A stretch of DNA of 64,000 bases from Rhizomicrobium electricum (GTDB lineage Bacteria > Pseudomonadota > Alphaproteobacteria > Micropepsales > Micropepsaceae), in assembly GCF_011762045.1 (NCBI RefSeq), contig NZ_JAASQS010000005.1, positions 124,001-188,000 of the forward strand, in the 5' to 3' direction. Position 1 is the first letter of the stretch; each line of letters begins with the position of its first letter. The notes beneath the pieces were generated by a model that did not search any database, was not told the origin of the DNA, and saw only the letters and a program-made list of their open reading frames with translations. A program made the position numbers and the translations under genes. Shown piece after piece: positions 1 to 64,000 of the stretch.

Positions 1-1
1 C

Positions 2-322
2 GGCATCTCGATCACCACCACGTTCCTGTCGAACACCATGCAGGCGGTTCACGCCGAACTGACGCGCTTCGCAACGCCCTTCAACCGGGCGCTCGGGATC
101 AACGGACCGTCGCTGTTCGAGAACATAGCCCTGCCGCCGACCCGCGCCGCGTATGACGTCGCCTTGCGCATCCGCGCCGCCATCGATGCCTACGCCAGCG
201 ACTTCCGCTTCATGTTCTACGTGTCGCTGATCGCGCTTCCGGTCATCTGGCTTCTGGAGCGGCCCGCCTATTCGCTGATCGGGCACGCGGCGCAGCCCTC
301 GGAAACTACAACGCCATCGTGA
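2..322 (+). CDS. DHA2-type drug-efflux MFS transporter, C-terminal fragment
   Basis: The reading frame is open from the window edge, so this is the 3' end of a gene that starts to the left. The residues resemble the last part of EmrB/QacA-type 14-helix proton-driven exporters: a short ISITTTFLS stretch, an extracytoplasmic segment with many Ala/Arg/Leu, then a final hydrophobic helix FYVSLIALPVIWLL followed by a short polar tail. Such proteins sit in the inner membrane and expel drugs or other small molecules, usually with an EmrA-type adaptor. The last bases overlap the end of the convergent acetyltransferase gene. The family call is moderately sure; the substrate is unknown. Confidence 0.6.
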   Translation, partial: GISITTTFLSNTMQAVHAELTRFATPFNRALGINGPSLFENIALPPTRAAYDVALRIRAAIDAYASDFRFMFYVSLIALPVIWLLERPAYSLIGHAAQPSETTTPS

Positions 323-737
323 ACAGGAAGGCGCGCTTCTCGAAGCCGCGCCGTTCGTAAAATTCGTGCGCTTCGGTGCGGTGAAAGGCGCTGTCGAGTT
401 CGATGCGGGAACAGCCGGTCTTGCGGGCCACATCCACGATGTAATCGAGGAGCGCGCCGCCGATCCCCTGCCCGCGTTGCGCCTCGTCCACCACCAGCTC
501 GTCGAGATTGGCCAGCAGGGCCTCCTGCCAGAGACTGTATTTCATGCTCAGCGAGGCAAAGCCGACGATCTCGCCATCCTCGACCGCACAAAAGTACCGC
601 TGGGTCGTGGAGGCGAGCGCCCGGTCGAAGGCGCCGCGCAGCTTGGCGAGATTCTGGACCTTCTGAGGCCAGAGCTGCACCAATAACGTCGCAATCTGCT
701 GAAAGTCAGCGGAAACGCATTTACGAATTTGTGCCAC
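306..737 (-). CDS. GNAT-family N-acetyltransferase
   Basis: A 143-residue protein with the GNAT fold pattern. The acetyl-CoA binding motif A is visible as LDELVVDEAQRGQGIGGALLDYIV (R/Q-G-x-G-I/G), and the C-terminal part has the usual EAHEFYERRGFEKRAF strand-turn. These enzymes move an acetyl group from acetyl-CoA to an amine; the substrate cannot be told. I chose the GTG at 737 (VAQIRKC...), because the longer ATG start at 818 would run into the neighbouring Fur-family gene and adds residues with no family resemblance. It lies downstream of, and on the same strand as, the Irr-like regulator and may be read with it. Confidence 0.8.
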   Translation of the reverse strand: MAQIRKCVSADFQQIATLLVQLWPQKVQNLAKLRGAFDRALASTTQRYFCAVEDGEIVGFASLSMKYSLWQEALLANLDELVVDEAQRGQGIGGALLDYIVDVARKTGCSRIELDSAFHRTEAHEFYERRGFEKRAFLFTMAL

Positions 738-789
738 GGACCCACGCCCCCAACGAATCCCTCTATGGGCGCAGGATAGCAGAGGCTGG

Positions 790-1203
790 TTAATCTCTCC
801 GTAACCGGACCACGACATCGACCCGCGAAATCTTGCGGCCTTCCGGAAGCGGCGGCATCACCTTGATCCCGGCGTCGGCCTGGCTGACGCCGACCAGACG
901 CCGCTCGTCCTCGAAATAGAAGTACTGGTGATTGTCCGGGTTGGTGTCGAAATAGCGCCGGGAATCGATGGAGACTTCACGCACCAGCCCGGCGTCGCAA
1001 AAGCTGTGCAGCGTGCCGTAGACGGTCGCCAGCGAGACTTTCACTCCGTGGCGCTGCGCGAACGTGTGCAGGCTCTCCGCCGTCATCGCTTCGGTGCATT
1101 CCGAAAACAGCAAATGCGCCAGTTCGCGGCGCTGACGCGTCGGCCGAAGCCCGGCCTTGCGCAAGCGCGCAATCGTCATTTCGTCGATTTCGGGAATCTG
1201 CAA
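790..1203 (-). CDS. Fur-family metalloregulator, Irr-like
   Basis: A 137-residue Fur-superfamily repressor. The N-terminal winged helix includes LRPTRQRRELAHLLF and VSLATVYGTLHSFCDAGLV, followed by RRYFDTNPDNHQYFYFEDE at the hinge and metal site. The lack of CxxC zinc pairs and the FDTN...H signature are those of Irr, the haem/iron-responsive regulator of Alphaproteobacteria, rather than Fur or Zur. The usual Irr His-rich HHHFF is altered to HQYFYF, so haem sensing may be weakened or lost. The start is read as TTG at 1203 with a GAGGG ribosome site about six bases upstream; ATG at 1179 is an alternative. It is divergent from a metal-receptor gene, its likely target by position. Confidence 0.8.
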   Translation of the reverse strand: MQIPEIDEMTIARLRKAGLRPTRQRRELAHLLFSECTEAMTAESLHTFAQRHGVKVSLATVYGTLHSFCDAGLVREVSIDSRRYFDTNPDNHQYFYFEDERRLVGVSQADAGIKVMPPLPEGRKISRVDVVVRLRRD

Positions 1204-1529
1204 GGAAGCCCTCGCGCCTAGCGGCCCGCCACGGAAGCCCCGCGCCTGTGGTCGGTCGCCGAATGAGAATTACAATCGGTTAGCACCGTGACGCTAGTGT
1301 CAATTTCTCCCAAGTGAGGGTTTTCCCCTATCTGAATCAAATCCAATCTAGGAATTAGTCTTAACTTTGCGCGCCAGGGTGGCCCGCACAGCCCCAATCC
1401 CGCGACACGCGAGTGTGGCCTCGTTGTCCAATATCCCTGTAGTTTGTGGCACTTACTAATCGCAAGCCGCAAGACCTTGCCGGATCGGTAAGTTGCGGCC
1501 GGCCACCGTTTGCCGCTAGTCTTGCTGCG
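1204..1529. promoter_or_regulatory. Divergent intergenic region between Irr-like regulator and receptor genes
   Basis: This 326-base stretch has no convincing gene. It must carry the promoters for the Irr-like gene (leftward) and for the DUF2946/TonB-receptor genes (rightward). It is AT-richer than its surroundings around 1265-1360. I see no perfect Fur, Zur or iron-control-element palindrome; the GAGAATTAC at about 1266 is only a half-site resemblance. Confidence 0.4.
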
Positions 1530-1898
1530 ATGCGGGATCAACGACGACAGCGCGCGGTAGCGAACGGGGCCTCACGGCTCCAGCTCAATCTCGTCGTGTT
1601 GTTCACGTTTACCCTGCAGGCGTTCCTGGTTCAGACGCATTTGCATAACCTGCCGGTCTCGTCTCTGCCGTCCGGCACGGTGACGGCTTCCGCCCCCGCT
1701 CCCAAAGCGCCGATCGACGCCGACAAATGCTTCCTCTGCCAGGAATACGTCCACGGCGGCACCTATCTGACGCCGGCCGCCGCCGCGGTGCTGCCGCCCA
1801 GCGCGGTGGTGTCGCTGCTGCCGCGCCTTCTCGAACTGACCGTCGCCGCACGGCCGCTAAGTCACAACTGGATGGGACGGGCGCCGCCGCGCGCCTGA
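1530..1898 (+). CDS. DUF2946-type small membrane-anchored protein
   Basis: A 122-residue protein if translation starts at ATG 1530 (MRDQRRQRA...); upstream codons in frame are not protein-like. It has one hydrophobic N-terminal helix (LNLVVLFTFTLQAFLV), a His-containing stretch, a CFLC pair in DKCFLCQEYVHGG, and the typical C-terminal SHNWMGRAPPR motif of DUF2946. Members of this poorly understood family often lie beside TonB receptors for metals and are thought to be linked to metal uptake or handling. Here the gene precedes a TonB receptor by about 70 bases on the same strand and is divergent from an Irr-like regulator, so a metal role is a reasonable inference, not a proven one. Confidence 0.7.
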   Translation: MRDQRRQRAVANGASRLQLNLVVLFTFTLQAFLVQTHLHNLPVSSLPSGTVTASAPAPKAPIDADKCFLCQEYVHGGTYLTPAAAAVLPPSAVVSLLPRLLELTVAARPLSHNWMGRAPPRA

Positions 1899-1971
1899 CG
1901 ATGCCCGAACATCGCGCCCCCGTGCCTTGCGTGCGGGCGGCTTTGCGTCCCCTTCGTTGTGGAGAATTGCC

Positions 1972-3954
1972 TTGTATTGCAGATCTTTTCTGCTGACCGC
2001 GACCGCGGCGGCAGCCCTTTCGCCCGCTTGCGCCCAGCAAATGTACACCGCCGAACGCGGCAGCAGTGTCGAGACCGTAGTGGTCACCGCCTCGCCCATT
2101 TCCAAGCATATCGACGATACCGCCGCGATCATTGCCAATGTCGATCGCGATGCGATCCTGTCGAGCGGCGGCGGGACGCTGGCCGACGCGCTGGCAAACG
2201 TGCCCGGCGTATCCGGCTCCGGATTCGCGGCAGGCGCCTCGCGTCCGATCATCCGCGGCATGGACTCGGCCCGCGTCAAACTGGTCGAGAACGGCCTGTC
2301 GAGTTCGGACGTGTCCGACGTCGGCCCCGACCACGGCGTGCCGATCGATCCGCTCTCGACCCAGAACATTGAAGTGGTACGGGGTGCCGCAACATTACGT
2401 TATGGCAGCCAAGCCATCGGCGGCGTCATCAACGCCCTCAACAACCGCGTGCCGGTGACGCTGCCCGACAAGACACTCTCCGGCGAAGCGGAAGCCGCCT
2501 ACGCCTCGGCCGCCAATACCGGTGAAGTATCGCTGCTGACCGACATCGCGGCGGGAAATTTCGCCATCCATGCCGACGGCTTCTATCGCAACTCCGGCAA
2601 CTACGGCACGCCGCTCGGAACCCAGGCCAACTCGTTTTTCGTCGGCAACGGCTTTGCCCTTGGTTCGAGCTACTTCTTCGACGCCAAGGATCATACCGGC
2701 CTCGCCCTGGTGCAATACGATGCCAAGTACGGCATTCCGAGCGATACCACCTACATCCTGATGCGGCAGACCAAGCTGATCAGCCGCTCCGCCTTCGAGA
2801 TCGGCGCCGGACCGCTGCAGACGCTGACCGTCGACGGCTCGTACGCCAACTACAGCCACGAGGAAAAGAACCCGGATGGTTCGGTCAATACCACCTTCAA
2901 GAACAAGGAAGGCAATGTCCGCATCGAGCAACTGATCGGCGCGCTGGGACCGTTCTCGTCGATGGCGGTCGGCTTCGAAGCCTCCAATCGCGATTATTCG
3001 GCCATCGGCGCGGATTCGACCTATCTCTATCCCGCCATCACCAACACCTTTGCCGGTTACGTCTTTGCCGATACGCCGCTCGGCAAACGCCTCAATCTCG
3101 AAACCAGCGTGCGGCTGGAGAACGTGCATATTTCGGGCACGCCGGCATCGGGCCTGCGCACCGGGCGCGACTTCACGCCCATCAGCGGCGCGGCGGGCCT
3201 GCTCTATACCGCCACCGACTGGCTGAAATTCGGCCTCACCGCTTCGACGGCGGGACGCGCACCCGCACAGACCGAGCTGTTCGCCCGTGGTGCTCACGAC
3301 GGGCCGGGCACCTATGAAACCGGCGATCCCCGGCTGAAAACCGAACGCGCCAATTCGGTCGAAGCCACCGCGCGAGTCAAAACCGGGATGTTCAGCTTCG
3401 ATCTCAGCCTGTGGAGTTCGTGGTTCGACAATTACATCTACGGCGACCAGACGGGACGGACTTGCGACGAAGCCGGCATTTGTAGCGTGGGCGGCAACGA
3501 TCTGCGCGAGTTGTTCTATCGCCAGAGCGCAGCGCATTTCCGCGGTCTCGAAGGCAAAGGCCGCTATCAACTCTGGGATGCCGGCACCGGCGTACTGTCG
3601 GTCGAATTCCAAGGCGACATCGTGCGTGCGACGCTGGCCGGCGGAGCCAATGTGCCGCGCATTCCGCCGTGGCGCGCAGGCGGCGGCCTCGCCTGGGACA
3701 GCGACGCTTTCGATGCCGAATTCCAGGTGATGCAGGTCGGCAAGCAAACCCAGTACGGCGCCTTCGATACTGCCACGCCCGGCTATACCGATGTCAGCGC
3801 GCGCCTATCGTGGCCGGTGATGGACGGCTGGGAGATCGATCTCATCGGCCGCAACCTCGCCGATCAGGTCGAACGCAATGCCGCCTCGTTCAACAAGGAC
3901 ACGGTCATCGCGCCCGGCCGCGAAGTCCGTGTGGTGCTGCGCGCGAAAATCTAG
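1972..3954 (+). CDS. TonB-dependent outer-membrane receptor, ZnuD-like
   Basis: About 660 residues: signal peptide (YCRSFLLTATAAAALSPACAQQ), TonB box near ETVVVTASP, plug domain (ALANVPGVSGSGF, PIIRGMDSARVKLVENGL, VVRGAATLRYGSQAIGGVIN) and a beta-barrel ending in an Arg/Lys-Ile terminus. The barrel motif ELFARGAHDGPGTYETGDPRLKTERANS matches the group that includes the zinc receptor ZnuD. The best start is TTG at 1972, with GGAGA at 1961-1965; a longer TTG start at 1927 would put extra residues before the signal peptide. It lies downstream of a DUF2946 gene and near an Irr-like regulator, consistent with energy-dependent uptake of a metal or metal complex. The substrate (zinc, haem or other) is not settled by sequence. 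Confidence 0.85.
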   Translation: MYCRSFLLTATAAAALSPACAQQMYTAERGSSVETVVVTASPISKHIDDTAAIIANVDRDAILSSGGGTLADALANVPGVSGSGFAAGASRPIIRGMDSARVKLVENGLSSSDVSDVGPDHGVPIDPLSTQNIEVVRGAATLRYGSQAIGGVINALNNRVPVTLPDKTLSGEAEAAYASAANTGEVSLLTDIAAGNFAIHADGFYRNSGNYGTPLGTQANSFFVGNGFALGSSYFFDAKDHTGLALVQYDAKYGIPSDTTYILMRQTKLISRSAFEIGAGPLQTLTVDGSYANYSHEEKNPDGSVNTTFKNKEGNVRIEQLIGALGPFSSMAVGFEASNRDYSAIGADSTYLYPAITNTFAGYVFADTPLGKRLNLETSVRLENVHISGTPASGLRTGRDFTPISGAAGLLYTATDWLKFGLTASTAGRAPAQTELFARGAHDGPGTYETGDPRLKTERANSVEATARVKTGMFSFDLSLWSSWFDNYIYGDQTGRTCDEAGICSVGGNDLRELFYRQSAAHFRGLEGKGRYQLWDAGTGVLSVEFQGDIVRATLAGGANVPRIPPWRAGGGLAWDSDAFDAEFQVMQVGKQTQYGAFDTATPGYTDVSARLSWPVMDGWEIDLIGRNLADQVERNAASFNKDTVIAPGREVRVVLRAKI

Positions 3955-4025
3955 CGCGCGAAAACGTGATCGGAACGGCGCGCGTCCCGGCGTAAATTCC
4001 CGGCCGAGTCTTTCGGGGGTTTGCC

Positions 4026-4943
4026 ATGGGCGCGCGCCGCTTCGTTCTTTGTCTGCTGGCCGGATTGTTGTTCGCGCTGCCGTCGCCGGCAGGCCGCCAC
4101 GACACCCAGGCACCGGGATGGTTCCGCTATGCGGTCGGCGATTTCACAGTCACGGCGCTGCAGGACGGTGTGATCAATCTTCCGCCCGGCGGCTTCAAAG
4201 GCATTCCCGCCGAGCAGATCCAGGCGCTGTCGGAACGCGCGTTCTCGTATTCAGCCAAAGGCGTGCCGACTTCGGTCAATGCCTATCTGGTCGATACCGG
4301 CGCCCATCGCATCCTGGTCGATGCCGGCAATGCCGATTGCTACGGCTGGAAACTGGGCGGCCTTGCCGCCAACCTGAAGGCATCGGGTTACACGCCGGAC
4401 AACATCGATATCGTCGTGCTGACACATCTGCACGGCGATCACGTTTGCGGTCTGGTCGAAGGCGGCAAGAAGCTATTCCCGAAAGCGGTCGTGTGGGCCG
4501 ATGCGAAAGAAACCGCCTATTGGCTCGACGCCCAGAACAAGGCGACGCCCGCAGGCGCGCGGACGGCGGTCGCGCTCTATGGCAAAGACTTCCGCACATT
4601 CAAACCGGGCGATGCCATCGCACCCGGCATGACCATCGTGCCGACACCCGGTCATACCCCCGGACACACTGCCTTCCGGTTCGAATCCAAAGGCGCCGTG
4701 CTGCTGATGTTCGGAGACATCGTGCACAATCCTTTCGTGCAGTTCGCCTATCCCGAAGTATCGGTGATGTCGGACTTCGATCGGGCACAGGCGATCGCGA
4801 CGCGACAGGCATTGTTCGCCAAAGCGGCCGCGGAAAACACCGCCGTTGCAGGCTCGCACGTCGCATTCCCCGGCATCGGGCGGTTGCGCAAGGACGGTAC
4901 CGGCTACGTCTTCGTGCCGGTCGAATTCACGCCGCAACCGTAG
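4026..4943 (+). CDS. Secreted MBL-fold metallo-hydrolase
   Basis: A 305-residue protein with an N-terminal hydrophobic signal segment (FVLCLLAGLLFALPSPAG). It carries the zinc-binding metallo-beta-lactamase motif HLHGDH at residues 134-139, a further His in TPGHTPGHTAF and an Asp in MFGDIVHN. The opening WFRYAVGDFTVTALQDGVINLP is typical of the group that includes methyl-parathion hydrolase and quorum-quenching lactonase relatives. It probably hydrolyses an ester or lactone in the periplasm with two metal ions. It follows the metal receptor by about 70 bases on the same strand and ends five bases from the convergent YbjN gene. The substrate is unknown. Confidence 0.85.
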   Translation: MGARRFVLCLLAGLLFALPSPAGRHDTQAPGWFRYAVGDFTVTALQDGVINLPPGGFKGIPAEQIQALSERAFSYSAKGVPTSVNAYLVDTGAHRILVDAGNADCYGWKLGGLAANLKASGYTPDNIDIVVLTHLHGDHVCGLVEGGKKLFPKAVVWADAKETAYWLDAQNKATPAGARTAVALYGKDFRTFKPGDAIAPGMTIVPTPGHTPGHTAFRFESKGAVLLMFGDIVHNPFVQFAYPEVSVMSDFDRAQAIATRQALFAKAAAENTAVAGSHVAFPGIGRLRKDGTGYVFVPVEFTPQP

Positions 4944-4947
4944 CAGC

Positions 4948-5979
4948 TTAAGCCGGTTCCAGTTCCTTGGCTTCTTCGTGTTCGCCGGCTGGTTCGGTAA
5001 CCTCGGCCGCGTGCACGACGATGTCCGCTTCGGGTGCCGGCTCGATGGTCGGACCGGCCGCGATGCTGAGTTCGGGCTCGCCCACCGGCTCCACCGCCTC
5101 TTCCACGGCCGCTTCTGCCGTGGCTTCGGCCGGCTCGACCACCGCTTCGGATGGTTCGACGAGGATTTCGGCCGGCACGTCCGATGTCTCTTGTTCGGCG
5201 ACGATTTCCTCGGCGGGCTTGTCCGCGGTCACGATTTCCACCGTCGCTTCGACGGTTTCCTCGGCCGGTACATCGTCCGCCACTTCGTTTGCGGCGGGCA
5301 GTTCGATCTCGACCGGAATGATCGCCTCGGCGTCCAGCGGCAACACGGCGTCGGTATCCGCCGGAAGATCCGTCACGGTCTCTGCCGGCACGGCAACCGG
5401 CAGTTCCGCCGCAACAGGCTCGGCAATCGCCGCTTCCGGCGTCGTCGCGATCTGCTGGGCGAAATCGGTATGCGCCTCAGCATAGGCCTGCGCCGCCGCA
5501 ATCAAGGACTCGCGGCCCCGCCCCATCAGCTCGAACAGCATCTGCGAGAACAGCGCGCCCCACAGGCCGAAACTGAATTTCACATATTCGCGGGTGGCGT
5601 TCTTCAGCACCAGATCCATCTGGATCACGAATGACTTTTCGTCGACCGGGAACACGCGGGTGAAACGGAAACGCTGATTGCAGAAATTGAAGTAGTCCCG
5701 CGGCAGCACGACTTTCAGTTCCGATGCGGGAACGATGGTGCCGATCGCGATGTTGGAATAGCCCGGCTCGTTCGGCCCCTTGAACATCACCACGGAGAAC
5801 GGCAACCCGCCCGGAAGCTTCTCGCCGGTTTCGGCGTTCGCCACGTTCACCGCCGCGTGGATCACCGGCTTGCCGTCGGACATGACGGTCTCATGCACGG
5901 TGACAACACCGGCAGCATTCATCAACCCGACCAGTTCGGCGGGCGACATGTACTGGATCACTTGACGATCGTTGGCCAT
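4948..5979 (-). CDS. YbjN-domain protein with long acidic low-complexity tail
   Basis: A 343-residue protein. Residues 1-170 look like the YbjN/T3SS-chaperone-like domain (MSPAELVGLMNAAGVV..., FNFCNQRFRFTRVFPVDEKSFVIQMDLVL). Residues 171-343 are almost entirely Ala, Glu, Val and Pro, with blocks such as AEEIVAEQ and EPAEATAEAAVEEAVEP, and are likely disordered. YbjN-domain proteins are linked in other bacteria to stress, motility or chaperone-like roles, but no reaction is known. A run of G bases just upstream (5980-5990) serves as ribosome site. It follows the small coiled-coil gene by 12 bases, so the two are probably one operon. Confidence 0.75.
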   Translation of the reverse strand: MANDRQVIQYMSPAELVGLMNAAGVVTVHETVMSDGKPVIHAAVNVANAETGEKLPGGLPFSVVMFKGPNEPGYSNIAIGTIVPASELKVVLPRDYFNFCNQRFRFTRVFPVDEKSFVIQMDLVLKNATREYVKFSFGLWGALFSQMLFELMGRGRESLIAAAQAYAEAHTDFAQQIATTPEAAIAEPVAAELPVAVPAETVTDLPADTDAVLPLDAEAIIPVEIELPAANEVADDVPAEETVEATVEIVTADKPAEEIVAEQETSDVPAEILVEPSEAVVEPAEATAEAAVEEAVEPVGEPELSIAAGPTIEPAPEADIVVHAAEVTEPAGEHEEAKELEPA

Positions 5980-5991
5980 TGCTGCCCCCCG

Positions 5992-6333
5992 CTATTTCTG
6001 CTGTTCGAAGGCGGCATCGGCCGCGGCGCGCAACCGCTCGATCCCTTCGTCGGAAGCCGGAACCGTACGGCGGAAAACCGCCACCGGATCGGCATTCCAC
6101 AGCAGCGAGGCGGCACCGAAGACGTCGCGCTCCAACTTGGCGCGCGAGCGCGCAAGCTTGGTGCGCCGGGCGGCGGACTCCTCGATCGCTTTCGCCGCAA
6201 GGCTTGGCATCACCCGGTAGTACCATGGCGATCCGCCCGCAGCCCGCGCTTCGCGACGCAGACACTCGGCGATCTCTTTATCCAAGCGCGCGATTTCTTT
6301 GTGGTACTCGGCGTACCGCATCAGCTCCCCCAT
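5992..6333 (-). CDS. Small charged helical protein of unknown function
   Basis: A 113-residue protein rich in Ala, Arg, Glu and Lys. The pattern YHKEIARLDKEIAECLRREA and ARRTKLARSRAKLERDVFGA suggests long helices and possibly a coiled coil. There is no signal peptide or membrane segment and I recognise no family. It is the first gene of a probable two-gene operon with the YbjN-domain gene 12 bases downstream, so a joint role is likely. The ATG at 6333 is used; a second ATG at 6321 is possible. Confidence 0.65.
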   Translation of the reverse strand: MGELMRYAEYHKEIARLDKEIAECLRREARAAGGSPWYYRVMPSLAAKAIEESAARRTKLARSRAKLERDVFGAASLLWNADPVAVFRRTVPASDEGIERLRAAADAAFEQQK

Positions 6334-6509
6334 CCATTTTCCGCCGGGACCTCTTCGGGTCCGTCAAGCCGAGCGCATTCTTACCAAATTTTGACCCAGA
6401 TTGGGACAAAATTTCCCGTGACACGGACGCACGCGGTTCGGAAAAAAGCGTCCGTCGGCAGCCGACCAACACGCAACAATTGTATCGCACTTGCAGCGTT
6501 GCGATGCCG

Positions 6510-6534
6510 GGAACCGGCATTCTCTGCTCTCGTT
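6510..6534 (+). promoter_or_regulatory. EcfG-type (general stress) promoter
   Basis: GGAAC at 6510-6514, a 16-base spacer, then CGTT at 6531-6534: a full match to the promoter read by EcfG-type sigma factors in Alphaproteobacteria. It points toward glgA. The distance to the glgA start (about 190 bases) implies a long leader or an upstream GTG start in frame at 6578. Confidence 0.6.
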
Positions 6535-6724
6535 GTGAAATGCGGTTCGAAGGGCCGGCATAGGTAGAATCCCGAGCGTGCACAAGTTGTCGCACTCGGG
6601 AGTAATACTGATAACTGAGAGAGCACTTTTCGTCGCAGCCGACTGTTTTTCTCGTTATTTCACTAGGACTTATAGCAGCCGGCCGCCCGACCGGAGCCTC
6701 GCTCCGCAACCGACAGGACGTGCC

Positions 6725-8215
6725 ATGCGCCTACTATTCGTGACGTCCGAAGCCTACCCCCTCGCAAAAACCGGAGGATTGGCAGACGTTTCCCGCTCGC
6801 TGCCCGCAGCGCTGAAGCGCCAGGGCGCAGACATAACCGTTCTTATGCCGGCCTATCCGCGCGCCGTCGTGCAATTGCGCGACGCCAAAGTGGTGACACG
6901 CCTTGGCCCTGCCTTCGGCATCACCGACGGCCTTCTGATCGCCGGAACTTTCCCCGATTGCGATCTTCCCGTCTTGCTGGTTTCGAGCGCGACGCTGTTC
7001 GGCCGCGACGGTGGGCTTTATCAGGACAACGAGGGCGCCGATTGGGGCGATAACGCCTTGCGCTTCGCATACTTCTCGAAAGCGGCGGCCGACCTGGCGC
7101 TCGGCCGCACCGATATCGGCTGGCTGCCCGATCTCGTGCATGCGAACGACTGGCACACCGGCCTGTTGCCCTACTTCCTCGCCCACCACGAAGGAGCCCG
7201 GCCGCGGACCGTCTTTACGACCCACAACATGGCGTTCCAGGGCAATTTCGGCCACGGCGACGTTCCCGATCTCGGCCACGGCGATTTCGAATTCTACGGC
7301 AAGGTCTCGTATCTGAAGGCGGGCCTGCGCTATGCCGATCGCGTCACCACCGTCAGTCCGACCTACGCCCGTGAAATCCTGACGCCGGAATACGGTTTCG
7401 GTCTCGACGGCGTGCTCGCGGCACGCGGAAGCGATTTCTGCGGCATTCTCAACGGCATCGACGAAACGATCTGGAATCCGGCGACCGACCGCTTCCTGCC
7501 GGCGAACTACCGGCCGCGCGAAACCGCCGGAAAACGCGTGTGCAAACGCGAACTGCAGCGCGAACTCGGGCTTCCGCCGGCACCCGATGTTCCCGTCATC
7601 GGCTTCGTTTCGCGCCTTACCCATCAGAAAATGGCCGACGCGCTGATCGAGGCGCTGCCGTGGATCGCAGAACGCGGCGCCCAGCTCGCGGTCGTCGGCG
7701 AAGGCGATCGTGCCATCGAAGCCACGCTCGCCCACGCGGCGGAGCAACATCCGACCGTCATCGCCGCAACGGTTGGGTATGACGAAACGCTCGCACACAA
7801 ACTGCAGGCTGGTAGCGATATCCTGCTGGCGCCAGCGCGTTTCGAACCATGCGGCCTGACGCAACTTTATGCGCTGAAATACGGCACACTGCCGGTCGTG
7901 CGCCGCACCGGCGGTCTCGCCGATACTGTTGTAGATACTAACAATCTGTCGATTTGCGATCGTACTGCGAGCGGTTTCGTCTTTGATGATCCGACCACTG
8001 ATGGTATGATCTCCGCATTATCACGCGCATTGGCGCTGTATCGCGATCAATTGCATTGGCGCCTCGTACAGTTACAGGCCATGACCCGTACTTTCGGCTG
8101 GGACCGGAGCGCGGGGGCCTACATGGACTTGTATCGCGGCGTGACGGGTATAGCGCCGAAGTGGCGTGAAGAGGAAACGGGGGACGACGAAGACATGCGG
8201 CGCGCTGCCGGATAG
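6725..8215 (+). CDS. glgA: Glycogen synthase (ADP-glucose), first copy
   Basis: A 496-residue GT5 glucosyltransferase that extends glycogen chains from ADP-glucose in the cytoplasm. The N-terminal KTGGLADV (Lys15 binds the ADP-glucose phosphate) and the C-terminal RFEPCGLTQLYALKYGTLPVVRRTGGLADTV acceptor/donor motif are intact, and the length is normal for GlgA. The ATG at 6725 matches the family start; the frame stays open upstream to 6578, but those residues do not look like GlgA. A DUF2934 gene follows after 11 bases. A second, distinct glgA lies beside glgC at 23.1 kb. The last 60 or so codons use more A/T-ending codons than the rest. The stress-type promoter upstream suggests induction on starvation or stress. 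Confidence 0.93.
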   Translation: MRLLFVTSEAYPLAKTGGLADVSRSLPAALKRQGADITVLMPAYPRAVVQLRDAKVVTRLGPAFGITDGLLIAGTFPDCDLPVLLVSSATLFGRDGGLYQDNEGADWGDNALRFAYFSKAAADLALGRTDIGWLPDLVHANDWHTGLLPYFLAHHEGARPRTVFTTHNMAFQGNFGHGDVPDLGHGDFEFYGKVSYLKAGLRYADRVTTVSPTYAREILTPEYGFGLDGVLAARGSDFCGILNGIDETIWNPATDRFLPANYRPRETAGKRVCKRELQRELGLPPAPDVPVIGFVSRLTHQKMADALIEALPWIAERGAQLAVVGEGDRAIEATLAHAAEQHPTVIAATVGYDETLAHKLQAGSDILLAPARFEPCGLTQLYALKYGTLPVVRRTGGLADTVVDTNNLSICDRTASGFVFDDPTTDGMISALSRALALYRDQLHWRLVQLQAMTRTFGWDRSAGAYMDLYRGVTGIAPKWREEETGDDEDMRRAAG

Positions 8216-8226
8216 GAGATAAGGCG

Positions 8227-9524
<1,298 letters not shown>

Positions 9525-9532
9525 TTACCCAA

Positions 9533-9611
9533 TGTCATCCCGGCCAAGCGCTGCATGCACAACGCGCGTAGCTGGCCTCGCCGCTTGGGGGCAGCGCGCA
9601 GAGCCGGGACC
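9533..9611. repeat. Possible palindromic intergenic repeat between add and guaD
   Basis: The gap starts TGTCATCCCGGCCAAG and ends with AGAGCCGGGACC, imperfect inverted ends resembling the GTCATCCCCGGC ends of the larger element at 12708-12910. It probably belongs to a dispersed family of structured intergenic repeats. No gene is seen here. Confidence 0.35.
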
Positions 9612-9616
9612 TTCAA

Positions 9617-10972
9617 TCAATCCCAGATCGGATCGTCGTCCAGCGGACGCGGGCGTTTCGGCGGTTCGGAGGGCGCCGCTTTCTTGTCACGCTCGTGCAC
9701 GCACTGTCCCGCCACGTAAGTCCGGGCCACGGCGCGGTCGTCGCCGAGCATGGCGAGCGCGAACAGTTTCTCGGCCCAGGTGGTGGCGTGCTCCCAGCGG
9801 CGCTTGGCAAGCGGCAGCGCGTGGGCGTCGAGCACCACGAAGTCGGCTTCCTTGCCGGACGCGAAATTGCCGATTTTGTCGTCCAGCCGGAGGGTGCGCG
9901 CGGCGCCCAGCGTGGCGAGATAGAAAAGCTTGAACGGGCTGAGGTGCCGCTTCTGCAACTGGCAGACCTTGTAACCCTCGTTCATGGTGGCGAGCAGCGA
10001 CAGGCTGGTCCCTGCCCCGACATCGGTGCCGAACCCGACTTTGACGCCCGCGGTTTCGGCGGCACTCAAATTGAACAGGCCGGAACCGAGGAACAGGTTG
10101 GAGGTCGGACAGAAAGCGATGTTTGAACCCGAACGAGCCATCCGTACCCACTCGGAGGCCGACAAATGCAGACAATGGGCGAAGACCGAATGCGGCGTCG
10201 CCAAACCGAATTTCTCGTAGACGCCGAAATAATCGGGGCAGTCGGGAAACAAGCGGCGGACCGCCTCGATCTCGCTGGTGTTCTCCGACAGATGGGTGTG
10301 CAGCTTGACGCCGGGGTGTTCGGCCAGGAGCCGTCCGGCGAGTTCGAGCTGGCGCTCGCTCGAGGTCAGCGCGAAGCGCGGCGTTACCGCATAGCCCAGC
10401 CGCCCCTTGCCGTGCCAATCGCGGATCAGATGGCGGGTCTCCATGTAGCCGGTTTCGGCCGTGTCGGAGATGCCGGCCGGCGCGTTGACGTCCATCAGCA
10501 CCTTGCCGGTGATGAGGCGCATGTTGCGGCGGAAGGCTTCGGCGAACAGGGCCTCGGCGGCGACCTTGTGGGCGGTGGCGAACACCAGCGCGGTGGTGGT
10601 GCCGTGGGCGAACAACTGGTCGAGGAAGAAGCGCGCCGTCTCGGCCGCGACGTCCTCGTGATGAAACCGGCTCTCGGTCGGGAAGGCATAGGCCGACAGC
10701 CAATGCAGCAGGTTGTCGCCCGGCGACGCCATCATGTCGATCTGCGGGAAATGGACATGACAGTCGATGAAGCCGGGCACGATCAGCCCGTCGGGAAAGC
10801 GGGCGATAGGCGCCCCCTTCACCAGCGGCTGGATATCGATCCAGGTTCCGGCCTCGATGATATGGCCGTCTTCGACCAGCAGCGCTCCGTCCTCATGAAT
10901 GACGGCAGCATCGGCGCCCGCATCGGGGTCGTCGAGAAGATGAAAAAGCGTGCCGCGAAAGACCTGGCGCAT
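9617..10972 (-). CDS. guaD: Guanine deaminase
   Basis: A 451-residue amidohydrolase that converts guanine to xanthine. Seen in order: a TRZ/ATZ-type N-terminal strand region, the zinc motif FIDCHVHFPQ, HTHLSENTSEIEAV, HCLHLS, and GTDVGAGTSLSLLATMNEGYKV, all typical of GuaD. The C-terminal tail (KKAAPSEPPKRPRPLDDDPIWD) is a charged extension. The start ATG at 10972 lies seven bases after the deoA stop, which supports tight coupling in the salvage operon. The product xanthine would go to catabolism or back to the purine pool. Confidence 0.92.
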   Translation of the reverse strand: MRQVFRGTLFHLLDDPDAGADAAVIHEDGALLVEDGHIIEAGTWIDIQPLVKGAPIARFPDGLIVPGFIDCHVHFPQIDMMASPGDNLLHWLSAYAFPTESRFHHEDVAAETARFFLDQLFAHGTTTALVFATAHKVAAEALFAEAFRRNMRLITGKVLMDVNAPAGISDTAETGYMETRHLIRDWHGKGRLGYAVTPRFALTSSERQLELAGRLLAEHPGVKLHTHLSENTSEIEAVRRLFPDCPDYFGVYEKFGLATPHSVFAHCLHLSASEWVRMARSGSNIAFCPTSNLFLGSGLFNLSAAETAGVKVGFGTDVGAGTSLSLLATMNEGYKVCQLQKRHLSPFKLFYLATLGAARTLRLDDKIGNFASGKEADFVVLDAHALPLAKRRWEHATTWAEKLFALAMLGDDRAVARTYVAGQCVHERDKKAAPSEPPKRPRPLDDDPIWD

Positions 10973-10979
10973 GACTCAG

Positions 10980-12287
10980 CTATACCACCCGCGCATGAAC
11001 CAAGGGACGATCCTCGGGCACGGTGTCGGCGATGATAACCGCCTCGGCCAGCGCGGCAGCAGCTTTTGCGGCATCGGCGTCATTTTTGGCGTGGATAAGC
11101 GCGAGCGTGTCGCCGGCCTGAACTTTGGTGCCGATCGGCCGGAAGTCCGACAAGCCGACGCCCATGTCGATCACATCGGTGGTCTTGCGGCGGCCGCCAC
11201 CGAGGTCGACCACGATGAGGCCGATGGCGCGGGTCTTCTCCGCCGCGATGAAACCGGAGCGCGGCGCCTTGAACGGCATCGTGACCGGGGCCTTGGCAAG
11301 ATAGCGATCGGGGTTCTTGAGAAAGTCGTTCGGGCCGCCGAGGGCAGCGACCATCTCTTCGAACTTGGCCGCGGCGGCGCCGGAATCGAGAGACGCCTGG
11401 GCCTTGGCGATGCCTTCTTCAGGCGTCGCCGCAAGCTTGCCGAGCACCAGCATCTGGCCGACCAGCGCCTTGGTGATCTCATGTAGACGGCGCTCGCGAT
11501 TCTTGCCGGTCAGATAGTCGACGGCCTCGACCACTTCGATGGCGTTGCCTGCTGTCAGCCCCAACACCTCGTTCATATCGGTGAGTAAGGCAGCGGTGGG
11601 CAATCCTGCTCCGTTAGCGATTCTCACAATCGTTTCGGCGAGATCGGTCGCGTCCTTCAGATTTTCCATGAACGCGCCGGTGCCGAGCTTGACGTCCATC
11701 ACCAAGCCTTGCAGCCCGGCGGCGATCTTCTTCGAGAGAATCGAGGCGCAAATCAGCGGGATCGACTCAACGGTCGCGGTGACGTCGCGGACGGCATAAA
11801 TGCGCTGGTCGGCGGGCGCGAGATCGGAGGTCTGGCCGATGATGGCGCAGCCGACTTTCTTCACCACCTCGCGCAACGTGCCGAGGTCCGGCTGGGCGCG
11901 GTAGCCGGGGATCGCCTGCATCTTGTCGAGCGTGCCGCCGGTGTGGCCGAGGCCGCGGCCGGAGATCATCGGCACGAAGCCGCCGCACGCGGCGACCATC
12001 GGCGCCAGCATCAGGCTGATCTTGTCGCCCACCCCGCCCGTGGAATGCTTGTCGAGCACCGGCCCGAAGTCGCCCCAGTCGAGCACGGTGCCCGAATGGG
12101 TCATGGCCCTGGTCAGCGCCACCCGCTCGGGGAACTCCATGCCTTTGAAGAAGACGGCCATGGTGAAAGCCGAAATCTGGCTTTCGGACACGGTGCCCGC
12201 GGTGACGCCCTGGATGAACTCGGCGATTTCGCCCTCGGTGAGAGCGAAGCCGTCGCGCTTTTTGCGGATGATTTCCTGAGGAAGCAT
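10980..12287 (-). CDS. deoA: Thymidine phosphorylase
   Basis: A 435-residue enzyme that splits thymidine or deoxyuridine with phosphate into base and deoxyribose-1-phosphate. The glycosyltransferase-family signature [24 protein letters not shown] and the opening [21 protein letters not shown] are clear. The open frame continues upstream to 12539, but that part lies over cdd and is not DeoA-like, so ATG 12287 is the start. It begins five bases after cdd ends and is followed by guaD after seven bases. Together with DeoC downstream in the pathway it allows growth on deoxyribonucleosides. Confidence 0.93.
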
Positions 12288-12292
12288 GTCGG

Positions 12293-12694
12293 TTATTTCT
12301 GCATAAGATTGTCGGGGCCGAAAGACATCGGCAGGAGGTCGTCGAGAGTGACGGTCTGTTGGATGCCGGTCGGGTCGGCGAGATAGATCGGCAGATCGAG
12401 GTCGGCGAACTCGCGCAGGCGCTGACGGCAGGCGCCGCACGGGGTGCAAATCTGCCCCTCGGGGCCCATCACCAATGCCTCGACGATACGGGTCTCGCCG
12501 TCGCCGACCATGGCTGCGATGGCCGACGCCTCGGCGCAATTGCCGACCGGATAGGCCGCGTTCTCGACATTGCAGCCGCCATATATCTTGCCGTTGGCGC
12601 CCTTCACCACCGCCCCGACATGGAACTTCGAATACGGCGCATAGGCGCGGTCCCGCATGGTGCGGGCCAGGGAAAGCATATCGTCGTGGGTCAT
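12293..12694 (-). CDS. cdd: Cytidine deaminase
   Basis: A 133-residue zinc enzyme converting cytidine and deoxycytidine to uridine and deoxyuridine. The zinc motifs are [15 protein letters not shown] (C-A-E) and [12 protein letters not shown] (P-C-x-x-C). Its size is that of the short, tetrameric type. It is placed upstream of deoA with a five-base gap, so its deoxyuridine product feeds DeoA. A 200-base repeat element separates it from deoC, which may affect how the upstream and downstream genes are balanced. Confidence 0.93.
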
Positions 12695-12707
12695 AGCGAT
12701 CTCATTT

Positions 12708-12910
12708 TGTCATCCCCGGCGGAGCAAGCGTAGCGCTGCGACGGGAAGGGGACCCAGGTTTTGAACCCTGGACAATATTGGCGGTTCGGCACCGCGATGA
12801 CTCTTCGAGAGCGGAAAAACACCACCACCTGGGTCCCCTTCCCTCGCCCGCGCCGCCGACCATGTGCCGAACCGAAATCGATGTGCCGCGCGGGCTCGCC
12901 GGGGATGACA
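12708..12910. repeat. 203-base inverted-repeat element between deoC and cdd
   Basis: The ends are perfect inverted copies: TGTCATCCCCGGC at 12708-12720 and GCCGGGGATGACA at 12898-12910. Inside, 17 bases at 12743-12759 (GGGAAGGGGACCCAGGT) are the exact reverse complement of 12827-12843, and GGTTCGGCAC at 12783-12792 matches inverted at 12864-12873. The last two pairings cross each other, so this looks like two head-to-head copies of a repeat whose inner modules are in different order, not one simple hairpin. It has no coding capacity that I trust. Confidence 0.75.
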
Positions 12911-12912
12911 GG

Positions 12913-13848
12913 TTAGCTCCGTTCCAGCGTCTCCACGATATCGCCCAACAGCCGGGAGGCACCGATACGGAACAGGTTCGGCTGAAGCCATTCGTCGCCC
13001 AAGACGCTTTGCATGATGGCGAGGTAGACCGGCACCTCTTTCGCCTTCGAGATGCCGCCCGCCGCCTTGAAGCCGACTTTGTACCCCGTCGACTTGCGCC
13101 AGAAGGCAATCGTCCGGGCCATCACCAGGGCGAATTCCGGCGTGGCGTTGACCGTTTCCTTGCCGGTGGAGGTCTTGATGAAATCCGCGCCGGCCATCAT
13201 GCAGACGAGCGACGCCTTCGCCACGTTGGTGAGGGTGCCGAGGTCGCCGGTGCCGATGATGGCCTTCAGATGGGCCTCGCCGCAGGCTTCGCGGAACAGG
13301 CACACCTCGTCATAAATGCCTTGCCAGTCGCCGGTGAGCGCCTTCGAACGGTCGATGACGATGTCGATCTCGTGCGCGCCGGCGGCAACCGACTCCTTCA
13401 CCTCCAAAACGCGGGCGCGGAGCGGCGACAGGCCGTGGGGAAATCCGGCGGATACGGTCGCGACAGGAACGGCCGTCCCGGCCAGGGCTTCCAGCGCCGT
13501 CCCGATGAAGGCGTGGTAGACGCACACCGCGGCCGTCGTAATGCCCTCGCGACCGAGCGCCGCCTGCTTGTCGCGGCTGAGCGGCTGGCGGGCTTTGGCG
13601 CACAGGGCCTTCACGCGCTCGGGCGTGTCGTCGCTCGACAGCGTGGTGAGGTCGATACACCGCAGCGCATTCAACAACTGCGGCGCGCCGGGCGACGGTG
13701 CTTGTTCGGCGAAAGCCGCTACCGCGCGCGCAACCTCGGCCTCGTCAACGGACTGGGCATTGATGAGCGCCGCGTCGAAGGCCGCGACCGGATTACGGGC
13801 GCCCGCGGGCGCATGATCGTTTGAGAAAACAGACAGGTTCTTGTGCAT
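12913..13848 (-). CDS. deoC: Deoxyribose-phosphate aldolase
   Basis: A 311-residue class I aldolase that splits deoxyribose-5-phosphate into glyceraldehyde-3-phosphate and acetaldehyde. The Schiff-base lysine is in ADFIKTSTGKE, the catalytic Asp region in HEIDIVIDRSKAL, and AAGGISK is the phosphate loop. At 311 residues with an N-terminal extension and the STGKETVNAT context it resembles the long DERA type found also in animals more than the 250-residue E. coli form. The ATG at 13848 (MHKNLSVF) is preferred over an in-frame TTG at 13878. It heads the salvage operon. A phosphopentomutase (deoB) needed to link DeoA to DeoC is not in the window. Confidence 0.92.
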   Translation of the reverse strand: MHKNLSVFSNDHAPAGARNPVAAFDAALINAQSVDEAEVARAVAAFAEQAPSPGAPQLLNALRCIDLTTLSSDDTPERVKALCAKARQPLSRDKQAALGREGITTAAVCVYHAFIGTALEALAGTAVPVATVSAGFPHGLSPLRARVLEVKESVAAGAHEIDIVIDRSKALTGDWQGIYDEVCLFREACGEAHLKAIIGTGDLGTLTNVAKASLVCMMAGADFIKTSTGKETVNATPEFALVMARTIAFWRKSTGYKVGFKAAGGISKAKEVPVYLAIMQSVLGDEWLQPNLFRIGASRLLGDIVETLERS

Positions 13849-14021
13849 TTCCAGACGCTTCCACCCAGGAACCGGCAAGTCAACCCGCCCGCGGCGCAGG
13901 GCTTGTGCATGAAGACCGGATGGCTCGCGGGCCCCTTGGCGCCAGCGCCTCTACGCGGCTGGTCAAAAATGCCGTACACTTCCAGTTGTGCAGCCATTTC
14001 GATCGGTATGCGAAGGGGATC

Positions 14022-14954
14022 ATGCGCATCATCACCAAGCTGTTTCCGCTCCTCTTGATGGCAGTCGCCGTTGCGGGCTGCACATCCACCAGCTCCTACC
14101 GGGAGCCCATCGCCACCTTCGCGTCCGCCGCCGACAAGGCCGCGACCGCGTTCCAATCGCTCGACGACGATGCCACGGGCCAATTGAACGGCATCCTTTT
14201 CCAGCAAGCCGCCAAGGACAAACTCATCCAGAAATCCGGCTGCACGGCGGACAGCGACGGCTGCACGTTCACATTGGTGGGCGCCAATGACGGCGTTCCC
14301 GTCTATGTGCCCGACCTGATGCCCAAAACCGCGGCGCTGCTCAACGGCATTCGCGATTACGCCGAAGCGCTCGACACCCTCGAAAAGGCCGATGCCACCA
14401 GGGACGTTCAGGCGGCGACCAGCAAAGCCGTCGGTTCGGCGGCCGTCGTCGCGGGAGCCGTCAATGCGATTGCGGGCACCGCCCTCACCTCGGTCGCCGA
14501 GCCGGTCGGCGCCGTTGTCGGCTACGGTTACGGACTCTATCAGGACAATCGAAAACACGCGGCGATCGTGCGCGCCGTCACCATCATGGACGGCGTCATT
14601 CAGGGCGGCAGAGCCGAGATGGCGACCAAACTCAAACTGATCCAGACCGCCAAACTCGACGATCTCGAAAAGGCGGTCTCCACCGCACATACCGCCTTTC
14701 TTGCGGAAAAGACGCCCGACGCGCTGACCAGAGCGATCAACGCCGCCAAAGCCATGGATGCGGTCATCAAAGCGGGTCTTCCCGACCTCTATGACAAGCT
14801 GGCCGAGGCGCATGCCAAGCTGAAGGACGCAGTGACCCATCCCGACGCCGATCCGGCGGCCGTCCTCAACGCCTTGAGCGCGTTCCTGGCGCAAGCGCAG
14901 CGGATCAAAGACATCGCCGACAAACTCAGCACGACAGAGAAACGATCGGATTGA
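14022..14954 (+). CDS. Lipoprotein of unknown function
   Basis: A 310-residue protein starting MRIITKLFPLLLMAVAVAGCTST: a clear lipoprotein signal with cleavage before the Cys in VAGC. The mature part is Ala-rich and mostly helical by composition, with a Cys pair in KSGCTADSDGCTF and a small Ala/Val/Gly-rich segment (AVGSAAVVAGAVNAIAGTAL...VGAVVGYGYGLY) around residues 145-175 that could be membrane-active or simply buried. No family is recognised. The following gene begins 11 bases after its stop with a good ribosome site, so the two form a pair. The frame is open upstream to 13821, but only the ATG at 14022 gives the signal peptide. Confidence 0.75.
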   Translation: MRIITKLFPLLLMAVAVAGCTSTSSYREPIATFASAADKAATAFQSLDDDATGQLNGILFQQAAKDKLIQKSGCTADSDGCTFTLVGANDGVPVYVPDLMPKTAALLNGIRDYAEALDTLEKADATRDVQAATSKAVGSAAVVAGAVNAIAGTALTSVAEPVGAVVGYGYGLYQDNRKHAAIVRAVTIMDGVIQGGRAEMATKLKLIQTAKLDDLEKAVSTAHTAFLAEKTPDALTRAINAAKAMDAVIKAGLPDLYDKLAEAHAKLKDAVTHPDADPAAVLNALSAFLAQAQRIKDIADKLSTTEKRSD

Positions 14955-14965
14955 AGGAGACGGCC

Positions 14966-15376
14966 ATGGGGCCCGAATTCAACGCCATTCTCGCCGATGC
15001 CAAGCCGCGCATGGCGCAACTGAAGGCCATGAGCGCCGACATCGACGCGCAGATTCACGCCATCATCGCCGCCGCCACGCCGGGGGTGGGTTTGTCGGAC
15101 GACGACAACGCCAAAGTCCAACAACTTGGGCAAAAACAACGAGACATTCTCACCACCCACCAAAAACTGACCCTCATCAGCGCGGCGGCCCTGGACGACA
15201 GTGCGACGTTGCAAAACCTCACGGCTGCGCTGACCGGCGCCGTGGCGGTGCTGAAGTCCGAAATTGCCGCTATCGCCGCCGTCAGTGCGCACTGTGCCGA
15301 AATCGGCGCCGTCTGCACGGGCCTCGACGACATCATCGCCAAACTGACGGCATTGATCGGGCCGAAGACGGCGTGA
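14966..15376 (+). CDS. Unknown helical protein paired with the lipoprotein
   Basis: A 136-residue, Ala-rich, probably all-helical protein with no signal peptide (MGPEFNAILADAKPRMAQLKAMSADIDAQIHAIIAAATPG). Two Cys lie near the end (AHCAEIGAVCTG). It starts at ATG 14966 after a GGAG site that overlaps the end of the lipoprotein gene; a TTG at 14951 would overlap that gene. The tight spacing suggests that it works with the lipoprotein, but I recognise no domain in either. Confidence 0.65.
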   Translation: MGPEFNAILADAKPRMAQLKAMSADIDAQIHAIIAAATPGVGLSDDDNAKVQQLGQKQRDILTTHQKLTLISAAALDDSATLQNLTAALTGAVAVLKSEIAAIAAVSAHCAEIGAVCTGLDDIIAKLTALIGPKTA

Positions 15377-15711
15377 GCCGGCCGAATGCTTTTGTTGGGA
15401 TGTAATGGAAATGGGGAAACTCCTCGCATTCTTCAAGAGGGTGCGACAGTCTGGCGTTCGCACTGCGGCGACAAACAGTTAGCTCGCATCAGGCGGCGCA
15501 ATTGGTTCGCAGCCGCAATAATTTCCGGAAAATAAATAGCGAGGGTCCAGCGCGCGGGCAGCACCGCGGCGGGGTGCGTGCTTCGAGGTTTTGCCCTCCG
15601 TCCCGGCTTCACTAAAGCTACGCCGGGCCGCCTCCCCCGCACTTCGGGCGGTAGTGCGGAGCTACCGGTTGAGATCCGCGGGGGAGGAAAGAGGAAGCAG
15701 AACGTTCGGCG
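15377..15711. other. Intergenic stretch without a recognised gene
   Basis: It holds short GC-rich inverted segments (for example CCGCCTCCCCCGC near 15631 against GCGGGGGAGG near 15679) and phrases such as CTTCACTAAAGCTACGCCGGGC typical of dispersed alphaproteobacterial intergenic repeats. The short open frames here are not convincing genes. It may act as the transcription end of the lipoprotein pair and of the convergent bactofilin gene. Confidence 0.4.
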
Positions 15712-16329
15712 CTAGACCTGGCCGTGAAGCTGGACTTCGCCGGTGACGGCACCGCCGCGTTCGATCTCGATCTCGCCGTATTGGAATTTTCCCGCCAGCC
15801 GGCCGGTGCTGCGCACCACCAGATGACCGGAGACGATCAGCGTTCCTTCGAAGATGCCTTCGATTTCGGCGTCTTCGATTTCGGCCGTTCCCATCAAGGT
15901 GCCGCCGGACGAGATCACCAGCTTGCGCGCTTTCACGTCGCCTTCGATGCTGCCTTCGACCCGCAGCATGTCGCACTGCATGTTGCCCTTCAGCGTGACG
16001 CCGGCGCCCGCAACCAGCATCGCGGCATTCGGCGACGGCGGCGTAGCAGGCTTCGGAGCGGCGACAGGCGCACGTGGCGTCACCGCTTCGGCAGCTTCGA
16101 CAACTGGCGCCGCCGGCGCAGGATGCGAGACGGCAGGCGTTGCGGCCGCCGGAACGGCGACGCGTACCGGCGCGACGACGGCCGGCCGTTGTTGCACGGG
16201 CGGTGTTGCCGGACGCACGACCGGACGCGGCGGCTGGGCCGCTTTCACGGGCTCCGGCGCTTTCGGCTGTTGCGGCATGGATCGGAGCCCTTCTTGTTCG
16301 GGCTCCTTGGCACGATTGAAGATCGTCAT
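15712..16329 (-). CDS. Bactofilin (DUF583) cytoskeletal protein
   Basis: A 205-residue protein. Residues 1-100 are a Pro/Ala/Val-rich disordered arm. Residues 105-200 form the bactofilin beta-helix: repeated short strands with Gly turns, such as VTLKGNMQCDMLRVEGSIEGDVKARKLVISSGGTLMGTAEIEDAEIEGIFEGTLIVSGHLVVRSTGRL. Bactofilins polymerise without nucleotides and anchor cell-wall or stalk enzymes in Caulobacter and others. The unusually long Pro-rich N-terminus may bind partners or membrane. It stands alone, convergent with the unknown pair to its left. Confidence 0.88.
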   Translation of the reverse strand: MTIFNRAKEPEQEGLRSMPQQPKAPEPVKAAQPPRPVVRPATPPVQQRPAVVAPVRVAVPAAATPAVSHPAPAAPVVEAAEAVTPRAPVAAPKPATPPSPNAAMLVAGAGVTLKGNMQCDMLRVEGSIEGDVKARKLVISSGGTLMGTAEIEDAEIEGIFEGTLIVSGHLVVRSTGRLAGKFQYGEIEIERGGAVTGEVQLHGQV

Positions 16330-16361
16330 GTCCCCCTCCCCAATGACAGACCACTCGTTAC

Positions 16362-16375
16362 TGACAACGCTTACA
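16362..16375. promoter_or_regulatory. LacI-type operator-like palindrome
   Basis: TGACAACGCTTACA fits TGnnAnCGnTnnCA at all fixed positions. It lies about 35 bases upstream of the bactofilin start. It is the only such site in the window not next to a sugar-related gene, so it may be a chance match. Confidence 0.35.
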
Positions 16376-16631
16376 TATCTAAAAACGTGCTTCGACCTAA
16401 CTTAAAGTTGCGATTTTCGTTAATTTCATAAACCTCTCCGTATATATAATATAATAACGGGTGCAGAGGCCGCGTTTCGCTCGAATTCTGGGCGGTTTGC
16501 CTCGTAACTTGCCTGTTATTGGTGCAAATACGATAATTGCTGATTTGAACGGCAATGTGCCGCGTTGCGGGCGATGCACGGTTTTGCAACCTGCCCGGCC
16601 AATAAGCAGAAAACCGTCTCTGGAGGGCAAT

Positions 16632-17849
16632 GTGATCAACGGAGCCGATACCGCCTGGCTGATGATATCCAGCGCCTTGGTGCTGCTGATGATGCTTCCG
16701 GCCTTGGGCTTCTTTTACGCGGGCCTGGTGCAGGCCAAGAACATCCTGTCGGTGTTGTTCCAAACCTTCGCCATCGCCGCGATCGTTTCGCTGATGTGGT
16801 TCGCGTTCGTCTATTCCGAGGCGTTCAGCGGCTCCGGCGCGTGGATCGGCGATCTGAAAGCGATGTTCCTGCAGCATCTGCCGCGCGACGCCGTACATCC
16901 GGGCACGTCCATTCCCGAAAGCGTGTTCGTGATGTTCCAGATGACGTTCGCGATCATCACGCCCGGCCTCATCATCGGCGCCTACGTCGAGCGCATCAAA
17001 TTCGGCGCCGTGATGCTGTTCTCGGCATTGTGGCTGGTACTCGTTTATGCGCCGGTGTGCCATTGGGTGTGGGGCGGCGGTTATTTCGGCCAGCTCGGCG
17101 CGATGGATTTCGCCGGCGGCATCGTGGTGCATCTGACCGCGGGCATCTCCGCCCTCCTCGCCGCCGCGATGCTCGGCCCACGGCACGGCTTTCCGCATTC
17201 GGTGCAGCCGCCGCACGCGCCGTGGATGGTGATGGTCGGCGCCGCATTCCTGTGGGTCGGCTGGTTCGGCTTCAATGCGGGCAGCGCTCTCAAAGCAGGC
17301 AGCGATGCCGGCATGACGATGCTGGCCACGCACCTGGCGGCCGCAACGGCAACCTGCGTCTGGATCGCGGTGGAATGGATCAAGTTCGGCAAGCCTTCGC
17401 TGGTCGGCGCCGTCACCGGCGCGGTGGCGGGTTTGGCCACGATCACGCCGGCGTCCGGCTATGTCGGCCCCTTGGGCGCGGTGTTCCTGGGCGCGGCGGG
17501 CGGCCTCGTCTGCTACGGCGCTGTGCATGTGGTGAAGCGGATGTGGAAGGTCGACGACGCTCTCGACGTGCTCGGCGTGCACGGGGTCGGCGGCGCGCTC
17601 GGCAGCCTGCTGGTACCCTTCGCCGTAGGGCTCGGCGTCGGCGGCACCACCTTGGCCCGCCCGGTCCTGGCCCAGTTCGGGGTTCAATTGGAAACCGTTA
17701 TCGTCACAGGCCTCTGGTCGGCGGCGGCAACGTTCGTCATTATCAAGCTCACCAAAGCCGTCGCCGGATGGCGGATCGACCGCGAACAGGAAATCCAAGG
17801 CCTGGATTTCTCCAGCCACGGCGAGACCGGCTACAACATGAATGGGTGA
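16632..17849 (+). CDS. amt: Ammonium transporter, Amt/MEP/Rh family
   Basis: A 405-residue inner-membrane channel with about 11 helices that conducts ammonia/ammonium. Amt signatures are present: GFFYAGLVQAKNILSVLFQ at the start, MQMTFAIITPGLIIGAYVERIKF, the first pore His in VHLTAGISALL, FGFNAGSAL, and the second pore-region His in GVHGVGGALGSLL. The start is GTG 16632 with a strong GGAGGG site at 16622-16627; the open frame upstream adds non-family residues. glnK follows after 10 bases, which reverses the common glnK-amtB order. It is likely under nitrogen control, but I see no clear sigma-54 site. Confidence 0.93.
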   Translation: MINGADTAWLMISSALVLLMMLPALGFFYAGLVQAKNILSVLFQTFAIAAIVSLMWFAFVYSEAFSGSGAWIGDLKAMFLQHLPRDAVHPGTSIPESVFVMFQMTFAIITPGLIIGAYVERIKFGAVMLFSALWLVLVYAPVCHWVWGGGYFGQLGAMDFAGGIVVHLTAGISALLAAAMLGPRHGFPHSVQPPHAPWMVMVGAAFLWVGWFGFNAGSALKAGSDAGMTMLATHLAAATATCVWIAVEWIKFGKPSLVGAVTGAVAGLATITPASGYVGPLGAVFLGAAGGLVCYGAVHVVKRMWKVDDALDVLGVHGVGGALGSLLVPFAVGLGVGGTTLARPVLAQFGVQLETVIVTGLWSAAATFVIIKLTKAVAGWRIDREQEIQGLDFSSHGETGYNMNG

Positions 17850-17859
17850 GGACCGACGC

Positions 17860-18198
17860 ATGAAACTCGTGATCGCGATTATCCAGCCGCATCGGCTCGA
17901 CATGGTGCGCGACGCCCTCCTCACCACCGGCACCGAAGGCATGACGGTTTCGGAAGTGCGCGGCTACGGCCGTCAGAAGGGCCACAAGGAGGTCTATCGC
18001 GGCGCCGAGTACACCATCAGCTTCATTCCCAAGCTGAAGCTGGAAGTGGCGGTGCCGGACGAACGCAGCGAGGTCGTGGTCGAGGCGATCCGCAAGGCCG
18101 CCTACACCGGTAAGATCGGCGACGGCAAAATCTTCGTCTGCGACCTCGAAGCGGCCTTACGCGTGCGCACCGGCGAACGGGATAACGACGCGCTATAG
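17860..18198 (+). CDS. glnK: PII nitrogen-regulatory protein GlnK
   Basis: A 112-residue PII trimer subunit that binds ATP, ADP and 2-oxoglutarate and blocks the Amt pore when nitrogen is ample. The T-loop GYGRQKGHKEVYRGAEY is intact with the uridylylation residue at Tyr51, and the B- and C-loop motifs (YTGKIGDGKIFV, VRTGERDNDAL) are present. The start ATG 17860 is 10 bases after amt; the frame could open at 17842, but that would overlap the amt stop. The pairing with amt supports the GlnK rather than GlnB assignment. Confidence 0.93.
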   Translation: MKLVIAIIQPHRLDMVRDALLTTGTEGMTVSEVRGYGRQKGHKEVYRGAEYTISFIPKLKLEVAVPDERSEVVVEAIRKAAYTGKIGDGKIFVCDLEAALRVRTGERDNDAL

Positions 18199-18328
18199 CT
18201 TTCCTTTCGCCTCCTGCTCCGCCGCAAGCGGAACAAAATCCGCGGCGCTATCGCGAACTATCAGACCAAGCCGTGGAAAACCTGCAGCGAAGGGATGTTG
18301 TGGGCCACCATATAGAGCGACTCATGCA

Positions 18329-18356
18329 AAAGCCCCGGCCATTCGACCGGGGCTTT
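18329..18356. terminator. Rho-independent terminator after glnK
   Basis: A 10-base perfect stem (AAAGCCCCGG / CCGGGGCTTT) with an eight-base loop. The A and T ends let it work both ways, for amt-glnK and for the convergent antitoxin gene. Confidence 0.8.
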
Positions 18357-18387
18357 ATACAAGCTCAGAAACGTGTAGAGCCTCTAA

Positions 18388-18924
18388 TTAAGCTCCAACG
18401 CAGGCAAGTTCGCGCGTTGTGGCCGTTTTTATCCAACCCATATCCGTTTCAGTAAACACGAGTTTGTTGGGGCGCGTCTCGTCTTTCAATGCAAGCTCAT
18501 TTAGCGCTTTCACCAAATTAGCCATGAACGCCCCGCGTTTACGGGCAGGAACAAGCTCAACAGCAAAAAGAAGACGCATCGCCACTTCGGCAGGGCCAGT
18601 GATAGCACACTCACCCTTCTCCCAACGTGCTACCTGCTGATCTGATAGCCTGAGGGCTCTACCCAAATCAGCTTGCGTCATATCCAATTCTTTCCGCAAA
18701 AATCTCAATTCCTTTGGAGAGAGAGCTTTGCGGTCAACAATGAGGGATAGGCCGATGGCCCTATGAAGGCCGTCAATATTGCTGATGGTTACACCATCGC
18801 CGTACGGTGTGCTTTTGCGTGTAAACCCACTCAGCAGGTACACGTCGTCAAGCCCGCACGTGGTGTAGTGCAGCGGTTCCGCTTGTATTTCCTTTCCGTC
18901 TTGGAAGAACTCACGTCTTGTCAT
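18388..18924 (-). CDS. HTH (MqsA/XRE-type) antitoxin-like regulator
   Basis: A 178-residue DNA-binding protein. The N-terminal part has the conserved LHYTTCGLDDVYLLSGF segment found in the partners of DUF4258 proteins. The C-terminal HTH is LSPKELRFLRKELDMTQADLGRALRLSDQQVARWEKGE. Its ATG overlaps the stop of the upstream DUF4258 gene (ATGA), so the pair is translated together. By analogy with type II toxin-antitoxin systems it would neutralise its partner and repress the operon through the two palindromes at 19285-19338. Local DNA is AT-richer than its neighbours, hinting at acquisition by transfer. The long in-frame upstream extension is a shadow of the DUF4258 gene. Confidence 0.8.
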   Translation of the reverse strand: MTRREFFQDGKEIQAEPLHYTTCGLDDVYLLSGFTRKSTPYGDGVTISNIDGLHRAIGLSLIVDRKALSPKELRFLRKELDMTQADLGRALRLSDQQVARWEKGECAITGPAEVAMRLLFAVELVPARKRGAFMANLVKALNELALKDETRPNKLVFTETDMGWIKTATTRELACVGA

Positions 18925-19283
18925 CGCAAATCCTCCCATTCCACCGTCTTCACAAATAACTCCGCATCCTTGATTACGATCACTACGACGCCCGCTTCTC
19001 GTCGGCCCCGCAGAACCTTTGTCATCTTCCCTTTCCATTCCCCCAGACTCTCCCCCTGCTCTATTTGGTCGTCCAATTGGCCCGTCCGAAGGATCGTCAG
19101 CGCATCCGTGTCCGTGATGTCCCGTTCGTCGCTTCGGTCGAACGCATGTGATCCCCACGTGATGTTGTCCGTGTTCTTCGCAATCTCCCGAATCCGCTTT
19201 TGCAGCCAGGGCCTCGGCGGCTTGAACGGCACCAGATCGGCGCCTCGGCCGCCGGCGGGTTGAGGGGGTTTTGGATCGACCAT
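18921..19283 (-). CDS. DUF4258-family protein, putative toxin of a toxin-antitoxin pair
   Basis: A 120-residue protein with a Pro-rich start and the DUF4258 pattern ITWGSHAFDRSDERDITDTDALTILRTGQLDD...GEWKGKMTKVLRGRREAGVVVIVI. The conserved His/Arg (SHAFDRSDER) and the terminal beta-strands recall the RelE-like/BECR fold of mRNA-cutting toxins, though activity is not proven for this family. It precedes the HTH partner with a four-base overlap. The order toxin-then-antitoxin is as in mqsRA and higBA. Its start lies directly beside the first operator palindrome. Confidence 0.75.
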   Translation of the reverse strand: MVDPKPPQPAGGRGADLVPFKPPRPWLQKRIREIAKNTDNITWGSHAFDRSDERDITDTDALTILRTGQLDDQIEQGESLGEWKGKMTKVLRGRREAGVVVIVIKDAELFVKTVEWEDLR

Positions 19284-19284
19284 G

Positions 19285-19303
19285 ACCTATCATAATGATA
19301 GTT
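19285..19303. promoter_or_regulatory. Operator palindrome 1 of the toxin-antitoxin pair
   Basis: ACCTATCA-TAA-TGATAGTT: perfect six-base arms CTATCA/TGATAG around a three-base spacer, extended with one mismatch. It touches the start codon of the DUF4258 gene, so binding would block transcription or translation start. Confidence 0.7.
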
Positions 19304-19319
19304 CCTGTTGCATTGCAAT

Positions 19320-19338
19320 ACCTATCAATATGATAGGT
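19320..19338. promoter_or_regulatory. Operator palindrome 2 of the toxin-antitoxin pair
   Basis: ACCTATCA-ATA-TGATAGGT: a perfect eight-base inverted repeat with a three-base spacer, 35 bases centre to centre from palindrome 1. Same core as palindrome 1, hence the same dimeric regulator, most likely the HTH partner. The promoter probably lies between or over the two sites. Confidence 0.75.
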
Positions 19339-19629
19339 CCAAGTTTAATAAGCTGTGAAAATATAAAGACAATTCTGGGGCAATCCCTTCCGCACGGGGA
19401 AGACAAAGTGCCACGGACGTAGAAACGGACGCTGGCGCCCACCACCACCTAGGAGTGCAGCATAGTGAAGGAGAGCCCTAAACGAGCTGGTGCAGCACGA
19501 CGCACACACACTTTCGCCCATAGCGGAATGAACCGCGTGCCAGCAACATCCGCCCCCCAGGCGGAAGGTTTGTTCGCGCTTTTTAACGCCTGGGTTCTAT
19601 AACCACCGGCCTCAATGTCGGGGAATCGC
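19339..19629. other. Intergenic stretch without a recognised gene
   Basis: AT-rich near the operators and GC-richer to the right. It must hold the promoter of the following membrane protein gene. No gene, RNA or repeat is recognised. Confidence 0.3.
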
Positions 19630-21693
19630 ATGGCTCAGCGTTGGCAGGTTGACCGCTTCGCGGCTGCGGCGACGATCCTGGCGGGCGCGCTCTTGCTGTT
19701 CGAGGTCGAGCCGCTGATCGCCAAGGCGATCCTGCCCTGGTTCGGCGGCTCGGCGCAGGTCTGGACCACCTGCCTGTTGTTTTTCCAGGCAGCGCTGCTG
19801 GCCGGATATCTCTATGCCCATGTCCTGACCACGCACGTGCCGCCGCGCTGGCAATGGCGCATTCATGCCGGGCTGTTGGCCGCCAGCTTGGTGTTCCTGC
19901 CGATCATTCCGGCCGAGCACTGGAAGCCCGCGGGCGGCGAAGGTCCGCTGCCGCTGATCCTCGGCCTTCTCGCCACCACCATCGGCCTGCCGTTCGTGCT
20001 GCTGTCGGCGACGAGCCCCTTGGTGCAGGCGTGGCTGGCGCGGCCGGTCGAAGGCCCGGACGGCGCCGTCGTGCGCCCGCCCTACCGGCTGTTCGCGCTG
20101 TCGAACTTCGGCTCGATGGTGGCCCTGCTCAGCTATCCCGTATTGGTCGAGCCTTACGTCACAGGACACCTGCAGGCCGTCGGCTGGTCGGTGCTCTACG
20201 CCGGGTTCGCGGTGATCTGTTCGCTGACGGCATGGCGCTATCGCGAGGGCACACTGGCGCGGCGTGAAAAGACCGAGCGGCCGACCTGGGGCAAGCGGGC
20301 GTTGTGGTTCTTCCTGGCCGCGGCGCCCTCGGGCCTGTTGCTGGCAATGACCAACTTCATGCTGCAGAACGTGGCGGCAATCCCGCTGTTCTGGATCGTG
20401 CCGCTGGCGCTCTATCTCGCCAGCTTCATTCTCGCCTTCAACAATCTCAAATGGTTCGCGCTGCCGGCGTGGTATCTCGTGTTCGTGCTGGCGCTCGGCG
20501 TCGCATTGGCCTCCACCGCCGGCCTCTTCTCCGAACACGGATTGCTGATGTTGCCGGTGCTCTCCGGCGTGCTGTTCGTGTTCTGCTGCGTCTGCCATGG
20601 CGAGCTGTCGCTGGCGCGGCCGGAACCCAAGCATCTGACCGAGTATTATCTCATCATCTCGACCGGCGGAGCGGCGGGCGGACTGTTCGTGGCGGCGGTG
20701 GCGCCGACCGTGTTCAACGCGCCTTACGAGCTGCCGATTTTATTGCCGCTGACGGCCTTGATCGTGCTGGCGGCGGCTGGACGGCACTATCGCGAATGGA
20801 CCACGCTGCACCAGAACCTGCTCGCGATCTGCGGTCTGCTGGTGGTGGGTGCAGCCGGATGGACGATGGCGCGGACCGCCTATTCCTTTCAGTCCCATTC
20901 GGTGTTCCTGACCCGGAACTTCTACGGCGCCCTGCGGGTTCAGGATACCGCCCTGACGAAGACCAATCCGATCGTGGTGCGCCGGCTGGTCAACGGCTCG
21001 ATCCTGCACGGCATCGAAGTGAAAGACCCGCGGCTGCGGCGGACGCCGCTGTCCTATTACGCCCGGCCGTCCGGGATCGGGCGGCTGCTGACCGAGGCGG
21101 GCAAGCGCGGGCCCCTCAAGGTCGGCGTGATCGGGCAAGGTGTCGGCACGCTGGCGGGCTACGGCCGCGCCGGGGACACCTACCGTTTCTACGAGATCAA
21201 CCCCGCCGTCGACCGCATCGCCCACGCGCTGTTCTGGTACCTGCCGACCAATCCGGCCCGCCAGAGCGTCGTCATCGGCGACGGGCGGCTGAGCCTCGAA
21301 CGCGAGCGGCCGCAAGGCTTCGACGTGCTGGTCGTGGACGCCTTCCTCAGCGACTCCATCCCGCTGCACTTGCTGACCCGCGAGGCCTTTTCGCTGTACT
21401 GGCGCCACCTCAAGCCCGACGGCGTCCTGGCCGTGCACGTCTCCAACCGCTACATCGCGCTGGCCCCGGTAATCGCCCAGGACGCGGCCGCGCGCGGGAT
21501 GACCACCCGCAGCATCGACGTCTACAACGACCTCGACCACGGCGTGACGCGTTCGGTCTGGGTCCTGGTCACCCCCCGCAAGGACCTGTTCCGGAAGGGC
21601 GAGCTTGCCGGCATCCCGACCGAACCGGTCCCGCAGGGCCTCAGACCCTGGACCGACGACTATTCCGCGATCTGGAGCGTCCTGCGTTTCTGA
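19630..21693 (+). CDS. Membrane-bound spermidine-synthase-like protein
   Basis: About 687 residues. The first ~410 form a polytopic membrane region with roughly ten to twelve helices (ATILAGALLLFEVEPLIAKAILPWFGG, VWTTCLLFFQAALLAGYLYAH, and so on). The C-terminal ~270 residues form a spermidine-synthase/methyltransferase-like Rossmann domain: GVIGQGVGTLAGYG, YEINPAVDRIA, GDGRLSL and DAFLSDSIPLHLLTREAF. Such fusions are widespread, but the reaction and substrate are unproven; true polyamine synthesis is doubtful. ATG 19630 with GGGGA upstream is preferred over ATG 19615. It is a single-gene unit between the toxin-antitoxin pair and the glycogen genes. Confidence 0.82.
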   Translation: MAQRWQVDRFAAAATILAGALLLFEVEPLIAKAILPWFGGSAQVWTTCLLFFQAALLAGYLYAHVLTTHVPPRWQWRIHAGLLAASLVFLPIIPAEHWKPAGGEGPLPLILGLLATTIGLPFVLLSATSPLVQAWLARPVEGPDGAVVRPPYRLFALSNFGSMVALLSYPVLVEPYVTGHLQAVGWSVLYAGFAVICSLTAWRYREGTLARREKTERPTWGKRALWFFLAAAPSGLLLAMTNFMLQNVAAIPLFWIVPLALYLASFILAFNNLKWFALPAWYLVFVLALGVALASTAGLFSEHGLLMLPVLSGVLFVFCCVCHGELSLARPEPKHLTEYYLIISTGGAAGGLFVAAVAPTVFNAPYELPILLPLTALIVLAAAGRHYREWTTLHQNLLAICGLLVVGAAGWTMARTAYSFQSHSVFLTRNFYGALRVQDTALTKTNPIVVRRLVNGSILHGIEVKDPRLRRTPLSYYARPSGIGRLLTEAGKRGPLKVGVIGQGVGTLAGYGRAGDTYRFYEINPAVDRIAHALFWYLPTNPARQSVVIGDGRLSLERERPQGFDVLVVDAFLSDSIPLHLLTREAFSLYWRHLKPDGVLAVHVSNRYIALAPVIAQDAAARGMTTRSIDVYNDLDHGVTRSVWVLVTPRKDLFRKGELAGIPTEPVPQGLRPWTDDYSAIWSVLRF

Positions 21694-21858
21694 CCGGCCC
21701 GGCGAAGCGGCGGGTACGGACGTTAGCGCTCCCGTCGACCGCCAAATTAGCCAAAAAAAGTATGGCCAAACCTGCCTTTACAATTGCACTCTGTGCTAGT
21801 GATGATTTCAAAAGATGACACCGGAGCAGTCCGGCGAACCGGGCGCCCGAGGGAGTGA

Positions 21859-23118
21859 ATGCTTATGGAGCGTAGACATCCGTTCGCGCGTGACACCATG
21901 GCCTACGTCCTTGCGGGCGGACGCGGCGCGCGGCTGAACGAACTGACCGACAAGCGCGCCAAACCGGCCGTCTATTTCGGCGGCAAGGCCCGCATCATCG
22001 ATTTCGCCCTGTCCAATGCAGTCAATTCCGGCATCCGCCGCATCGCCGTCGCCACCCAGTACAAAGCGCATTCGCTGATCCGCCATCTGCAGCAAGGCTG
22101 GGACTTCTTCCGCTCCGAACGCAACGAAAGCTTCGACATCCTGCCGGCCTCGCAACGCGTCTCCGAAGGCCTGTGGTATCAGGGCACCGCCGACGCGGTG
22201 TACCAGAACATTGACATCATCGAGAGCTACAATCCGGAGTTCATGGTCGTTCTCGCCGGCGACCATATCTACAAAATGGATTACGAGCTGATGCTGATGC
22301 AGCATGTCGAATCCGGCGCCGACGTGACCATCGGCTGTCTCGAAGTCACCAAGGCCGAGGCCAAGGGCTTCGGCGTGATGGCGGTGGACGAGAAAAGCGT
22401 CATCACCGATTTCGTCGAGAAGCCCGCCGATCCGCCGACCATGCCGGGCAAGACCGACACCTGCCTCGCCTCGATGGGCATCTACGTCTTCCGCACCAAG
22501 CGGCTGTTCGAGGAACTGAAGCGCGATGCCGCCACGCCCGGCTCGACCCGCGATTTCGGCAAGGACATCATTCCGTACCTGGTCAAGAACGGCAAAGCGG
22601 TGGCGCACAAGTTCTCGGATTCCTGCGTGCGCGCGGGCGCCGAGGCCGAGCCTTATTGGCGCGACGTCGGCACCATCGACGCCTATTGGGAAGCCAATAT
22701 CGACCTCACCGACGTGCTGCCGAAGCTCGACCTCTACGACACGACGTGGCCGCTATGGACCTATGCGGAAATCACGCCGCCGGCCAAGTTCGTGCACGAT
22801 CTCGAAGGCCGCCGCGGTTCGGCCGTGGCATCGCTGGTATCGGGCGACTGCATCATCTCGGGCTCGCATCTGCGCCGCTGCCTGTGCTTCACCGGCGTGC
22901 GCTCGAATTCGTTCTCGGTGCTGGAAGACGCGGTGATCCTGCCGCGCTGCAAGATCGGCCGTTCGGCACGGCTGAGGCGTGTGGTGCTCGACCGCGACGT
23001 GGTCATTCCGGAAGGACTGGTGGTGGGCGAAGATCCCAAGCTCGACGCCCAGCGCTTCCGCCGCTCCGAAAAAGGCGTCTGCCTCATCACCCAGGCGATG
23101 ATCGACCGGCTGACGTGA
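21859..23118 (+). CDS. glgC: Glucose-1-phosphate adenylyltransferase
   Basis: A 419-residue enzyme that makes ADP-glucose from ATP and glucose-1-phosphate, the committed step of glycogen synthesis. The nucleotidyltransferase motif [40 protein letters not shown], the sugar-phosphate site [12 protein letters not shown] and FVEKP, and the C-terminal left-handed beta-helix ([30 protein letters not shown]) are all present. Length is normal. It starts at ATG 21859 just after a GAGGGAG site. glgA follows after seven bases, forming a glgCA operon. Confidence 0.95.
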
Positions 23119-23125
23119 GGCTGTC

Positions 23126-24598
23126 ATGAGCTTGCGTGCGCTTTCCGTCGTTTCCGAGGCCTATCCGCTGGTCAAGACCGGAGGCCTTGCGGACGTGGCG
23201 GGCGCACTGCCGGCAGCCCTCAAGCCCTACGACGTGGCGGTGACGACGCTGCTGCCGGGCTACAACAAAGTGATGAAGGCGCTCAGCCGCGGCGAAGTTC
23301 TTCATCAGTACCGGGATCTGCTCGGCGCCGAGGCGCGGCTGATCGCGGGCACCGCGGGCGGGCTCGATGTCATCGTGCTCGATGCGCCGGAATTCTACGC
23401 CCGCGACGGCGGGCCGTATCTCGATCCCACCACCGGCAAGGACTGGCCCGACAACTGGATGCGCTACGGCGCGCTCGGCCGCGCCGCGGCGGATCTCGCC
23501 GAGGGCAAAGCCGGCGACGGCAGCTTCGATCTGGTGCACGGCCACGACTGGCAAGGCGCGCTGGCGCCGGCCTATCTGCGCTACGACGGATCGAGCGTTC
23601 CCTCGATCATCACCATCCACAACATCGCCTTCCCCGGCTGGTTCGCGCCGGAAACCTTCTCGCATCTCGGACTGCCGCAACGCGCCTATTCGATCGAAGG
23701 CGTCGAGTATTTCGGCGGCGTCGGCTTCCTCAAAGCGGGCCTGCATACCGCCGATGCGATCACCACGGTATCGCCGACCTATGCCGAGGAAATCCGCACC
23801 AAGGAATTCGGCATGGGCCTGGAAGGCCTGATCCGGGCGCGCGGCGACCGCGTGTTCGGCATCGTCAACGGCATCGACACCAATGTCTGGAATCCGGCGA
23901 GCGATCCCAACCTCGTCCAGCAGTACGACGCCCGCACGCTGCATCTGCGCCGCCAGAACCGGCAGGCAGTGGAAAAAGCGTTCGGTCTTTCCGACGGCTT
24001 CGGGCCGATCTTCTGCGTCATCAGCCGCCTGACCACGCAAAAAGGCATGGACGTGCTGGCCTCGCTGACCGACGATCTCGTTGCCATGGGCGGAAGGCTG
24101 GCGCTGCTCGGCTCGGGCGATACCAAGCTCGAAACCGCCTTCATCGCGGCCTCGAACAAGCATCGCGGCAAGATCGGCGTCACCATCGGCTACGACGAAG
24201 CGCTGTCGCATCTCTTGCAGGGCGGCGCCGATGCGATCCTGATCCCGTCGCGGTTCGAACCCTGCGGCCTGACCCAGCTTTACGGCCTGCGCTACGGCTG
24301 CATACCGGTGGCGGCCAATACCGGCGGACTTGCCGATACCATCATCGACGCCAACGAAGCGGCGGTGAATGCGGGCGTGGCGACCGGGTTCCTGTTCCAC
24401 GGCGTGACGCGCGAAAGCCTGACCGGCGCCATCGCCCACACCATCGCGCGCTATGCCAATCGCAAAGTGTGGAAATCGCTGCAGGAACAAGGCATGCGCG
24501 CCGACTATTCGTGGGCGCGGTCGGGGCGGCAATACGCCGATCTCTACCGCCGTTTCGCCAAGGCCGGCAGCACCCAGGCGGCGGTGAGCACGATCTAG
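23126..24598 (+). CDS. glgA: Glycogen synthase (ADP-glucose), second copy
   Basis: A 490-residue GT5 enzyme with KTGGLADVAGALPAAL (Lys17), LVHGHDWQGALAPAYL, and SRFEPCGLTQLYGLRYGCIPVAANTGGLADTI. It sits seven bases after glgC and is the likely housekeeping glycogen synthase. It is clearly diverged from the copy at 6725-8215: the two share the motifs, but many aligned stretches differ, so they are old paralogues and not a recent duplication. No glgB, glgX or glgP is in the window. Confidence 0.95.
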   Translation: MSLRALSVVSEAYPLVKTGGLADVAGALPAALKPYDVAVTTLLPGYNKVMKALSRGEVLHQYRDLLGAEARLIAGTAGGLDVIVLDAPEFYARDGGPYLDPTTGKDWPDNWMRYGALGRAAADLAEGKAGDGSFDLVHGHDWQGALAPAYLRYDGSSVPSIITIHNIAFPGWFAPETFSHLGLPQRAYSIEGVEYFGGVGFLKAGLHTADAITTVSPTYAEEIRTKEFGMGLEGLIRARGDRVFGIVNGIDTNVWNPASDPNLVQQYDARTLHLRRQNRQAVEKAFGLSDGFGPIFCVISRLTTQKGMDVLASLTDDLVAMGGRLALLGSGDTKLETAFIAASNKHRGKIGVTIGYDEALSHLLQGGADAILIPSRFEPCGLTQLYGLRYGCIPVAANTGGLADTIIDANEAAVNAGVATGFLFHGVTRESLTGAIAHTIARYANRKVWKSLQEQGMRADYSWARSGRQYADLYRRFAKAGSTQAAVSTI

Positions 24599-24608
24599 GC
24601 GGACGGGC

Positions 24609-25055
24609 TTAGCCGAACGCCTCCACGCCCGCGGTCAGCTTGTCGATACCGAGCAGCGTCACCATGCGGCCGTCGAGCACGGCCACGCCCTCGACGTAAT
24701 CGTTGCTGGTTTCGCGCACGATGTCCGGCATCGGCTGAATCTGATCTTCGGTCAGCGTCATGATGTCGAGCACCGCATCGACCAGCATGCCGGTCGAACG
24801 CTCGCCGCTTTGCAGCACGATGATGACATGCGCCGGCGTCACCTCGGTCATTCCCATGCCGAGCCGCGCTTTGAGGTCGATCACCGGCAGTACGACGCCG
24901 CGCAGGTTGACCACGCCGCGCACGTAATCGGCGGCATGGGGCACCGTGGTCGTTTCGGTCCAGCCGCGGATTTCCCGCACGCCCATGATGTCGGTGGCAA
25001 ACTCCTGCCCGGTAGCCAGGAACTTGATGTACTGCCGGGCGCCTTCGGTCTGCAT
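24609..25055 (-). CDS. cheW: CheW chemotaxis coupling protein
   Basis: A 148-residue cytoplasmic adaptor linking chemoreceptors to CheA. The CheW fold is shown by QYIKFLATGQEFATDIMGVREIRGW, VRGVVNLRGVVLPVIDLKARLG and GMLVDAVLDIMTLTEDQIQPMP. It starts three bases after the chemoreceptor gene stops, so it is translated from the same message. No CheA, CheY, CheR or CheB is present here; it must work with components encoded elsewhere. Confidence 0.95.
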   Translation of the reverse strand: MQTEGARQYIKFLATGQEFATDIMGVREIRGWTETTTVPHAADYVRGVVNLRGVVLPVIDLKARLGMGMTEVTPAHVIIVLQSGERSTGMLVDAVLDIMTLTEDQIQPMPDIVRETSNDYVEGVAVLDGRMVTLLGIDKLTAGVEAFG

Positions 25056-25058
25056 GGA

Positions 25059-26927
25059 TCAGAACTCCGTCCAGTCGTCGTGCGGCGCAATCTTCTGCGC
25101 CGTCGCTGCCGCGGAGATGCGGCCGGCGCTGACGCGGCGTACCGGGCGCACGGCAACCGGTTTGGCAGGCGCACGCGCGACCGGACGTTCGGCGATGGCT
25201 GCCGTGGAATGCTTTTCGCTCGTCTTGAAGAACGAGATCAGTTCGCTGAGCGTATGGGTCTCGCTGGCGAGATTGCGCGACGCGGCGGTCGACTCCTCCA
25301 CCATCGCGGCGTTCTGCTGCGTGACCTGATCCATCTGACTGACGGCCGAGTTGACTTCCTCGATGCCGGTCGCCTGTTGCTGCGCGGCGGTCGCCATTTC
25401 GCCGACCAGCGCGTTGATCTGCACGACCTGCTCGACGATGCGCTTCAGGGCGGCGCCGGATTCGCCGACATACTTGACGCCGTCGGCGACATGCTCGCTC
25501 GAGGTGTTGATGAGCGACTTGATCTGCTTGGCGGCTTCCGACGAACGCTGCGCCAGCGAGCGCACTTCGCTCGCCACGACGGCAAATCCCTTGCCCGCTT
25601 CGCCCGCACGCGCGGCTTCGACACCCGCATTGAGCGCCAGAAGATTGGTCTGGAACGCGATCTCGTCGATGACGCCGATGATGTCGGTGATCTGCTTGGA
25701 CGACTGGGATATCGCATCCATCGCCTTCACCGCCGTCTCGACCACGCGGCCGCCCTCTTCCGCCGTCGTCTTGGCGGTGGCGACGCTGATCGTGGCTTCC
25801 TTGGTGTTGGCCGAAGTCTTCTTGACGGTCGCCGTGATCTCTTCCAGCGCCGCGGCGGTTTCTTCGAGGCTGGCCGCCTGCTGTTCGGTGCGGCGCGACA
25901 GGTCGTCGGCGGCCGTCGAGATTTCGTTGGCGCCGTTGGCGATCTGTTGGGTGGAGTTCATCACGCCGCTCAGCGTGTCCTGCAGACGCTCGACCGCCCC
26001 GTTGAAATCCTGCTTAAGCTGGGCGAACGGCCCGACGAGTTCGGCAATGACGCGGTACGAGAGATTGCCCTTGGCAATTTCCGCCAGTCCGGTACCGATG
26101 CTCTCGACGATCAGTTTGGTTTGTTCGGCCTTGGACTGCTCGGCCGCCGCAAGCTGGTTCTTGAAGGTCGTCATGGCTTCGGCGAGCTTGCCGATCTCAT
26201 CCTGCTGATCGGCGTGCGGTACGTGGGCCATGAGGTTGCCGTTCGCCAGTTCGCCCATCGCGTCCGTCATGTGGCCGAGCGGCTTCGACACGCTGCGGAT
26301 CAGCATTATGCCCGCGCCGATGCACAGCACGACGGCAAATCCCAAGGCCACGATGATCCAAAGGCGGCCCGAGAGATAGGTTTCCTGGCCGTGCTCGCCC
26401 GAGGACTCGCCCATTTCCTTGTTGAAGGCGACGTCGGCCGTGACGGCCTTGTTCAAGGCGCTGAACGCTTCGCGCATCTCGTGGGTGTAATAGCGCGCCG
26501 CGGCGGCGGTACCCTGGGACTGCAGCAGCTCGAGTTCCTTCTGCTCCATCGGCCGGTATTCGTCCCAGCGCGCCTTGATCTCGTCGGCGAGCGCACGCTC
26601 TTTGCCGGGTGTGATGTTCTTGGAATACTCCGCCCACGCCGCTTCGGCATCGGCCAGAACGCCCTGCCGGATTTTCGTGTCGCCGGCGCGCTGGCTTTCG
26701 TCGATCAAAAGCATGGACGCCTGAAAGGCGCGATAATGCGTGATCTTGGTCTGGAAGCGTCCGAGGGCCTGAATGGACGGCATCCAGTTGGACCGCAGAT
26801 CGTTCGCATCGGTATTCAGCCGCGCCAGGCTGGTGATCGCGAACACTCCGAGCGCGATCGTCGTCAACAATACGATCGCGAACGCTCCGACGACTTTCTT
26901 GCTGACCGAGAAATCCTTGAAACTCAC
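25059..26927 (-). CDS. Methyl-accepting chemotaxis protein
   Basis: A 622-residue chemoreceptor. Order: membrane helix 1 (residues ~11-31), a periplasmic four-helix-bundle sensor (~35-185), membrane helix 2 (~190-212), HAMP (~213-265), then the coiled-coil signalling domain with the hairpin tip [41 protein letters not shown]. The last residues are DWTEF at the very C-terminus, matching the xWxxF pentapeptide that tethers CheR/CheB in E. coli Tar and Tsr. A basic, Ala/Pro/Arg-rich linker precedes it. It is co-transcribed with cheW. The ligand is unknown. Confidence 0.94.
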
Positions 26928-27149
26928 GGGGGGCTCCGGGGGTGATCGTCACTATGCGGAGCTTTTGTGACACCATACATTTTAGAATGAGTTTATTTAT
27001 GGCCGGTTTTTCCTGGTACTTTCACGGCTTAGTTGCGGTGCTACGGCCGTCAACACTTCGATAACGCTGTTTTGTCCGACATTCCGCCAGAGCGGGCGCC
27101 GCGCCTGGTTGTAGTCGTTGGCAGTACGTATTTTCCGCAAGGAACCAAA

Positions 27150-27174
27150 GGAACAGCCCCCTGGCCGGCTCGTT
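27150..27174 (+). promoter_or_regulatory. EcfG-type (general stress) promoter
   Basis: GGAAC at 27150-27154, 16 bases, CGTT at 27171-27174: a perfect match, 32 bases upstream of the ATG of the next gene. Position and spacing are those expected for a working promoter. Confidence 0.75.
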
Positions 27175-27205
27175 AAGCTCGCGACGGTGATCTTGGAGGC
27201 AAAGC

Positions 27206-27763
27206 ATGAATCCGGCGGACCCGATGGCGGCAGTATTGATCGTGCTGGTAGTCGTTTTGGCGGCAGCAGTGGCCCTCCTTATCTGGCGCGGACGCGGATC
27301 GAAGCGTTTGAAATCGCACTTCGGCCCCGAATACCAACGAGCCCTCGAAGAAACCGGCAGCCGCCGGGCGGCCGAGGAGCGTCTGCGCCGTCGCGAACAA
27401 CGGGTGCAGTCCTACGCCATTCATCCCCTCTCGCCCGAGCAACGCGCCCGCTACGCGGCGAGATGGCGCGCACTGCAGGCCGAATTCGTCGACGATCCGG
27501 CCGGTGCGGTCTCGGCAGCGGACCGGCTCCTCGGCGAAGTGATGGCGGCGCGCGGCTATCCGGTCATCGAATTCGAGCAACAGGCGGCCGATCTGTCCGT
27601 CGAGCATCCGCAGGTGGTCCAGAATTACCGGACCGCACACGAGATTGCGGTGCGCCATTCCCAGGGCCAGGCCAATACCGAAGATCTGCGTCGCGCCATG
27701 GTCCACTACCGCAGCCTGTTCGAAGAACTGGCGAGCGAACCTCGCATGCGCGCGGCCTCATAA
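27206..27763 (+). CDS. Membrane-anchored protein of unknown function, stress-promoter controlled
   Basis: A 185-residue protein: one N-terminal membrane helix (AVLIVLVVVLAAAVALLIW, residues ~9-28), a basic stop (RGRGSKRLK), then a soluble helical domain. The domain contains RYAARWRALQAEFVDDPAGAVSAADRLLGEVMAARGYPV and ends NTEDLRRAMVHYRSLFEELAS. The same W-x-x-x-Q...VD-x-P...AV...AD-L...TEDLR-A---YR--F--L pattern recurs in the next gene, so the two are paralogues. I have seen this kind of domain in hypothetical proteins but know no function. A GGAGG site precedes ATG 27206, and a perfect EcfG-type promoter lies just upstream. Probably a stress-induced envelope protein. Confidence 0.75.
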   Translation: MNPADPMAAVLIVLVVVLAAAVALLIWRGRGSKRLKSHFGPEYQRALEETGSRRAAEERLRRREQRVQSYAIHPLSPEQRARYAARWRALQAEFVDDPAGAVSAADRLLGEVMAARGYPVIEFEQQAADLSVEHPQVVQNYRTAHEIAVRHSQGQANTEDLRRAMVHYRSLFEELASEPRMRAAS

Positions 27764-27774
27764 GGAGCAGAATT

Positions 27775-28308
27775 ATGGATGGAAAAATGAACAGCAAAGG
27801 TCCGCCGCGCGATCCCAGCTTCGATCCGCAGATCGTTCCGGAACACCGCGATCCCCTGGGCGAGGTCTTCGACGATCCGGAAGCGGCGGCCGCCGAACAG
27901 CGCCGTGCGCGGGTCCCCGACGAGCGGCTCGAAGACGATCTCGATACACCGATGTCGGGCACGGAGCCACCGGGCCGCGATGTGGACGAGGAGATGTCAG
28001 CTCGCCGCTTCGCGCAGCACCCCGCGGAGGAAGAACGCGATGCGCCATTGCTGGCGCCGGAACATGCCGATCCGCTGCGGGCGCAGTGGGATTCCATCCA
28101 GACGGCGCTCGTCGACGAGCCGCGGCGGGCAGTGGAAGATGCCGACCATCTGGTGGCACAAGCGATGGCGCGGCTGGCCGATACCTTTGCGCAGGAGCGC
28201 GCCAATCTCGAACAGCAATGGGGCCGCGGCCGGGAAGCGTCCACGGAAGACCTGCGGCAGGCACTCAGGCGCTACCGCGCGTTCTTCCAGCGGCTGCTGT
28301 CGGTGTAG
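27775..28308 (+). CDS. Soluble paralogue of the preceding gene, unknown function
   Basis: A 177-residue acidic protein with no signal or membrane helix. Residues 1-95 are charged, Pro/Asp/Glu-rich and likely disordered, with the repeated phrase PEHRDPLGE...PEHADPLRA. Residues ~100-177 repeat the domain of the upstream protein: WDSIQTALVDEPRRAVEDADHLVAQAMARL...STEDLRQALRRYRAFFQRLL. It starts at ATG 27775 after AAGGAG, 11 bases after the upstream stop, so both are on one message under the EcfG-type promoter. Sequence upstream of the ATG in the same frame is not real coding. A partner, decoy or cytoplasmic form of the membrane protein is plausible. Confidence 0.72.
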   Translation: MDGKMNSKGPPRDPSFDPQIVPEHRDPLGEVFDDPEAAAAEQRRARVPDERLEDDLDTPMSGTEPPGRDVDEEMSARRFAQHPAEEERDAPLLAPEHADPLRAQWDSIQTALVDEPRRAVEDADHLVAQAMARLADTFAQERANLEQQWGRGREASTEDLRQALRRYRAFFQRLLSV

Positions 28309-28329
28309 CTTTTTCCGGCGCACTTCGTA

Positions 28330-28356
28330 GCCGAAAACCGGTGCCCGCTTTTCGGC
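28330..28356. repeat. Dispersed palindromic repeat or terminator
   Basis: GCCGAAAA and TTTTCGGC flank an 11-base loop (CCGGTGCCCGC). The phrase CCGAAAACCGGTgCCC...TTTTCGGC is a common dispersed intergenic repeat in Alphaproteobacteria. Placed between convergent genes, it may also end transcription. Confidence 0.6.
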
Positions 28357-28363
28357 GAAGCGC

Positions 28364-28993
28364 TTATTTCGTCCCGAACATGCGGTCGCCGGCATCGCCG
28401 AGACCGGGAACGATGTAGCCGTGATCGTTGAGATGGTCGTCGATCGCGGCGGTCCAGATGTGGACGTCGGGATGGGCCTCGTGGAACTTCTTGAGACCCT
28501 CGGGCGCCGCCAACAGGCACATCAGGCGGAGATTGTTCACGCCCCGGTCCTTCAGCATGTCGACGGCGGCGATGGACGAATTGCCGGTCGCCAGCATCGG
28601 GTCCATCACGATCACCAAGCGGTCGGCGATGTCTTCCGGCGCCTTGAAATAGTATTCGATGCTCTTCAGCGTCTGCGGATCGCGATAAAGGCCGATGAAC
28701 GCGACGCGGGCCGACGGCACCAGATTCAGCATCCCTTCCAGGAACGCCATGCCGGCGCGCAGGATCGGCGCGAACACCAGCTTCTTGCCCTCGATCTCCG
28801 GTGCCTTCATCGGCGCCAGCGGGGTTTCAATGTCGATCAGCGTGGTCGGCAGCTCGCGCGTAATCTCGTAGCACAACAGCATGCCGATCTCGTTGAGCAG
28901 TTCGCGGAACTGCTTCGTAGACGTTCCCTTTTTCCGCATAATGGTGAGCTTGTGCTGAACCAGCGGATGATCGACCAGCGTGACGCCGTCCAT
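28364..28993 (-). CDS. upp: Uracil phosphoribosyltransferase
   Basis: A 209-residue enzyme that joins uracil and PRPP to make UMP. The start [20 protein letters not shown], the tetramer motif [14 protein letters not shown], the PRPP loop [19 protein letters not shown], and the uracil-binding end [18 protein letters not shown] are canonical. Length equals that of E. coli Upp. The open frame extends upstream to 29194, but only ATG 28993 fits the family. It stands alone and would recycle uracil released by nucleoside breakdown, complementing the salvage operon at 8.5-13.8 kb. Confidence 0.95.
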
Positions 28994-29179
28994 TTCGTGA
29001 GACTCCCGAGCCTGCCTTTGAGTTAGGATGTGTCGCGTCACGACGCAAGGCGCCCATCGGACGCGGAAACACACCAAGATGTGGAAATCCGGCCATCTTA
29101 CGCGCGCGTGTCCGATCTGCCCGGAAAAGCCGCGGAATCCGGCTCGCCGCAGTTCGTTGGCGGTGCTAAGCTGGACGCC

Positions 29180-29193
29180 TGTTACCGGTAACA
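29180..29193. promoter_or_regulatory. LacI-type operator palindrome upstream of the Gfo/Idh/MocA pair
   Basis: TGTTACCGGTAACA is a perfect 14-base palindrome ending 28 bases before the first start codon. It resembles operators of LacI-family sugar regulators such as those of Caulobacter. Confidence 0.65.
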
Positions 29194-29221
29194 CAACCCA
29201 TCCGGCATGAGAGGGAAGCCC

Positions 29222-30394
29222 ATGTTCGATTCGGTCAATCGTCGCAATGTCTTGATGAGCGCCGGCACGGCCGGCGTGCTCTCAGCCCTGCCCGCCCCCG
29301 CCTTGGCCCAGGGCGCACCCGGCATCGGCGCCGAAACCGCCCCCGCCGGATTCGATCCCGCCCCCTTCGCCAAGCAATCGATCAAGTTCGCCGTGATCGG
29401 CCTCGATCACTACCACATCATGGGCATGACGGCGGCCGTGCAGCGCGGCGGCGGCAAACTGGTGAAGTTCTACACCACCGATCCCAAACAGATCGCCGAT
29501 TTCCGCGCCAAGTTCGGCGACATCAAGCTCGCCAAAAGCGAAGACGAGATCCTCAACGACAAATCGATCAAGCTGGTCTGCGGCGCACCCATTCCCGATC
29601 AGCGCGCGCCGCTCGGCATCCGGGTGATGAAAGCGGACAAGGACTATCTCTCCGACAAGCCGGCAATCACCACGCTCGAGCAGCTTGCCGAGGTGCGCAA
29701 GACCGTCGCCGAGACCAAGAAGAAGTTCGCCATCATGTATTCCGAGCGGCTGGAAGTGAAAGCCGCCATCCAGGTCGGTTATCTGATCGACCAGGGCGCC
29801 ATCGGCAAGGTGATCCAGACCGTCAATCTCGCCCCGCACCGCATCGGCAATGTCGATGCCGGCGGACGGCCGGAATGGTTCTGGCACAAGCACCGCTACG
29901 GCGGCATTCTCACCGACATCGGCTCGCACCAGATCGAGCAGTTTCTCTATTACACCAAATCGACCAGCGCCCATGTGGTCGCCTCGCAGGCGGGCAATGT
30001 CGCCCATCCGCAATATCCCGAATTCGAGGATTTCGGCGACATGGTTGCGGTCGGCAACGGCGGCACCGGCTATATCCGCGTCGACTGGTTCACGCCCGAC
30101 GGACTGCCGACCTGGGGCGACGGGCGGTTGTTCCTGCTCGGCACCGAGGGTTATATCGAACTGCGCAAGTACTACGACGTATCCGGACGGCCCGGCGGCA
30201 ATCACCTGTTCATCGCCGACAAGAAAGGCGTGCGCTACATCGACTGCAACAACGTCGTGCTGCCGTTCGGACCGTTGTTCGTGCGCGACATTATCGACCG
30301 CACCGAGAAGGCGCAGAACCAGGACGAAGCGCTGCTCACCGCCGAACTGGTGCTCACCGCACAAAAGAACGCCACCAAACCCGTTATCACATAA
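29222..30394 (+). CDS. Tat-exported Gfo/Idh/MocA-family oxidoreductase
   Basis: A 390-residue protein. The N-terminus [25 protein letters not shown] is a twin-arginine signal, so the protein would be exported already folded with its nucleotide. The Rossmann fold starts at [16 protein letters not shown], and the usual EKP lysine motif appears as [12 protein letters not shown]. The C-terminal alpha/beta domain contains [18 protein letters not shown], typical of the family. Such enzymes oxidise or reduce sugars or cyclitols, some hydrolyse glycosides by an NAD-dependent route. The ATG 29222 has a GAGAGGGAAG site. The second family member follows after 12 bases. The substrate is unknown. Confidence 0.85.
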
Positions 30395-30406
30395 GGACGA
30401 AGCGTC

Positions 30407-31768
30407 ATGACACCTTCACGCCGCTCCCTTCTCAAATCGGGCCTCAGTCTTGTGGCCGTTTCGGCCTTCCCCGCCATCGTTCCGCAATCCGCGTTCGGCG
30501 CCAACGACCGCATTAATATCGGCGCCATCGGCATCGGACGCATCAGCCGCGTCCACGACATGAAGGAGGTGTTCAAGATCGCCGACGCGCGCATCACGGC
30601 GGTGTGCGATGTCGACTCCAAACGCCTTGCGCTCGGCAAGCAGTTCGTCGACGAAACCTACACGACGAAATTCGGCAGGCCGTGGACCTCCACCCTCACC
30701 TACGCCAACTATCACGACCTGCTTGCCGACAAGGATATCGACGGCGTCATGATTTCGACGCCGGATCACCAGCACGCCATCCTGGCAGTCCATGCGGTGC
30801 GCGCCGGCAAGGACGTCTATCTGCAGAAGCCCGCCTCGCTCACCATCGCCGAAGGCCGCGTCATGGCCGATGAAGTGAAGAAGAGCGGCCGCGTGTTCCA
30901 GGTCGGCAGCCAGCAGCGATCCGACGAACCCTGGCCGCAGTTCCGGCGCGCCTGCGAACTCGTACGCAACGGGCGCATCGGCGAACTGAAACATATCGAA
31001 GTCGGCCTGCCCGGCGATCCCGCCGGACCCGAGGCGCCCGAACAGCCGGTGCCCGCGAACCTCAATTACGACGCCTGGCTCGGTTCGACGCCGAAGGCCT
31101 ACTACACCGAAACGCGGGTGCATCCGCAGAACGACTTCGGCCGTCCGGGCTGGCTGCGCTGCGAGCAGTTCGGCTCCGGCATGATCACCGGCTGGGGCGC
31201 GCACCATATCGACACCGCCCACTGGGGCATGGATATGGAGCGCTCCGGTCCGGTGGAGGTCTGGGGCGAAGCGGAATTCCCAAAATCCGGGTTATGGAAC
31301 GTACACGGAAAATTCCTCACCCACGCCCGCTACGCCAACGGCGTGACCATGGACATCTCCGGCGACTTCCCCAACGGGGTCAAATTCATCGGCACCAAGG
31401 GCTGGATTTTCGTGGCGCGCACCGGCGAAGGCGTCTCGCCGACCGATCCCAAAGCGACCACCAGCGCCATGCCGCTCCAGGCTTCCGACGAGAAGATACT
31501 CGACGGCCTCATCGGCCCGAACGAAATCCAGCTTTACGCCTCGGTCGAGCAGCACCTGGATTGGATCAAGGCGATGCGGACGCGAGGCCCGCATGCAACC
31601 GACGCCGAAATCGCCCATCGCGCCTGCTCCACATGCCTCGTCCACTGGATTGCCATGCATCTCAAGCGGCCGTTGCATTGGGACCCCGTGACCGAACGCT
31701 TTCAGAACGACGCCGAAGCCAACGCGATGCTGAGCCGTCCGCAGCGCGCGCCCTACACGTTCGGCTAG
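30407..31768 (+). CDS. Tat-exported Gfo/Idh/MocA-family oxidoreductase, larger type
   Basis: A 453-residue protein with a twin-arginine signal (PSRRSLLKSGLSLVAVSAFPAIVPQSAFG), a Rossmann start INIGAIGIGRISRVHD, and the family motif as DVYLQKPASLTIAEGR, where the usual E of EKP is Q but the Lys is kept. The segment GRVFQVGSQQRSDEPWPQFRRA is typical of the secreted group common in Bacteroidetes and Planctomycetes. It is paired with the upstream paralogue and likely shares its operator. It may act on a glycan-derived sugar in the periplasm. Confidence 0.85.
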   Translation: MTPSRRSLLKSGLSLVAVSAFPAIVPQSAFGANDRINIGAIGIGRISRVHDMKEVFKIADARITAVCDVDSKRLALGKQFVDETYTTKFGRPWTSTLTYANYHDLLADKDIDGVMISTPDHQHAILAVHAVRAGKDVYLQKPASLTIAEGRVMADEVKKSGRVFQVGSQQRSDEPWPQFRRACELVRNGRIGELKHIEVGLPGDPAGPEAPEQPVPANLNYDAWLGSTPKAYYTETRVHPQNDFGRPGWLRCEQFGSGMITGWGAHHIDTAHWGMDMERSGPVEVWGEAEFPKSGLWNVHGKFLTHARYANGVTMDISGDFPNGVKFIGTKGWIFVARTGEGVSPTDPKATTSAMPLQASDEKILDGLIGPNEIQLYASVEQHLDWIKAMRTRGPHATDAEIAHRACSTCLVHWIAMHLKRPLHWDPVTERFQNDAEANAMLSRPQRAPYTFG

Positions 31769-31835
31769 TCGCCGTCGAGCCTGCACGTTCGACGTTATAC
31801 GTAGTTTCCACAAGCGCCCCGTCCGGTGCCAAATC

Positions 31836-33635
31836 ATGGGCGGGGCGTTCGGCTTTCTTAACCGGCGTGTGCTCTCTTTCCTGGTCCACCGGCGATGGAG
31901 CGCGCCTCTGAACGAGTTCATTACTGCCCGCGCAATGCTGGATGCCCAAGGCGCCATCCTCGAGGGCATGGCGAACGGCGCCGACTTGCGTGAAATCGCG
32001 AAAGGGATCGCACTACTGGCCGAGAAGCTGGTCCCTCCGGCGTTGTGCGCCATCACCTTGGTGCAGCCCGACCGGCTAGGGCTGAAGCCGCTGGCGGCTC
32101 CGAGCCTCAACCACCATTACTTCTCCACCCTCGAAGAGATCGAAGTCGGGCCCACCAGCGGTTCGACCGGTACTGCCGCCTGGCGGCGAGCACCCGTGCT
32201 GGTGTCCGACACCACAACCGACCCGCTATGGCGGAACCTGCAGAGCTTCGCCGACGCCTGCGGCATCCGCTCGAGCTGGGCGCTGCCGATCCTTCATACC
32301 GACGGTACCGTGCTCGGCGTACTGACGCTCTACTATCGCGATCCGCACGAACCGGGCGACTGGGATTGGAGCGCACTCAATTCCTGCATCATGCTGATCC
32401 GTCTGGCGCTGTCGCAGGAACGCCGAACCCACGAATTGACGGCGAGCGAAGCCCGCTGGCGCATCGGCGTGGAAGCGACCGGCATCGGCAATTTCGACTC
32501 CGATTTTGCGACCGGTGTCGATCACTGGTCGCCGAAGATGCGCCAGATCCTGGGTGTCGGCGACGACGTGCACCCCAGCATCGAAACGCTCATCGGCCTC
32601 ATCCACCCGGACGACCGGCCCGCATTCCTGGAGCGCTACCCCAAGCAACCCGTCCGGCGGCCGGACCGCCCCTGGCAGTTCGAGTTCCGCATCGTGCGCG
32701 CCAACGACGGCGAAGTGCGCACCATCCTCACCACCGGCGCCGTGTTCGCGGACGATAGCGGTCAGCTCCGGCATGCGGTGGGCACGATCTACGACATCAC
32801 CGATCAGCGCCAGCACGAAGAGCAGCTCATAAAGGCCAAAGCCGAGGCCGAAGCCGCCAATCGCGCCAAAAGCCGGTTCCTCGCTTCGATGAGCCACGAG
32901 TTGCGCACGCCGCTCAATGCCATCATCGGGTTCTCCGATCTCGTCCGCAATCGCGTGTTCGGACCGATGACGCCGACGCGCTACGAGAGCTATATCGAAG
33001 ACATCCACCAGAGCGGCACGCATCTGTTGAGCCTCATCAACGACGTGCTCGACATGGCCAAGATCGAGGCCCAGAAGTTCGAACTCGTCCGCTCCGTATT
33101 CCCGATCGAGCAACTCGCCGAGAGCGCGATGCTGCTGGTACGCCCGCAGGCGCTCGCCAAGGGGCTCGATCTCGTCGACGACATCGCCGATGCCGACCTG
33201 TTGCTCGATGCCGACGAGCGGGCGATGCGGCAGGTGCTGGTCAACCTCTTGTCCAATGCCGTGAAGTTCACTGCGCCCGGCGGCAGCGTGCGCCTGTTCG
33301 CCGAACCGGCAAAAGACGGCGGTCTCGCCATCGGGGTCGAAGACAACGGCGCCGGTATGGACGCAGACGGCATCGCTACGGCGCTCGAACCGTTCGGCCA
33401 GATTCAGCGCGACGTCACCGCGGAGCGCACCGGGACCGGTCTCGGCCTGCCGTTGGCCAAAGCGATGATCGAACATCACGGCGCCAGCTTCCATATCGAA
33501 AGCGAACTCGGCATCGGCACGCGCATCTGGGCCGAATTTCCGCCGAATGCGGTGCACGCGCCGCCGCGGGACGACGACCTCACCACCACGCCTTCAACGC
33601 GACGCCGCGAACGGCTTCGGCAGATGAAAGGATGA
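31836..33635 (+). CDS. Cytoplasmic hybrid-sensor histidine kinase (GAF-PAS-HisKA-HATPase)
   Basis: A 599-residue soluble sensor kinase. Residues ~25-190 form a GAF domain (GPTSGSTGTAAWRRAPVLVSDTTTDPLWRNLQSFADACGIRSSWALPI), ~195-325 a PAS domain with PAC ending VGTIYDITDQRQHEEQL, then HisKA with SHELRTPLNAIIGFSDL (phospho-acceptor His near residue 353), and the ATPase domain with NLLSNAVKFT, DNGAGMD and GTGLGLPLAKAM. There is no receiver domain. The first residues are uncertain and a later start is possible. A second kinase gene begins one base after the stop, so the two are co-expressed. No response regulator is next to them. Confidence 0.88.
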   Translation: MGGAFGFLNRRVLSFLVHRRWSAPLNEFITARAMLDAQGAILEGMANGADLREIAKGIALLAEKLVPPALCAITLVQPDRLGLKPLAAPSLNHHYFSTLEEIEVGPTSGSTGTAAWRRAPVLVSDTTTDPLWRNLQSFADACGIRSSWALPILHTDGTVLGVLTLYYRDPHEPGDWDWSALNSCIMLIRLALSQERRTHELTASEARWRIGVEATGIGNFDSDFATGVDHWSPKMRQILGVGDDVHPSIETLIGLIHPDDRPAFLERYPKQPVRRPDRPWQFEFRIVRANDGEVRTILTTGAVFADDSGQLRHAVGTIYDITDQRQHEEQLIKAKAEAEAANRAKSRFLASMSHELRTPLNAIIGFSDLVRNRVFGPMTPTRYESYIEDIHQSGTHLLSLINDVLDMAKIEAQKFELVRSVFPIEQLAESAMLLVRPQALAKGLDLVDDIADADLLLDADERAMRQVLVNLLSNAVKFTAPGGSVRLFAEPAKDGGLAIGVEDNGAGMDADGIATALEPFGQIQRDVTAERTGTGLGLPLAKAMIEHHGASFHIESELGIGTRIWAEFPPNAVHAPPRDDDLTTTPSTRRRERLRQMKG

Positions 33636-33636
33636 C

Positions 33637-35310
33637 GTGGCGATGGCTCGTTCCGGCACCCGTTTCCGCTTTCAACTGATCCACATCTGCTTCGCAGCGG
33701 CGTTCGCCGTTGTCATGATCGCGATCGTCATCATCACGGGCCTCAGCGCGCATCGCCAGGACGCGCAATCTCTTGCCACGCAGCGGATCGTCGCCGGATA
33801 CGACGCGGAGGACGCCTATCTGTACCTGCGCGGCCAAGTCCGTCTGATGGTCTATTGGCAAGACTCGTTCGTGAACATCGTCAAGAAGTGGGACCAGAAG
33901 TGGGTCACCTACCAATTCGACACCTATGAAGAGTCGATGGGCAACCGCTATACGGCGCTGATCGGACCCAACCGGGAAATCCGCTTCCTGCATGCGCCGC
34001 ATGGCGAAACGACGCTCAACCCCGAGTATTTCCGGCACGCGAGCGGGCTCAATGCCCTGCTCGATAAAGTCAGCAAATCCGGCGTGCGGCAGCCGCCGGA
34101 GATGGCCAACGGCGTGATCGTGTCCGGCGGAAAGCCGTACTTCGCCGTCGCAGCGCCGGTGACCCCGGAAGAAAAAGCCGATCTGCCGGCGGCAAACCGG
34201 ACGCCGTTCTACGCGATCTTCCTCAATCCGGTGGAGGTCGAGAAGTTCGCCGATCTCTCTACCGGTTTCTCCGCCACCTCCGCTTTCGTCACGCTGGATG
34301 GCAACCAGTCCGACGGCTACCAACAGTTCGCCCTGACCGACGCAAGCGGCAAACCCGTGGCGTGGCTCAAGTGGAAACCGCATTTGCCCGGCAGCGATTT
34401 CATGCGCCAAGTGACGATCCCGCTAGGCATCGTGCTGTTCGTGTTCGTGCTGACCCAATTGATCGTGGCCGGACGCTGGCTGGCGCTGCAGCGCAACGCC
34501 ATGCAGGCCCAGGCCGAAGCGCGCGCCGCCCACGAGCAAAGCCGCCTGAAGTCCGTCTTTCTCGGCACCATCAGTCACGAACTGCGCACGCCGCTCAACG
34601 CCATCATCGGCTATGCCGACACGCTGAGCTGCCAGATCTTCGGGCCGCTCGGCTCGCCGCGCAACGGCGAGTATGTCCGCGACATCCGCAGCGCCGGTCG
34701 CGCCCTGCTCAAGACGGTCAACGACCTGATCGAGATCGCCCGCATCGAGGCGGGCGACAAGGGCGCCGACGAAAAGCCGTTCGATGTGGCCGACGTCGCC
34801 CGCAAGGCAATCCATTCGCTGCATGAGCGCATCCAGGAAAAATCGTTGCGGGTGTCTCTCGTCCGCACCGATCGGGCAGCCATCTGCCGGGGTTCCCCGA
34901 CCAGTCTTGCCCAGGCGATCGAGCGCATCCTGTCCAACGCCGTGCGCCATTCGCCGAATGGCGGTCCGATCACCATCGACATCACCGCCCGCAAGTCCAA
35001 CATCGTCATCGAAATCCAGGATCGCGGCGAAGGCATTCCGCCCGAACGCCTGGAGGATTTGAAACGGCCTTTCGGCCATCCCGACAATCATCTGATCGCC
35101 GTGGGCAAAGGCTTGGCGTTCGGCATTCCGATTGCAAAGGGTCTGATCGAACTGATGGGCGGCACGTTCGAAATCGAGAGTACGCCCGGCGCGGGCACCA
35201 CGGTGCGCATGATCCTGCCTGCGGCAGATGACGCAGCGCTATCGCCGCCGACGCAGAATGTCAGCGTGCAGGAGAGTATCCGCGAACGCGCCGCCGGAAA
35301 TTCCCGGTAG
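33637..35310 (+). CDS. Membrane sensor histidine kinase with CHASE4-type sensor
   Basis: A 557-residue kinase. Membrane helix 1 is at residues ~13-35. A periplasmic CHASE4-like domain follows, with LRGQVRLMVYWQDSFVNIVKKWDQKWVTYQFDTYEE. Helix 2 is near 262-284 (VTIPLGIVLFVFVLTQLIVAG), then HisKA (TISHELRTPLNAIIGYAD, His near residue 314) and HATPase (RILSNAVRHSPNG, DRGEGIPPERLEDL, GKGLAFGIPIAKGL). The GTG at 33637 lies a good distance after AAAGGA; ATG 33643 is an alternative. It overlaps the expression unit of the GAF-PAS kinase; the two H-boxes are very similar, suggesting that they may feed a common regulator. Confidence 0.9.
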   Translation: MAMARSGTRFRFQLIHICFAAAFAVVMIAIVIITGLSAHRQDAQSLATQRIVAGYDAEDAYLYLRGQVRLMVYWQDSFVNIVKKWDQKWVTYQFDTYEESMGNRYTALIGPNREIRFLHAPHGETTLNPEYFRHASGLNALLDKVSKSGVRQPPEMANGVIVSGGKPYFAVAAPVTPEEKADLPAANRTPFYAIFLNPVEVEKFADLSTGFSATSAFVTLDGNQSDGYQQFALTDASGKPVAWLKWKPHLPGSDFMRQVTIPLGIVLFVFVLTQLIVAGRWLALQRNAMQAQAEARAAHEQSRLKSVFLGTISHELRTPLNAIIGYADTLSCQIFGPLGSPRNGEYVRDIRSAGRALLKTVNDLIEIARIEAGDKGADEKPFDVADVARKAIHSLHERIQEKSLRVSLVRTDRAAICRGSPTSLAQAIERILSNAVRHSPNGGPITIDITARKSNIVIEIQDRGEGIPPERLEDLKRPFGHPDNHLIAVGKGLAFGIPIAKGLIELMGGTFEIESTPGAGTTVRMILPAADDAALSPPTQNVSVQESIRERAAGNSR

Positions 35311-35322
35311 CAAACCGTCCGT

Positions 35323-36108
35323 CTACGGAGCGGGCGCGAAAATATTCAGCGACACCAGCCCGCGTTCGGCTTCGCACAGCGCCGCATCGGGCGCCGGCTT
35401 CTTCAGCGCCTTGAACTCGGCCTGCGCCTTCTTGAGATCGCGCTGATACGCCGTGGTCGCCCGCACCGACGTCATGGTGACGGTGGCCGACAAGCGTCCC
35501 GCCTCGACGGCGCTGGAATTGTGCGCGCCGCAGACGATCCGGCTCTCGCCGTAAGCCCTGCCCCGCGCCATGATCTGCGACGCGCGACCGGGGGCCACGT
35601 CGGCCAGCACCAGAGCCCAGGTCCAGCCGCCCGTGGTGTGGCCGCTGGGATAATCATAGCTGTCCGCCAGTTCCTTCGCCGGCTGGCAGATTTCCCCGGC
35701 GTCGATCAGGAAGGGGCGCGAGCGCTTGTTCGCTTTTTTGGCGATATTGGTTTCGCGCTGGGTGTCGTCGCCTGCCTTGTGGACCAGAGCGAGAATGCGC
35801 GGCACATCCTTGGGCGTCACCGTGGCGCCGAGAGCGCAGGAAAATCCGGCCAGCATGTCGGCGTCTTTCCAGCTTACGTCCTTGGTCGCCATCTCCCACC
35901 GCGGCGAACCGGCGTAGCGGCGGGTCGCCTTGAAGATCGCGCGGTCGGCGTCGTAGCGCGCGTCACCCGCAACCGGTCCGGCGGGCAGCACCGACATGAT
36001 GTCGACCGTGCCGGGCTTCAGATATCCCTTGTGCGCCGGAACGTCCTGCGCAACCGCCAACCCCGCCAGCATGATGCCGGCCGCCAACCCTGCAGTGATC
36101 GTCCGCAT
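35323..36108 (-). CDS. Class A non-specific acid phosphatase (PAP2 superfamily)
   Basis: A 261-residue secreted enzyme with signal peptide (ITAGLAAGIMLAGLAVAQ). The three-part phosphatase signature is partly standard: KKANKRSRP (K-x6-RP), YPSGHTTGG (PSGH) and SRIVCGAHNSSAVEAG. In the last motif the Asp expected four residues after His (SRx5Hx3D) is Ala, although the nucleophile His is kept. PhoN/PhoC-like enzymes release phosphate from organic esters in the periplasm. The altered third motif could change activity, or be a lineage variant. Convergent with the second kinase gene, which ends 12 bases away. Confidence 0.85.
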   Translation of the reverse strand: MRTITAGLAAGIMLAGLAVAQDVPAHKGYLKPGTVDIMSVLPAGPVAGDARYDADRAIFKATRRYAGSPRWEMATKDVSWKDADMLAGFSCALGATVTPKDVPRILALVHKAGDDTQRETNIAKKANKRSRPFLIDAGEICQPAKELADSYDYPSGHTTGGWTWALVLADVAPGRASQIMARGRAYGESRIVCGAHNSSAVEAGRLSATVTMTSVRATTAYQRDLKKAQAEFKALKKPAPDAALCEAERGLVSLNIFAPAP

Positions 36109-36280
36109 CCGAATCCTCCCGAAACCTATCGCAGCCGGAATATCCCCGATCCCTGCCAGGGCTCAAGATTTGTGATGCCACTCTGGAACGGATCCAAAGA
36201 AATTACGGCAAGATTGCGGCTACACATAAGGGCAGCCAAATCGCCTGCAGAGGGTGCGGAGGATGGAAGCAGCACGCCTG

Positions 36281-36303
36281 AAAAGCCCTTGGAACGGGCT
36301 TTT
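36281..36303 (+). terminator. Terminator-like hairpin upstream of the cysteine-repeat protein
   Basis: AAAAGCCC-TTGGAAC-GGGCTTTT forms an eight-base stem ending in a T-run. No known gene lies upstream on this strand (36109-36280), so it may end a small RNA, or act as an attenuator; it overlaps the -35 region of a promoter. Confidence 0.5.
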
Positions 36304-36316
36304 ATTGGGCTATACT
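36289..36316 (+). promoter_or_regulatory. Sigma-70-like promoter
   Basis: TTGGAA (36289-36294), 16 bases, TATACT (36311-36316). It lies 33 bases before the ATG of the next gene. A GGGGGAG ribosome site follows at 36338-36344. Confidence 0.5.
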
Positions 36317-36348
36317 ATCATATCAATCATGTAATTAGGGGGAGTCTC

Positions 36349-37359
36349 ATGCGTCTCGGAATTGCTATGGCTGCAATGGTAATCGCTGTCATGGGAGGGG
36401 CGCATGCTCAAATGGCCCCCGGTGGAGCTCCTGTTGCCGGCGCTCGCGGAGGCATCCCGCAAGGCCAGCTCTCGCAAGAGCAGTTCAACAAACTTCAGGA
36501 CTACGCCCAGGACGCCAAGCGCCTCACCAAGGAAGACAAGGCCAAAGGCAAGACTCTCGAGCAGGTCCTGGCGGAAGACAAAATCGCTGCCGCGGCGCTC
36601 GCCAAATCCATGTCGCTGTCGTGCGAAGTAACCGATGCGATGCGCGTCGCCGCCGGCCCGGAAACCGTCGACGGCAAGACGGTCCAGACCCAGACCTATG
36701 AAACGACCTGCTCCAACGGCATGGGCTACTTCCTCGTCTCGCAGGAGCCTGCCAAACCTTATGGCTTCTCGTGCTTCGCGACCGACGCCACCGCCAAGGC
36801 CGACATCGCGGCCAAGCGCAAGCCGACCGAAATCTGCCGCTTGCCGGGTAACGCCGATTTGAAGGCGGTTGCCGCCAAAATGCTGACCGCCTCGGGCCAT
36901 GTCTGCAAGGTCAAGGACTTCAAGTGGTCCGGCCAGAATGCGGCCAATCACATCGAATTCGACGAAGTCGCCTGCGATGACGGCCAGGGCTACATGATGG
37001 TCGTCGGCCTGCCCGGCGCGTCCATTCCGGTCCACGTGGAGACCTGCAACCAGTCGGCCAAGCGCGGTCTGCCCTGCAAACTGTCGGACAATGGCGACAT
37101 CGGTCCGACGCTGAAGAGCTTCCGCGACACGCTCGCCAAGAACAAGATCGCTTGCGAAGCTACCGACCAGACCACCCGCGTGGTCGGCCAGATCGAAGCC
37201 AAGAAGCTCTACGTCGTCGAGTTTGCCTGCCCGCAGATGCCGAAGGGCATCGTGGCCTACATTCCGCACGACGACAGCAAGTGGCCGTTCGAGGTCGTGG
37301 ATTGCCCGACGGCAGCCAAGCGCGGTGCGGTTTGCGCCTTGCCAGGCAACAAGAAATAG
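36349..37359 (+). CDS. Secreted protein with three cysteine-rich repeats, unknown function
   Basis: A 336-residue protein with signal peptide (MRLGIAMAAMVIAVMGGAHAQ), a Gly/Pro/Gln-rich stretch, then three repeats of about 75-85 residues. Each has four Cys in the same order: C-x(~30)-C, a GY/GI aromatic strand, C-x(9-15)-C-x-L. They begin SLSCEVTD, GHVCKVKD and KIACEATD, and close EICRLPGN, LPCKLSDN and AVCALPGN. The even Cys number per repeat suggests two disulfides per domain in the periplasm or outside the cell. I recognise no family. It has its own promoter and strong ribosome site and stands alone. Sequence in frame before 36349 is not coding. Confidence 0.8.
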   Translation: MRLGIAMAAMVIAVMGGAHAQMAPGGAPVAGARGGIPQGQLSQEQFNKLQDYAQDAKRLTKEDKAKGKTLEQVLAEDKIAAAALAKSMSLSCEVTDAMRVAAGPETVDGKTVQTQTYETTCSNGMGYFLVSQEPAKPYGFSCFATDATAKADIAAKRKPTEICRLPGNADLKAVAAKMLTASGHVCKVKDFKWSGQNAANHIEFDEVACDDGQGYMMVVGLPGASIPVHVETCNQSAKRGLPCKLSDNGDIGPTLKSFRDTLAKNKIACEATDQTTRVVGQIEAKKLYVVEFACPQMPKGIVAYIPHDDSKWPFEVVDCPTAAKRGAVCALPGNKK

Positions 37360-37413
37360 ATCGCCGGCCAGCCATGGGCGCAGCTTTGGCGAATTGCGGT
37401 GGAATGCGGACGA

Positions 37414-37427
37414 TGATACCGTTACCA
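37414..37427. promoter_or_regulatory. LacI-type operator-like site upstream of gntR-family gene
   Basis: TGATACCGTTACCA fits TGnnAnCGnTnnCA and is a 5-of-7 inverted repeat. It sits 75 bases before the regulator start codon. The GntR protein itself could also bind an overlapping inverted repeat here. Confidence 0.4.
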
Positions 37428-37502
37428 TCACTTGTCAGCTGTCGCCCTGGCACGGACCGGACGTCGCGGTCCTCCGGACGGCGTTCATGAAGGGAGCTGG
37501 GG

Positions 37503-38315
37503 ATGCGTAATGCCTCGCAGAGCACCGGTGCGATGGGAGCCCACTCCCCATCCGTCGGCGGCATGGCCGGTTCCAACCTCACCTTCCGCGTGATGGAAGA
37601 CATCGGCATCGCCGTCGTCACCGGGCACTATTCCGAAGACAATCCATTTCCGATCGAGGCCGTGCTCTGCGAAAAGTACAACGTCTCGCGCAGCGTCTTG
37701 CGCGAGGCGGTGAAGATGCTCACCGCGAAAGGCTTGATCGCCGCGCGTCCGCGTCACGGTACCTGGGTGCTGCCCGAACGGTCGTGGAATTTCCTCGACC
37801 CCGACGTGCTGCGCTGGCTGTTGGAGCGCAAGCTGTCGTTCCAGCTCCTCTCCGAGTTCACCCAGATGCGCATGGCGGTGGAGCCGGTCGCGGCGGCCAT
37901 GGCGGCCGAATTCGCCGGGCGCGAAGAAATCGCCGCCATCACCAACGCGATCAACCGCATGGTGGCGGCCGAGCATGGCGACGACGATCCCTTGACCAGC
38001 GACATCGCCTTCCACGTCGCGGTGATGCGCGCCAGCGGCAACCGCTTCTACGCCCAGATGTGCGATATGATCGATACCGCCGCGCGCTTCTCGATCCGCG
38101 CCACCAACTTCTTCAAGGGCGTGGCGCAGGCCTCGGCCGCCGACCACAAGAAGGTCGCCGATGCCATCGTGAACGGCGATGCCGAAGCAGCCAGCGCGGC
38201 AATGCGGTTCCTGATGCAGGAAGCGCTGGACCTCATCGCCTATGCCAAAACCCAGACGGCCAAGCCGCCGGTCCTGCCCACGCACGGCATCGAAAACCAG
38301 ATCCCGGCGGAATAA
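37503..38315 (+). CDS. GntR-family regulator, FadR/FCD subgroup (DgoR-like)
   Basis: A 270-residue repressor. The winged helix spans ~30-95 (PFPIEAVLCEKYNVSRSVLREAVKMLTAKGLIAARPRHGTWVLP), and the phrase SWNFLDPDVLRWLLE is typical of the DgoR/galactonate-type group. The FCD ligand domain (~110-235) keeps the metal-binding pattern with D/H in DIAFHVAVMRASGN and the later SAADHKKVADAI. It would sense a small sugar acid or sugar. It is convergent with the GH31-GH35 operon and is the only transcription regulator in the polysaccharide locus, so it is the first candidate for its local control. Confidence 0.88.
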   Translation: MRNASQSTGAMGAHSPSVGGMAGSNLTFRVMEDIGIAVVTGHYSEDNPFPIEAVLCEKYNVSRSVLREAVKMLTAKGLIAARPRHGTWVLPERSWNFLDPDVLRWLLERKLSFQLLSEFTQMRMAVEPVAAAMAAEFAGREEIAAITNAINRMVAAEHGDDDPLTSDIAFHVAVMRASGNRFYAQMCDMIDTAARFSIRATNFFKGVAQASAADHKKVADAIVNGDAEAASAAMRFLMQEALDLIAYAKTQTAKPPVLPTHGIENQIPAE

Positions 38316-38322
38316 GGCAGTT

Positions 38323-38353
38323 TCAGCGCGCGTACCGGAAGCACGCGCGCTGA
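38323..38353. terminator. Hairpin between convergent genes
   Basis: An 11-base perfect stem (TCAGCGCGCGT / ACGCGCGCTGA) with a nine-base loop. It lacks a clear T-run, but its place between two convergent stops suggests a bidirectional terminator. Confidence 0.5.
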
Positions 38354-38359
38354 TTCAAT

Positions 38360-41299
38360 TCACTTCCGTTTCACCTCGACCGCTTCGCCGCTGTACTTCA
38401 CGACTTCGGCGCCCTTGGCGTCGAAATCGAGCGCGGTCTTGGTCGGTCCCGAGATGAAGCGGACCTTGAAGGTACGCGCCGCGATCATGCCGGGGAACGA
38501 GCCCTTGCGCGCGCCGATGATGAGCGTGCCGGTCGCTTCGTTCCAGGCCACCGGAATGCGCGCGAAGGCGCCCTTCTGATAACCGGTCGACGTGCCGTCG
38601 TCCTCGTAAAGATCGAAGTGGCCGTCCTTGCCGGTGTAGACGGTGAGCGTGATCGGCGCACCGGGCTTTTCGCCCGTGTACTGCTGCGCCACGCCGGTCG
38701 GCACGACGGCGCCTTCCTTGACGAACAGCGGCATGCGATCGAGCGGCGCCTTGGCGGTAATGGTATGGCCGCCCTCGTACACCGCGCCGGAGAAGTAATC
38801 GTACCAGCGCGTGCCGGCCGGCAGATAGACCGACCGCGACGTCGCCTTGTACTCCGTCACCGGCGCCACCAGGAACGACGGCCCGAACAGATATTCGTCG
38901 GCGATGTTGCGAACCGCGGGATCGTTCGGGAAGTCCATCACCAGGCCGCGCATCATCGTGCCGGCCTTGAAATAGGTATCGGCCGCAAGCGTGTAGATGT
39001 AGGGCAACAGCCGGTAGCGGAGCTTGTCGTAGAAGGCGAGGATGTTGAACACCTTCGTGCCCGGCTTGGCGATTTCGAAGGTCTCGCGCTTGACCAGTTC
39101 GCCATGGCTGCGGAACACCGGCACGAACGCGCCGAACTCGTACCAGCGGGTATAAAGCTCGGTCCACTCCGCCTTGTCGGCCGGCTTGGGCTCGATCTTC
39201 TTCTTGCCGACTTCCATCGTGAGATAGCGGTTTTCCAGGGTGTAACCGCCGATGTCGAACGTCCAGTTCGGGATGCCCGACATCGAGAAATTCACGCCGG
39301 CCGAAATCTGCTCGCGCATGTCGCTCCAACGCGCCGCGATATCGCCGCTCCACACCGCCGCATTGCAGCGCTGCACGCCGGCAAAGCCCGAGCGCGTCAG
39401 GATGAAGGTGCGCTTGTCGGGATGCGCCGCCTGCCAGTGATCGTAGAAGCCGCAGACGTGCATCAAAGGATAGGTGTTGTAGAACTCGGCGCCCGGCCCC
39501 AGCACGGTCGGTCCGCGCATCTTCACCTGCACGTCCATCGCCGTGTTGGAATGGATGTCGGGCTCGTCGTTGTCCATCCACCACGCATCGGGCGCCACCA
39601 GATTGTCGAGCTTCTTCTGGACCTGGTTCCAATAGATGTCGCGGGCTTCCTTGGAATAGACGTCGTAGTTGGACGACACGTATCCCGGCCCGACCCAGTC
39701 CTTGAACTTCTGGTCGACGGAATAGCGGTACATCAGGCCCTTCTCGTCGAACTCCTTGAAGTGCGGCAGGCCCTCATAGAATTTCGGCCAGATCACCAGC
39801 ATCACGTGGCCGTTCATCTTGCGAACGTCGTCGAACATCTTTGGCGGATTGGGGAAGCGGCTGGTATCGAAATCGTGGCTGCCCCACTCCGGGTCCTTCC
39901 AATAGCGCCAGTCCTGCACGATGGCATCGATCGGCAGCTTCAGCTTGCGGTATTCGTTGAACACGCCGACGAGCTGGTCCTGCGTTTCGTAGCGCTGACG
40001 GCTCTGCCAGAAGCCGTAGGACCACTCGGGCATCATGATCGCCGGTCCGGTGAGATGGCGGTACCCGGCGATGACGTCGTCGAGGTTCGATCCGGCGACG
40101 TAATAATAGTCGATGGCCTTGGCGACATCGGAATGCAGCGACAGTTCGTGGCGTTCGGCATCCGGCATCGGATCGAGATGCAGGAAGCGCAAATAGCCGC
40201 CTTCCGGTTTCCACTCCGCCTTGAAGGTGACCTTCTTGCCGGCAGTCATCGGAATTTCGACGTTGCGGTACCAGCCCTGCCAGCCCTGGCGCCAGGAATC
40301 CATCACCAGCTTGCCGTCGAGCCACAGCTTGAAATAGCCCGAGACGTAGAAGCGGAATTTGTGCACGCCGCTCTTCTGGGTCTCGAGGGCGCCGTCGTAG
40401 GTGACGGTGAGCGCGCGCGGCGGCGCCGGCGGCAGATTGCTGGTCCCCGCGCCCTTTTGCTCCTGCATCACGCCGGGCGGGAAATTTTTCTGATCTTCGA
40501 TGAACTGGTAGTTGGGATCGGCTTCGATCCGCTCGGCCAGGAGTTTGCCGCCATCGGTATAGCGCGCCGTGAAGCCGCCTTCCTTGCCCGACGCATCGTA
40601 GATCTTGAGCTGGGCGTTGATCGCGGGATATTCCGCCGGATAGCCGAAGCGGGTGATCGAATAGTTGTCCCACAACACGCCGTAGTTCTTGGTCGACACC
40701 ACGAACGGCACCGCCACGTCCATGTTGTGCTGGGCGAGGATCACGTCTTCGCCGTTGTAGTTCATCTGGCCGTTCTGGTGCTGGCCGAGGCCGTAGAAGG
40801 CTTCGTCGGTGCCGCGATTGAATTCGGCCCGCACGTCGTAGAACGGCTTGCCGTCGACCGTCACCGGCTTGAACGTGGTCGCCGCACCGGCCAGCACCGG
40901 CTTGCCTTCGGCATCGAGGAACTTGACCTCGCCGGTCTTGAGCGAGACCTGCGCCGACAGCTTCGCGGTCTTCACGGTCAGCGTGTCGCCATCCACCGCG
41001 GTGTCGAACTTCACCGCTTCCGGCGCGGCCCGCACCAGGAGGCTCTCTCGCGGCGCGATCGCCGCATCGGGCGAGGACGTGACGTGGATGATCGACTCCG
41101 TCATCACTTCGAGCCGCACCTTCTTGGCGGGCCCGGCGGTCGGGGTCACCACCACGCCGGTGGCGGTCTTCTCCCACGGCGATGCCGGTGCAGCCGGCGG
41201 CGGCTTCGGCGCAAACAGATCGTGTACGGACGAACAAGCCCCGGTAACCGCCAGCGCGGCCACGGCGGCGGTGATCATCAAAACCTTCTTCGAGGTCAT
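38360..41299 (-). CDS. GH31 alpha-xylosidase-type lipoprotein with N-terminal PA14 insert
   Basis: A 979-residue enzyme starting MTSKKVLMITAAVAALAVTGACSS, a lipoprotein signal. After the GH31 N-terminal sandwich, a PA14 domain is inserted at ~240-377 (GFTARYTDGGKLL ... KSGVHKFRFYVSGYFKLWLDGKLVMDSW ... EGGYLRFLHLDP). The barrel has the nucleophile Asp576 in AWWMDNDEPD and the acid/base Asp653 in VWSGDIAARW. GH31 with PA14 inserted at this place is the layout of Cellvibrio japonicus Xyl31A, which removes alpha-xylose from xyloglucan oligosaccharides. It follows the GH35 gene by 24 bases in one operon. The start ATG 41299 has GGAGA upstream; an in-frame TTG at 41314 is less likely. Confidence 0.9.
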   Translation of the reverse strand: MTSKKVLMITAAVAALAVTGACSSVHDLFAPKPPPAAPASPWEKTATGVVVTPTAGPAKKVRLEVMTESIIHVTSSPDAAIAPRESLLVRAAPEAVKFDTAVDGDTLTVKTAKLSAQVSLKTGEVKFLDAEGKPVLAGAATTFKPVTVDGKPFYDVRAEFNRGTDEAFYGLGQHQNGQMNYNGEDVILAQHNMDVAVPFVVSTKNYGVLWDNYSITRFGYPAEYPAINAQLKIYDASGKEGGFTARYTDGGKLLAERIEADPNYQFIEDQKNFPPGVMQEQKGAGTSNLPPAPPRALTVTYDGALETQKSGVHKFRFYVSGYFKLWLDGKLVMDSWRQGWQGWYRNVEIPMTAGKKVTFKAEWKPEGGYLRFLHLDPMPDAERHELSLHSDVAKAIDYYYVAGSNLDDVIAGYRHLTGPAIMMPEWSYGFWQSRQRYETQDQLVGVFNEYRKLKLPIDAIVQDWRYWKDPEWGSHDFDTSRFPNPPKMFDDVRKMNGHVMLVIWPKFYEGLPHFKEFDEKGLMYRYSVDQKFKDWVGPGYVSSNYDVYSKEARDIYWNQVQKKLDNLVAPDAWWMDNDEPDIHSNTAMDVQVKMRGPTVLGPGAEFYNTYPLMHVCGFYDHWQAAHPDKRTFILTRSGFAGVQRCNAAVWSGDIAARWSDMREQISAGVNFSMSGIPNWTFDIGGYTLENRYLTMEVGKKKIEPKPADKAEWTELYTRWYEFGAFVPVFRSHGELVKRETFEIAKPGTKVFNILAFYDKLRYRLLPYIYTLAADTYFKAGTMMRGLVMDFPNDPAVRNIADEYLFGPSFLVAPVTEYKATSRSVYLPAGTRWYDYFSGAVYEGGHTITAKAPLDRMPLFVKEGAVVPTGVAQQYTGEKPGAPITLTVYTGKDGHFDLYEDDGTSTGYQKGAFARIPVAWNEATGTLIIGARKGSFPGMIAARTFKVRFISGPTKTALDFDAKGAEVVKYSGEAVEVKRK

Positions 41300-41323
41300 C
41301 GCGTTTCTCTCCAATGCCTGTTG

Positions 41324-42988
41324 TCAGTACGTCGCCAGCTTGACGTGCAGAATGACGGGGCGGTCGGTGAAATTGAGCCCCCAGTCGGCCTGGTCGCCGT
41401 TCCACACCCGCTCGAACACCCACTTGCCGTCTTTGTAGTGGCCCTCTTCCACCCGCGCGAACTGGAAGCCGTTGGCGGACTTCGGATCGGCGAGGTCGAA
41501 CGTGGCGCGGGCGTGAATGCCGGTGACGAGATATTCGTCCGGTCCCAGCTTGGCGACGGCAACACCGCCGGACGCCTTCTCGGTGCCAGCAGGAATGCCG
41601 TTGGCACCTTTGGGATCCCACGCCTTCAGGCCGAACTGCCATTCCTGATACGAAACCGTCAGCTTGAAGCGGCCGAGCGCGATCTCCTGCGACTTGTGAT
41701 CGTCAGGCTCCGACACGCCCCAGACATCGCTTTCGTACGCGAGCCGCGCCCATTCGCGATCGATGCCGCGCAGGGCTTTGTAGTTCACAGCGAACGGCGC
41801 GATGGATTGCGCATCCACCACCTTGGCGCCGAGCGGCCAGTTGGAATAGCCGGTGAAATCGAAGCCGAACGGCGCAAAGCCGAGCGTGCGCTTGCCCATC
41901 GCAGCATAGACGTAGCGCGCGAAGTCTTCGGAGCTTCCGATCTCGACGATCATCAGCGGATTGTCGGGGCGCGTGTACTTGTCCATGTGGGCGACGACAG
42001 TGGCGCCGTCATGGCTGTAGATGTCGGGCGCGGCGGTGAAGATCGAGGGTGCCGCGACGCGATAAATGTCGAGCACGTTCCAGGTCGGCCCGCCCGACGC
42101 GTAGGTCAGCGGGTCCTGCGGTTTGGTGGGATCGCGCAAGGCGGCGTTGACATACATCGGCAGCGGATAGACCGCCTTGCCGGCCTTCGCGACCTCTTCG
42201 ATGTACGACGCCACCGACCAGGCGTGGAAATACTCGTCGGCATCGGCGCCGAACGTCTCTTTCCAGGTGCCGGGCTGCTTGCCGAATTTGGCGGCCAGCG
42301 CGGCGGGCACCGGACCGTCGAACAGTTTCTGCGCGGCGGGCGAATAATCGCGCACGCTCTTGTAGGTGCCGGGCTCGTTCTCGACCTGAACCATCAGCAC
42401 GGTGCGCTGCGGATCGGCCTCTTTGAGATGGGCCATCAGGGCGACGAACGCCTTCTTGTCGGCTTCGAGCGTGGTGCGCGAATGCGGCGACAGCGCGTAC
42501 GTGACCTGCCCCTTGGCGTCGACCAGATGCGGGAACCGCTTGCCGTCGAGCTTCACCCATTCCGGCGCATAGGCCGGAGCGGTGTTCTTCCAAGTCGCGA
42601 ACCACAACAGCACCAGCCGGGTGTTGTGCGCACGGGCTTCGCCGAGCAGCGTGTCGACCCAGGAGAAATCAAACCGGCCTTCGACCGGCTCGATCTGCTC
42701 CCAGGCGACCGGAATCTCGAGCGTGTTGGCGCCGAGTTGCTCGACGGCGGGCCAGATCTTCGGCAATTGCGAAGGATAGTTGGCGGCGTTGTTCGCCTGC
42801 ACGCCCAGCATCAGGAACGGCGCGCCGTCGACCATCAGGGCGGTATGCCCGTTCTTCTGCGCGATGGTCGGAATGGGGGCTTCGTGCGAAGCGGGCGTCT
42901 GCTTCTGATGACACCCGGCGACCAAAAGGCCAGCCGCGATCAGCGAGGCGACGACGGTCTTCCGCGCCGCAGATTTCTTGCGTTCCAT
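41324..42988 (-). CDS. GH35 beta-galactosidase lipoprotein with DUF5597-type C-terminus
   Basis: A 554-residue enzyme. The signal MERKKSAARKTVVASLIAAGLLVAGCHQ ends in a lipobox. The GH35 barrel shows NTLEIPVAWEQIEPVEGRFDFSWVD, the acid/base Glu205 in VQVENEPGTY and the probable nucleophile Glu349 in MIVEIGSSED. The C-terminal beta domain (ALGRFKLTVSYQEWQFG ...) is the DUF5597 type. This architecture is that of the xyloglucan-specific Bgl35A of Cellvibrio, which removes galactose from the side chain so that alpha-xylosidase can act. First gene of the GH35-GH31 operon, behind a TCATATAA promoter and an operator-like palindrome at 43024-43042. Confidence 0.92.
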   Translation of the reverse strand: MERKKSAARKTVVASLIAAGLLVAGCHQKQTPASHEAPIPTIAQKNGHTALMVDGAPFLMLGVQANNAANYPSQLPKIWPAVEQLGANTLEIPVAWEQIEPVEGRFDFSWVDTLLGEARAHNTRLVLLWFATWKNTAPAYAPEWVKLDGKRFPHLVDAKGQVTYALSPHSRTTLEADKKAFVALMAHLKEADPQRTVLMVQVENEPGTYKSVRDYSPAAQKLFDGPVPAALAAKFGKQPGTWKETFGADADEYFHAWSVASYIEEVAKAGKAVYPLPMYVNAALRDPTKPQDPLTYASGGPTWNVLDIYRVAAPSIFTAAPDIYSHDGATVVAHMDKYTRPDNPLMIVEIGSSEDFARYVYAAMGKRTLGFAPFGFDFTGYSNWPLGAKVVDAQSIAPFAVNYKALRGIDREWARLAYESDVWGVSEPDDHKSQEIALGRFKLTVSYQEWQFGLKAWDPKGANGIPAGTEKASGGVAVAKLGPDEYLVTGIHARATFDLADPKSANGFQFARVEEGHYKDGKWVFERVWNGDQADWGLNFTDRPVILHVKLATY

Positions 42989-43023
42989 GGTGCAGTTCCT
43001 TCCCTCGCCGTCCTTGATATTAT

Positions 43024-43042
43024 TTATATGACAGCGCTTTCG
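43024..43042 (-). promoter_or_regulatory. Promoter octamer plus LacI-type operator for the GH35-GH31 operon
   Basis: Read leftward, TCATATAA (43031-43024) gives a TATAAA-like -10 about 36 bases before the ATG. It abuts TGACAGCGCTTTCG (43029-43042, + strand), a near-palindrome around AGCGCT of LacI-operator type with one end base off consensus. Overlap of -10 and operator suggests repression. Confidence 0.5.
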
Positions 43043-43184
43043 AGGCCGGACTTTGCAGCGGAAATCCGCGCTCCGCAAGCCGTTTTGGAACTTGGAAAAC
43101 CCATTTCGCAACATTGTGTAGACCACTCTGCAGTCGGTTGACGACAGGTCCGCAACCCCACAGGGTGCATCCAGAGGGACGATC

Positions 43185-44627
43185 ATGGACAACCCGGCAG
43201 AACAATTGGCTTCGGCCCAGGCGCTATACCGGCAGGGCCGGTTCGAAGAGGCTGCGGCCAAATTGGAACAAGTGATCGCTGCCGTACCGCAGGCGTTCGA
43301 ACCGCGCGCACTGCTTGGTGAACTGCTTCTGAAACTCGGCCGTCCGAGTGCCGCAATGGCCGCCTGGGAGGAGGCCATCGGACGCGATCCCCGACTTCAA
43401 GCGGTCTGCCGGGACGTCGATACGTTCGACAACGAAGACGAGCGCAATACCGTGGCGCTGGAGAACTGCCGCCACATCCTCACCCACTATCCCGCCTATG
43501 CGCCGGCGTATTACGGCATGGCGTGCGCATACCTGAATCTCGGCCGGGCGGTCGAAGCCTGCCGCGCCGCCGAACGGGCGCTGATGATCGATGCGACGGT
43601 CCCGACTTACTACCATCCGCTGGTCCACGCCGGAAACGCCAAGCAAAAGGCCCAGGCCATTGCGATGCTGGAAAAGCTGGCGCAACACGAGGACGCGCTC
43701 GACGCGCAGGACCGCTCCACCCTGCACTTCCTGCTGGCAAAAGCCGCAGACCGCAGCCGCCCCGCGGAAGCCTTCGCCCATCTCGAGATGGCCAATGCCG
43801 CCAAACGAAGCCTGATTGCCTATGACGAAGCGCGCGAACTCGGACAGATGCAGGCTGCCGCCGATGCCTTCACGCCCGAACTGCTCGCAACACGGCGCGG
43901 ATCGGGATGCATCAGTTCGTTACCCGTGTTCGTTGTCGGCATGCCGCGATCCGGAACCTCTTTGGTCGAGCAAATTCTGGCCAGCCATCCGGAGGTGCAC
44001 GGCGCCGGCGAAATCACGCCCCTGCCCGATCTCGTTGCGAACGGAGCGGCCGGAGCGGATTATCCGCGGGGTGTCGCCGCGGCGACCGCCGACGCACTGG
44101 CCAGCCTCGGCGAAGCCTATGTCCGCAAAGTAACGGCGATCGCACCGGCCGCCCATCGTATCGTCGACAAGTTCCCCTACAATTTCCTGCATGTCGGCCT
44201 CATTCATCTGGCCCTGCCGCAGGCGAAAATTATTCACATCCGCCGCGATCCGCTGGACACCTGCTTTTCGTGCTTTCAGCAATCCTTTGCCGGCGATGTC
44301 GGCTTTGCCTACGACCTCGGCGAACTCGGCCGCTACTACAAGGCCTACGATGCCTTGATGGCGCACTGGCGGTCAGTGCTGCCGGCCGGCGCGATGCTGG
44401 AAATCCAATACGAAGACCTAGTGAAAGACCTGCCGGCGTTGGCACGGCGCATGGTGGAATACTGCGGCCTCGAATGGGATGCGCGCTGCCTCGAATTTCA
44501 CAAAACCGAGCGAGCCGTGGTGACCGCGAGCTTCAATCAGGTGCGCCAGCCTCTTTACCAAAGCTCCGTAGGGCGGGCCGAGGCATACCGTCCCTATCTC
44601 GCTGCGTTGCGCGATGCCCTCGCCTGA
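43185..44627 (+). CDS. TPR-repeat sulfotransferase-family protein
   Basis: A 480-residue cytoplasmic protein. Residues ~1-230 hold several TPR helices (ASAQALYRQGRFEEAAAKLEQVIAAVPQAFEPRALLGELLLKLGRPSAAMAAWEEAI). From ~248 on is a sulfotransferase domain: the 5'-phosphosulfate loop VVGMPRSGTSLVEQIL (~252-263), and the 3'-phosphate loop IIHIRRDPLDTCFSCF. These enzymes use PAPS, though the acceptor of this bacterial TPR group is unknown. It is the only gene pointing right among the flanking leftward ones. TPR-sulfotransferase genes are often seen beside TonB receptors in Caulobacterales and sphingomonads, so a link to the receptor is plausible but unexplained. Confidence 0.85.
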   Translation: MDNPAEQLASAQALYRQGRFEEAAAKLEQVIAAVPQAFEPRALLGELLLKLGRPSAAMAAWEEAIGRDPRLQAVCRDVDTFDNEDERNTVALENCRHILTHYPAYAPAYYGMACAYLNLGRAVEACRAAERALMIDATVPTYYHPLVHAGNAKQKAQAIAMLEKLAQHEDALDAQDRSTLHFLLAKAADRSRPAEAFAHLEMANAAKRSLIAYDEARELGQMQAAADAFTPELLATRRGSGCISSLPVFVVGMPRSGTSLVEQILASHPEVHGAGEITPLPDLVANGAAGADYPRGVAAATADALASLGEAYVRKVTAIAPAAHRIVDKFPYNFLHVGLIHLALPQAKIIHIRRDPLDTCFSCFQQSFAGDVGFAYDLGELGRYYKAYDALMAHWRSVLPAGAMLEIQYEDLVKDLPALARRMVEYCGLEWDARCLEFHKTERAVVTASFNQVRQPLYQSSVGRAEAYRPYLAALRDALA

Positions 44628-44635
44628 CAAGGCAT

Positions 44636-44667
44636 AAAAAAAGCCCCCCGGAGGAACCGGGGGGCTT
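44636..44667 (-). terminator. Rho-independent terminator of the TonB receptor gene
   Basis: An 11-base GC-rich stem (AAGCCCCCCGG at 44641-44651 / CCGGGGGGCTT at 44657-44667), followed on the minus strand by a run of seven T. It ends the leftward receptor message and can also stop the convergent sulfotransferase message. Confidence 0.88.
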
Positions 44668-44689
44668 CGCAGATATGTGAACCGGCGTC

Positions 44690-47600
44690 TTACCAGTTCG
44701 TACGCACGACCATCGCGTAGCTGCGGTCATGCGCGATCCAGTTCACGCGCGGATGGTAGTCGGCATAACCCTGGTCCGTATTGAACTTCGACCCGGTGAT
44801 GTTGGTGACCTGAACGCCGACCTTGAAGTGATCCCAGAACGAGTAGAACACCGAACCGTCGAGCTGGCCGTAGTTCTCGACCCAAACCGGCGTACGCGGC
44901 GCATTCGAGTTCGCCGAGGACGACATATAGGTCGAACGCCAGTTCCAGGCCAAACGGGCATCGATGTTGTACTTCGCGTACATCAGAGCCAGGTTGTAGC
45001 TGTCGTTGGACATGCCTTCCATCGGCAGCGTGGCGTTACCGCTGGCGACCGCATCCGACGCGGTGATGTTGCCGGAGTTGTTGTGGCCGCCCCAGTTGTA
45101 GATCTTCGTGTAGTTGGCTTCGAAACCGAAGCCGCTCCAGAAGCCCGGCAGGAAATCGTAGAACTGGTGATAGTCGATTTCCCAACCGTCGATACCGCCC
45201 TTCGAACCGTTCACGTAACTCGTATCCGAGAAGGTGTAGGTCTGGCCCGAATACGGGTTGGTGACCGACGTCGGCGCGGTCCGGGTGTAGATGTAGTTGG
45301 TGATGCGCTTGCCGAACAACGACATTGTAACGCTGCCGCTCGGTGCGAAGTACCATTCCAAGCTGAAGTCGACGTTGGTCGAGTGCATCGGCTTCAGGTT
45401 CGGATTGCCTTCATACCCCGAAGGCGTGGTCTTGAAGCTGAACGCCTGAGACGATTGCGAATCGCCCCAGTTGAAGGACAGCGAGCCGTCGTTGCTCGTG
45501 TATGCGAATTCCGGACGCAGCATGGATTCCGAATAGGCCAACCGAGCCTGCAACTCGCTGGTGAGACTGGCGCGAAGGTTGAAGCTGGGAAGAGCCTCGG
45601 TGTAGCTGGTCTCGACCGGATCGGGCCGCAGCACGGCGTAGGCCGCATGCGCATAGTCGCCCCAGAAGGTCATGGCCGTGTTGTAGTCGGCGCACGAGGT
45701 GACGACCGTGGTCGGGTCGCCTGCCTTCATCTCCTTGCCCAACGCCAGGGCGCAGCCGTTGGAAACCTTGTAGCTGCCGACGTCAGGCGCCGACGGCATG
45801 ACCAGTTTGCCGTTTTCGACGACATGCTTGGTATGGACGATGCGAACGCCGATGTTGCCGTCGATCGGAATATTCCAACCGAACAGATTTTCCTTGGCGA
45901 AGTCCAACTGGGCATAGCCGGCATAGGTGTCTTGCGTCTGCGGGCTGATCGTATTGCCCGTGACACTGCTGCCCACCGTCGTATTGGCATATGCCGCAAT
46001 GCAGGTGATGCCCGTCTTGCAGCCTACGTCATACGTGTAGCTCTGGAAGCCCCAGCCGGGTTGCACCGGACGATAGAGGGTCGTCAGATCATACGTGTTC
46101 ATCAGGGCCAGGCTTGCGCTCGGGACCCAGAGTTTCGGCACGTTCTGCCCGTAGATCAGCGGATAGGAATAGAGCTGGCCGTACTTGTTCAGAGTCTTGA
46201 ACCCGTCGCTGATGGCGGCCGAGGTGATCGTTTCGCCGTTCGAGTTCACGAAGCTGGTCTTGCCGGGGAAGCTCTTCCAGGTGCCGCCGAGGGTGTAACC
46301 GCCGTCGATCCACCATCCGATCGGGTTGATCGAAGCCCAGTTGTAGCCCGTGGCGCGCGCCACGGACAACTTCTGCTGAGCGCGGAAGCCGACGTCAACG
46401 GCCTTGACGAAGCCCAACAGGCCGTCGCCGCTGAACCGGTAAGTCGCATCAATACGTTCGGCGTAGGAATGCGCCGAGTTGTATTCCATATGATCCATGT
46501 CGGCCAACCAGTAGTAGTTGGTCGGATCGGTGGTATCGGCCGTCTTGTCCCAGGAGATCTTCGGATTGTTCCTGTCGGTCAGGTCCATCGTCACCAAGGT
46601 GTTCGGCATATAGCCGGTGAACACCGAGTTGTTGAGGTACTGACGATTGCTGTCGACATACTGGAGGTCAACCGACACATCGAGGTTGTCGGTCGGCGTC
46701 CACTTCATGTTGGCGGCAAGTTCGCTGGTACGGTTATGACCGGTACCGGCGCGGGTATCGATGGTCGTGAGCTTGCCGGTGCCCTTGATCCACTGGCCGT
46801 TTTTGTAAGTCGAATTGGCGCCGTAGTCGCCCCACGCCTTGGAGTCCATCTGCACATAATGCTCCAGATCGGTGAAGTGGGCATATGTGTTCATACCGCT
46901 GACGCTGAATTCCAACTTCTCAGTCGGGCGCCACTGCAACACCACGGTGCCGGCGAGACGCTGCTGCCGGAAGTCCACCTGACGATAAGCGAAACCTTGC
47001 GGCTTCATCTTGTGGCCGGAATCGGCCAAGCAGGTGGTGTAGGCGTTATCAGTCGCAGTCGCCTGCGAGATCGTCCCTGCCGAATTGTAGCAGTCGAACG
47101 GGAACAGATTGATGCCGGTCGTACGGGTCAACTGGTCCTGCCAGTCGACCGACGCCAGAACGCCGAATTCGCCGAGGCGGGTGTTGAAACGGTCGCTGAA
47201 CAGCGCATTCCCGGACGGCAGGGCGCGGTCCGACATTTCGCCGTACGTATAGTCGCCGGAGACCGCGATCTTGCGGCCATCGAAATCGAACGGCTTGTGG
47301 GTCTTAAGGTCAACCACGCCGCCGATACCGCCTTCGATCATGCTCGCGGTGGGGCTCTTGTAGACGTCAACGCCCGACAGCAGGTCGGCCGAAACGTCGG
47401 CAAAGCTCATAGTGCGGCCGTTGATGGCCGAGAATTCATCGCGGCCGTTGAAGGTCGTCTGTACCCATGACAAGCCGCGGATGAACACCGAGTTGCCGGT
47501 CGAGCCCATGCGGACCAGGTCGTTCGGCGAGTCGTTGCGCTGCAGGGTCACGCCCGGCACGCGCTGCAAGGCTTCGGCGACGTTGCGGTCCGGCAGTGCA

Positions 47601-47794
47601 CCGATGTCGACGTTCGTGATCGAATCGACCACCTGATTTGCGTTCTGCTTGATCGACTGTGCCGACTGCAAGCTGGCGCGGATACCGGTGACCGTCACCG
47701 TTTCCATCTGTTCTTGTGCGAACGACGGAATCATAAACAGCCCGACGGCGGCACCGCCGAGCAGGACATTTTTCAACTGTAGAAAGTTTTTCAC
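44690..47794 (-). CDS. TonB-dependent receptor, probable xyloglucan-oligosaccharide importer
   Basis: A 1034-residue outer-membrane receptor of the large Xanthomonas/Caulobacter carbohydrate type. It has a signal peptide (VLLGGAAVGLFMIPSFAQ), a TonB box METVTVTGIRASLQSA, a plug with DIGALPDRNVAEALQRVPGVTLQR, SVFIRGL and KSPTASMIEGGIGGVVDLKT, and a barrel ending with an aromatic residue (VVRTNW). The substrate is inferred from neighbours: it lies between GH35/GH31 and GH95/GH74 genes, as the receptor does in the Cellvibrio xyloglucan locus. It is transcribed alone, with a leader of up to 300 bases holding an inverted repeat and an operator-like site. Confidence 0.92.
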   Translation of the reverse strand: MKNFLQLKNVLLGGAAVGLFMIPSFAQEQMETVTVTGIRASLQSAQSIKQNANQVVDSITNVDIGALPDRNVAEALQRVPGVTLQRNDSPNDLVRMGSTGNSVFIRGLSWVQTTFNGRDEFSAINGRTMSFADVSADLLSGVDVYKSPTASMIEGGIGGVVDLKTHKPFDFDGRKIAVSGDYTYGEMSDRALPSGNALFSDRFNTRLGEFGVLASVDWQDQLTRTTGINLFPFDCYNSAGTISQATATDNAYTTCLADSGHKMKPQGFAYRQVDFRQQRLAGTVVLQWRPTEKLEFSVSGMNTYAHFTDLEHYVQMDSKAWGDYGANSTYKNGQWIKGTGKLTTIDTRAGTGHNRTSELAANMKWTPTDNLDVSVDLQYVDSNRQYLNNSVFTGYMPNTLVTMDLTDRNNPKISWDKTADTTDPTNYYWLADMDHMEYNSAHSYAERIDATYRFSGDGLLGFVKAVDVGFRAQQKLSVARATGYNWASINPIGWWIDGGYTLGGTWKSFPGKTSFVNSNGETITSAAISDGFKTLNKYGQLYSYPLIYGQNVPKLWVPSASLALMNTYDLTTLYRPVQPGWGFQSYTYDVGCKTGITCIAAYANTTVGSSVTGNTISPQTQDTYAGYAQLDFAKENLFGWNIPIDGNIGVRIVHTKHVVENGKLVMPSAPDVGSYKVSNGCALALGKEMKAGDPTTVVTSCADYNTAMTFWGDYAHAAYAVLRPDPVETSYTEALPSFNLRASLTSELQARLAYSESMLRPEFAYTSNDGSLSFNWGDSQSSQAFSFKTTPSGYEGNPNLKPMHSTNVDFSLEWYFAPSGSVTMSLFGKRITNYIYTRTAPTSVTNPYSGQTYTFSDTSYVNGSKGGIDGWEIDYHQFYDFLPGFWSGFGFEANYTKIYNWGGHNNSGNITASDAVASGNATLPMEGMSNDSYNLALMYAKYNIDARLAWNWRSTYMSSSANSNAPRTPVWVENYGQLDGSVFYSFWDHFKVGVQVTNITGSKFNTDQGYADYHPRVNWIAHDRSYAMVVRTNW

Positions 47795-47835
47795 GAAGGC
47801 CCTCCCAGGTTCTTAGCGGCGTCTCGTGGGCTGAC

Positions 47836-47855
47836 TTATCCGATTGAACGGATAA
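47836..47855. repeat. Inverted repeat in the TonB receptor leader
   Basis: TTATCCG-ATTGAA-CGGATAA: perfect seven-base arms with a six-base centre, about 42 bases before the receptor start codon. It may be a regulator site or a leader hairpin. Confidence 0.5.
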
Positions 47856-48084
47856 TTCGTTTACCTACGAAACCCCTCCCAAAAGTGTCCGACGTCAAAC
47901 CCCAGAACGATCGGTTCTCCGCTGCCCGTTTTAGTTGCAGATCGGCGACCGGCTTTTTTTGTCTGGGTTCCCCTCGAACACAAACGGATACATCACGAGC
48001 TACACAACAAAGGAGGCCCTTAGTTCCCGGCACCGCTACGTTGCCGAAAAACCAGGAAATCTCCCGTGATTGTTGCGTTACCAT

Positions 48085-48098
48085 GGACAGCGCTTACC
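48085..48098. promoter_or_regulatory. LacI-type operator-like site upstream of TonB receptor
   Basis: GGACAGCGCTTACC shares GACAGCGCTT with the site before the GH35 gene (43029-43042) and is a 5-of-7 inverted repeat. It is almost 300 bases from the receptor ATG, so the promoter would need to lie well upstream. Confidence 0.4.
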
Positions 48099-48355
48099 GA
48101 CAAGCTAGGAGAGAGCCGTATCCGCCTTATTTCCGCCACCTGCGCTAAAACTGCCGCAGCAGCACAGCACGAGGCCAAAGTGCAGGCCGGGGCTGGGACC
48201 GCTAACAGCATGCCCGCAATAGTAGATGCTATTGGAACCATTGGATTTTTAGCCGGGCCCGTATTTTTGGCCACGCCATAGCGCCTCGGATCCCGCCTCG
48301 TCGGCTGGATGCGGGGGGCCTGTGCAATCGTAGCTAAATTGTGGCGGAAGCCGAA

Positions 48356-50740
48356 CTAGAAAGCGGTTACCAAGTACCGCTCGCCGGCCTTCAGCGAGAG
48401 GGTACGGACCTCCCCTTCCCCGACGAGATTCAGCGCGCGCCCCTTTGTGTCGACGGCCTTGAAATGTCCCGCAAACGCACCACTGCGCACCTTCACAGCG
48501 CCGTCGCGCTGCGCGATCAAAGTGAAGTTCCGCACGCGGCCGTTGCGCCAGGTCATGTCGACGATGAGGCCGCCACGCGCGCGAAGCCCGCGCACCGCTC
48601 CGTTGCTCCACGCCTTTGGCAAGGCCGGAAGAATGTCGATTATCCCGCCATGGCTTTGCAGCAGCATCTCGGCGATGCCGGCAGTCGCGCCGAAATTGCC
48701 GTCGATCTGGAACGGCGGGCCGACATACTGATCCCACAAATTCGCCATCGCGTTCTCCTTGAGGAGTTGCGACAGCAGAAGATGGGCATGGTCGCCGTCA
48801 TAGAGCCGCGCCCAGAAGTTCATCTTCCAGGCCTTGCTCCAGCCGGTCCCCGCTTCGCCGTGACTGGTCGTGGAGTCGCCGCGCGCCCGCAACGAAACCT
48901 TGGCCGCTTCCGCCAGCACCGGTGTGGTCAGCGGCGAAATCTGCATGCCGGGATGCAGCGCATAGAGATGGGAGGTGTGGCGATGCTCGTCCTTGGGATC
49001 GTCCCACTCCTCCTTCCATTCGCGCAGCTGGCCCCATTTGCCGACGGCCAGACCCGGATCGAGTTTCTTCAACGCCGCGTCGAGCTTTTCCGCGGTAGCG
49101 CCATCGCCCAGGATCCGGGCCGCCTCGGCGGTTTCCGAGAATAGTCCGTACACGATCTGTTGCGACATCGCCGCGCCGGCCGAGAACGGGCCGTGCTCGG
49201 GCGAATAGGACGGCGACACCACCAGCTTGCCGTCGCGCGGATCGGTGACCAGCGCCTCGAGCCAGACGTCGGCGGCGCCTTTCATCACCGGATAGGCGCG
49301 ACGCTCCAGGAAGGCGCGATCGCGCGTGAAGCGGTAGTGGTCGTAATACTGCGAGGCGAGCCAGGCGCCCGCTTCCGGCTGCCAGAACGCCGTCGGCCAC
49401 GCGATCACGCCGGTGTAGCCCCAGATATTGGTATTGAGGAACAGCGTCCAGCCTTTGGTGCCCATGATGCGCTCGGCGCTGGCGCGTCCGGGCTCCACCA
49501 GACCGTCGACGAAGGCATGGAACGGCTCCAGCGTTTCGGGAAGACCGGTGACGTCGGCGAGCCAGTAGTTCATCTGCAGATTGATGTTCACATGATAGTC
49601 GTCGTTCCATGGCGGCGTGGTCGACGCGTTCCACACGCCTTGCAGATTGGCCGGCAGCGATCCGGCGCGCGACGACGCAATCAGCAGATAGCGGCCGTAT
49701 TGGAAGAACAGCGTCTCGAGCGCCCGATCGGCGGCGGCGTCCTTGCCGTAGCCTTTCACCAAAGCATCGGTCGGCAGGTTCGGCATCTTGCCGCCGAGAT
49801 CGAGCGCGACGCGGCCCATCAACCGGCTGTGATCGGCAACATGCTCCTTCAGCAGCGCCGCATACGGCTTTTTCGCTGCCGCATCGAGCCGTGCCGCGAT
49901 CCCTTCGTGCGGATCGGGGCCGCGGTAATCGGGATAATGATTGAGATAGTTGGTTCCCGCCGCGAGGATCACGACGGCACTGTCGGCGCCCTTCACCGTC
50001 ACGCTGCCGTCGGCATTGTCGATGCGCGAACCGCCCGTTGCGATCACCTGCACGCCGGCTTCGTACTTCAGGCCATTATCATTAAGTGCGCCGCGTTCGC
50101 TGATCCGCCCGGCCGAGGCGGTACGGATCGCACTGCGGTTGGCCGGCGCGGTCAGTTTGGCCGTGAAGCCGATCTTGCCGGGTTGGGATGCCGTGAGCCG
50201 GATCACAATGACGTGTGCTGGATAGGACGCGAAGTACGCGCGGGAGTAGCGCACGCCGTTCACTTGGTAGCTGGTGCGCGCCACCGCCTGGCCGATATCG
50301 AGCGCGCGGCGATACGTGTCGGGCGTGCCGGAACGGTCGAACGTCAGCACGAGATCGCCGAACGTCTGGTAATCGCCATAGGCGACGGTCTGATGGCCGA
50401 GTTGCGCGGCAATGTCCTCGGGCTTCGCCTGCAAGTCCTTGGCGAGACGCGCTTGAACCTCGGCCAGCTTGGGTTTCAGCGATTGCGGCGGCAGACCGAA
50501 ATCATAGCCGGGCGCACCGGGGCCGCCGGTCCATAATGTCTTTTCATTAAATTGAATGTCGTCGCTGACAACACCGCCGGAGATCACCGCGCCCATCGCG
50601 CCGTTGCCGATCGGCAAACCGTAATGCTCCCAATCCGCGGCAGGCTTGTCATACCAGAGCGATAGTGCCTCTCCCGCTCCGGCTGTTGCGCTGGTTGCAA
50701 TAGCGGCGAGGATCAGAACAGCCACGGTGCGAAGTCGCAT
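48356..50740 (-). CDS. GH95 alpha-L-fucosidase-type enzyme
   Basis: A 794-residue exported enzyme with signal peptide (MRLRTVAVLILAAIATSATAGAGE). It opens LSLWYDKPAADWEHYGLPIGNGAMGAVISGG, the GH95 N-terminal mark, and has the (alpha/alpha)6 barrel with WNDDYHVNINLQMNYWL (the Asn pair that activates water) and the catalytic Asp680 in FQIDGNFGATAGIAEMLLQ. GH95 removes alpha-1,2-fucose (or galactose in some members); in xyloglucan this is the terminal Fuc on galactose. The true start is ATG 50740; the frame runs on to 50890 but overlaps the GH74 gene. It is divergent from GH74 with a shared promoter region. Confidence 0.92.
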   Translation of the reverse strand: MRLRTVAVLILAAIATSATAGAGEALSLWYDKPAADWEHYGLPIGNGAMGAVISGGVVSDDIQFNEKTLWTGGPGAPGYDFGLPPQSLKPKLAEVQARLAKDLQAKPEDIAAQLGHQTVAYGDYQTFGDLVLTFDRSGTPDTYRRALDIGQAVARTSYQVNGVRYSRAYFASYPAHVIVIRLTASQPGKIGFTAKLTAPANRSAIRTASAGRISERGALNDNGLKYEAGVQVIATGGSRIDNADGSVTVKGADSAVVILAAGTNYLNHYPDYRGPDPHEGIAARLDAAAKKPYAALLKEHVADHSRLMGRVALDLGGKMPNLPTDALVKGYGKDAAADRALETLFFQYGRYLLIASSRAGSLPANLQGVWNASTTPPWNDDYHVNINLQMNYWLADVTGLPETLEPFHAFVDGLVEPGRASAERIMGTKGWTLFLNTNIWGYTGVIAWPTAFWQPEAGAWLASQYYDHYRFTRDRAFLERRAYPVMKGAADVWLEALVTDPRDGKLVVSPSYSPEHGPFSAGAAMSQQIVYGLFSETAEAARILGDGATAEKLDAALKKLDPGLAVGKWGQLREWKEEWDDPKDEHRHTSHLYALHPGMQISPLTTPVLAEAAKVSLRARGDSTTSHGEAGTGWSKAWKMNFWARLYDGDHAHLLLSQLLKENAMANLWDQYVGPPFQIDGNFGATAGIAEMLLQSHGGIIDILPALPKAWSNGAVRGLRARGGLIVDMTWRNGRVRNFTLIAQRDGAVKVRSGAFAGHFKAVDTKGRALNLVGEGEVRTLSLKAGERYLVTAF

Positions 50741-50777
50741 GCAAAAGCCCCACAAGCGCATTGCGTCGCGCGCAAAC

Positions 50778-50785
50778 TTATATGA
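50778..50785 (-). promoter_or_regulatory. TCATATAA promoter octamer for GH95
   Basis: On the minus strand TCATATAA-G gives a -10-like TATAAG about 38 bases before the GH95 ATG. The same octamer precedes GH35 and the second GH31. The plus-strand GH74 promoter must lie in the same 88-base gap. Confidence 0.5.
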
Positions 50786-50828
50786 TTTATTCCCGCCAAA
50801 GAAAGTGATCGCGCCCAGGAGAGGCAAA

Positions 50829-53090
50829 ATGTTCGGATCGATGTTCGCGCGTTTCGGCGTCGCGGTTCTTGCCGTCTGCTTGAGCGTCATGCCCGCGCGC
50901 GCTGCGGACGATGCCGGCGCACATTATACATGGAAGAGCGTCAAGGTCGGCGGCGGCGGTTACATCCCCGGACTGATCTTCTCGCCGGTCGAAAAGGGAC
51001 TGGCGTATCTGCGTTCAGATATGGGCGGCATCTATCGCTGGGATGACAAGGCCAAGGCCTGGCTCCCGCTGCAGGACGACAATCCCGAACCGAGCTATCG
51101 CGGCATCGAGAGCATCGCCCCCGATCCGGTCGACGGTTCCGTCGTCTATGCGGCGGTGGGCGTCTATCGCGGCGGTGCGGCGGCGATCCTGCGGTCGAAC
51201 GATCGCGGCGATCACTGGGAGACGGTCCCGGTACCGTTCCGCATGGGCGGCAACGAAGAAGGCCGCGATCTCGGCGAACGTCTCGCCGTCGATCCCAACA
51301 ACACGTCCGTTCTCTATTTCGGTTCGCGCTACGACGGACTGCAGCGTTCCGCCGACAAAGGTGCGACGTGGTCGAAGGTGGCGAGTTTCCCCCTGCCCGG
51401 CCTCGGCGTGCCCGGCGGCTATGCCCGCCCCTATGCCGGCCTGAGCTTCGTCGTGTTCGATCCGCAAAGCGGAACCAAAGGCGCCGGCAGCAAGACGATT
51501 TTCGTCGGCGTCGCCGATCCGGGCGAACATCATCTCTATCGCTCCGATGACGCCGGCAAGACCTGGGCGCCGGTTGCGAACGAACCGCCGGCCAGTCTTC
51601 TTCCGGGGCAGGCGCAGATCGACGCCAAAGGCAATTTGTACATCACCTATGCCAACAGCATGGGGCCGTGGGCGGTCAACGACGGCGCGGTCATGAAGCT
51701 CAACACCAAGACCGGCGTCTGGACCAACATCTCGCCCGACAAAGGCGGATTCATGGGCCTGTCGCTCGATCGCCAGCATGAAGGCACGCTGGTGGCGGCG
51801 ACCATCGGCGGCAACAGCGGTCCCGACACCATCTATCGCTCGACCGATGGCGGTGCGCATTGGACCTCGCTGCGCGAGATTTCCAAGCGCGATGTCTCGT
51901 CGGTGCCGTTCCTCTATTGGGGCGAAAAGGAAGCCGAGTTCGGATGGTGGATCACCGGCCTCGCGATCGATCCGTTCGACTCCGGCCATATCGGCTACAC
52001 CACCGGCGCGACCGTTTACGGCACGCACGAACTCACCAATGCCGATGCGAGCAAGCCGATCCTGTGGACGCCGTGGGTTGAGGGCGTCGAGCAGACGGCC
52101 GTCATCACGATGTCGAGCCCGGCGAAAGGCGCGCCGCTGATTTCCGGTTTCGGCGACATCGGCGGCTTCGTGCATTGGGATTTGTCGGTCTCGCCGCCGA
52201 TCACCTCGAACCCGATGTTCACCAACACCAACACGATCGACTACGCCGAGAAGGCGCCGAACGTGATCGTGCGCAGCGGCACCCACTCCAAGCACAACCG
52301 GCCGGTCAGCTACACGCTCGCCTACTCGACCGACTCCGGCAAAACCTGGAACGGGCTCAAGGCGCCGCTGCCGGCGGGCTACATCGAAATCCCGCAGGAC
52401 AAGATCGGCTACAATTACGGCGATCCCTATATCGACGCGAACATCGTGGTCTCGGCGGACGGCAAGACGTTCGTGGTGATGACGCCCGAGCCGGTGGTGA
52501 CGGCCGACCGCGGCAAGACCTGGACCAAAACCGACGGCCTGCCCGCGCACCACGGCTGGATCGTCGCCGATCGCGCCGACGCAGCCCGCTTCTACGCACT
52601 CGATTACGCCACCGCGACGCTCTACGTCTCGACCGACGGCGCCCGCACCTTCAAGGCGCAGCCCACGGCCGGACTGCCCGCCAATGTCGCCGCGCGCGAG
52701 CCGAACGGACGCGAAGCCGTCAATCCGCTGGTGGCTTCACCCGACAAGAAGGGCGAACTGTGGTTCATCGGCACCGACGGGCTTTATCGCTCGACCGACG
52801 GCGGCAAGCATTTCGTCGCCACGGCCGGCGGGCTCGTCGCCTACCACATGGACTTCGGCAAAGCGGCGCCACACGCGAAAGGCGCAACCGTCTTCGCTCT
52901 CGGCAGCTTGAACGGCACCGTCGCGATCTATCGCTCGCTCGACCAAGGCGCCTCGTGGCAACGCGTCAACGACAGCGCACACGAATACAATCGCGCCTTC
53001 CGCCGTGTGGCGGCCGACAAGAACGTGTTCGGGCGGGTCTATGTCGCCACCGACGGGCGCGGGATCGTTTACGGCGAGCCGGCCAAATAG
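50829..53090 (+). CDS. GH74 endo-xyloglucanase
   Basis: A 753-residue secreted enzyme with signal peptide (MFARFGVAVLAVCLSVMPARAAD). It has two seven-bladed propellers built of BNR-like repeats (YRSDDAGKTW, YRSTDGGAHW, YSTDSGKTW, YVSTDGARTF, YRSTDGGKHF, YRSLDQGASW). The two catalytic Asp are in LRSDMGGIYRW (Asp64) and GFGDIGGFVHWD (Asp443), as in characterised GH74 xyloglucanases. It cuts the beta-1,4-glucan backbone of xyloglucan outside the cell and so provides the oligosaccharides for the receptor. No carbohydrate-binding module is appended. ATG 50829 follows an AGGAGAGG site. Divergent from GH95. Confidence 0.94.
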   Translation: MFGSMFARFGVAVLAVCLSVMPARAADDAGAHYTWKSVKVGGGGYIPGLIFSPVEKGLAYLRSDMGGIYRWDDKAKAWLPLQDDNPEPSYRGIESIAPDPVDGSVVYAAVGVYRGGAAAILRSNDRGDHWETVPVPFRMGGNEEGRDLGERLAVDPNNTSVLYFGSRYDGLQRSADKGATWSKVASFPLPGLGVPGGYARPYAGLSFVVFDPQSGTKGAGSKTIFVGVADPGEHHLYRSDDAGKTWAPVANEPPASLLPGQAQIDAKGNLYITYANSMGPWAVNDGAVMKLNTKTGVWTNISPDKGGFMGLSLDRQHEGTLVAATIGGNSGPDTIYRSTDGGAHWTSLREISKRDVSSVPFLYWGEKEAEFGWWITGLAIDPFDSGHIGYTTGATVYGTHELTNADASKPILWTPWVEGVEQTAVITMSSPAKGAPLISGFGDIGGFVHWDLSVSPPITSNPMFTNTNTIDYAEKAPNVIVRSGTHSKHNRPVSYTLAYSTDSGKTWNGLKAPLPAGYIEIPQDKIGYNYGDPYIDANIVVSADGKTFVVMTPEPVVTADRGKTWTKTDGLPAHHGWIVADRADAARFYALDYATATLYVSTDGARTFKAQPTAGLPANVAAREPNGREAVNPLVASPDKKGELWFIGTDGLYRSTDGGKHFVATAGGLVAYHMDFGKAAPHAKGATVFALGSLNGTVAIYRSLDQGASWQRVNDSAHEYNRAFRRVAADKNVFGRVYVATDGRGIVYGEPAK

Positions 53091-53127
53091 GCAGGACACT
53101 GCCGTGCCTGCGTTCCGGGCAAAAAAA

Positions 53128-53153
53128 GACGAGGCGTTTTTAGGCGCCTCGTC
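53128..53153. terminator. Terminator after GH74
   Basis: GACGAGGCG and CGCCTCGTC form a nine-base stem. The A-run before it and the weak T-run after it make it strongest on the minus strand, but it lies 37 bases after the GH74 stop and is probably its terminator. Confidence 0.65.
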
Positions 53154-53528
53154 AGTTTGGTTAGTGTGCTCGAAGGAGACGTCCAATCATCGCTTAGAGT
53201 GGGCACCAACCAGTCGCTTACAGCCGGCCTAGAGCGCCAGCCAGAATTAGGCCATATTTCCGATCATTTGTATGATAAGTCGACGAACAATTTGCAATCG
53301 TTCTCCGACTTACCTCATCTGCCGGGCATGCGATTTTCCGTCGCTTCCGGTCGAAGCCGGCAGCATGAGACCGGGTCTGGTAATTCTGTGAATTCATATC
53401 CTTGGCTCCGATTTCGGATCCGGTTCGTCGCCCCCAATCTAGCGCCTGCATCCAAACGCCGCACCTTAAAAACACGTGACCTGCGCCTGAGGGTCGCCGA
53501 ACGCAGTGTTTCCGCCCGCCCGCATTGG
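53154..53528. other. Gene-free stretch before the second GH31
   Basis: About 375 bases with short frames only. No gene, RNA or repeat is recognised. The right end leads into the promoter of the GH31 gene. Confidence 0.4.
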
Positions 53529-53536
53529 TCATATAA
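53529..53536 (+). promoter_or_regulatory. TCATATAA promoter octamer for the second GH31
   Basis: TCATATAA-AT gives a TATAAA-like -10 about 45 bases before the ATG at 53581. It is identical to the octamer before GH35 and GH95. Confidence 0.5.
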
Positions 53537-53580
53537 ATTCCACAAATCAACCACCGCATGGTTTGACGGGGACACCGCTC

Positions 53581-56421
53581 ATGAGACTGGCATTGTTCAC
53601 CACGGCGTTTGCCGCGGCTCTATTCCTCATCCCCGCTACGGCAGCTCCGGCAAATTCGCCCGAGGTCCGCACCATCGCCAACGGCGCCGCCCTCGATCGC
53701 GGTGGCATGCACGTCAAGTTGGAATTCACCGCGCCGGGTACCGTGCGCGTGATGAAGTGGACCGATGGCGGCAGCGACAAGAAGCGGAGCCTGTCCGTGG
53801 TGCAGTCCGCGTCGGCAAAGCTGGCGATTAAAACGGCTCAAACCGAAAGCGCTGTCACGCTCGATAGCGGTACGCTGAAGGTCGTGCTCAACACGGCCGA
53901 CGGAACGATCCGCTTCGTCGCGCCGGACGGACACACGCTGCTTCAGGAGCAAGGCCCCGCCCAGTTCTCCCCCACCGGCCTCAAGCAGGAACCGAAAGCG
54001 TTCTCGATCCGGCAGGATTTCAAGCTCGCCGCCGGCGAAGGCATCTACGGCTTCGGCCAGAGCCAGGACGGCGTGTTCAACTGGCGCGACCATAGCGCGA
54101 AGATCGTGCAGGCCAACACCGCAGCGGTGACGCCGGTGCTGGTGTCGACCAACGGCTACGGCATCTTCTGGGACAATTATTCGAAGACGCTGTGGAACGA
54201 CGACGCCAAGGGCGCCTCGCTGTGGTCGGAAGTGGCCGACAATGTCGACTACTACTTCTTCGCCGGCCCGACCATCGACGACGCCATCGTCCGTTATCGC
54301 CAACTCACCGGCGCCGCGCCGATGTACGGCAAGTGGGCCTACGGCTACTGGCAGTCGAAGGAGCACTATCACACCCAGAAGGAACTGCTCGACGTCGCCC
54401 GCAAGTATCGCGACCTCCAGATTCCGATCGACGGCATCATCCAGGACTGGAACTATTGGGACGGCCTGCAGAATTGGGGTTCGACGGTGTGGGACGCGAC
54501 GCGCTATCCCGATCCCAAGGCGATGTACGACGAACTGCACAGCCTCAACTTCCACGCCATGACGGTGATCTGGGAAGCGCTCGGCCCGGCGTCGGACATC
54601 CATAAGGAAATGGACAAGCGCGGCTGGCTCTATTCGCCGGTCGGCTGGGCGGGCTTCAAGTACTACGACGCCTACAATCCGGCCGCCAACGACCTGTTCT
54701 GGGAGTATGTCCGCAAGAACATCTTCTCCAAGGGCAACGACGCCTGGTGGATGGACTCGACCGAACCGGACATCGTCAACGCGCTGACCAAAGACGCCCA
54801 CGAATACGAAATGAAGAAGGTCGAGGACAACGCGATCGGTTCGTTCGCGCGCTATCTCAACCCCTATTCGCTGGTGGTGACCGAGAGCGTCTACAAGAAC
54901 CAGCGCAAGGATACCGACAAGAAGCGCGTCTTCATCCTGACCCGCTCCACCTTCGCCGGACAGCAGCGCGCCGCCGCAGCAACGTGGTCGGGCGATATCG
55001 GCGCCGATTGGGGCGTCTATGCCGCGCAGATTCCGGCCGGCATCAATCATTCCATGTCGGGCATTCCCTACTGGACGTTCGACATCGGCGCCTTCTCGCT
55101 CGGCTGCCAGGGCGGCGTGTTCGCCAACGGCGGCAAGGATCCGGCCTATCAGGAACTCTATACGCGCATGTTCCAGTTCGGCACCTTCGCGCCGATCTTC
55201 CGCAGCCACGGTTCGGAAACGCCGCGCGAGATCTGGGAATTCGGCGAGCACACGCCGACGCTGATCAAGTTCGACACGCTGCGCTACCGGCTGATGCCCT
55301 ATATCTATTCGCAGGCCTGGCAGGTGACGCACAACGGCGCCTCGATCATGCGCGGCCTACCGATGGACTTCCCGAACGATCCGGCGGCCCGCGATGTCGG
55401 CGATCAGTTCCTGTTCGGGCCATCGCTGATGGCCGCCCCGGTAACGACGCCGATGTATCACCGCCCGCCGGAAGCAAGCGTGCTGGCGACCGGTCCGAGC
55501 CTCTTCCACACGCCGGACGGCAAGAAGGAAGGCCTCAAGGCGACCTATTTCTGCGACGAGAAATGGGAAAAGGTCTGCCACGAAGCCGTCGAACCGGCCG
55601 TCGATCTCTACTGGTACACGGGCTGGCCGGAATTCATCAAAGGTCCGAAATTCTCGATGCGCTGGGAAGGCAAGCTGACGGTTCCGGTCTCCGGCACCTA
55701 TCGCTTCGATCTCAAGAGCTTCGGCCCGAAGAAGATCTATCTCGACGGCAAGGAAGTCGCCCACAACTACGACTCCATGGGGTCGTGGACGATTCCGCTG
55801 CAGCTCGAAGCCGGCAAAACCTACGACTTCAAGTTCGAGACCAACAACGCCGTGCTCGGCGCCTTCCGCGCTCAGGTCTATTGGAAGACGCCCGCAGCGC
55901 ATGCCCGCGATGCCGCGCCGCTGACGGTGAAGGACAAGACCCGCGAGGTCTATCTGCCGTCGGGAACTGGCTGGTTCGATTTCTGGACCGGCAAGGCGAT
56001 GAACGGCGGACAGAAGGTTTCTGCCGCGGCCGACATCACCACCATGCCGCTGATGGTCCGCGCCGGATCGATCGTGCCGATGGGTCCGGTGGTGCAGTAC
56101 GCCACCCAGAAGCCGGCCGACACCATCGAACTGCGCGTCTATCCCGGCGCCAACGGCAACTTCGTGCTCTATGAAGACGAGAACGACACCTATGCCTATG
56201 AAAAAGGCATCTATGCCACCATCGCCTTCCATTGGAACGACGCCAAGCGCACGCTGACCATCGATCCGCGCAAGGGCAAGTTTCCGGGAATGCTTGCGAA
56301 ACGTACGTTCAAGATCGTGATCGTCGGCGACGGTCATGGCGCAGGCATCGACGATACGGCAAGGCCGGACAAAACCGTGATTTATGACGGTCGCAAAACA
56401 GTCGTGGCGCTGACGCGCTGA
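53581..56421 (+). CDS. GH31 alpha-glycosidase with PA14 inserted in its C-terminal domain
   Basis: A 946-residue secreted enzyme; signal peptide MRLALFTTAFAAALFLIPATAA. The GH31 barrel has the nucleophile Asp392 in AWWMDSTEPD and the acid/base Asp472 in TWSGDIGADW, followed by HSMSGIPYWTFDIGAF. A PA14 domain (~650-775: GLKATYFCDEKW ... VPVSGTYRFDLKSFGPKKIYLDGKEVAHN ... GAFRAQVYWK) sits between the barrel end and the C-terminal sandwich (EVYLPSGTGWFDFWTGK). In the first GH31 the PA14 is in the N-terminal half, so the two insertions are independent. Likely an alpha-xylosidase or alpha-glucosidase on oligosaccharides. The frame upstream of 53581 lacks a signal and is not used. Confidence 0.9.
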   Translation: MRLALFTTAFAAALFLIPATAAPANSPEVRTIANGAALDRGGMHVKLEFTAPGTVRVMKWTDGGSDKKRSLSVVQSASAKLAIKTAQTESAVTLDSGTLKVVLNTADGTIRFVAPDGHTLLQEQGPAQFSPTGLKQEPKAFSIRQDFKLAAGEGIYGFGQSQDGVFNWRDHSAKIVQANTAAVTPVLVSTNGYGIFWDNYSKTLWNDDAKGASLWSEVADNVDYYFFAGPTIDDAIVRYRQLTGAAPMYGKWAYGYWQSKEHYHTQKELLDVARKYRDLQIPIDGIIQDWNYWDGLQNWGSTVWDATRYPDPKAMYDELHSLNFHAMTVIWEALGPASDIHKEMDKRGWLYSPVGWAGFKYYDAYNPAANDLFWEYVRKNIFSKGNDAWWMDSTEPDIVNALTKDAHEYEMKKVEDNAIGSFARYLNPYSLVVTESVYKNQRKDTDKKRVFILTRSTFAGQQRAAAATWSGDIGADWGVYAAQIPAGINHSMSGIPYWTFDIGAFSLGCQGGVFANGGKDPAYQELYTRMFQFGTFAPIFRSHGSETPREIWEFGEHTPTLIKFDTLRYRLMPYIYSQAWQVTHNGASIMRGLPMDFPNDPAARDVGDQFLFGPSLMAAPVTTPMYHRPPEASVLATGPSLFHTPDGKKEGLKATYFCDEKWEKVCHEAVEPAVDLYWYTGWPEFIKGPKFSMRWEGKLTVPVSGTYRFDLKSFGPKKIYLDGKEVAHNYDSMGSWTIPLQLEAGKTYDFKFETNNAVLGAFRAQVYWKTPAAHARDAAPLTVKDKTREVYLPSGTGWFDFWTGKAMNGGQKVSAAADITTMPLMVRAGSIVPMGPVVQYATQKPADTIELRVYPGANGNFVLYEDENDTYAYEKGIYATIAFHWNDAKRTLTIDPRKGKFPGMLAKRTFKIVIVGDGHGAGIDDTARPDKTVIYDGRKTVVALTR

Positions 56422-56500
56422 TATTTGTAAGCATCACCAGCCTTGTGTGGGCCGGGTGTCTGTTGATAAGCAGGCACCCGGCACCAGCAAGGGACACCGT

Positions 56501-58105
56501 GTGACCGCAACAGAGTTCGACCGCGCCCGATCCAATGCACCCGTTGGGGCGGTGCGATTCCGCAGCGTTGCGATTTTTTCCGTCTGGGTCCTCGCGATCG
56601 TTCCGTTCTTCCTGGGCACTCTGCCGCCGGTGATGGATGTCCCCAATCACCTGACGCGCATCTGGCTGCTCGCCGAAGGGCTCAACCACGCGCCGCTGTC
56701 GGCGATGTACGAAGCGCGCTGGAGCCAGGCCGCCACCAACATCTTCGTCGACCTGATCGGCACCTCACTGGCGCGCGCTATCGGTATCGATGCGGTCGGC
56801 AAAGTGCTGCTGGTGGCGATGTTCCTGCTGCCGCCGCTCGCGGCGCTCCGGCTCAACAAGAAACTGTTCCGACGCACGGGATGGTGGGCGCTGGCCGGCG
56901 TGATGCTGGTGTGGAGCACGACCGCCGTGACCGGCCTGATCTCCTACCAGATCGGCCTCGCCGCCGCGCTCGCCGCCGCGGCACTGGTGCATCCGATCGA
57001 GCGGGCGTCGGCGAAGCAGCTTCTCGCGATCTTTGTGTGCACGGCGGTGCTGCTGTTCGTCCATCCTTTCGGCGCGCTGTTCTTCATGCTGCTCAACATC
57101 GCCCTGATCTTCGGGCCGCGATGGACGAACCTTTTGAACGGCAAGATCGGGCGCATTGCGGCGGTAGCGGCCGTATCGATCGTTCCCGTCATTCTGTTGA
57201 TGCTGCTGGCACCGCACCCGCCGGGCGCCAACAAGACGCACGAAGCCTTCGTCTATTGGCAGCCGCTGAGCACCACGTTTTCGCCCACCACCGTCGGCCT
57301 CGTACTGCTGTCGCCGATCCTGAGCTACAAGGCCTCGCTTGACGTGCTGCTGGTGCTGCCGGTGCTCGGCCTCCTCGGATGGCTGGCATACAAGCGGCAG
57401 ATAAAGGTCCATGCGGGACTTCTGCTGGTCGCAGCCGTGCTGGAATTCATCTCACCGATCTTGCCGATGAATATCGGCGACGGCGGCGCGCTCGTCATCC
57501 GCTTTCCCGAAATGGCGGCGCTGATGGCACTGGCGGGATTGAGCCCGGCCTTCAACACCCAGCGGCAGCGTGCCGTGTTTGCCGGCGTCCTGGCGCTCGC
57601 CGCCGTCGTCCGTATCGGCACAATCGGCTGGATCTGGCAAATGCGGGCGGCCGATGTCGAGCAATTGAAGACGGCCACCCGTGCACTGCCGCCCGGCGCC
57701 TCCGTGATTGTGCTGCAACAGCACTGGGACGAAATCACGGGCGCTCCGCTAGGCCGTCTGGTGGCGGGATTTCCCAGCGGACGCTGCGCCTCCGAGCGTC
57801 ATTACGGCTCGCTGGTGGTGATGTGGCGGCAGGTGTTCATCCCGAGCCTCTTCACGGTCCCTGGTCAGCAACCGCTGGCGGTGAAGCCGCCCTATCTGGC
57901 AAAATCCGTCTATTCTTCGGGCATCCCGTTCACCGACGACATGAACATGCCCATTCCCCAGCGCCTGGATCCCTATCTCAAGCATTGGCACCGGGATTTC
58001 GATTACGTGCTGCTCCTCAATGCCGATCTCGGCAATGCGTCCCTGCCCGGCACGCGCGTCGTCGCCGACGAGGGTTTCGCGCGGCTCTACCAGGTCGTGC
58101 GCTGA
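56501..58105 (+). CDS. Polytopic inner-membrane protein of unknown function
   Basis: About 534 residues with roughly ten membrane helices (SVAIFSVWVLAIVPFFLGTLPPVM, VLLVAMFLLPPLAALRL, WWALAGVMLVWSTTAVTGLISYQIGLAAALAAAALV and more) and a soluble C-terminal part of ~130 residues. The early loop PPVMDVPNHLTRIWLL recalls the DxPNHL...R segment of GT39/GT83-like glycosyltransferases and related polytopic proteins, but no family is sure. GTG 56501 after AAGGGA is preferred; GTG 56447 is further upstream. It lies between GH31 and GH89 on the same strand. A role in glycan transfer is a guess. Confidence 0.6.
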   Translation: MTATEFDRARSNAPVGAVRFRSVAIFSVWVLAIVPFFLGTLPPVMDVPNHLTRIWLLAEGLNHAPLSAMYEARWSQAATNIFVDLIGTSLARAIGIDAVGKVLLVAMFLLPPLAALRLNKKLFRRTGWWALAGVMLVWSTTAVTGLISYQIGLAAALAAAALVHPIERASAKQLLAIFVCTAVLLFVHPFGALFFMLLNIALIFGPRWTNLLNGKIGRIAAVAAVSIVPVILLMLLAPHPPGANKTHEAFVYWQPLSTTFSPTTVGLVLLSPILSYKASLDVLLVLPVLGLLGWLAYKRQIKVHAGLLLVAAVLEFISPILPMNIGDGGALVIRFPEMAALMALAGLSPAFNTQRQRAVFAGVLALAAVVRIGTIGWIWQMRAADVEQLKTATRALPPGASVIVLQQHWDEITGAPLGRLVAGFPSGRCASERHYGSLVVMWRQVFIPSLFTVPGQQPLAVKPPYLAKSVYSSGIPFTDDMNMPIPQRLDPYLKHWHRDFDYVLLLNADLGNASLPGTRVVADEGFARLYQVVR

Positions 58106-58147
58106 ACCCCTTGCGCTGCGCCGCCGGCCGGTCCACCATAACTCTTT

Positions 58148-58163
58148 ATGGAAACGTTTCCAT
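58148..58163. promoter_or_regulatory. Perfect LacI/CcpA-type operator palindrome before GH89
   Basis: ATGGAAACGTTTCCAT is a perfect 16-base palindrome of the classic LacI-family type, 38 bases upstream of the GH89 start codon. The match is better than at any other site in the locus. Confidence 0.75.
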
Positions 58164-58200
58164 GATTTAGGGTTGGCGGCGGATTCGGCAGGGGGCTCGC

Positions 58201-60348
58201 ATGTGGACGCGGCGCGGATTTCTCATCGCGACAGGCACAAGCCTGGCAACCTCCGGCGCATATGCCGACGGCGCGCACACGGTCCGCGTCCTTCTGAGCC
58301 GCCTGATCGGATCGCGCGCGGATGCATTCGACTTCCGATTGGAGCCGGGAAGCGGCCAGCCCTACTTCGCCGTTACGACCGATGGCGACACCATCCGCAT
58401 CACCGCCGATAGCCCGGTGGGGCTTGCGCGCGGCGCTTACGCCTATCTCGGCCACATCGGCGCGGCGCAGATGAACTGGGAAGGCACGCGCGTTGCCCTG
58501 CCCGCCCGCCTGCCGCCCGCGAGCATTCCCCGGTCGCCGACGCCGTTCCGCCATCGCGCCTATCTCAATCCGTGCGCCTTCGGCTACACGACGCCGTTCT
58601 GGGACTGGGCGCGGTGGGAACGCGAACTCGACTGGATGGCGCTGCACGGCATCGACATGCCGCTGGCCATGGACGGCCAGGAATTCGTCTGGCGCGCGCT
58701 GTGGCAAGAGGCAGGCCTCAGCGAGGCGGAACTCGACGCCTATTTCTGCGGCCCTGCGTTCCTGCCGTGGCAGCGGATGGGCAACATCGAAGGCCACGGC
58801 GGCCCGCTACCGCAACGCTGGATCGCCCGCTCGCGCGACATTCAATTGAAGTTCATGGCGCGCTGCCGCGACCTCGCCATGACGCCGATCCTGCCCGCGT
58901 TCGCCGGTTACGTGCCCAAGGCGTTCGCGGTGAAACATCTCGGCGCCCGCATCCATCGGATGGAGCCCTGGGGCGGCTTCCATGAAACCTATTGGCTGGA
59001 ACCGACCGATCCGCTGTTCGCGCAATTGCAGCGGCGCTTCCTTGATCTGTATACGGCCGAATACGGCGACGGCACCTATTATCTCGCCGACGCGTTCAAC
59101 GAAATGAAGCCGCCGGTGGGCTCCGACCGCTTCGCCGATCTGGCGCGCTACGGCAAAGCCCTGTTCGACTCCCTGCATGCGGTGAAGCCGAAAGCCGTGC
59201 AGGTGATGCAGGGCTGGCTGTTCGGCATCGATCCCGAATTCTGGACGCCGGACAGCGTCAAGGCGTTCCTGCGCGACGTGCCCGACGACAAACTGATGGT
59301 GCTCGATATCGCCAACGACACCTATCCTGGCGTGTGGGAGAAACAGAAAGCATTCGGCGGCAAAAGCTGGGTGTTCGGCTACATCCACGATTTCGGCGGC
59401 AACAACCCGCTGTTCGGCGACCTGCCGCTGGTCGAGAAAGACCTTTCGACCGTACCTGCGCGCGCCGGCAAAGGACGGCTGGAAGGCTTCGGCGTTTTCC
59501 CCGAAGGCCTGAACACCAACTCGGTCGTCTATGACTTCATGTTCGACCGCGCTTGGCCATCCGCGGACGCGCCTCGCGACATCAATGGCTGGCTCGCGGA
59601 ATATCTGCGCGCCCGCTATGGCAAGACCGATGCACACCTGCTGGCGGCGTGGTCCGATCTGGTGCAGGCCGTCTATCGCGTACCGAACTGGCGCAGCGGC
59701 TGGTGGAAAGGCGCGTTCGGCTGTTACCTTTTCACCAAACGTCCCGATCCGGCGCTTGCGGATTTCGGCACGGAACTCGGCGATCATGCTTTGCTCGCCC
59801 GCGCGGTGAAGGCGCTTGCCGCGCTGTCGCCCGCTTACGGCAGCGAGCCGCTGTTCCGCTACGATCTCGTCGCCGCCGCCAGCCATCTCGCACTCATCAA
59901 GGCCGACGGGATGTTGCTGCAAGCGATCAAGACCGATGACGCCCGCGCGTGGCAGGAATTCGAGCGCATCCTCAACACCGTCGACGCCCTCCTCGGCGCC
60001 CAGCCGTTCGGCTTGCCGCAATGGCTGGAGGAAGCCCGCGCCTGCGGCACCACACCGGCGGAACAGGCCTATTACATTGAGAACGCCAAGCTGCAGGTCA
60101 CGCTGTGGGGCGGCGATGCGGTGCTGAAGGATTACGCCTCCAAGGCGTGGCACGGGCTGATCCGGCATTTCTATCTGCCGCGTTGGCGGGCATTCCGGGC
60201 GGCCCGCGGCAAAGAATTCGACGCCAAGCGCTTCACGGCGGACCTGATCGCGTGGGAGAATGCCTGGGTGCGCGACGGCAAGGTCTATGTCCGCGAAGTA
60301 CCCGCCCGCCCGCTCGACGACGTCAACCGGCTTTTGGGAATGCTATGA
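58201..60348 (+). CDS. GH89 alpha-N-acetylglucosaminidase
   Basis: A 715-residue enzyme with a twin-arginine-like signal (MWTRRGFLIATGTSLATSGAYA). The three-domain GH89 layout is seen: the N-terminal small domain, then FRHRAYLNPCAFGYTTPFWDWARWERELDWMALHGIDMPLAMDGQEFVW, the acid/base Glu301 in YLADAFNEMKPP, and the probable nucleophile Glu435 in FGVFPEGLNTNS. It matches human NAGLU and Clostridium GH89 enzymes, which release terminal alpha-linked GlcNAc. An AGGGGG site precedes the ATG. The next gene overlaps by four bases (ATGA). Alpha-GlcNAc is not part of xyloglucan, so this enzyme adds a different substrate to the locus. Confidence 0.92.
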   Translation: MWTRRGFLIATGTSLATSGAYADGAHTVRVLLSRLIGSRADAFDFRLEPGSGQPYFAVTTDGDTIRITADSPVGLARGAYAYLGHIGAAQMNWEGTRVALPARLPPASIPRSPTPFRHRAYLNPCAFGYTTPFWDWARWERELDWMALHGIDMPLAMDGQEFVWRALWQEAGLSEAELDAYFCGPAFLPWQRMGNIEGHGGPLPQRWIARSRDIQLKFMARCRDLAMTPILPAFAGYVPKAFAVKHLGARIHRMEPWGGFHETYWLEPTDPLFAQLQRRFLDLYTAEYGDGTYYLADAFNEMKPPVGSDRFADLARYGKALFDSLHAVKPKAVQVMQGWLFGIDPEFWTPDSVKAFLRDVPDDKLMVLDIANDTYPGVWEKQKAFGGKSWVFGYIHDFGGNNPLFGDLPLVEKDLSTVPARAGKGRLEGFGVFPEGLNTNSVVYDFMFDRAWPSADAPRDINGWLAEYLRARYGKTDAHLLAAWSDLVQAVYRVPNWRSGWWKGAFGCYLFTKRPDPALADFGTELGDHALLARAVKALAALSPAYGSEPLFRYDLVAAASHLALIKADGMLLQAIKTDDARAWQEFERILNTVDALLGAQPFGLPQWLEEARACGTTPAEQAYYIENAKLQVTLWGGDAVLKDYASKAWHGLIRHFYLPRWRAFRAARGKEFDAKRFTADLIAWENAWVRDGKVYVREVPARPLDDVNRLLGML

Positions 60349-61466
60349 CCTCCGATAAACCCCGCTACGCCGCTCTCGATGTATTCCGTGGGCTGACGAT
60401 CTTCCTGATGATCCTGGTCAACACGCCAGGGCCGGGCGCCCATCCGTGGCCGTTCCTCGTCCATGCCGACTGGTTCGGCTTCACCGGCGCCGATTTCGTG
60501 TTTCCGTCTTTCTTGTTCGCGATGGGCAGCGCGCTGGTATTCGTGCTCGCCCGCCCGATGAGCCACGGCGAATTCCTCGCCCGCAGCTTCAAGCGCGCCG
60601 GACTTCTCTTCCTGATCGGCTTCCTGATGTTCTGGTATCCGTTCGTGAAGGTGACGCCGGACAACCATTTCGCGCTGTTCCCGTTCGCCGACACGCGCTT
60701 TCTCGGTGTGTTGCAACGGCTGGCAGTGTGCTACGCCCTGGCCGCGGTGGCGGTGCGGTTCCTGAAGCCGAAGCAGATCGTGGTGCTGTGCATCGGCATC
60801 CTGGTGCTTTATTGGGCGCTGATGGTGTTCTGCGCCGCGCCGGGCATGGCGTTCGACAAAGTGAACAATTTCGGTTCGGTGGTGGATCGCTTGCTGATCC
60901 CGCAGAGCCATCTCTACCGCTGGGACGACGGCTTCGAGCCCGAAGGCCTGCTCGGCAATCTGCCCGCAACGGTGAACGTGCTCGCCGGATATCTCGCCTG
61001 CCGCTACATCGTCTCGGCGCCCGCTACGATCGGACGGGTGCAGGTGGTGGCGTTCGGCGGCGTCGCGCTCGCCATCACCGGCTTGTTCGTCAGCGCCTTC
61101 GTCCCGCTGTCGAAGAAGCTCTGGACCGACAGCTTCGTGCTGGTGACGGTGGGTCTCGATCTCGTGCTGCTGGCGCTTCTGGTGGCGGTTCTCGACGTGA
61201 TGCGCCTGCCCGTCCGCACCGGCTTTTTCGAAATCCTCGGCAAGAACCCGCTGGCGGTTTATTTGCTCTCCGAGATGCTGATGCTGACGCAGGCGCTCGC
61301 CAAGCCGTTCACCGGTGTCGAACCCTATCGCTGGATTGGCGTGGAGGTGTTCCAGCGGCTGGCGCCCGGTCCGGCCGGCTCGTTCCTTTGCGCCCTTGTC
61401 TACACGCTGGCATGCTGGCTGTTCGGCTACCTCTTGTACCGCAAGCGCGTGTTCGTGCGGCTGTAG
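60345..61466 (+). CDS. Heparan-alpha-glucosaminide N-acetyltransferase-like membrane protein
   Basis: A 373-residue protein with about ten membrane helices. It starts RYAALDVFRGLTIFLMILVNTPG, then WPFLVHADWFGFTGADFVFPSFLFAMGSALVF, the signature of the DUF5009/HGSNAT group. The human relative moves acetyl from cytosolic acetyl-CoA across the lysosomal membrane onto terminal glucosamine; bacterial members (NagX type) occur in amino-sugar loci. Its ATG overlaps the GH89 stop, so the two are made together. In humans the same two activities are consecutive steps: acetylation, then GH89 hydrolysis. The acceptor here is unknown. Confidence 0.88.
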   Translation: MTSDKPRYAALDVFRGLTIFLMILVNTPGPGAHPWPFLVHADWFGFTGADFVFPSFLFAMGSALVFVLARPMSHGEFLARSFKRAGLLFLIGFLMFWYPFVKVTPDNHFALFPFADTRFLGVLQRLAVCYALAAVAVRFLKPKQIVVLCIGILVLYWALMVFCAAPGMAFDKVNNFGSVVDRLLIPQSHLYRWDDGFEPEGLLGNLPATVNVLAGYLACRYIVSAPATIGRVQVVAFGGVALAITGLFVSAFVPLSKKLWTDSFVLVTVGLDLVLLALLVAVLDVMRLPVRTGFFEILGKNPLAVYLLSEMLMLTQALAKPFTGVEPYRWIGVEVFQRLAPGPAGSFLCALVYTLACWLFGYLLYRKRVFVRL

Positions 61467-61693
61467 TGCGCTTTACTTGAAATCGACCGCCACTTTGTCG
61501 ATCGCGCCTTCGAACGCGAACGGCGCCCGATACGCAAATGAACATTTTGGTCCAGGGGCCGCTAGCGCCCCCGTTTCAGGGAACAATGGCGTCCTGCGCA
61601 AACATGGATGCCATTTCAGCGACCAACCATTGCTAATATCCGATCGGTCTCCATATTAGCGTCAGAGGGGCTGGCCCAACGACGGAGACCGGC

Positions 61694-61948
61694 ATGGACA
61701 GCAACTTTTCTGCCGACAATCCCCCGCCATCGGACACGCCTTTGGCCCGGCAGCGCTATTACGCACGAAAAGCTGCAGCAGCGCACGACGCGCATCGCTT
61801 CTGGCCTATGATGTGGTTCGAGCTTGCCCGCGACTACAACGCCGCCGTCGCGAACGTAGCGGCATTTGTACGTTGGATTGACGATCGTCCTCCGGAGAAG
61901 GGCAAACACGGCGAAGTGCGGCGGCCGTCCAAGAACGATCCCCCGTAA
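61694..61948 (+). CDS. Small protein of unknown function
   Basis: An 84-residue hydrophilic protein (MDSNFSADNPPPSDTPLARQRYYARKAAAAHDAHRFWPMMWFELARDYNAAVANVAAFVRWIDDRPP). It has no signal, membrane helix or known domain. A GGAGA ribosome site lies about eight bases before the ATG, which supports translation. The 228 bases between it and the acetyltransferase gene show no gene. It is convergent with the GH15 gene. Whether it is a conserved gene is unsure. Confidence 0.5.
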   Translation: MDSNFSADNPPPSDTPLARQRYYARKAAAAHDAHRFWPMMWFELARDYNAAVANVAAFVRWIDDRPPEKGKHGEVRRPSKNDPP

Positions 61949-61966
61949 ACGATCACCAGGCCGGCG

Positions 61967-63751
61967 TCACCCCGGCTGTCGGCCGGAACTGCTGCGCGTG
62001 TTCGCCGGACCGAAACCGGCGAGATTGAAGGCCGTGTTGACCAGGGCCAGATGCGTCAGCGCTTGCGGGAAATTGCCCAGCATCGTCGCCGACGAAACGT
62101 CGTATTCCTCGGCGAACAAGCCGAGATCGTTGCCGGCCTTCAGATACTTTTCGAACAATTCCTCGGCCTCGTCGTTGCGCCCCTGCAGGCTCAGGCAATC
62201 GGCATACCAGAAGCAGCACGGCAGGAACGCACCTTCCTCCTCCCGGATGCCGTCGTCGCTCTCGGAGTTGTCGTAACGGTAGACGAAGCCATCCCGCATG
62301 AGATGTTTGCTGATGCCGTCCAGCGTGCCGGTAATGCGCGGATCGTGGATCGGCAGGAAACCCGTGATCGGGATCAGCAGCGTTGCGGCGTCGAACGTCT
62401 CGGAACCATAGGATCGGGTGAAGGCGTTGAGACGCTCGCTGAAGCCTTTCTTGCAGACTTCGTCGTGGACCTCGGTCCGCAGCGCCCGCCAGGTATCGAC
62501 GGGGCCGTCGAACTTGAAGCGCTCGGCGGATTTCACCGCCCGGTCGAACGCCACCCAGGCCTGCGCACGCGACTGGGTGAAAAACTCGGGATCGCTGCGC
62601 TGTTCCCAGAATCCGGCGTCCGGTTTGCGCCATGCCGTTTCGAGGCGCGCCATCATCTGCCCTAACTTGGTCCAGGAACTCTCGATTTCACTGCCGGCGA
62701 GAGAATGCCACTGATAGATCGTGTCGAGCACTTCGCCGTAGATATCGAGCTGGAACTGGCGGCACGCGGCATTGCCAAACCGTACCGGCCGCGCTCCGCC
62801 GAAACCCGGAAGCCACTCCGCCTCGTATTCGGGAAGATCGGGATTGCCCAGCAGTCCATAGACCGGCTGCGCCGCCGCCTGTTCGGGTTTGATGGCGTCG
62901 AGCATCCAGTGCACCCAAGCCCCCGCCTCATCGCGATAGCCCGCATGCAGCAAAGCCAGAACGGTCATGGTGGAGTCGCGCAGCCAGCAGAAGCGGTAAT
63001 CCCAGTTGCGCGAACCGCCGAGTTTTTCCGGCAGCGAAGTGGTGGGCGCGGCGACCATTCCGCCGGTCGGCTGATGAATGAGAGCCTTGAGGGTAATCAG
63101 CGAGCGGATGACCGTATCGCGCCACCGGCCCTGATACCCGCATTGCCCGGCCCAATCGCGCCAGTAGGCCTCGCACTGCTGCAGCGTCCGGTCCAATTCG
63201 GCGGAGTCTTTGACGGGACGCCGGCCCAGTTCGAACGTAATCCGATCGCCGGCCGACAGTTCAATACGCGCGTCGGGCCCAAGATACTCTTCGCGCGAAC
63301 ACCACAGACGCACCTCGTCGACCCCGGCGCGGGCAATCGCCTGTCCCTGCTCGCGCGACCATTGCGGCGCACGCTTGCCGTTGCCGAATACGGGATTGAA
63401 GCAATGCCGGACGGCCATGTGCCCGTCTTCGCAAACCAGCATCCGGATGAGTGCACCGTCCGCCGCGCCGACCGGCATGAAATCCACCAAACGCGCCCGG
63501 CCGAGTTCGGTGGTGAATTGCGTTTCCAGAACCAGCGTTTCGTGACGGTATTTGCGCGTGCTCTTGAATGGCTCGGCCGGGGTGATGGTCCAATGACCGT
63601 GCCGCTCGTCGCCCAACAGAGCGGCAAAACAGGCATCGGAATCGAAACGCGGCCAGCACAGCCATTCGATGGCACCGCAGCGGTGCACCAGGGCCGCCGT
63701 CCGCCCGTTACCGATCAGGGCGAAATCCGAGATATCTGGTTTTTGTGTCAC
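61967..63751 (-). CDS. GH15 glucoamylase/trehalase-like enzyme
   Basis: A 594-residue cytoplasmic enzyme of the bacterial GH15 group. The N-terminal beta-sandwich begins DFALIGNGRTAALVHRCGAIEWLCWPRFDSDACFAALLG. The (alpha/alpha)6 barrel has GGSRNWDYRFCWLRDSTMTVLALL, the general acid Glu383 in GFWEQRSD, and the base within the EEE at 504-506 (REEEGAFLPCCFW). Members cleave trehalose or alpha-glucans such as maltodextrin; sequence does not decide. The start is GTG 63751, which overlaps the stop of a possible tiny upstream frame. An EcfG-type promoter lies only ten bases upstream, implying a nearly leaderless message. It could recycle stress trehalose or glycogen. Confidence 0.9.
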   Translation of the reverse strand: MTQKPDISDFALIGNGRTAALVHRCGAIEWLCWPRFDSDACFAALLGDERHGHWTITPAEPFKSTRKYRHETLVLETQFTTELGRARLVDFMPVGAADGALIRMLVCEDGHMAVRHCFNPVFGNGKRAPQWSREQGQAIARAGVDEVRLWCSREEYLGPDARIELSAGDRITFELGRRPVKDSAELDRTLQQCEAYWRDWAGQCGYQGRWRDTVIRSLITLKALIHQPTGGMVAAPTTSLPEKLGGSRNWDYRFCWLRDSTMTVLALLHAGYRDEAGAWVHWMLDAIKPEQAAAQPVYGLLGNPDLPEYEAEWLPGFGGARPVRFGNAACRQFQLDIYGEVLDTIYQWHSLAGSEIESSWTKLGQMMARLETAWRKPDAGFWEQRSDPEFFTQSRAQAWVAFDRAVKSAERFKFDGPVDTWRALRTEVHDEVCKKGFSERLNAFTRSYGSETFDAATLLIPITGFLPIHDPRITGTLDGISKHLMRDGFVYRYDNSESDDGIREEEGAFLPCCFWYADCLSLQGRNDEAEELFEKYLKAGNDLGLFAEEYDVSSATMLGNFPQALTHLALVNTAFNLAGFGPANTRSSSGRQPG

Positions 63752-63852
63752 TCAACTTCGAACGCCCAATAGCCGTGCCGAGTTCCGGTCCCTGCCTGGA
63801 CCGGCGGCCCATTGCCTGCCCATAAATGCGGCACTGCGAACTCGCTGCACAT
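63748..63852 (-). CDS. Possible 34-residue upstream frame
   Basis: MCSEFAVPHLWAGNGPPVQA... to ...WAFEVE, with a GGAAAGGTGG ribosome site before ATG 63852 and a stop overlapping the GH15 GTG start (GTGA). The coupling geometry is neat, but the peptide resembles nothing I know and could be chance. Confidence 0.25.
   Translation of the reverse strand: MCSEFAVPHLWAGNGPPVQAGTGTRHGYWAFEVE
63761..63786 (-). promoter_or_regulatory. EcfG-type promoter for GH15
   Basis: On the minus strand GGAAC (63786-63782), 17 bases, CGTT (63764-63761). Transcription would begin near 63753, at or next to the GTG start. The site is complete, but the close spacing to the start makes it less sure than the other two. 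Confidence 0.5.
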
Positions 63853-64000
63853 GCCACCTTTCCTTCCTCGACCGGTTCCGCGAAAATGGCCTGTCCCGGC
63901 CGTTGCGAGAGTCATGCCCCGCTGCGGAAGGATATGTGCGCACCCGAGTAATACGAGGAATTTCAAAGAGTTACCTGAATGCTTCTCCTGATCGATAACT

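Follow-up and report, generated by a model that had tools for sequence, protein, structure and literature searches.

The xyloglucan utilization loci (XyGUL) closest to the one described here belong to two experimentally studied systems. In Cellvibrio japonicus, the gene order is xyl31A-bgl35A-tbdr-afc95A (PMC4285296, available part), and no endoxyloglucanase gene is in physical linkage with this locus (PMC8245568, available part). In Xanthomonas citri, GH74, GH31, GH35, GH95, and TonB-dependent receptor genes are linked (PMC8245568, available part). Xyloglucan sensing in Gram-negative bacteria outside Bacteroidota seems little described. The word GntR is absent from the available main text of a 2024 review on hemicellulase regulation, and the only xyloglucan regulator in that available part, the two-component system XygS/XygR of Ruminiclostridium, appears in the reference list (PMC10766802). 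Among the matches listed in our literature search, which largely lacked subscription journals, no title concerned an alphaproteobacterial xyloglucan locus or regulator.

The window analyzed in the present study is a 64-kb stretch of DNA from Rhizomicrobium electricum. The segment at 36.3-56.4 kb is very probably a proteobacterial XyGUL. This locus type is already known, and the cluster is complete-looking. The joint best explanation, to which we assign a probability of approximately 0.8, is a fucogalactoxyloglucan locus that would be keyed to side-chain galactose by a DgoR-like repressor. The functions listed below are predicted from homology and synteny.

36349..37359, +, conserved secreted protein of 336 aa (hyp36k), upstream of the GntR gene on the same strand (conservation in relatives)
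37503..38315, +, GntR/FCD regulator, DgoR-like (PF00392, PF07729; best PDB match 7c7e, 118.6 bits)
38360..41314, -, GH31 alpha-xylosidase (GH31a) with PA14 between the N-domain and the barrel (domain search, closest structure, motif residues)
41324..42988, -, GH35 beta-galactosidase, DUF5597 type, with a lipoprotein-like start (domain search, closest structures, NCBIfam)
43185..44627, +, TPR-containing sulfotransferase-family protein between GH35 and the receptor (PF13469)
44690..47794, -, TonB-dependent receptor, TonB-Xanth-Caul subfamily (TIGR01782, 586.2 bits; Plug and barrel)
48356..50740, -, GH95, predicted alpha-1,2-L-fucosidase (domain search, closest structure)
50829..53090, +, GH74 endo-xyloglucanase (477.7 bits to 6p2o Xyloglucanase)
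53581..56421, +, second GH31 (GH31b) whose PA14 interrupts the proximal C-terminal beta domain (domain search, alignment)

The minus-strand order of GH31, GH35, TonB-dependent receptor, and GH95 is that of Cellvibrio, with the same four core functions linked and GH31 and GH35 adjacent in both; GH74 and the second GH31 are divergent. In contrast to Cellvibrio, the linked genes in the window include GH74, a second GH31, GntR, and a sulfotransferase-family gene, and a linked endo-xyloglucanase, here GH74, is the Xanthomonas arrangement. However, the Xanthomonas locus carries two receptors and a CE20 acetylesterase, whereas the window has one receptor and no identified esterase, and GntR and a second GH31 are absent from the description of the Xanthomonas locus in the available part of PMC8245568.

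An earlier note on this DNA had proposed xyloglucan utilization and a match to the Cellvibrio locus, and families, closest structures, and gene order support both. The GH74, GH95, GH35, GH31-PA14, and TonB receptor genes that it named were all found at or near the positions it gave. The divergent layout that it described was borne out, GH74 and GH31b being opposite in strand to GH31a-GH35-receptor-GH95, and the GntR regulator lies near the edge (37503-38315, +), preceded by the secreted gene at the left end. Its statement that all activities are present is right for the fucose, galactose, and xylose of the side chains, but neither a beta-glucosidase nor an acetylesterase was among the locus genes named by Pfam and NCBIfam models, a comparison made without a CE20 model or sequence. 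The second GH31, the sulfotransferase-family gene, a 552-aa membrane protein, GH89, a NagX/HGSNAT-like acetyltransferase, and the palindrome discussed below were not mentioned in that note.

The closest solved relative of GH31a is the alpha-xylosidase Xyl31A (2xvg, 1055 bits), which we take to be the Cellvibrio enzyme; 7kmn, 7kmp, and 7kmq are presumably Xanthomonas enzymes. The GH35 open reading frame spans 41324-43378 (-), with a likely start at 42988. Its Pfam score (25.8 bits) is just under the cut-off of 27 and its NCBIfam NF051902 score (472.6 bits) just under that of 500, and we assigned it because of its closest structures, namely 3u7v, 8fa4, 7kmn, and Bgl35A 5jaw/4d1i. The closest solved relative of GH95 is 7kmq, and GH74 is nearest to 6p2o and other solved xyloglucanases. 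The motifs to which catalytic roles are attached are present in GH35 (VENE/VEIG), GH95 (SPEH), and GH74 (RSDMGG/GDIGG). GH31a has the four-domain layout, the catalytic Asp pair, and the PA14 Trp (WWMD, SGDI, RQGW), with residue roles taken from the available part of PMC8245568 and mapped on an alignment with 7kmp.

The TonB-dependent receptor had no PDB match at E<=1. The sulfotransferase-family gene was matched in the loci of 4 relatives. Hyp36k is 41-77% identical to 8 sequences from relatives; its longer open reading frame had no Pfam match and its 348-aa version no NCBIfam match, and its AlphaFold model is fair (mean pLDDT 78.3), but its fold matched nothing in the PDB at E<=0.001. The 64-kb window gave no hits in tRNA or Rfam scans.

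Judging from families, residue motifs, and synteny, secreted GH74 would cleave the xyloglucan backbone and the oligosaccharides would be imported via the TonB-dependent receptor. In the periplasm, GH95 would remove fucose, GH35 galactose, and GH31a, probably together with GH31b, xylose. A beta-glucosidase encoded outside the locus would then complete the breakdown.

The earlier note had taken 37503-61466 as one xyloglucan locus. The left end instead reaches 36.3 kb, and 56.4-61.5 kb, which does not look like a xyloglucan module, seems to hold a separate GH89-NagX-like pair. Three genes lie there as neighbors rather than core members:

56447..58105, +, 552-aa multi-pass membrane protein (no Pfam or NCBIfam match)
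58201..60348, +, GH89 alpha-N-acetylglucosaminidase, NAGLU (PF05089, 403.9 bits)
60345..61466, +, NagX/HGSNAT-like transmembrane N-acetyltransferase (NF046061, PF07786)

The 552-aa protein, which we assume to resemble GT-C, was matched only in G051 when the loci of relatives were scanned. The start of the NagX-like gene and the stop of GH89 share 4 nt (ATGA), an arrangement reminiscent of the lysosomal order, in which HGSNAT comes before NAGLU. This protein resembles the glucosamine N-acetyltransferase NagX (PMC9007349, available part), which is compared here together with GH89 NAGLU, in its match to the NagX model and in a His-containing motif, VHADWFGFT, that the window and the three relatives with sequence shown have in common. 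However, it overlaps GH89 and scores 131.5 bits with NF046061, far below the cut-off of 480; it may have an activity related to NagX/HGSNAT, though it is not classed as NagX. GH89 and NagX occur together in 5 of the 5 family genomes with GH89, but beside a XyGUL in only 2 of the 5. We rejected the pair as parts of the xyloglucan system because it moves independently of the XyGUL. GH89 was found in 1 of 385 genomes of the class sample, this genome only, and in 2 of 14 named controls (Caulobacter vibrioides and Bacteroides ihuae); the pairing is therefore countable within the family only.

The core of the locus was found again in genomes of the same genus, and another alphaproteobacterial family has a simpler version; because of this synteny, we exclude a chance assembly. 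The earlier note held that such loci are mostly described from Bacteroidetes and Gammaproteobacteria. Within the class, such loci are not confined to this lineage: a close GH74 was found in 1 other of the 385 sampled class genomes, with GntR, GH31, GH35, and receptor-like genes beside it. In the other family (G106; L191, L192), GntR-FCD, GH31a, GH35, GH74, and receptor matches lie together; however, its GntR is only 35% identical, 34 kb contained no GH95 or second GH31 match, and no site in that locus scored 13 or more. The loci of G051 and G016 had no GH95 match, and a 650-aa gene in the G060 locus, a CE20 candidate, had no Pfam or PDB match. A regulon common to the locus and a galactan cluster (GH53, GH2), as predicted below, would also suit another fucosylated, galactosylated plant glycan, such as arabinogalactan or a pectic side chain, as the true substrate, minor parts of which would be the targets of GH74 and GH31. 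We consider this very improbable: GH74 is nearest to xyloglucanases, and with a Xyl31A-type GH31 bearing RQxW, a Bgl35A-type GH35, and GH95 in a single unit it matches the two experimentally studied loci.

Whether GH31b is a second alpha-xylosidase is less certain. Its long open reading frame carries PA14 at 674-800, which splits GH31_3rd into 2 stretches; it lacks the canonical four-domain layout with the PA14 Trp platform and the RQxW motif of GH31a. The catalytic Asp pair and the C6-blocking Trp are present (WWMD, SGDI, DWNYW), and Trp290, Asp392, and Asp472 are invariant in 7 of 7 alignment rows. That GH31b is some other alpha-glycosidase recruited to the regulon is a possibility we hold to be the lesser one. 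It would agree with the missing canonical PA14 and RQxW, and with an approximately 40% identical relative in G673 that sits among two GH29 genes, GH62, a GH27-like gene (Melibiase_2), and a CE2-like gene, with no GH74 match in 36 kb; the search behind this relative scored only two candidates per genome. The AlphaFold model, too poor for use (pLDDT 55.5, 7-row alignment), leaves this alternative some room. Against it, the nearest structures are alpha-xylosidases, GH31b adjoins GH74 in 4 relatives and lies on the same contig in a fifth, and the retained DWNYW Trp aligns, by our reading, with the XacXyl31 tryptophan reported as blocking C6 sugars (PMC8245568, available part).

The regulator has a GntR HTH and an FCD domain. 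Its best solved relative, 7c7e, appears from length and residue numbering to be DgoR, the D-galactonate repressor. By alignment reading with positions from the available part of PMC7674646, Arg102 and the metal-binding Asp146, His150, and His195 of Escherichia coli DgoR are conserved, whereas Gln173 and Trp181 of the pocket are unmatched in the printed alignment. A GntR match (E<=1e-40) was found in 11 of 11 genomes with a GH74 ortholog and in 2 of 58 other genomes of the genus. The locus GntR is 62% identical to its paralog in the genome and looks like a duplicate of the regulator in the galactan/galactose cluster. A caveat to a shared operator is that proteins at 60-70% identity can bind distinct motifs (PMC4494728).

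A palindrome, ATTTATATGATAAAT, occurs in four locus promoters and is weak at GH35. Scores come from a matrix that excluded the window's own sites:

36313..36336, -, two overlapping operator-like sites 13-36 bp upstream of hyp36k (ATTGATATGATAGTA, score 16.3; AATTACATGATTGAT, score 14.3)
43022..43036, +, operator-like site upstream of GH35-GH31a (ATTTATATGACAGCG, score 10.9)
50776..50790, +, operator-like site in the GH95/GH74 divergent promoter (ACTTATATGATTTAT, score 18.4)
53266..53280, +, operator-like site upstream of GH31b, without the seed 8-mer (ATTTGTATGATAAGT, score 23.3)
53524..53538, -, second operator-like site upstream of GH31b (ATTTATATGACCAAT, score 23.2)

The geometry is T-n-A-T, 3 nt, A-T-n-A. 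Relative to the DgoR operator TNGT/ACNA, A/T replaces G/C and the 3-nt spacing is kept. The five top window matches all lie in locus promoters, and 4 window sites score 15 or more, whereas 40 simulated windows averaged 0.17 such sites; one simulated window reached 22.2, near the best real scores. An AT-rich stretch at 16442, taken to be a chance match, scores higher (14.1) than the GH35 site, and the same matrix found no good site in the receptor's own promoter. The seed 8-mer was derived from the window, which makes window scoring partly circular; only the sites at 53266 and 36313/36322 and those at distant genes are independent of it. TTATATGA occurs 3 times in the 64 kb, once as the GH35-GH31a site, and 25 times in the window and 17 loci of relatives versus 2.4 expected from base composition. 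Ten of the 25 were flagged inside a homology match: for nine, the distance to the 5' end of the match is 3-410 bp, and these matches probably extend past the start codon; one (L034:7340) is inside GH95.

Across the genome, TTTATATGAY gave 8 matches versus 1 for the reversed control, 2 being in the XyGUL and 5 at sugar genes; of the 6 that fall outside the window, all but one are at GH2, galT, dehydratase, GH31, and GH39 genes. The exception, inside mdoG (C9:122989), was treated as chance, as were TTATATGAY matches with another base in front at C1:316057, C3:469797, and C4:224858, in or at the 5' edge of open reading frames. With one mismatch allowed, TTTATNNNATAAA had 15 forward matches versus 14 in the control; 3 of its 4 exact matches are the GH2 and galT/aldo-keto/IlvD sites, and the fourth is at C10:134792. 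A locus site of 15 or more was found in 9 of 10 XyGUL-bearing genomes scanned. The palindrome shared by the locus and galactose genes is likely a common operator of one regulon, which we infer from these sites. The DgoR-like repressor would bind ATTTATATGATAAAT-type sites at the promoters of the secreted gene-GntR unit, GH35-GH31a, GH95/GH74, and GH31b, and outside the locus before GH2, galT-galE, an aldo-keto reductase, an IlvD-type dehydratase followed by a symporter, another GH31, and GH39.

This GntR is probably the binder of the palindrome. It co-occurs with GH74, and the motif is denser in genomes with GntR than in those without (1.54 versus 0.56 per Mb, p 4e-5), a comparison uncorrected for kinship, in which the reversed control, too, has a higher density (0.47 versus 0.27 per Mb by GntR, p 0.06; 0.52 versus 0.27 by GH74, p 0.03). 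Sites lie approximately 3-13 kb from a paralogous GntR in at least 8 genomes (G000, G020, G023, G048, G051, G058, G060, and G064), with gene contexts in other genomes read in the fetched loci. Sites of DgoR and most of the FadR subfamily are reported to have a 3-nt spacing (PMC4494728). These points speak against another regulator, such as a global sugar regulator, binding the palindrome while GntR acts on its own promoter only or nowhere, which we regard as unlikely. That alternative would account for G025, with a site pair spaced as in G000 and no GntR at E<=1e-40, and for G048, with the locus and GntR but no site in the locus. It also agrees with the absence of TTTATATGAY within 100 kb of the G016 paralog, among the matches listed, and of TTATATGA in 20 kb around the G019 GntR.

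Operator sites common to galactose genes suggest galactose side chains as the switch-on signal. We hypothesize, at close to even odds, a galactose-derived inducer; an aldonate such as D-galactonate would switch on the locus via these side chains. The GntR paralog of G000 is near GH53, GH2, galE, and galT. In G064, the genes immediately past the XyGUL are a symporter, galT, galK, an SMP-30 lactonase, and a second GntR, and sites occur at positions 4847, 6732, and 7834 of L073; the G023 locus has a galactokinase gene placed between GH74 and GH31b, and the 5' end of that gene carries a site. An effector derived from L-fucose (L-fuconate) or D-xylose is somewhat short of an even chance in our view. 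FadR-subfamily regulators bind carboxylic acids generally (PMC4494728), GH31 and GH39 are among the predicted regulon members, and in G060 the stretch from GH31a to GntR holds MFS, amidohydrolase, aldo-keto reductase, and SDR genes, which would fit L-fucose oxidation and thus a fucose-derived inducer. However, the paralogous regulator and perfect palindromes sit with galT, galE, GH2, and GH53 genes, and a search without a positive control found no homolog of the G060 amidohydrolase in this genome. More speculatively, and with some doubt, a DgoR-type regulator may have been duplicated from the galactan/galactose cluster, its operator spread through the XyGUL, and a GH31 with a relocated PA14 recruited.

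A candidate operator with a named regulator is directly checkable by gel shift. The shifted PA14 of GH31b offers a way to ask whether PA14 position sets side-chain specificity. If the proposed reading is true, the cell would read xyloglucan by its galactose side chains, and GH31b would represent a distinct alpha-xylosidase architecture.

The XyGUL (xyloglucan utilisation locus) spans approximately 36.3-56.4 kb of the window (C5:124001-188000) from R. electricum (G000; genome of 4.73 Mb with 62 TonB-receptor plug matches). It contains the following genes:

36349-37359, plus: hyp36k, a secreted protein
37503-38315, plus: GntR regulator
38360-41314, minus: GH31a, with PA14 between the N-domain and barrel
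41324-42988, minus: GH35 (start read from sequence)
43185-44627, plus: sulfotransferase-family gene
44690-47794, minus: TonB-dependent receptor
48356-50740, minus: GH95 (start read from sequence)
50829-53090, plus: GH74 (start read from sequence)
53581-56421, plus: GH31b, a second GH31 (start read from sequence)

The glycoside hydrolases (GH31, GH35, GH95, and GH74) all carry the motifs expected of their families; the motif residues of GH35, GH95, and GH74 are taken to have their usual catalytic roles. In PDB searches, Xyl31A (2xvg) aligned with GH31a over 940 residues, the top solved matches of GH35 and GH95 were 3u7v and 7kmq, respectively, and those of GH74 were xyloglucanases. The roles of the GH31 motif residues follow PMC8245568. 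PMC4285296 describes 3u7v as a Caulobacter enzyme and gives xyl31A, bgl35A, tbdr, and afc95A of the Cellvibrio locus as CJA_2706, 2707, 2709, and 2710. This order was also found in the window (GH31a-GH35-receptor-GH95), and the match to the Cellvibrio locus proposed in the earlier note is supported. The window locus is also akin to the Xanthomonas locus, which PMC8245568 describes as having an esterase and a pair of receptors alongside GH74, GH31, GH35, and GH95; no esterase was identified among the window's locus genes. The claim of a xyloglucan locus is well supported by sequence, and the locus is ordinary in kind.

The TPR-sulfotransferase-family gene separates GH35 from the receptor, and in four relatives (G020, G060, G062, and G023) matches to it adjoin the receptor. 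The secreted hyp36k product has repeated segments bearing cysteine, its gene remains next to GntR in several relatives, and the same candidate operator motif lies upstream. Two more GH74 genes occur elsewhere in G000, close to receptor-like matches (loci L037 and L038; 40% and 35%), and a hyp36k relative (41% identical) lies approximately 8 kb from the one in L038.

In GH31b, the proximal C-terminal beta domain is interrupted by PA14, which occupies residues 674-800 of the long ORF. The same layout was found outside the genus in G673 and G822, in which the first GH31_3rd stretch stops at profile position 39-40. A search of 398 genomes sampled from the phylum (E<=1e-90, two candidates scored per genome) yielded 10 matching genomes; besides G000's own, only those of G673 and G822 matched across the PA14 region. 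GH31b adjoins GH74 in G051, G020, G016, and G064; in G023 the two share a contig, and the G062 copy is located elsewhere. No such copy was matched in G060, G058, or G048. GH31b is probably an alpha-xylosidase, and this conserved GH31 with a shifted PA14, as read from sequence, is new here.

GH74 matches (E<=1e-20) were present in 12 of 96 family genomes, all within one genus; 11, including G000, have GH74 orthologs (53-100% identical), and the twelfth, G033, is at 32%. Of the 385 genomes sampled from the class, two matched at E<=1e-60, namely, G000 and G106 of another family, in which matches to GntR (35%; GntR+FCD domain make-up), GH31a, GH35, GH74, and the receptor are clustered. Core-gene synteny was kept in G051, G020, G064, G016, and G023 and partially in G060, G062, G058, and G048. 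GH95 had no match in the locus regions of G051 and G016. Two tryptophan-halogenase family genes adjoin the G060 locus (L074:490-3561); one such gene is also in the G673 cluster, with a candidate look-alike ORF in the G106 locus (L192:507-1997).

Beyond the XyGUL, GH89 and a NagX-like acetyltransferase gene (58201-61466) share an ATGA overlap, both in the window and in G051. They are adjacent in all five family genomes having GH89, away from the XyGUL in G020, G016, and G062; among their neighbours, Pfam names a receptor plug in both G016 and G062, GH30 in both G020 and G062, and additionally GH3 and LacI in G020. No operator-like site >=15 was found in the three GH89 clusters scanned. Between this pair and GH31b, a 552-aa multi-pass membrane protein without a family match (56447-58105) was matched among scanned loci in G051 only; we take its early DVPNH motif to suggest a GT-C-type glycosyltransferase. 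By analogy, the GH89/NagX-like pair may be a bacterial parallel to lysosomal HGSNAT-NAGLU, coupling glucosamine acetylation to alpha-N-acetylglucosaminidase. In PMC9007349, NagX is proposed to acetylate periplasmic glucosamine, as human HGSNAT does on heparan.

The top solved match of GntR was 7c7e (118.6 bits; runner-up, 74.5), which we take to be E. coli DgoR. In the numbering of PMC7674646, Arg102, Asp146, His150, and His195 of DgoR were read as conserved in the window GntR, whereas Gln173 and Trp181 were not. The candidate operator, a palindrome (ATTTAT-ATG-ATAAAT) derived from sites outside the window, shares the 3-nt spacing reported in PMC4494728 for DgoR and most FadR-subfamily sites, but has A/T instead of G/C; the same paper cautions that proteins sharing 60-70% identity may recognise different motifs.

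With both strands counted, the 64-kb window contains TTATATGA three times, always within locus promoters; the window and the loci of 17 relatives together contain it 25 times, versus 2.4 expected from base composition. Since this seed 8-mer was taken from the window, only the sites at 53266 and 36313/36322 and those at remote genes are independent. With a matrix made from non-window sites only, the top five window matches all fell within locus promoters, and four of them scored >=15, compared with an average of 0.17 across 40 simulated windows (maximum single score, 22.2). Nine of the 10 scanned XyGUL genomes, including G000, have a site >=15 in the XyGUL region; none was found in that of G048. 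Outside the family, the matrix scan gave one site in G731 (18.2) and none in G106 or G741. A different inverted repeat upstream of the receptor (47836-47855, TTATCCG-ATTGAA-CGGATAA) may serve another regulator.

A GntR match (E<=1e-40) was found in 13 of 69 genus genomes, namely, all 11 with a GH74 ortholog plus G019 and G066. Uncorrected for kinship, motif density was 1.54 per Mb in these 13 versus 0.56 in the remaining 56 (Mann-Whitney p 4e-5; reversed control, 0.47 versus 0.27, p 0.06); with the genomes divided by GH74 instead, it was 1.74 versus 0.56 (reversed control, 0.52 versus 0.27, p 0.03). In the tree, the XyGUL GntRs of G000, G020, G064, G016, G060, G062, and G027 cluster with G051_C112, G058_C28, and G019 (support 85/99, not starred); galactan-side copies and the sole GntRs of G023 and G048 fall outside this group. 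The G000 paralog (62%; C3:264457-265152) has GH53 and GH2 at 4-9 kb and galT at approximately 11 kb. In at least eight genomes, such a paralog has operator-like sites at a distance of approximately 3-13 kb; among the matches listed, there were none for G016 or G019.

In the whole G000 genome, TTATATGAY occurs 12 times (reversed control, 4) and TTTATATGAY eight times (reversed control, 1). Two of the eight are within the XyGUL, and a third is located at a GH2 beta-galactosidase, at its 5' end. Two more flank an aldo-keto reductase, one between it and galT (galE and GH2 further on), the other between it and an IlvD dehydratase, which is followed by a symporter and a dehydrogenase; the others are at a GH31, at a GH39, and inside mdoG. 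Among the matches listed, G020 and G051 have TTTATATGAY approximately 400 bp from the start of a GH31 match, and site pairs spaced 1,105-1,128 bp, as at G000 galT, recur, by spacing alone, in G020, G051, G027, and G025. In G064, the 9 kb beyond the XyGUL GntR contain genes for a sodium:solute symporter, galT, galK, an SMP-30 lactonase, and another GntR, interspersed with sites scoring 23.4, 23.0, and 29.2; in G023, the stretch from GH74 to GH31b includes a galactokinase with a site scoring 21.4. In G060, the MFS, amidohydrolase, aldo-keto reductase, and SDR genes that separate GH31a from GntR are a better fit for L-fucose oxidation, which suggests a different inducer in that genome. We predict from these sequences a DgoR-type regulon linked to galactose, which is also new here.
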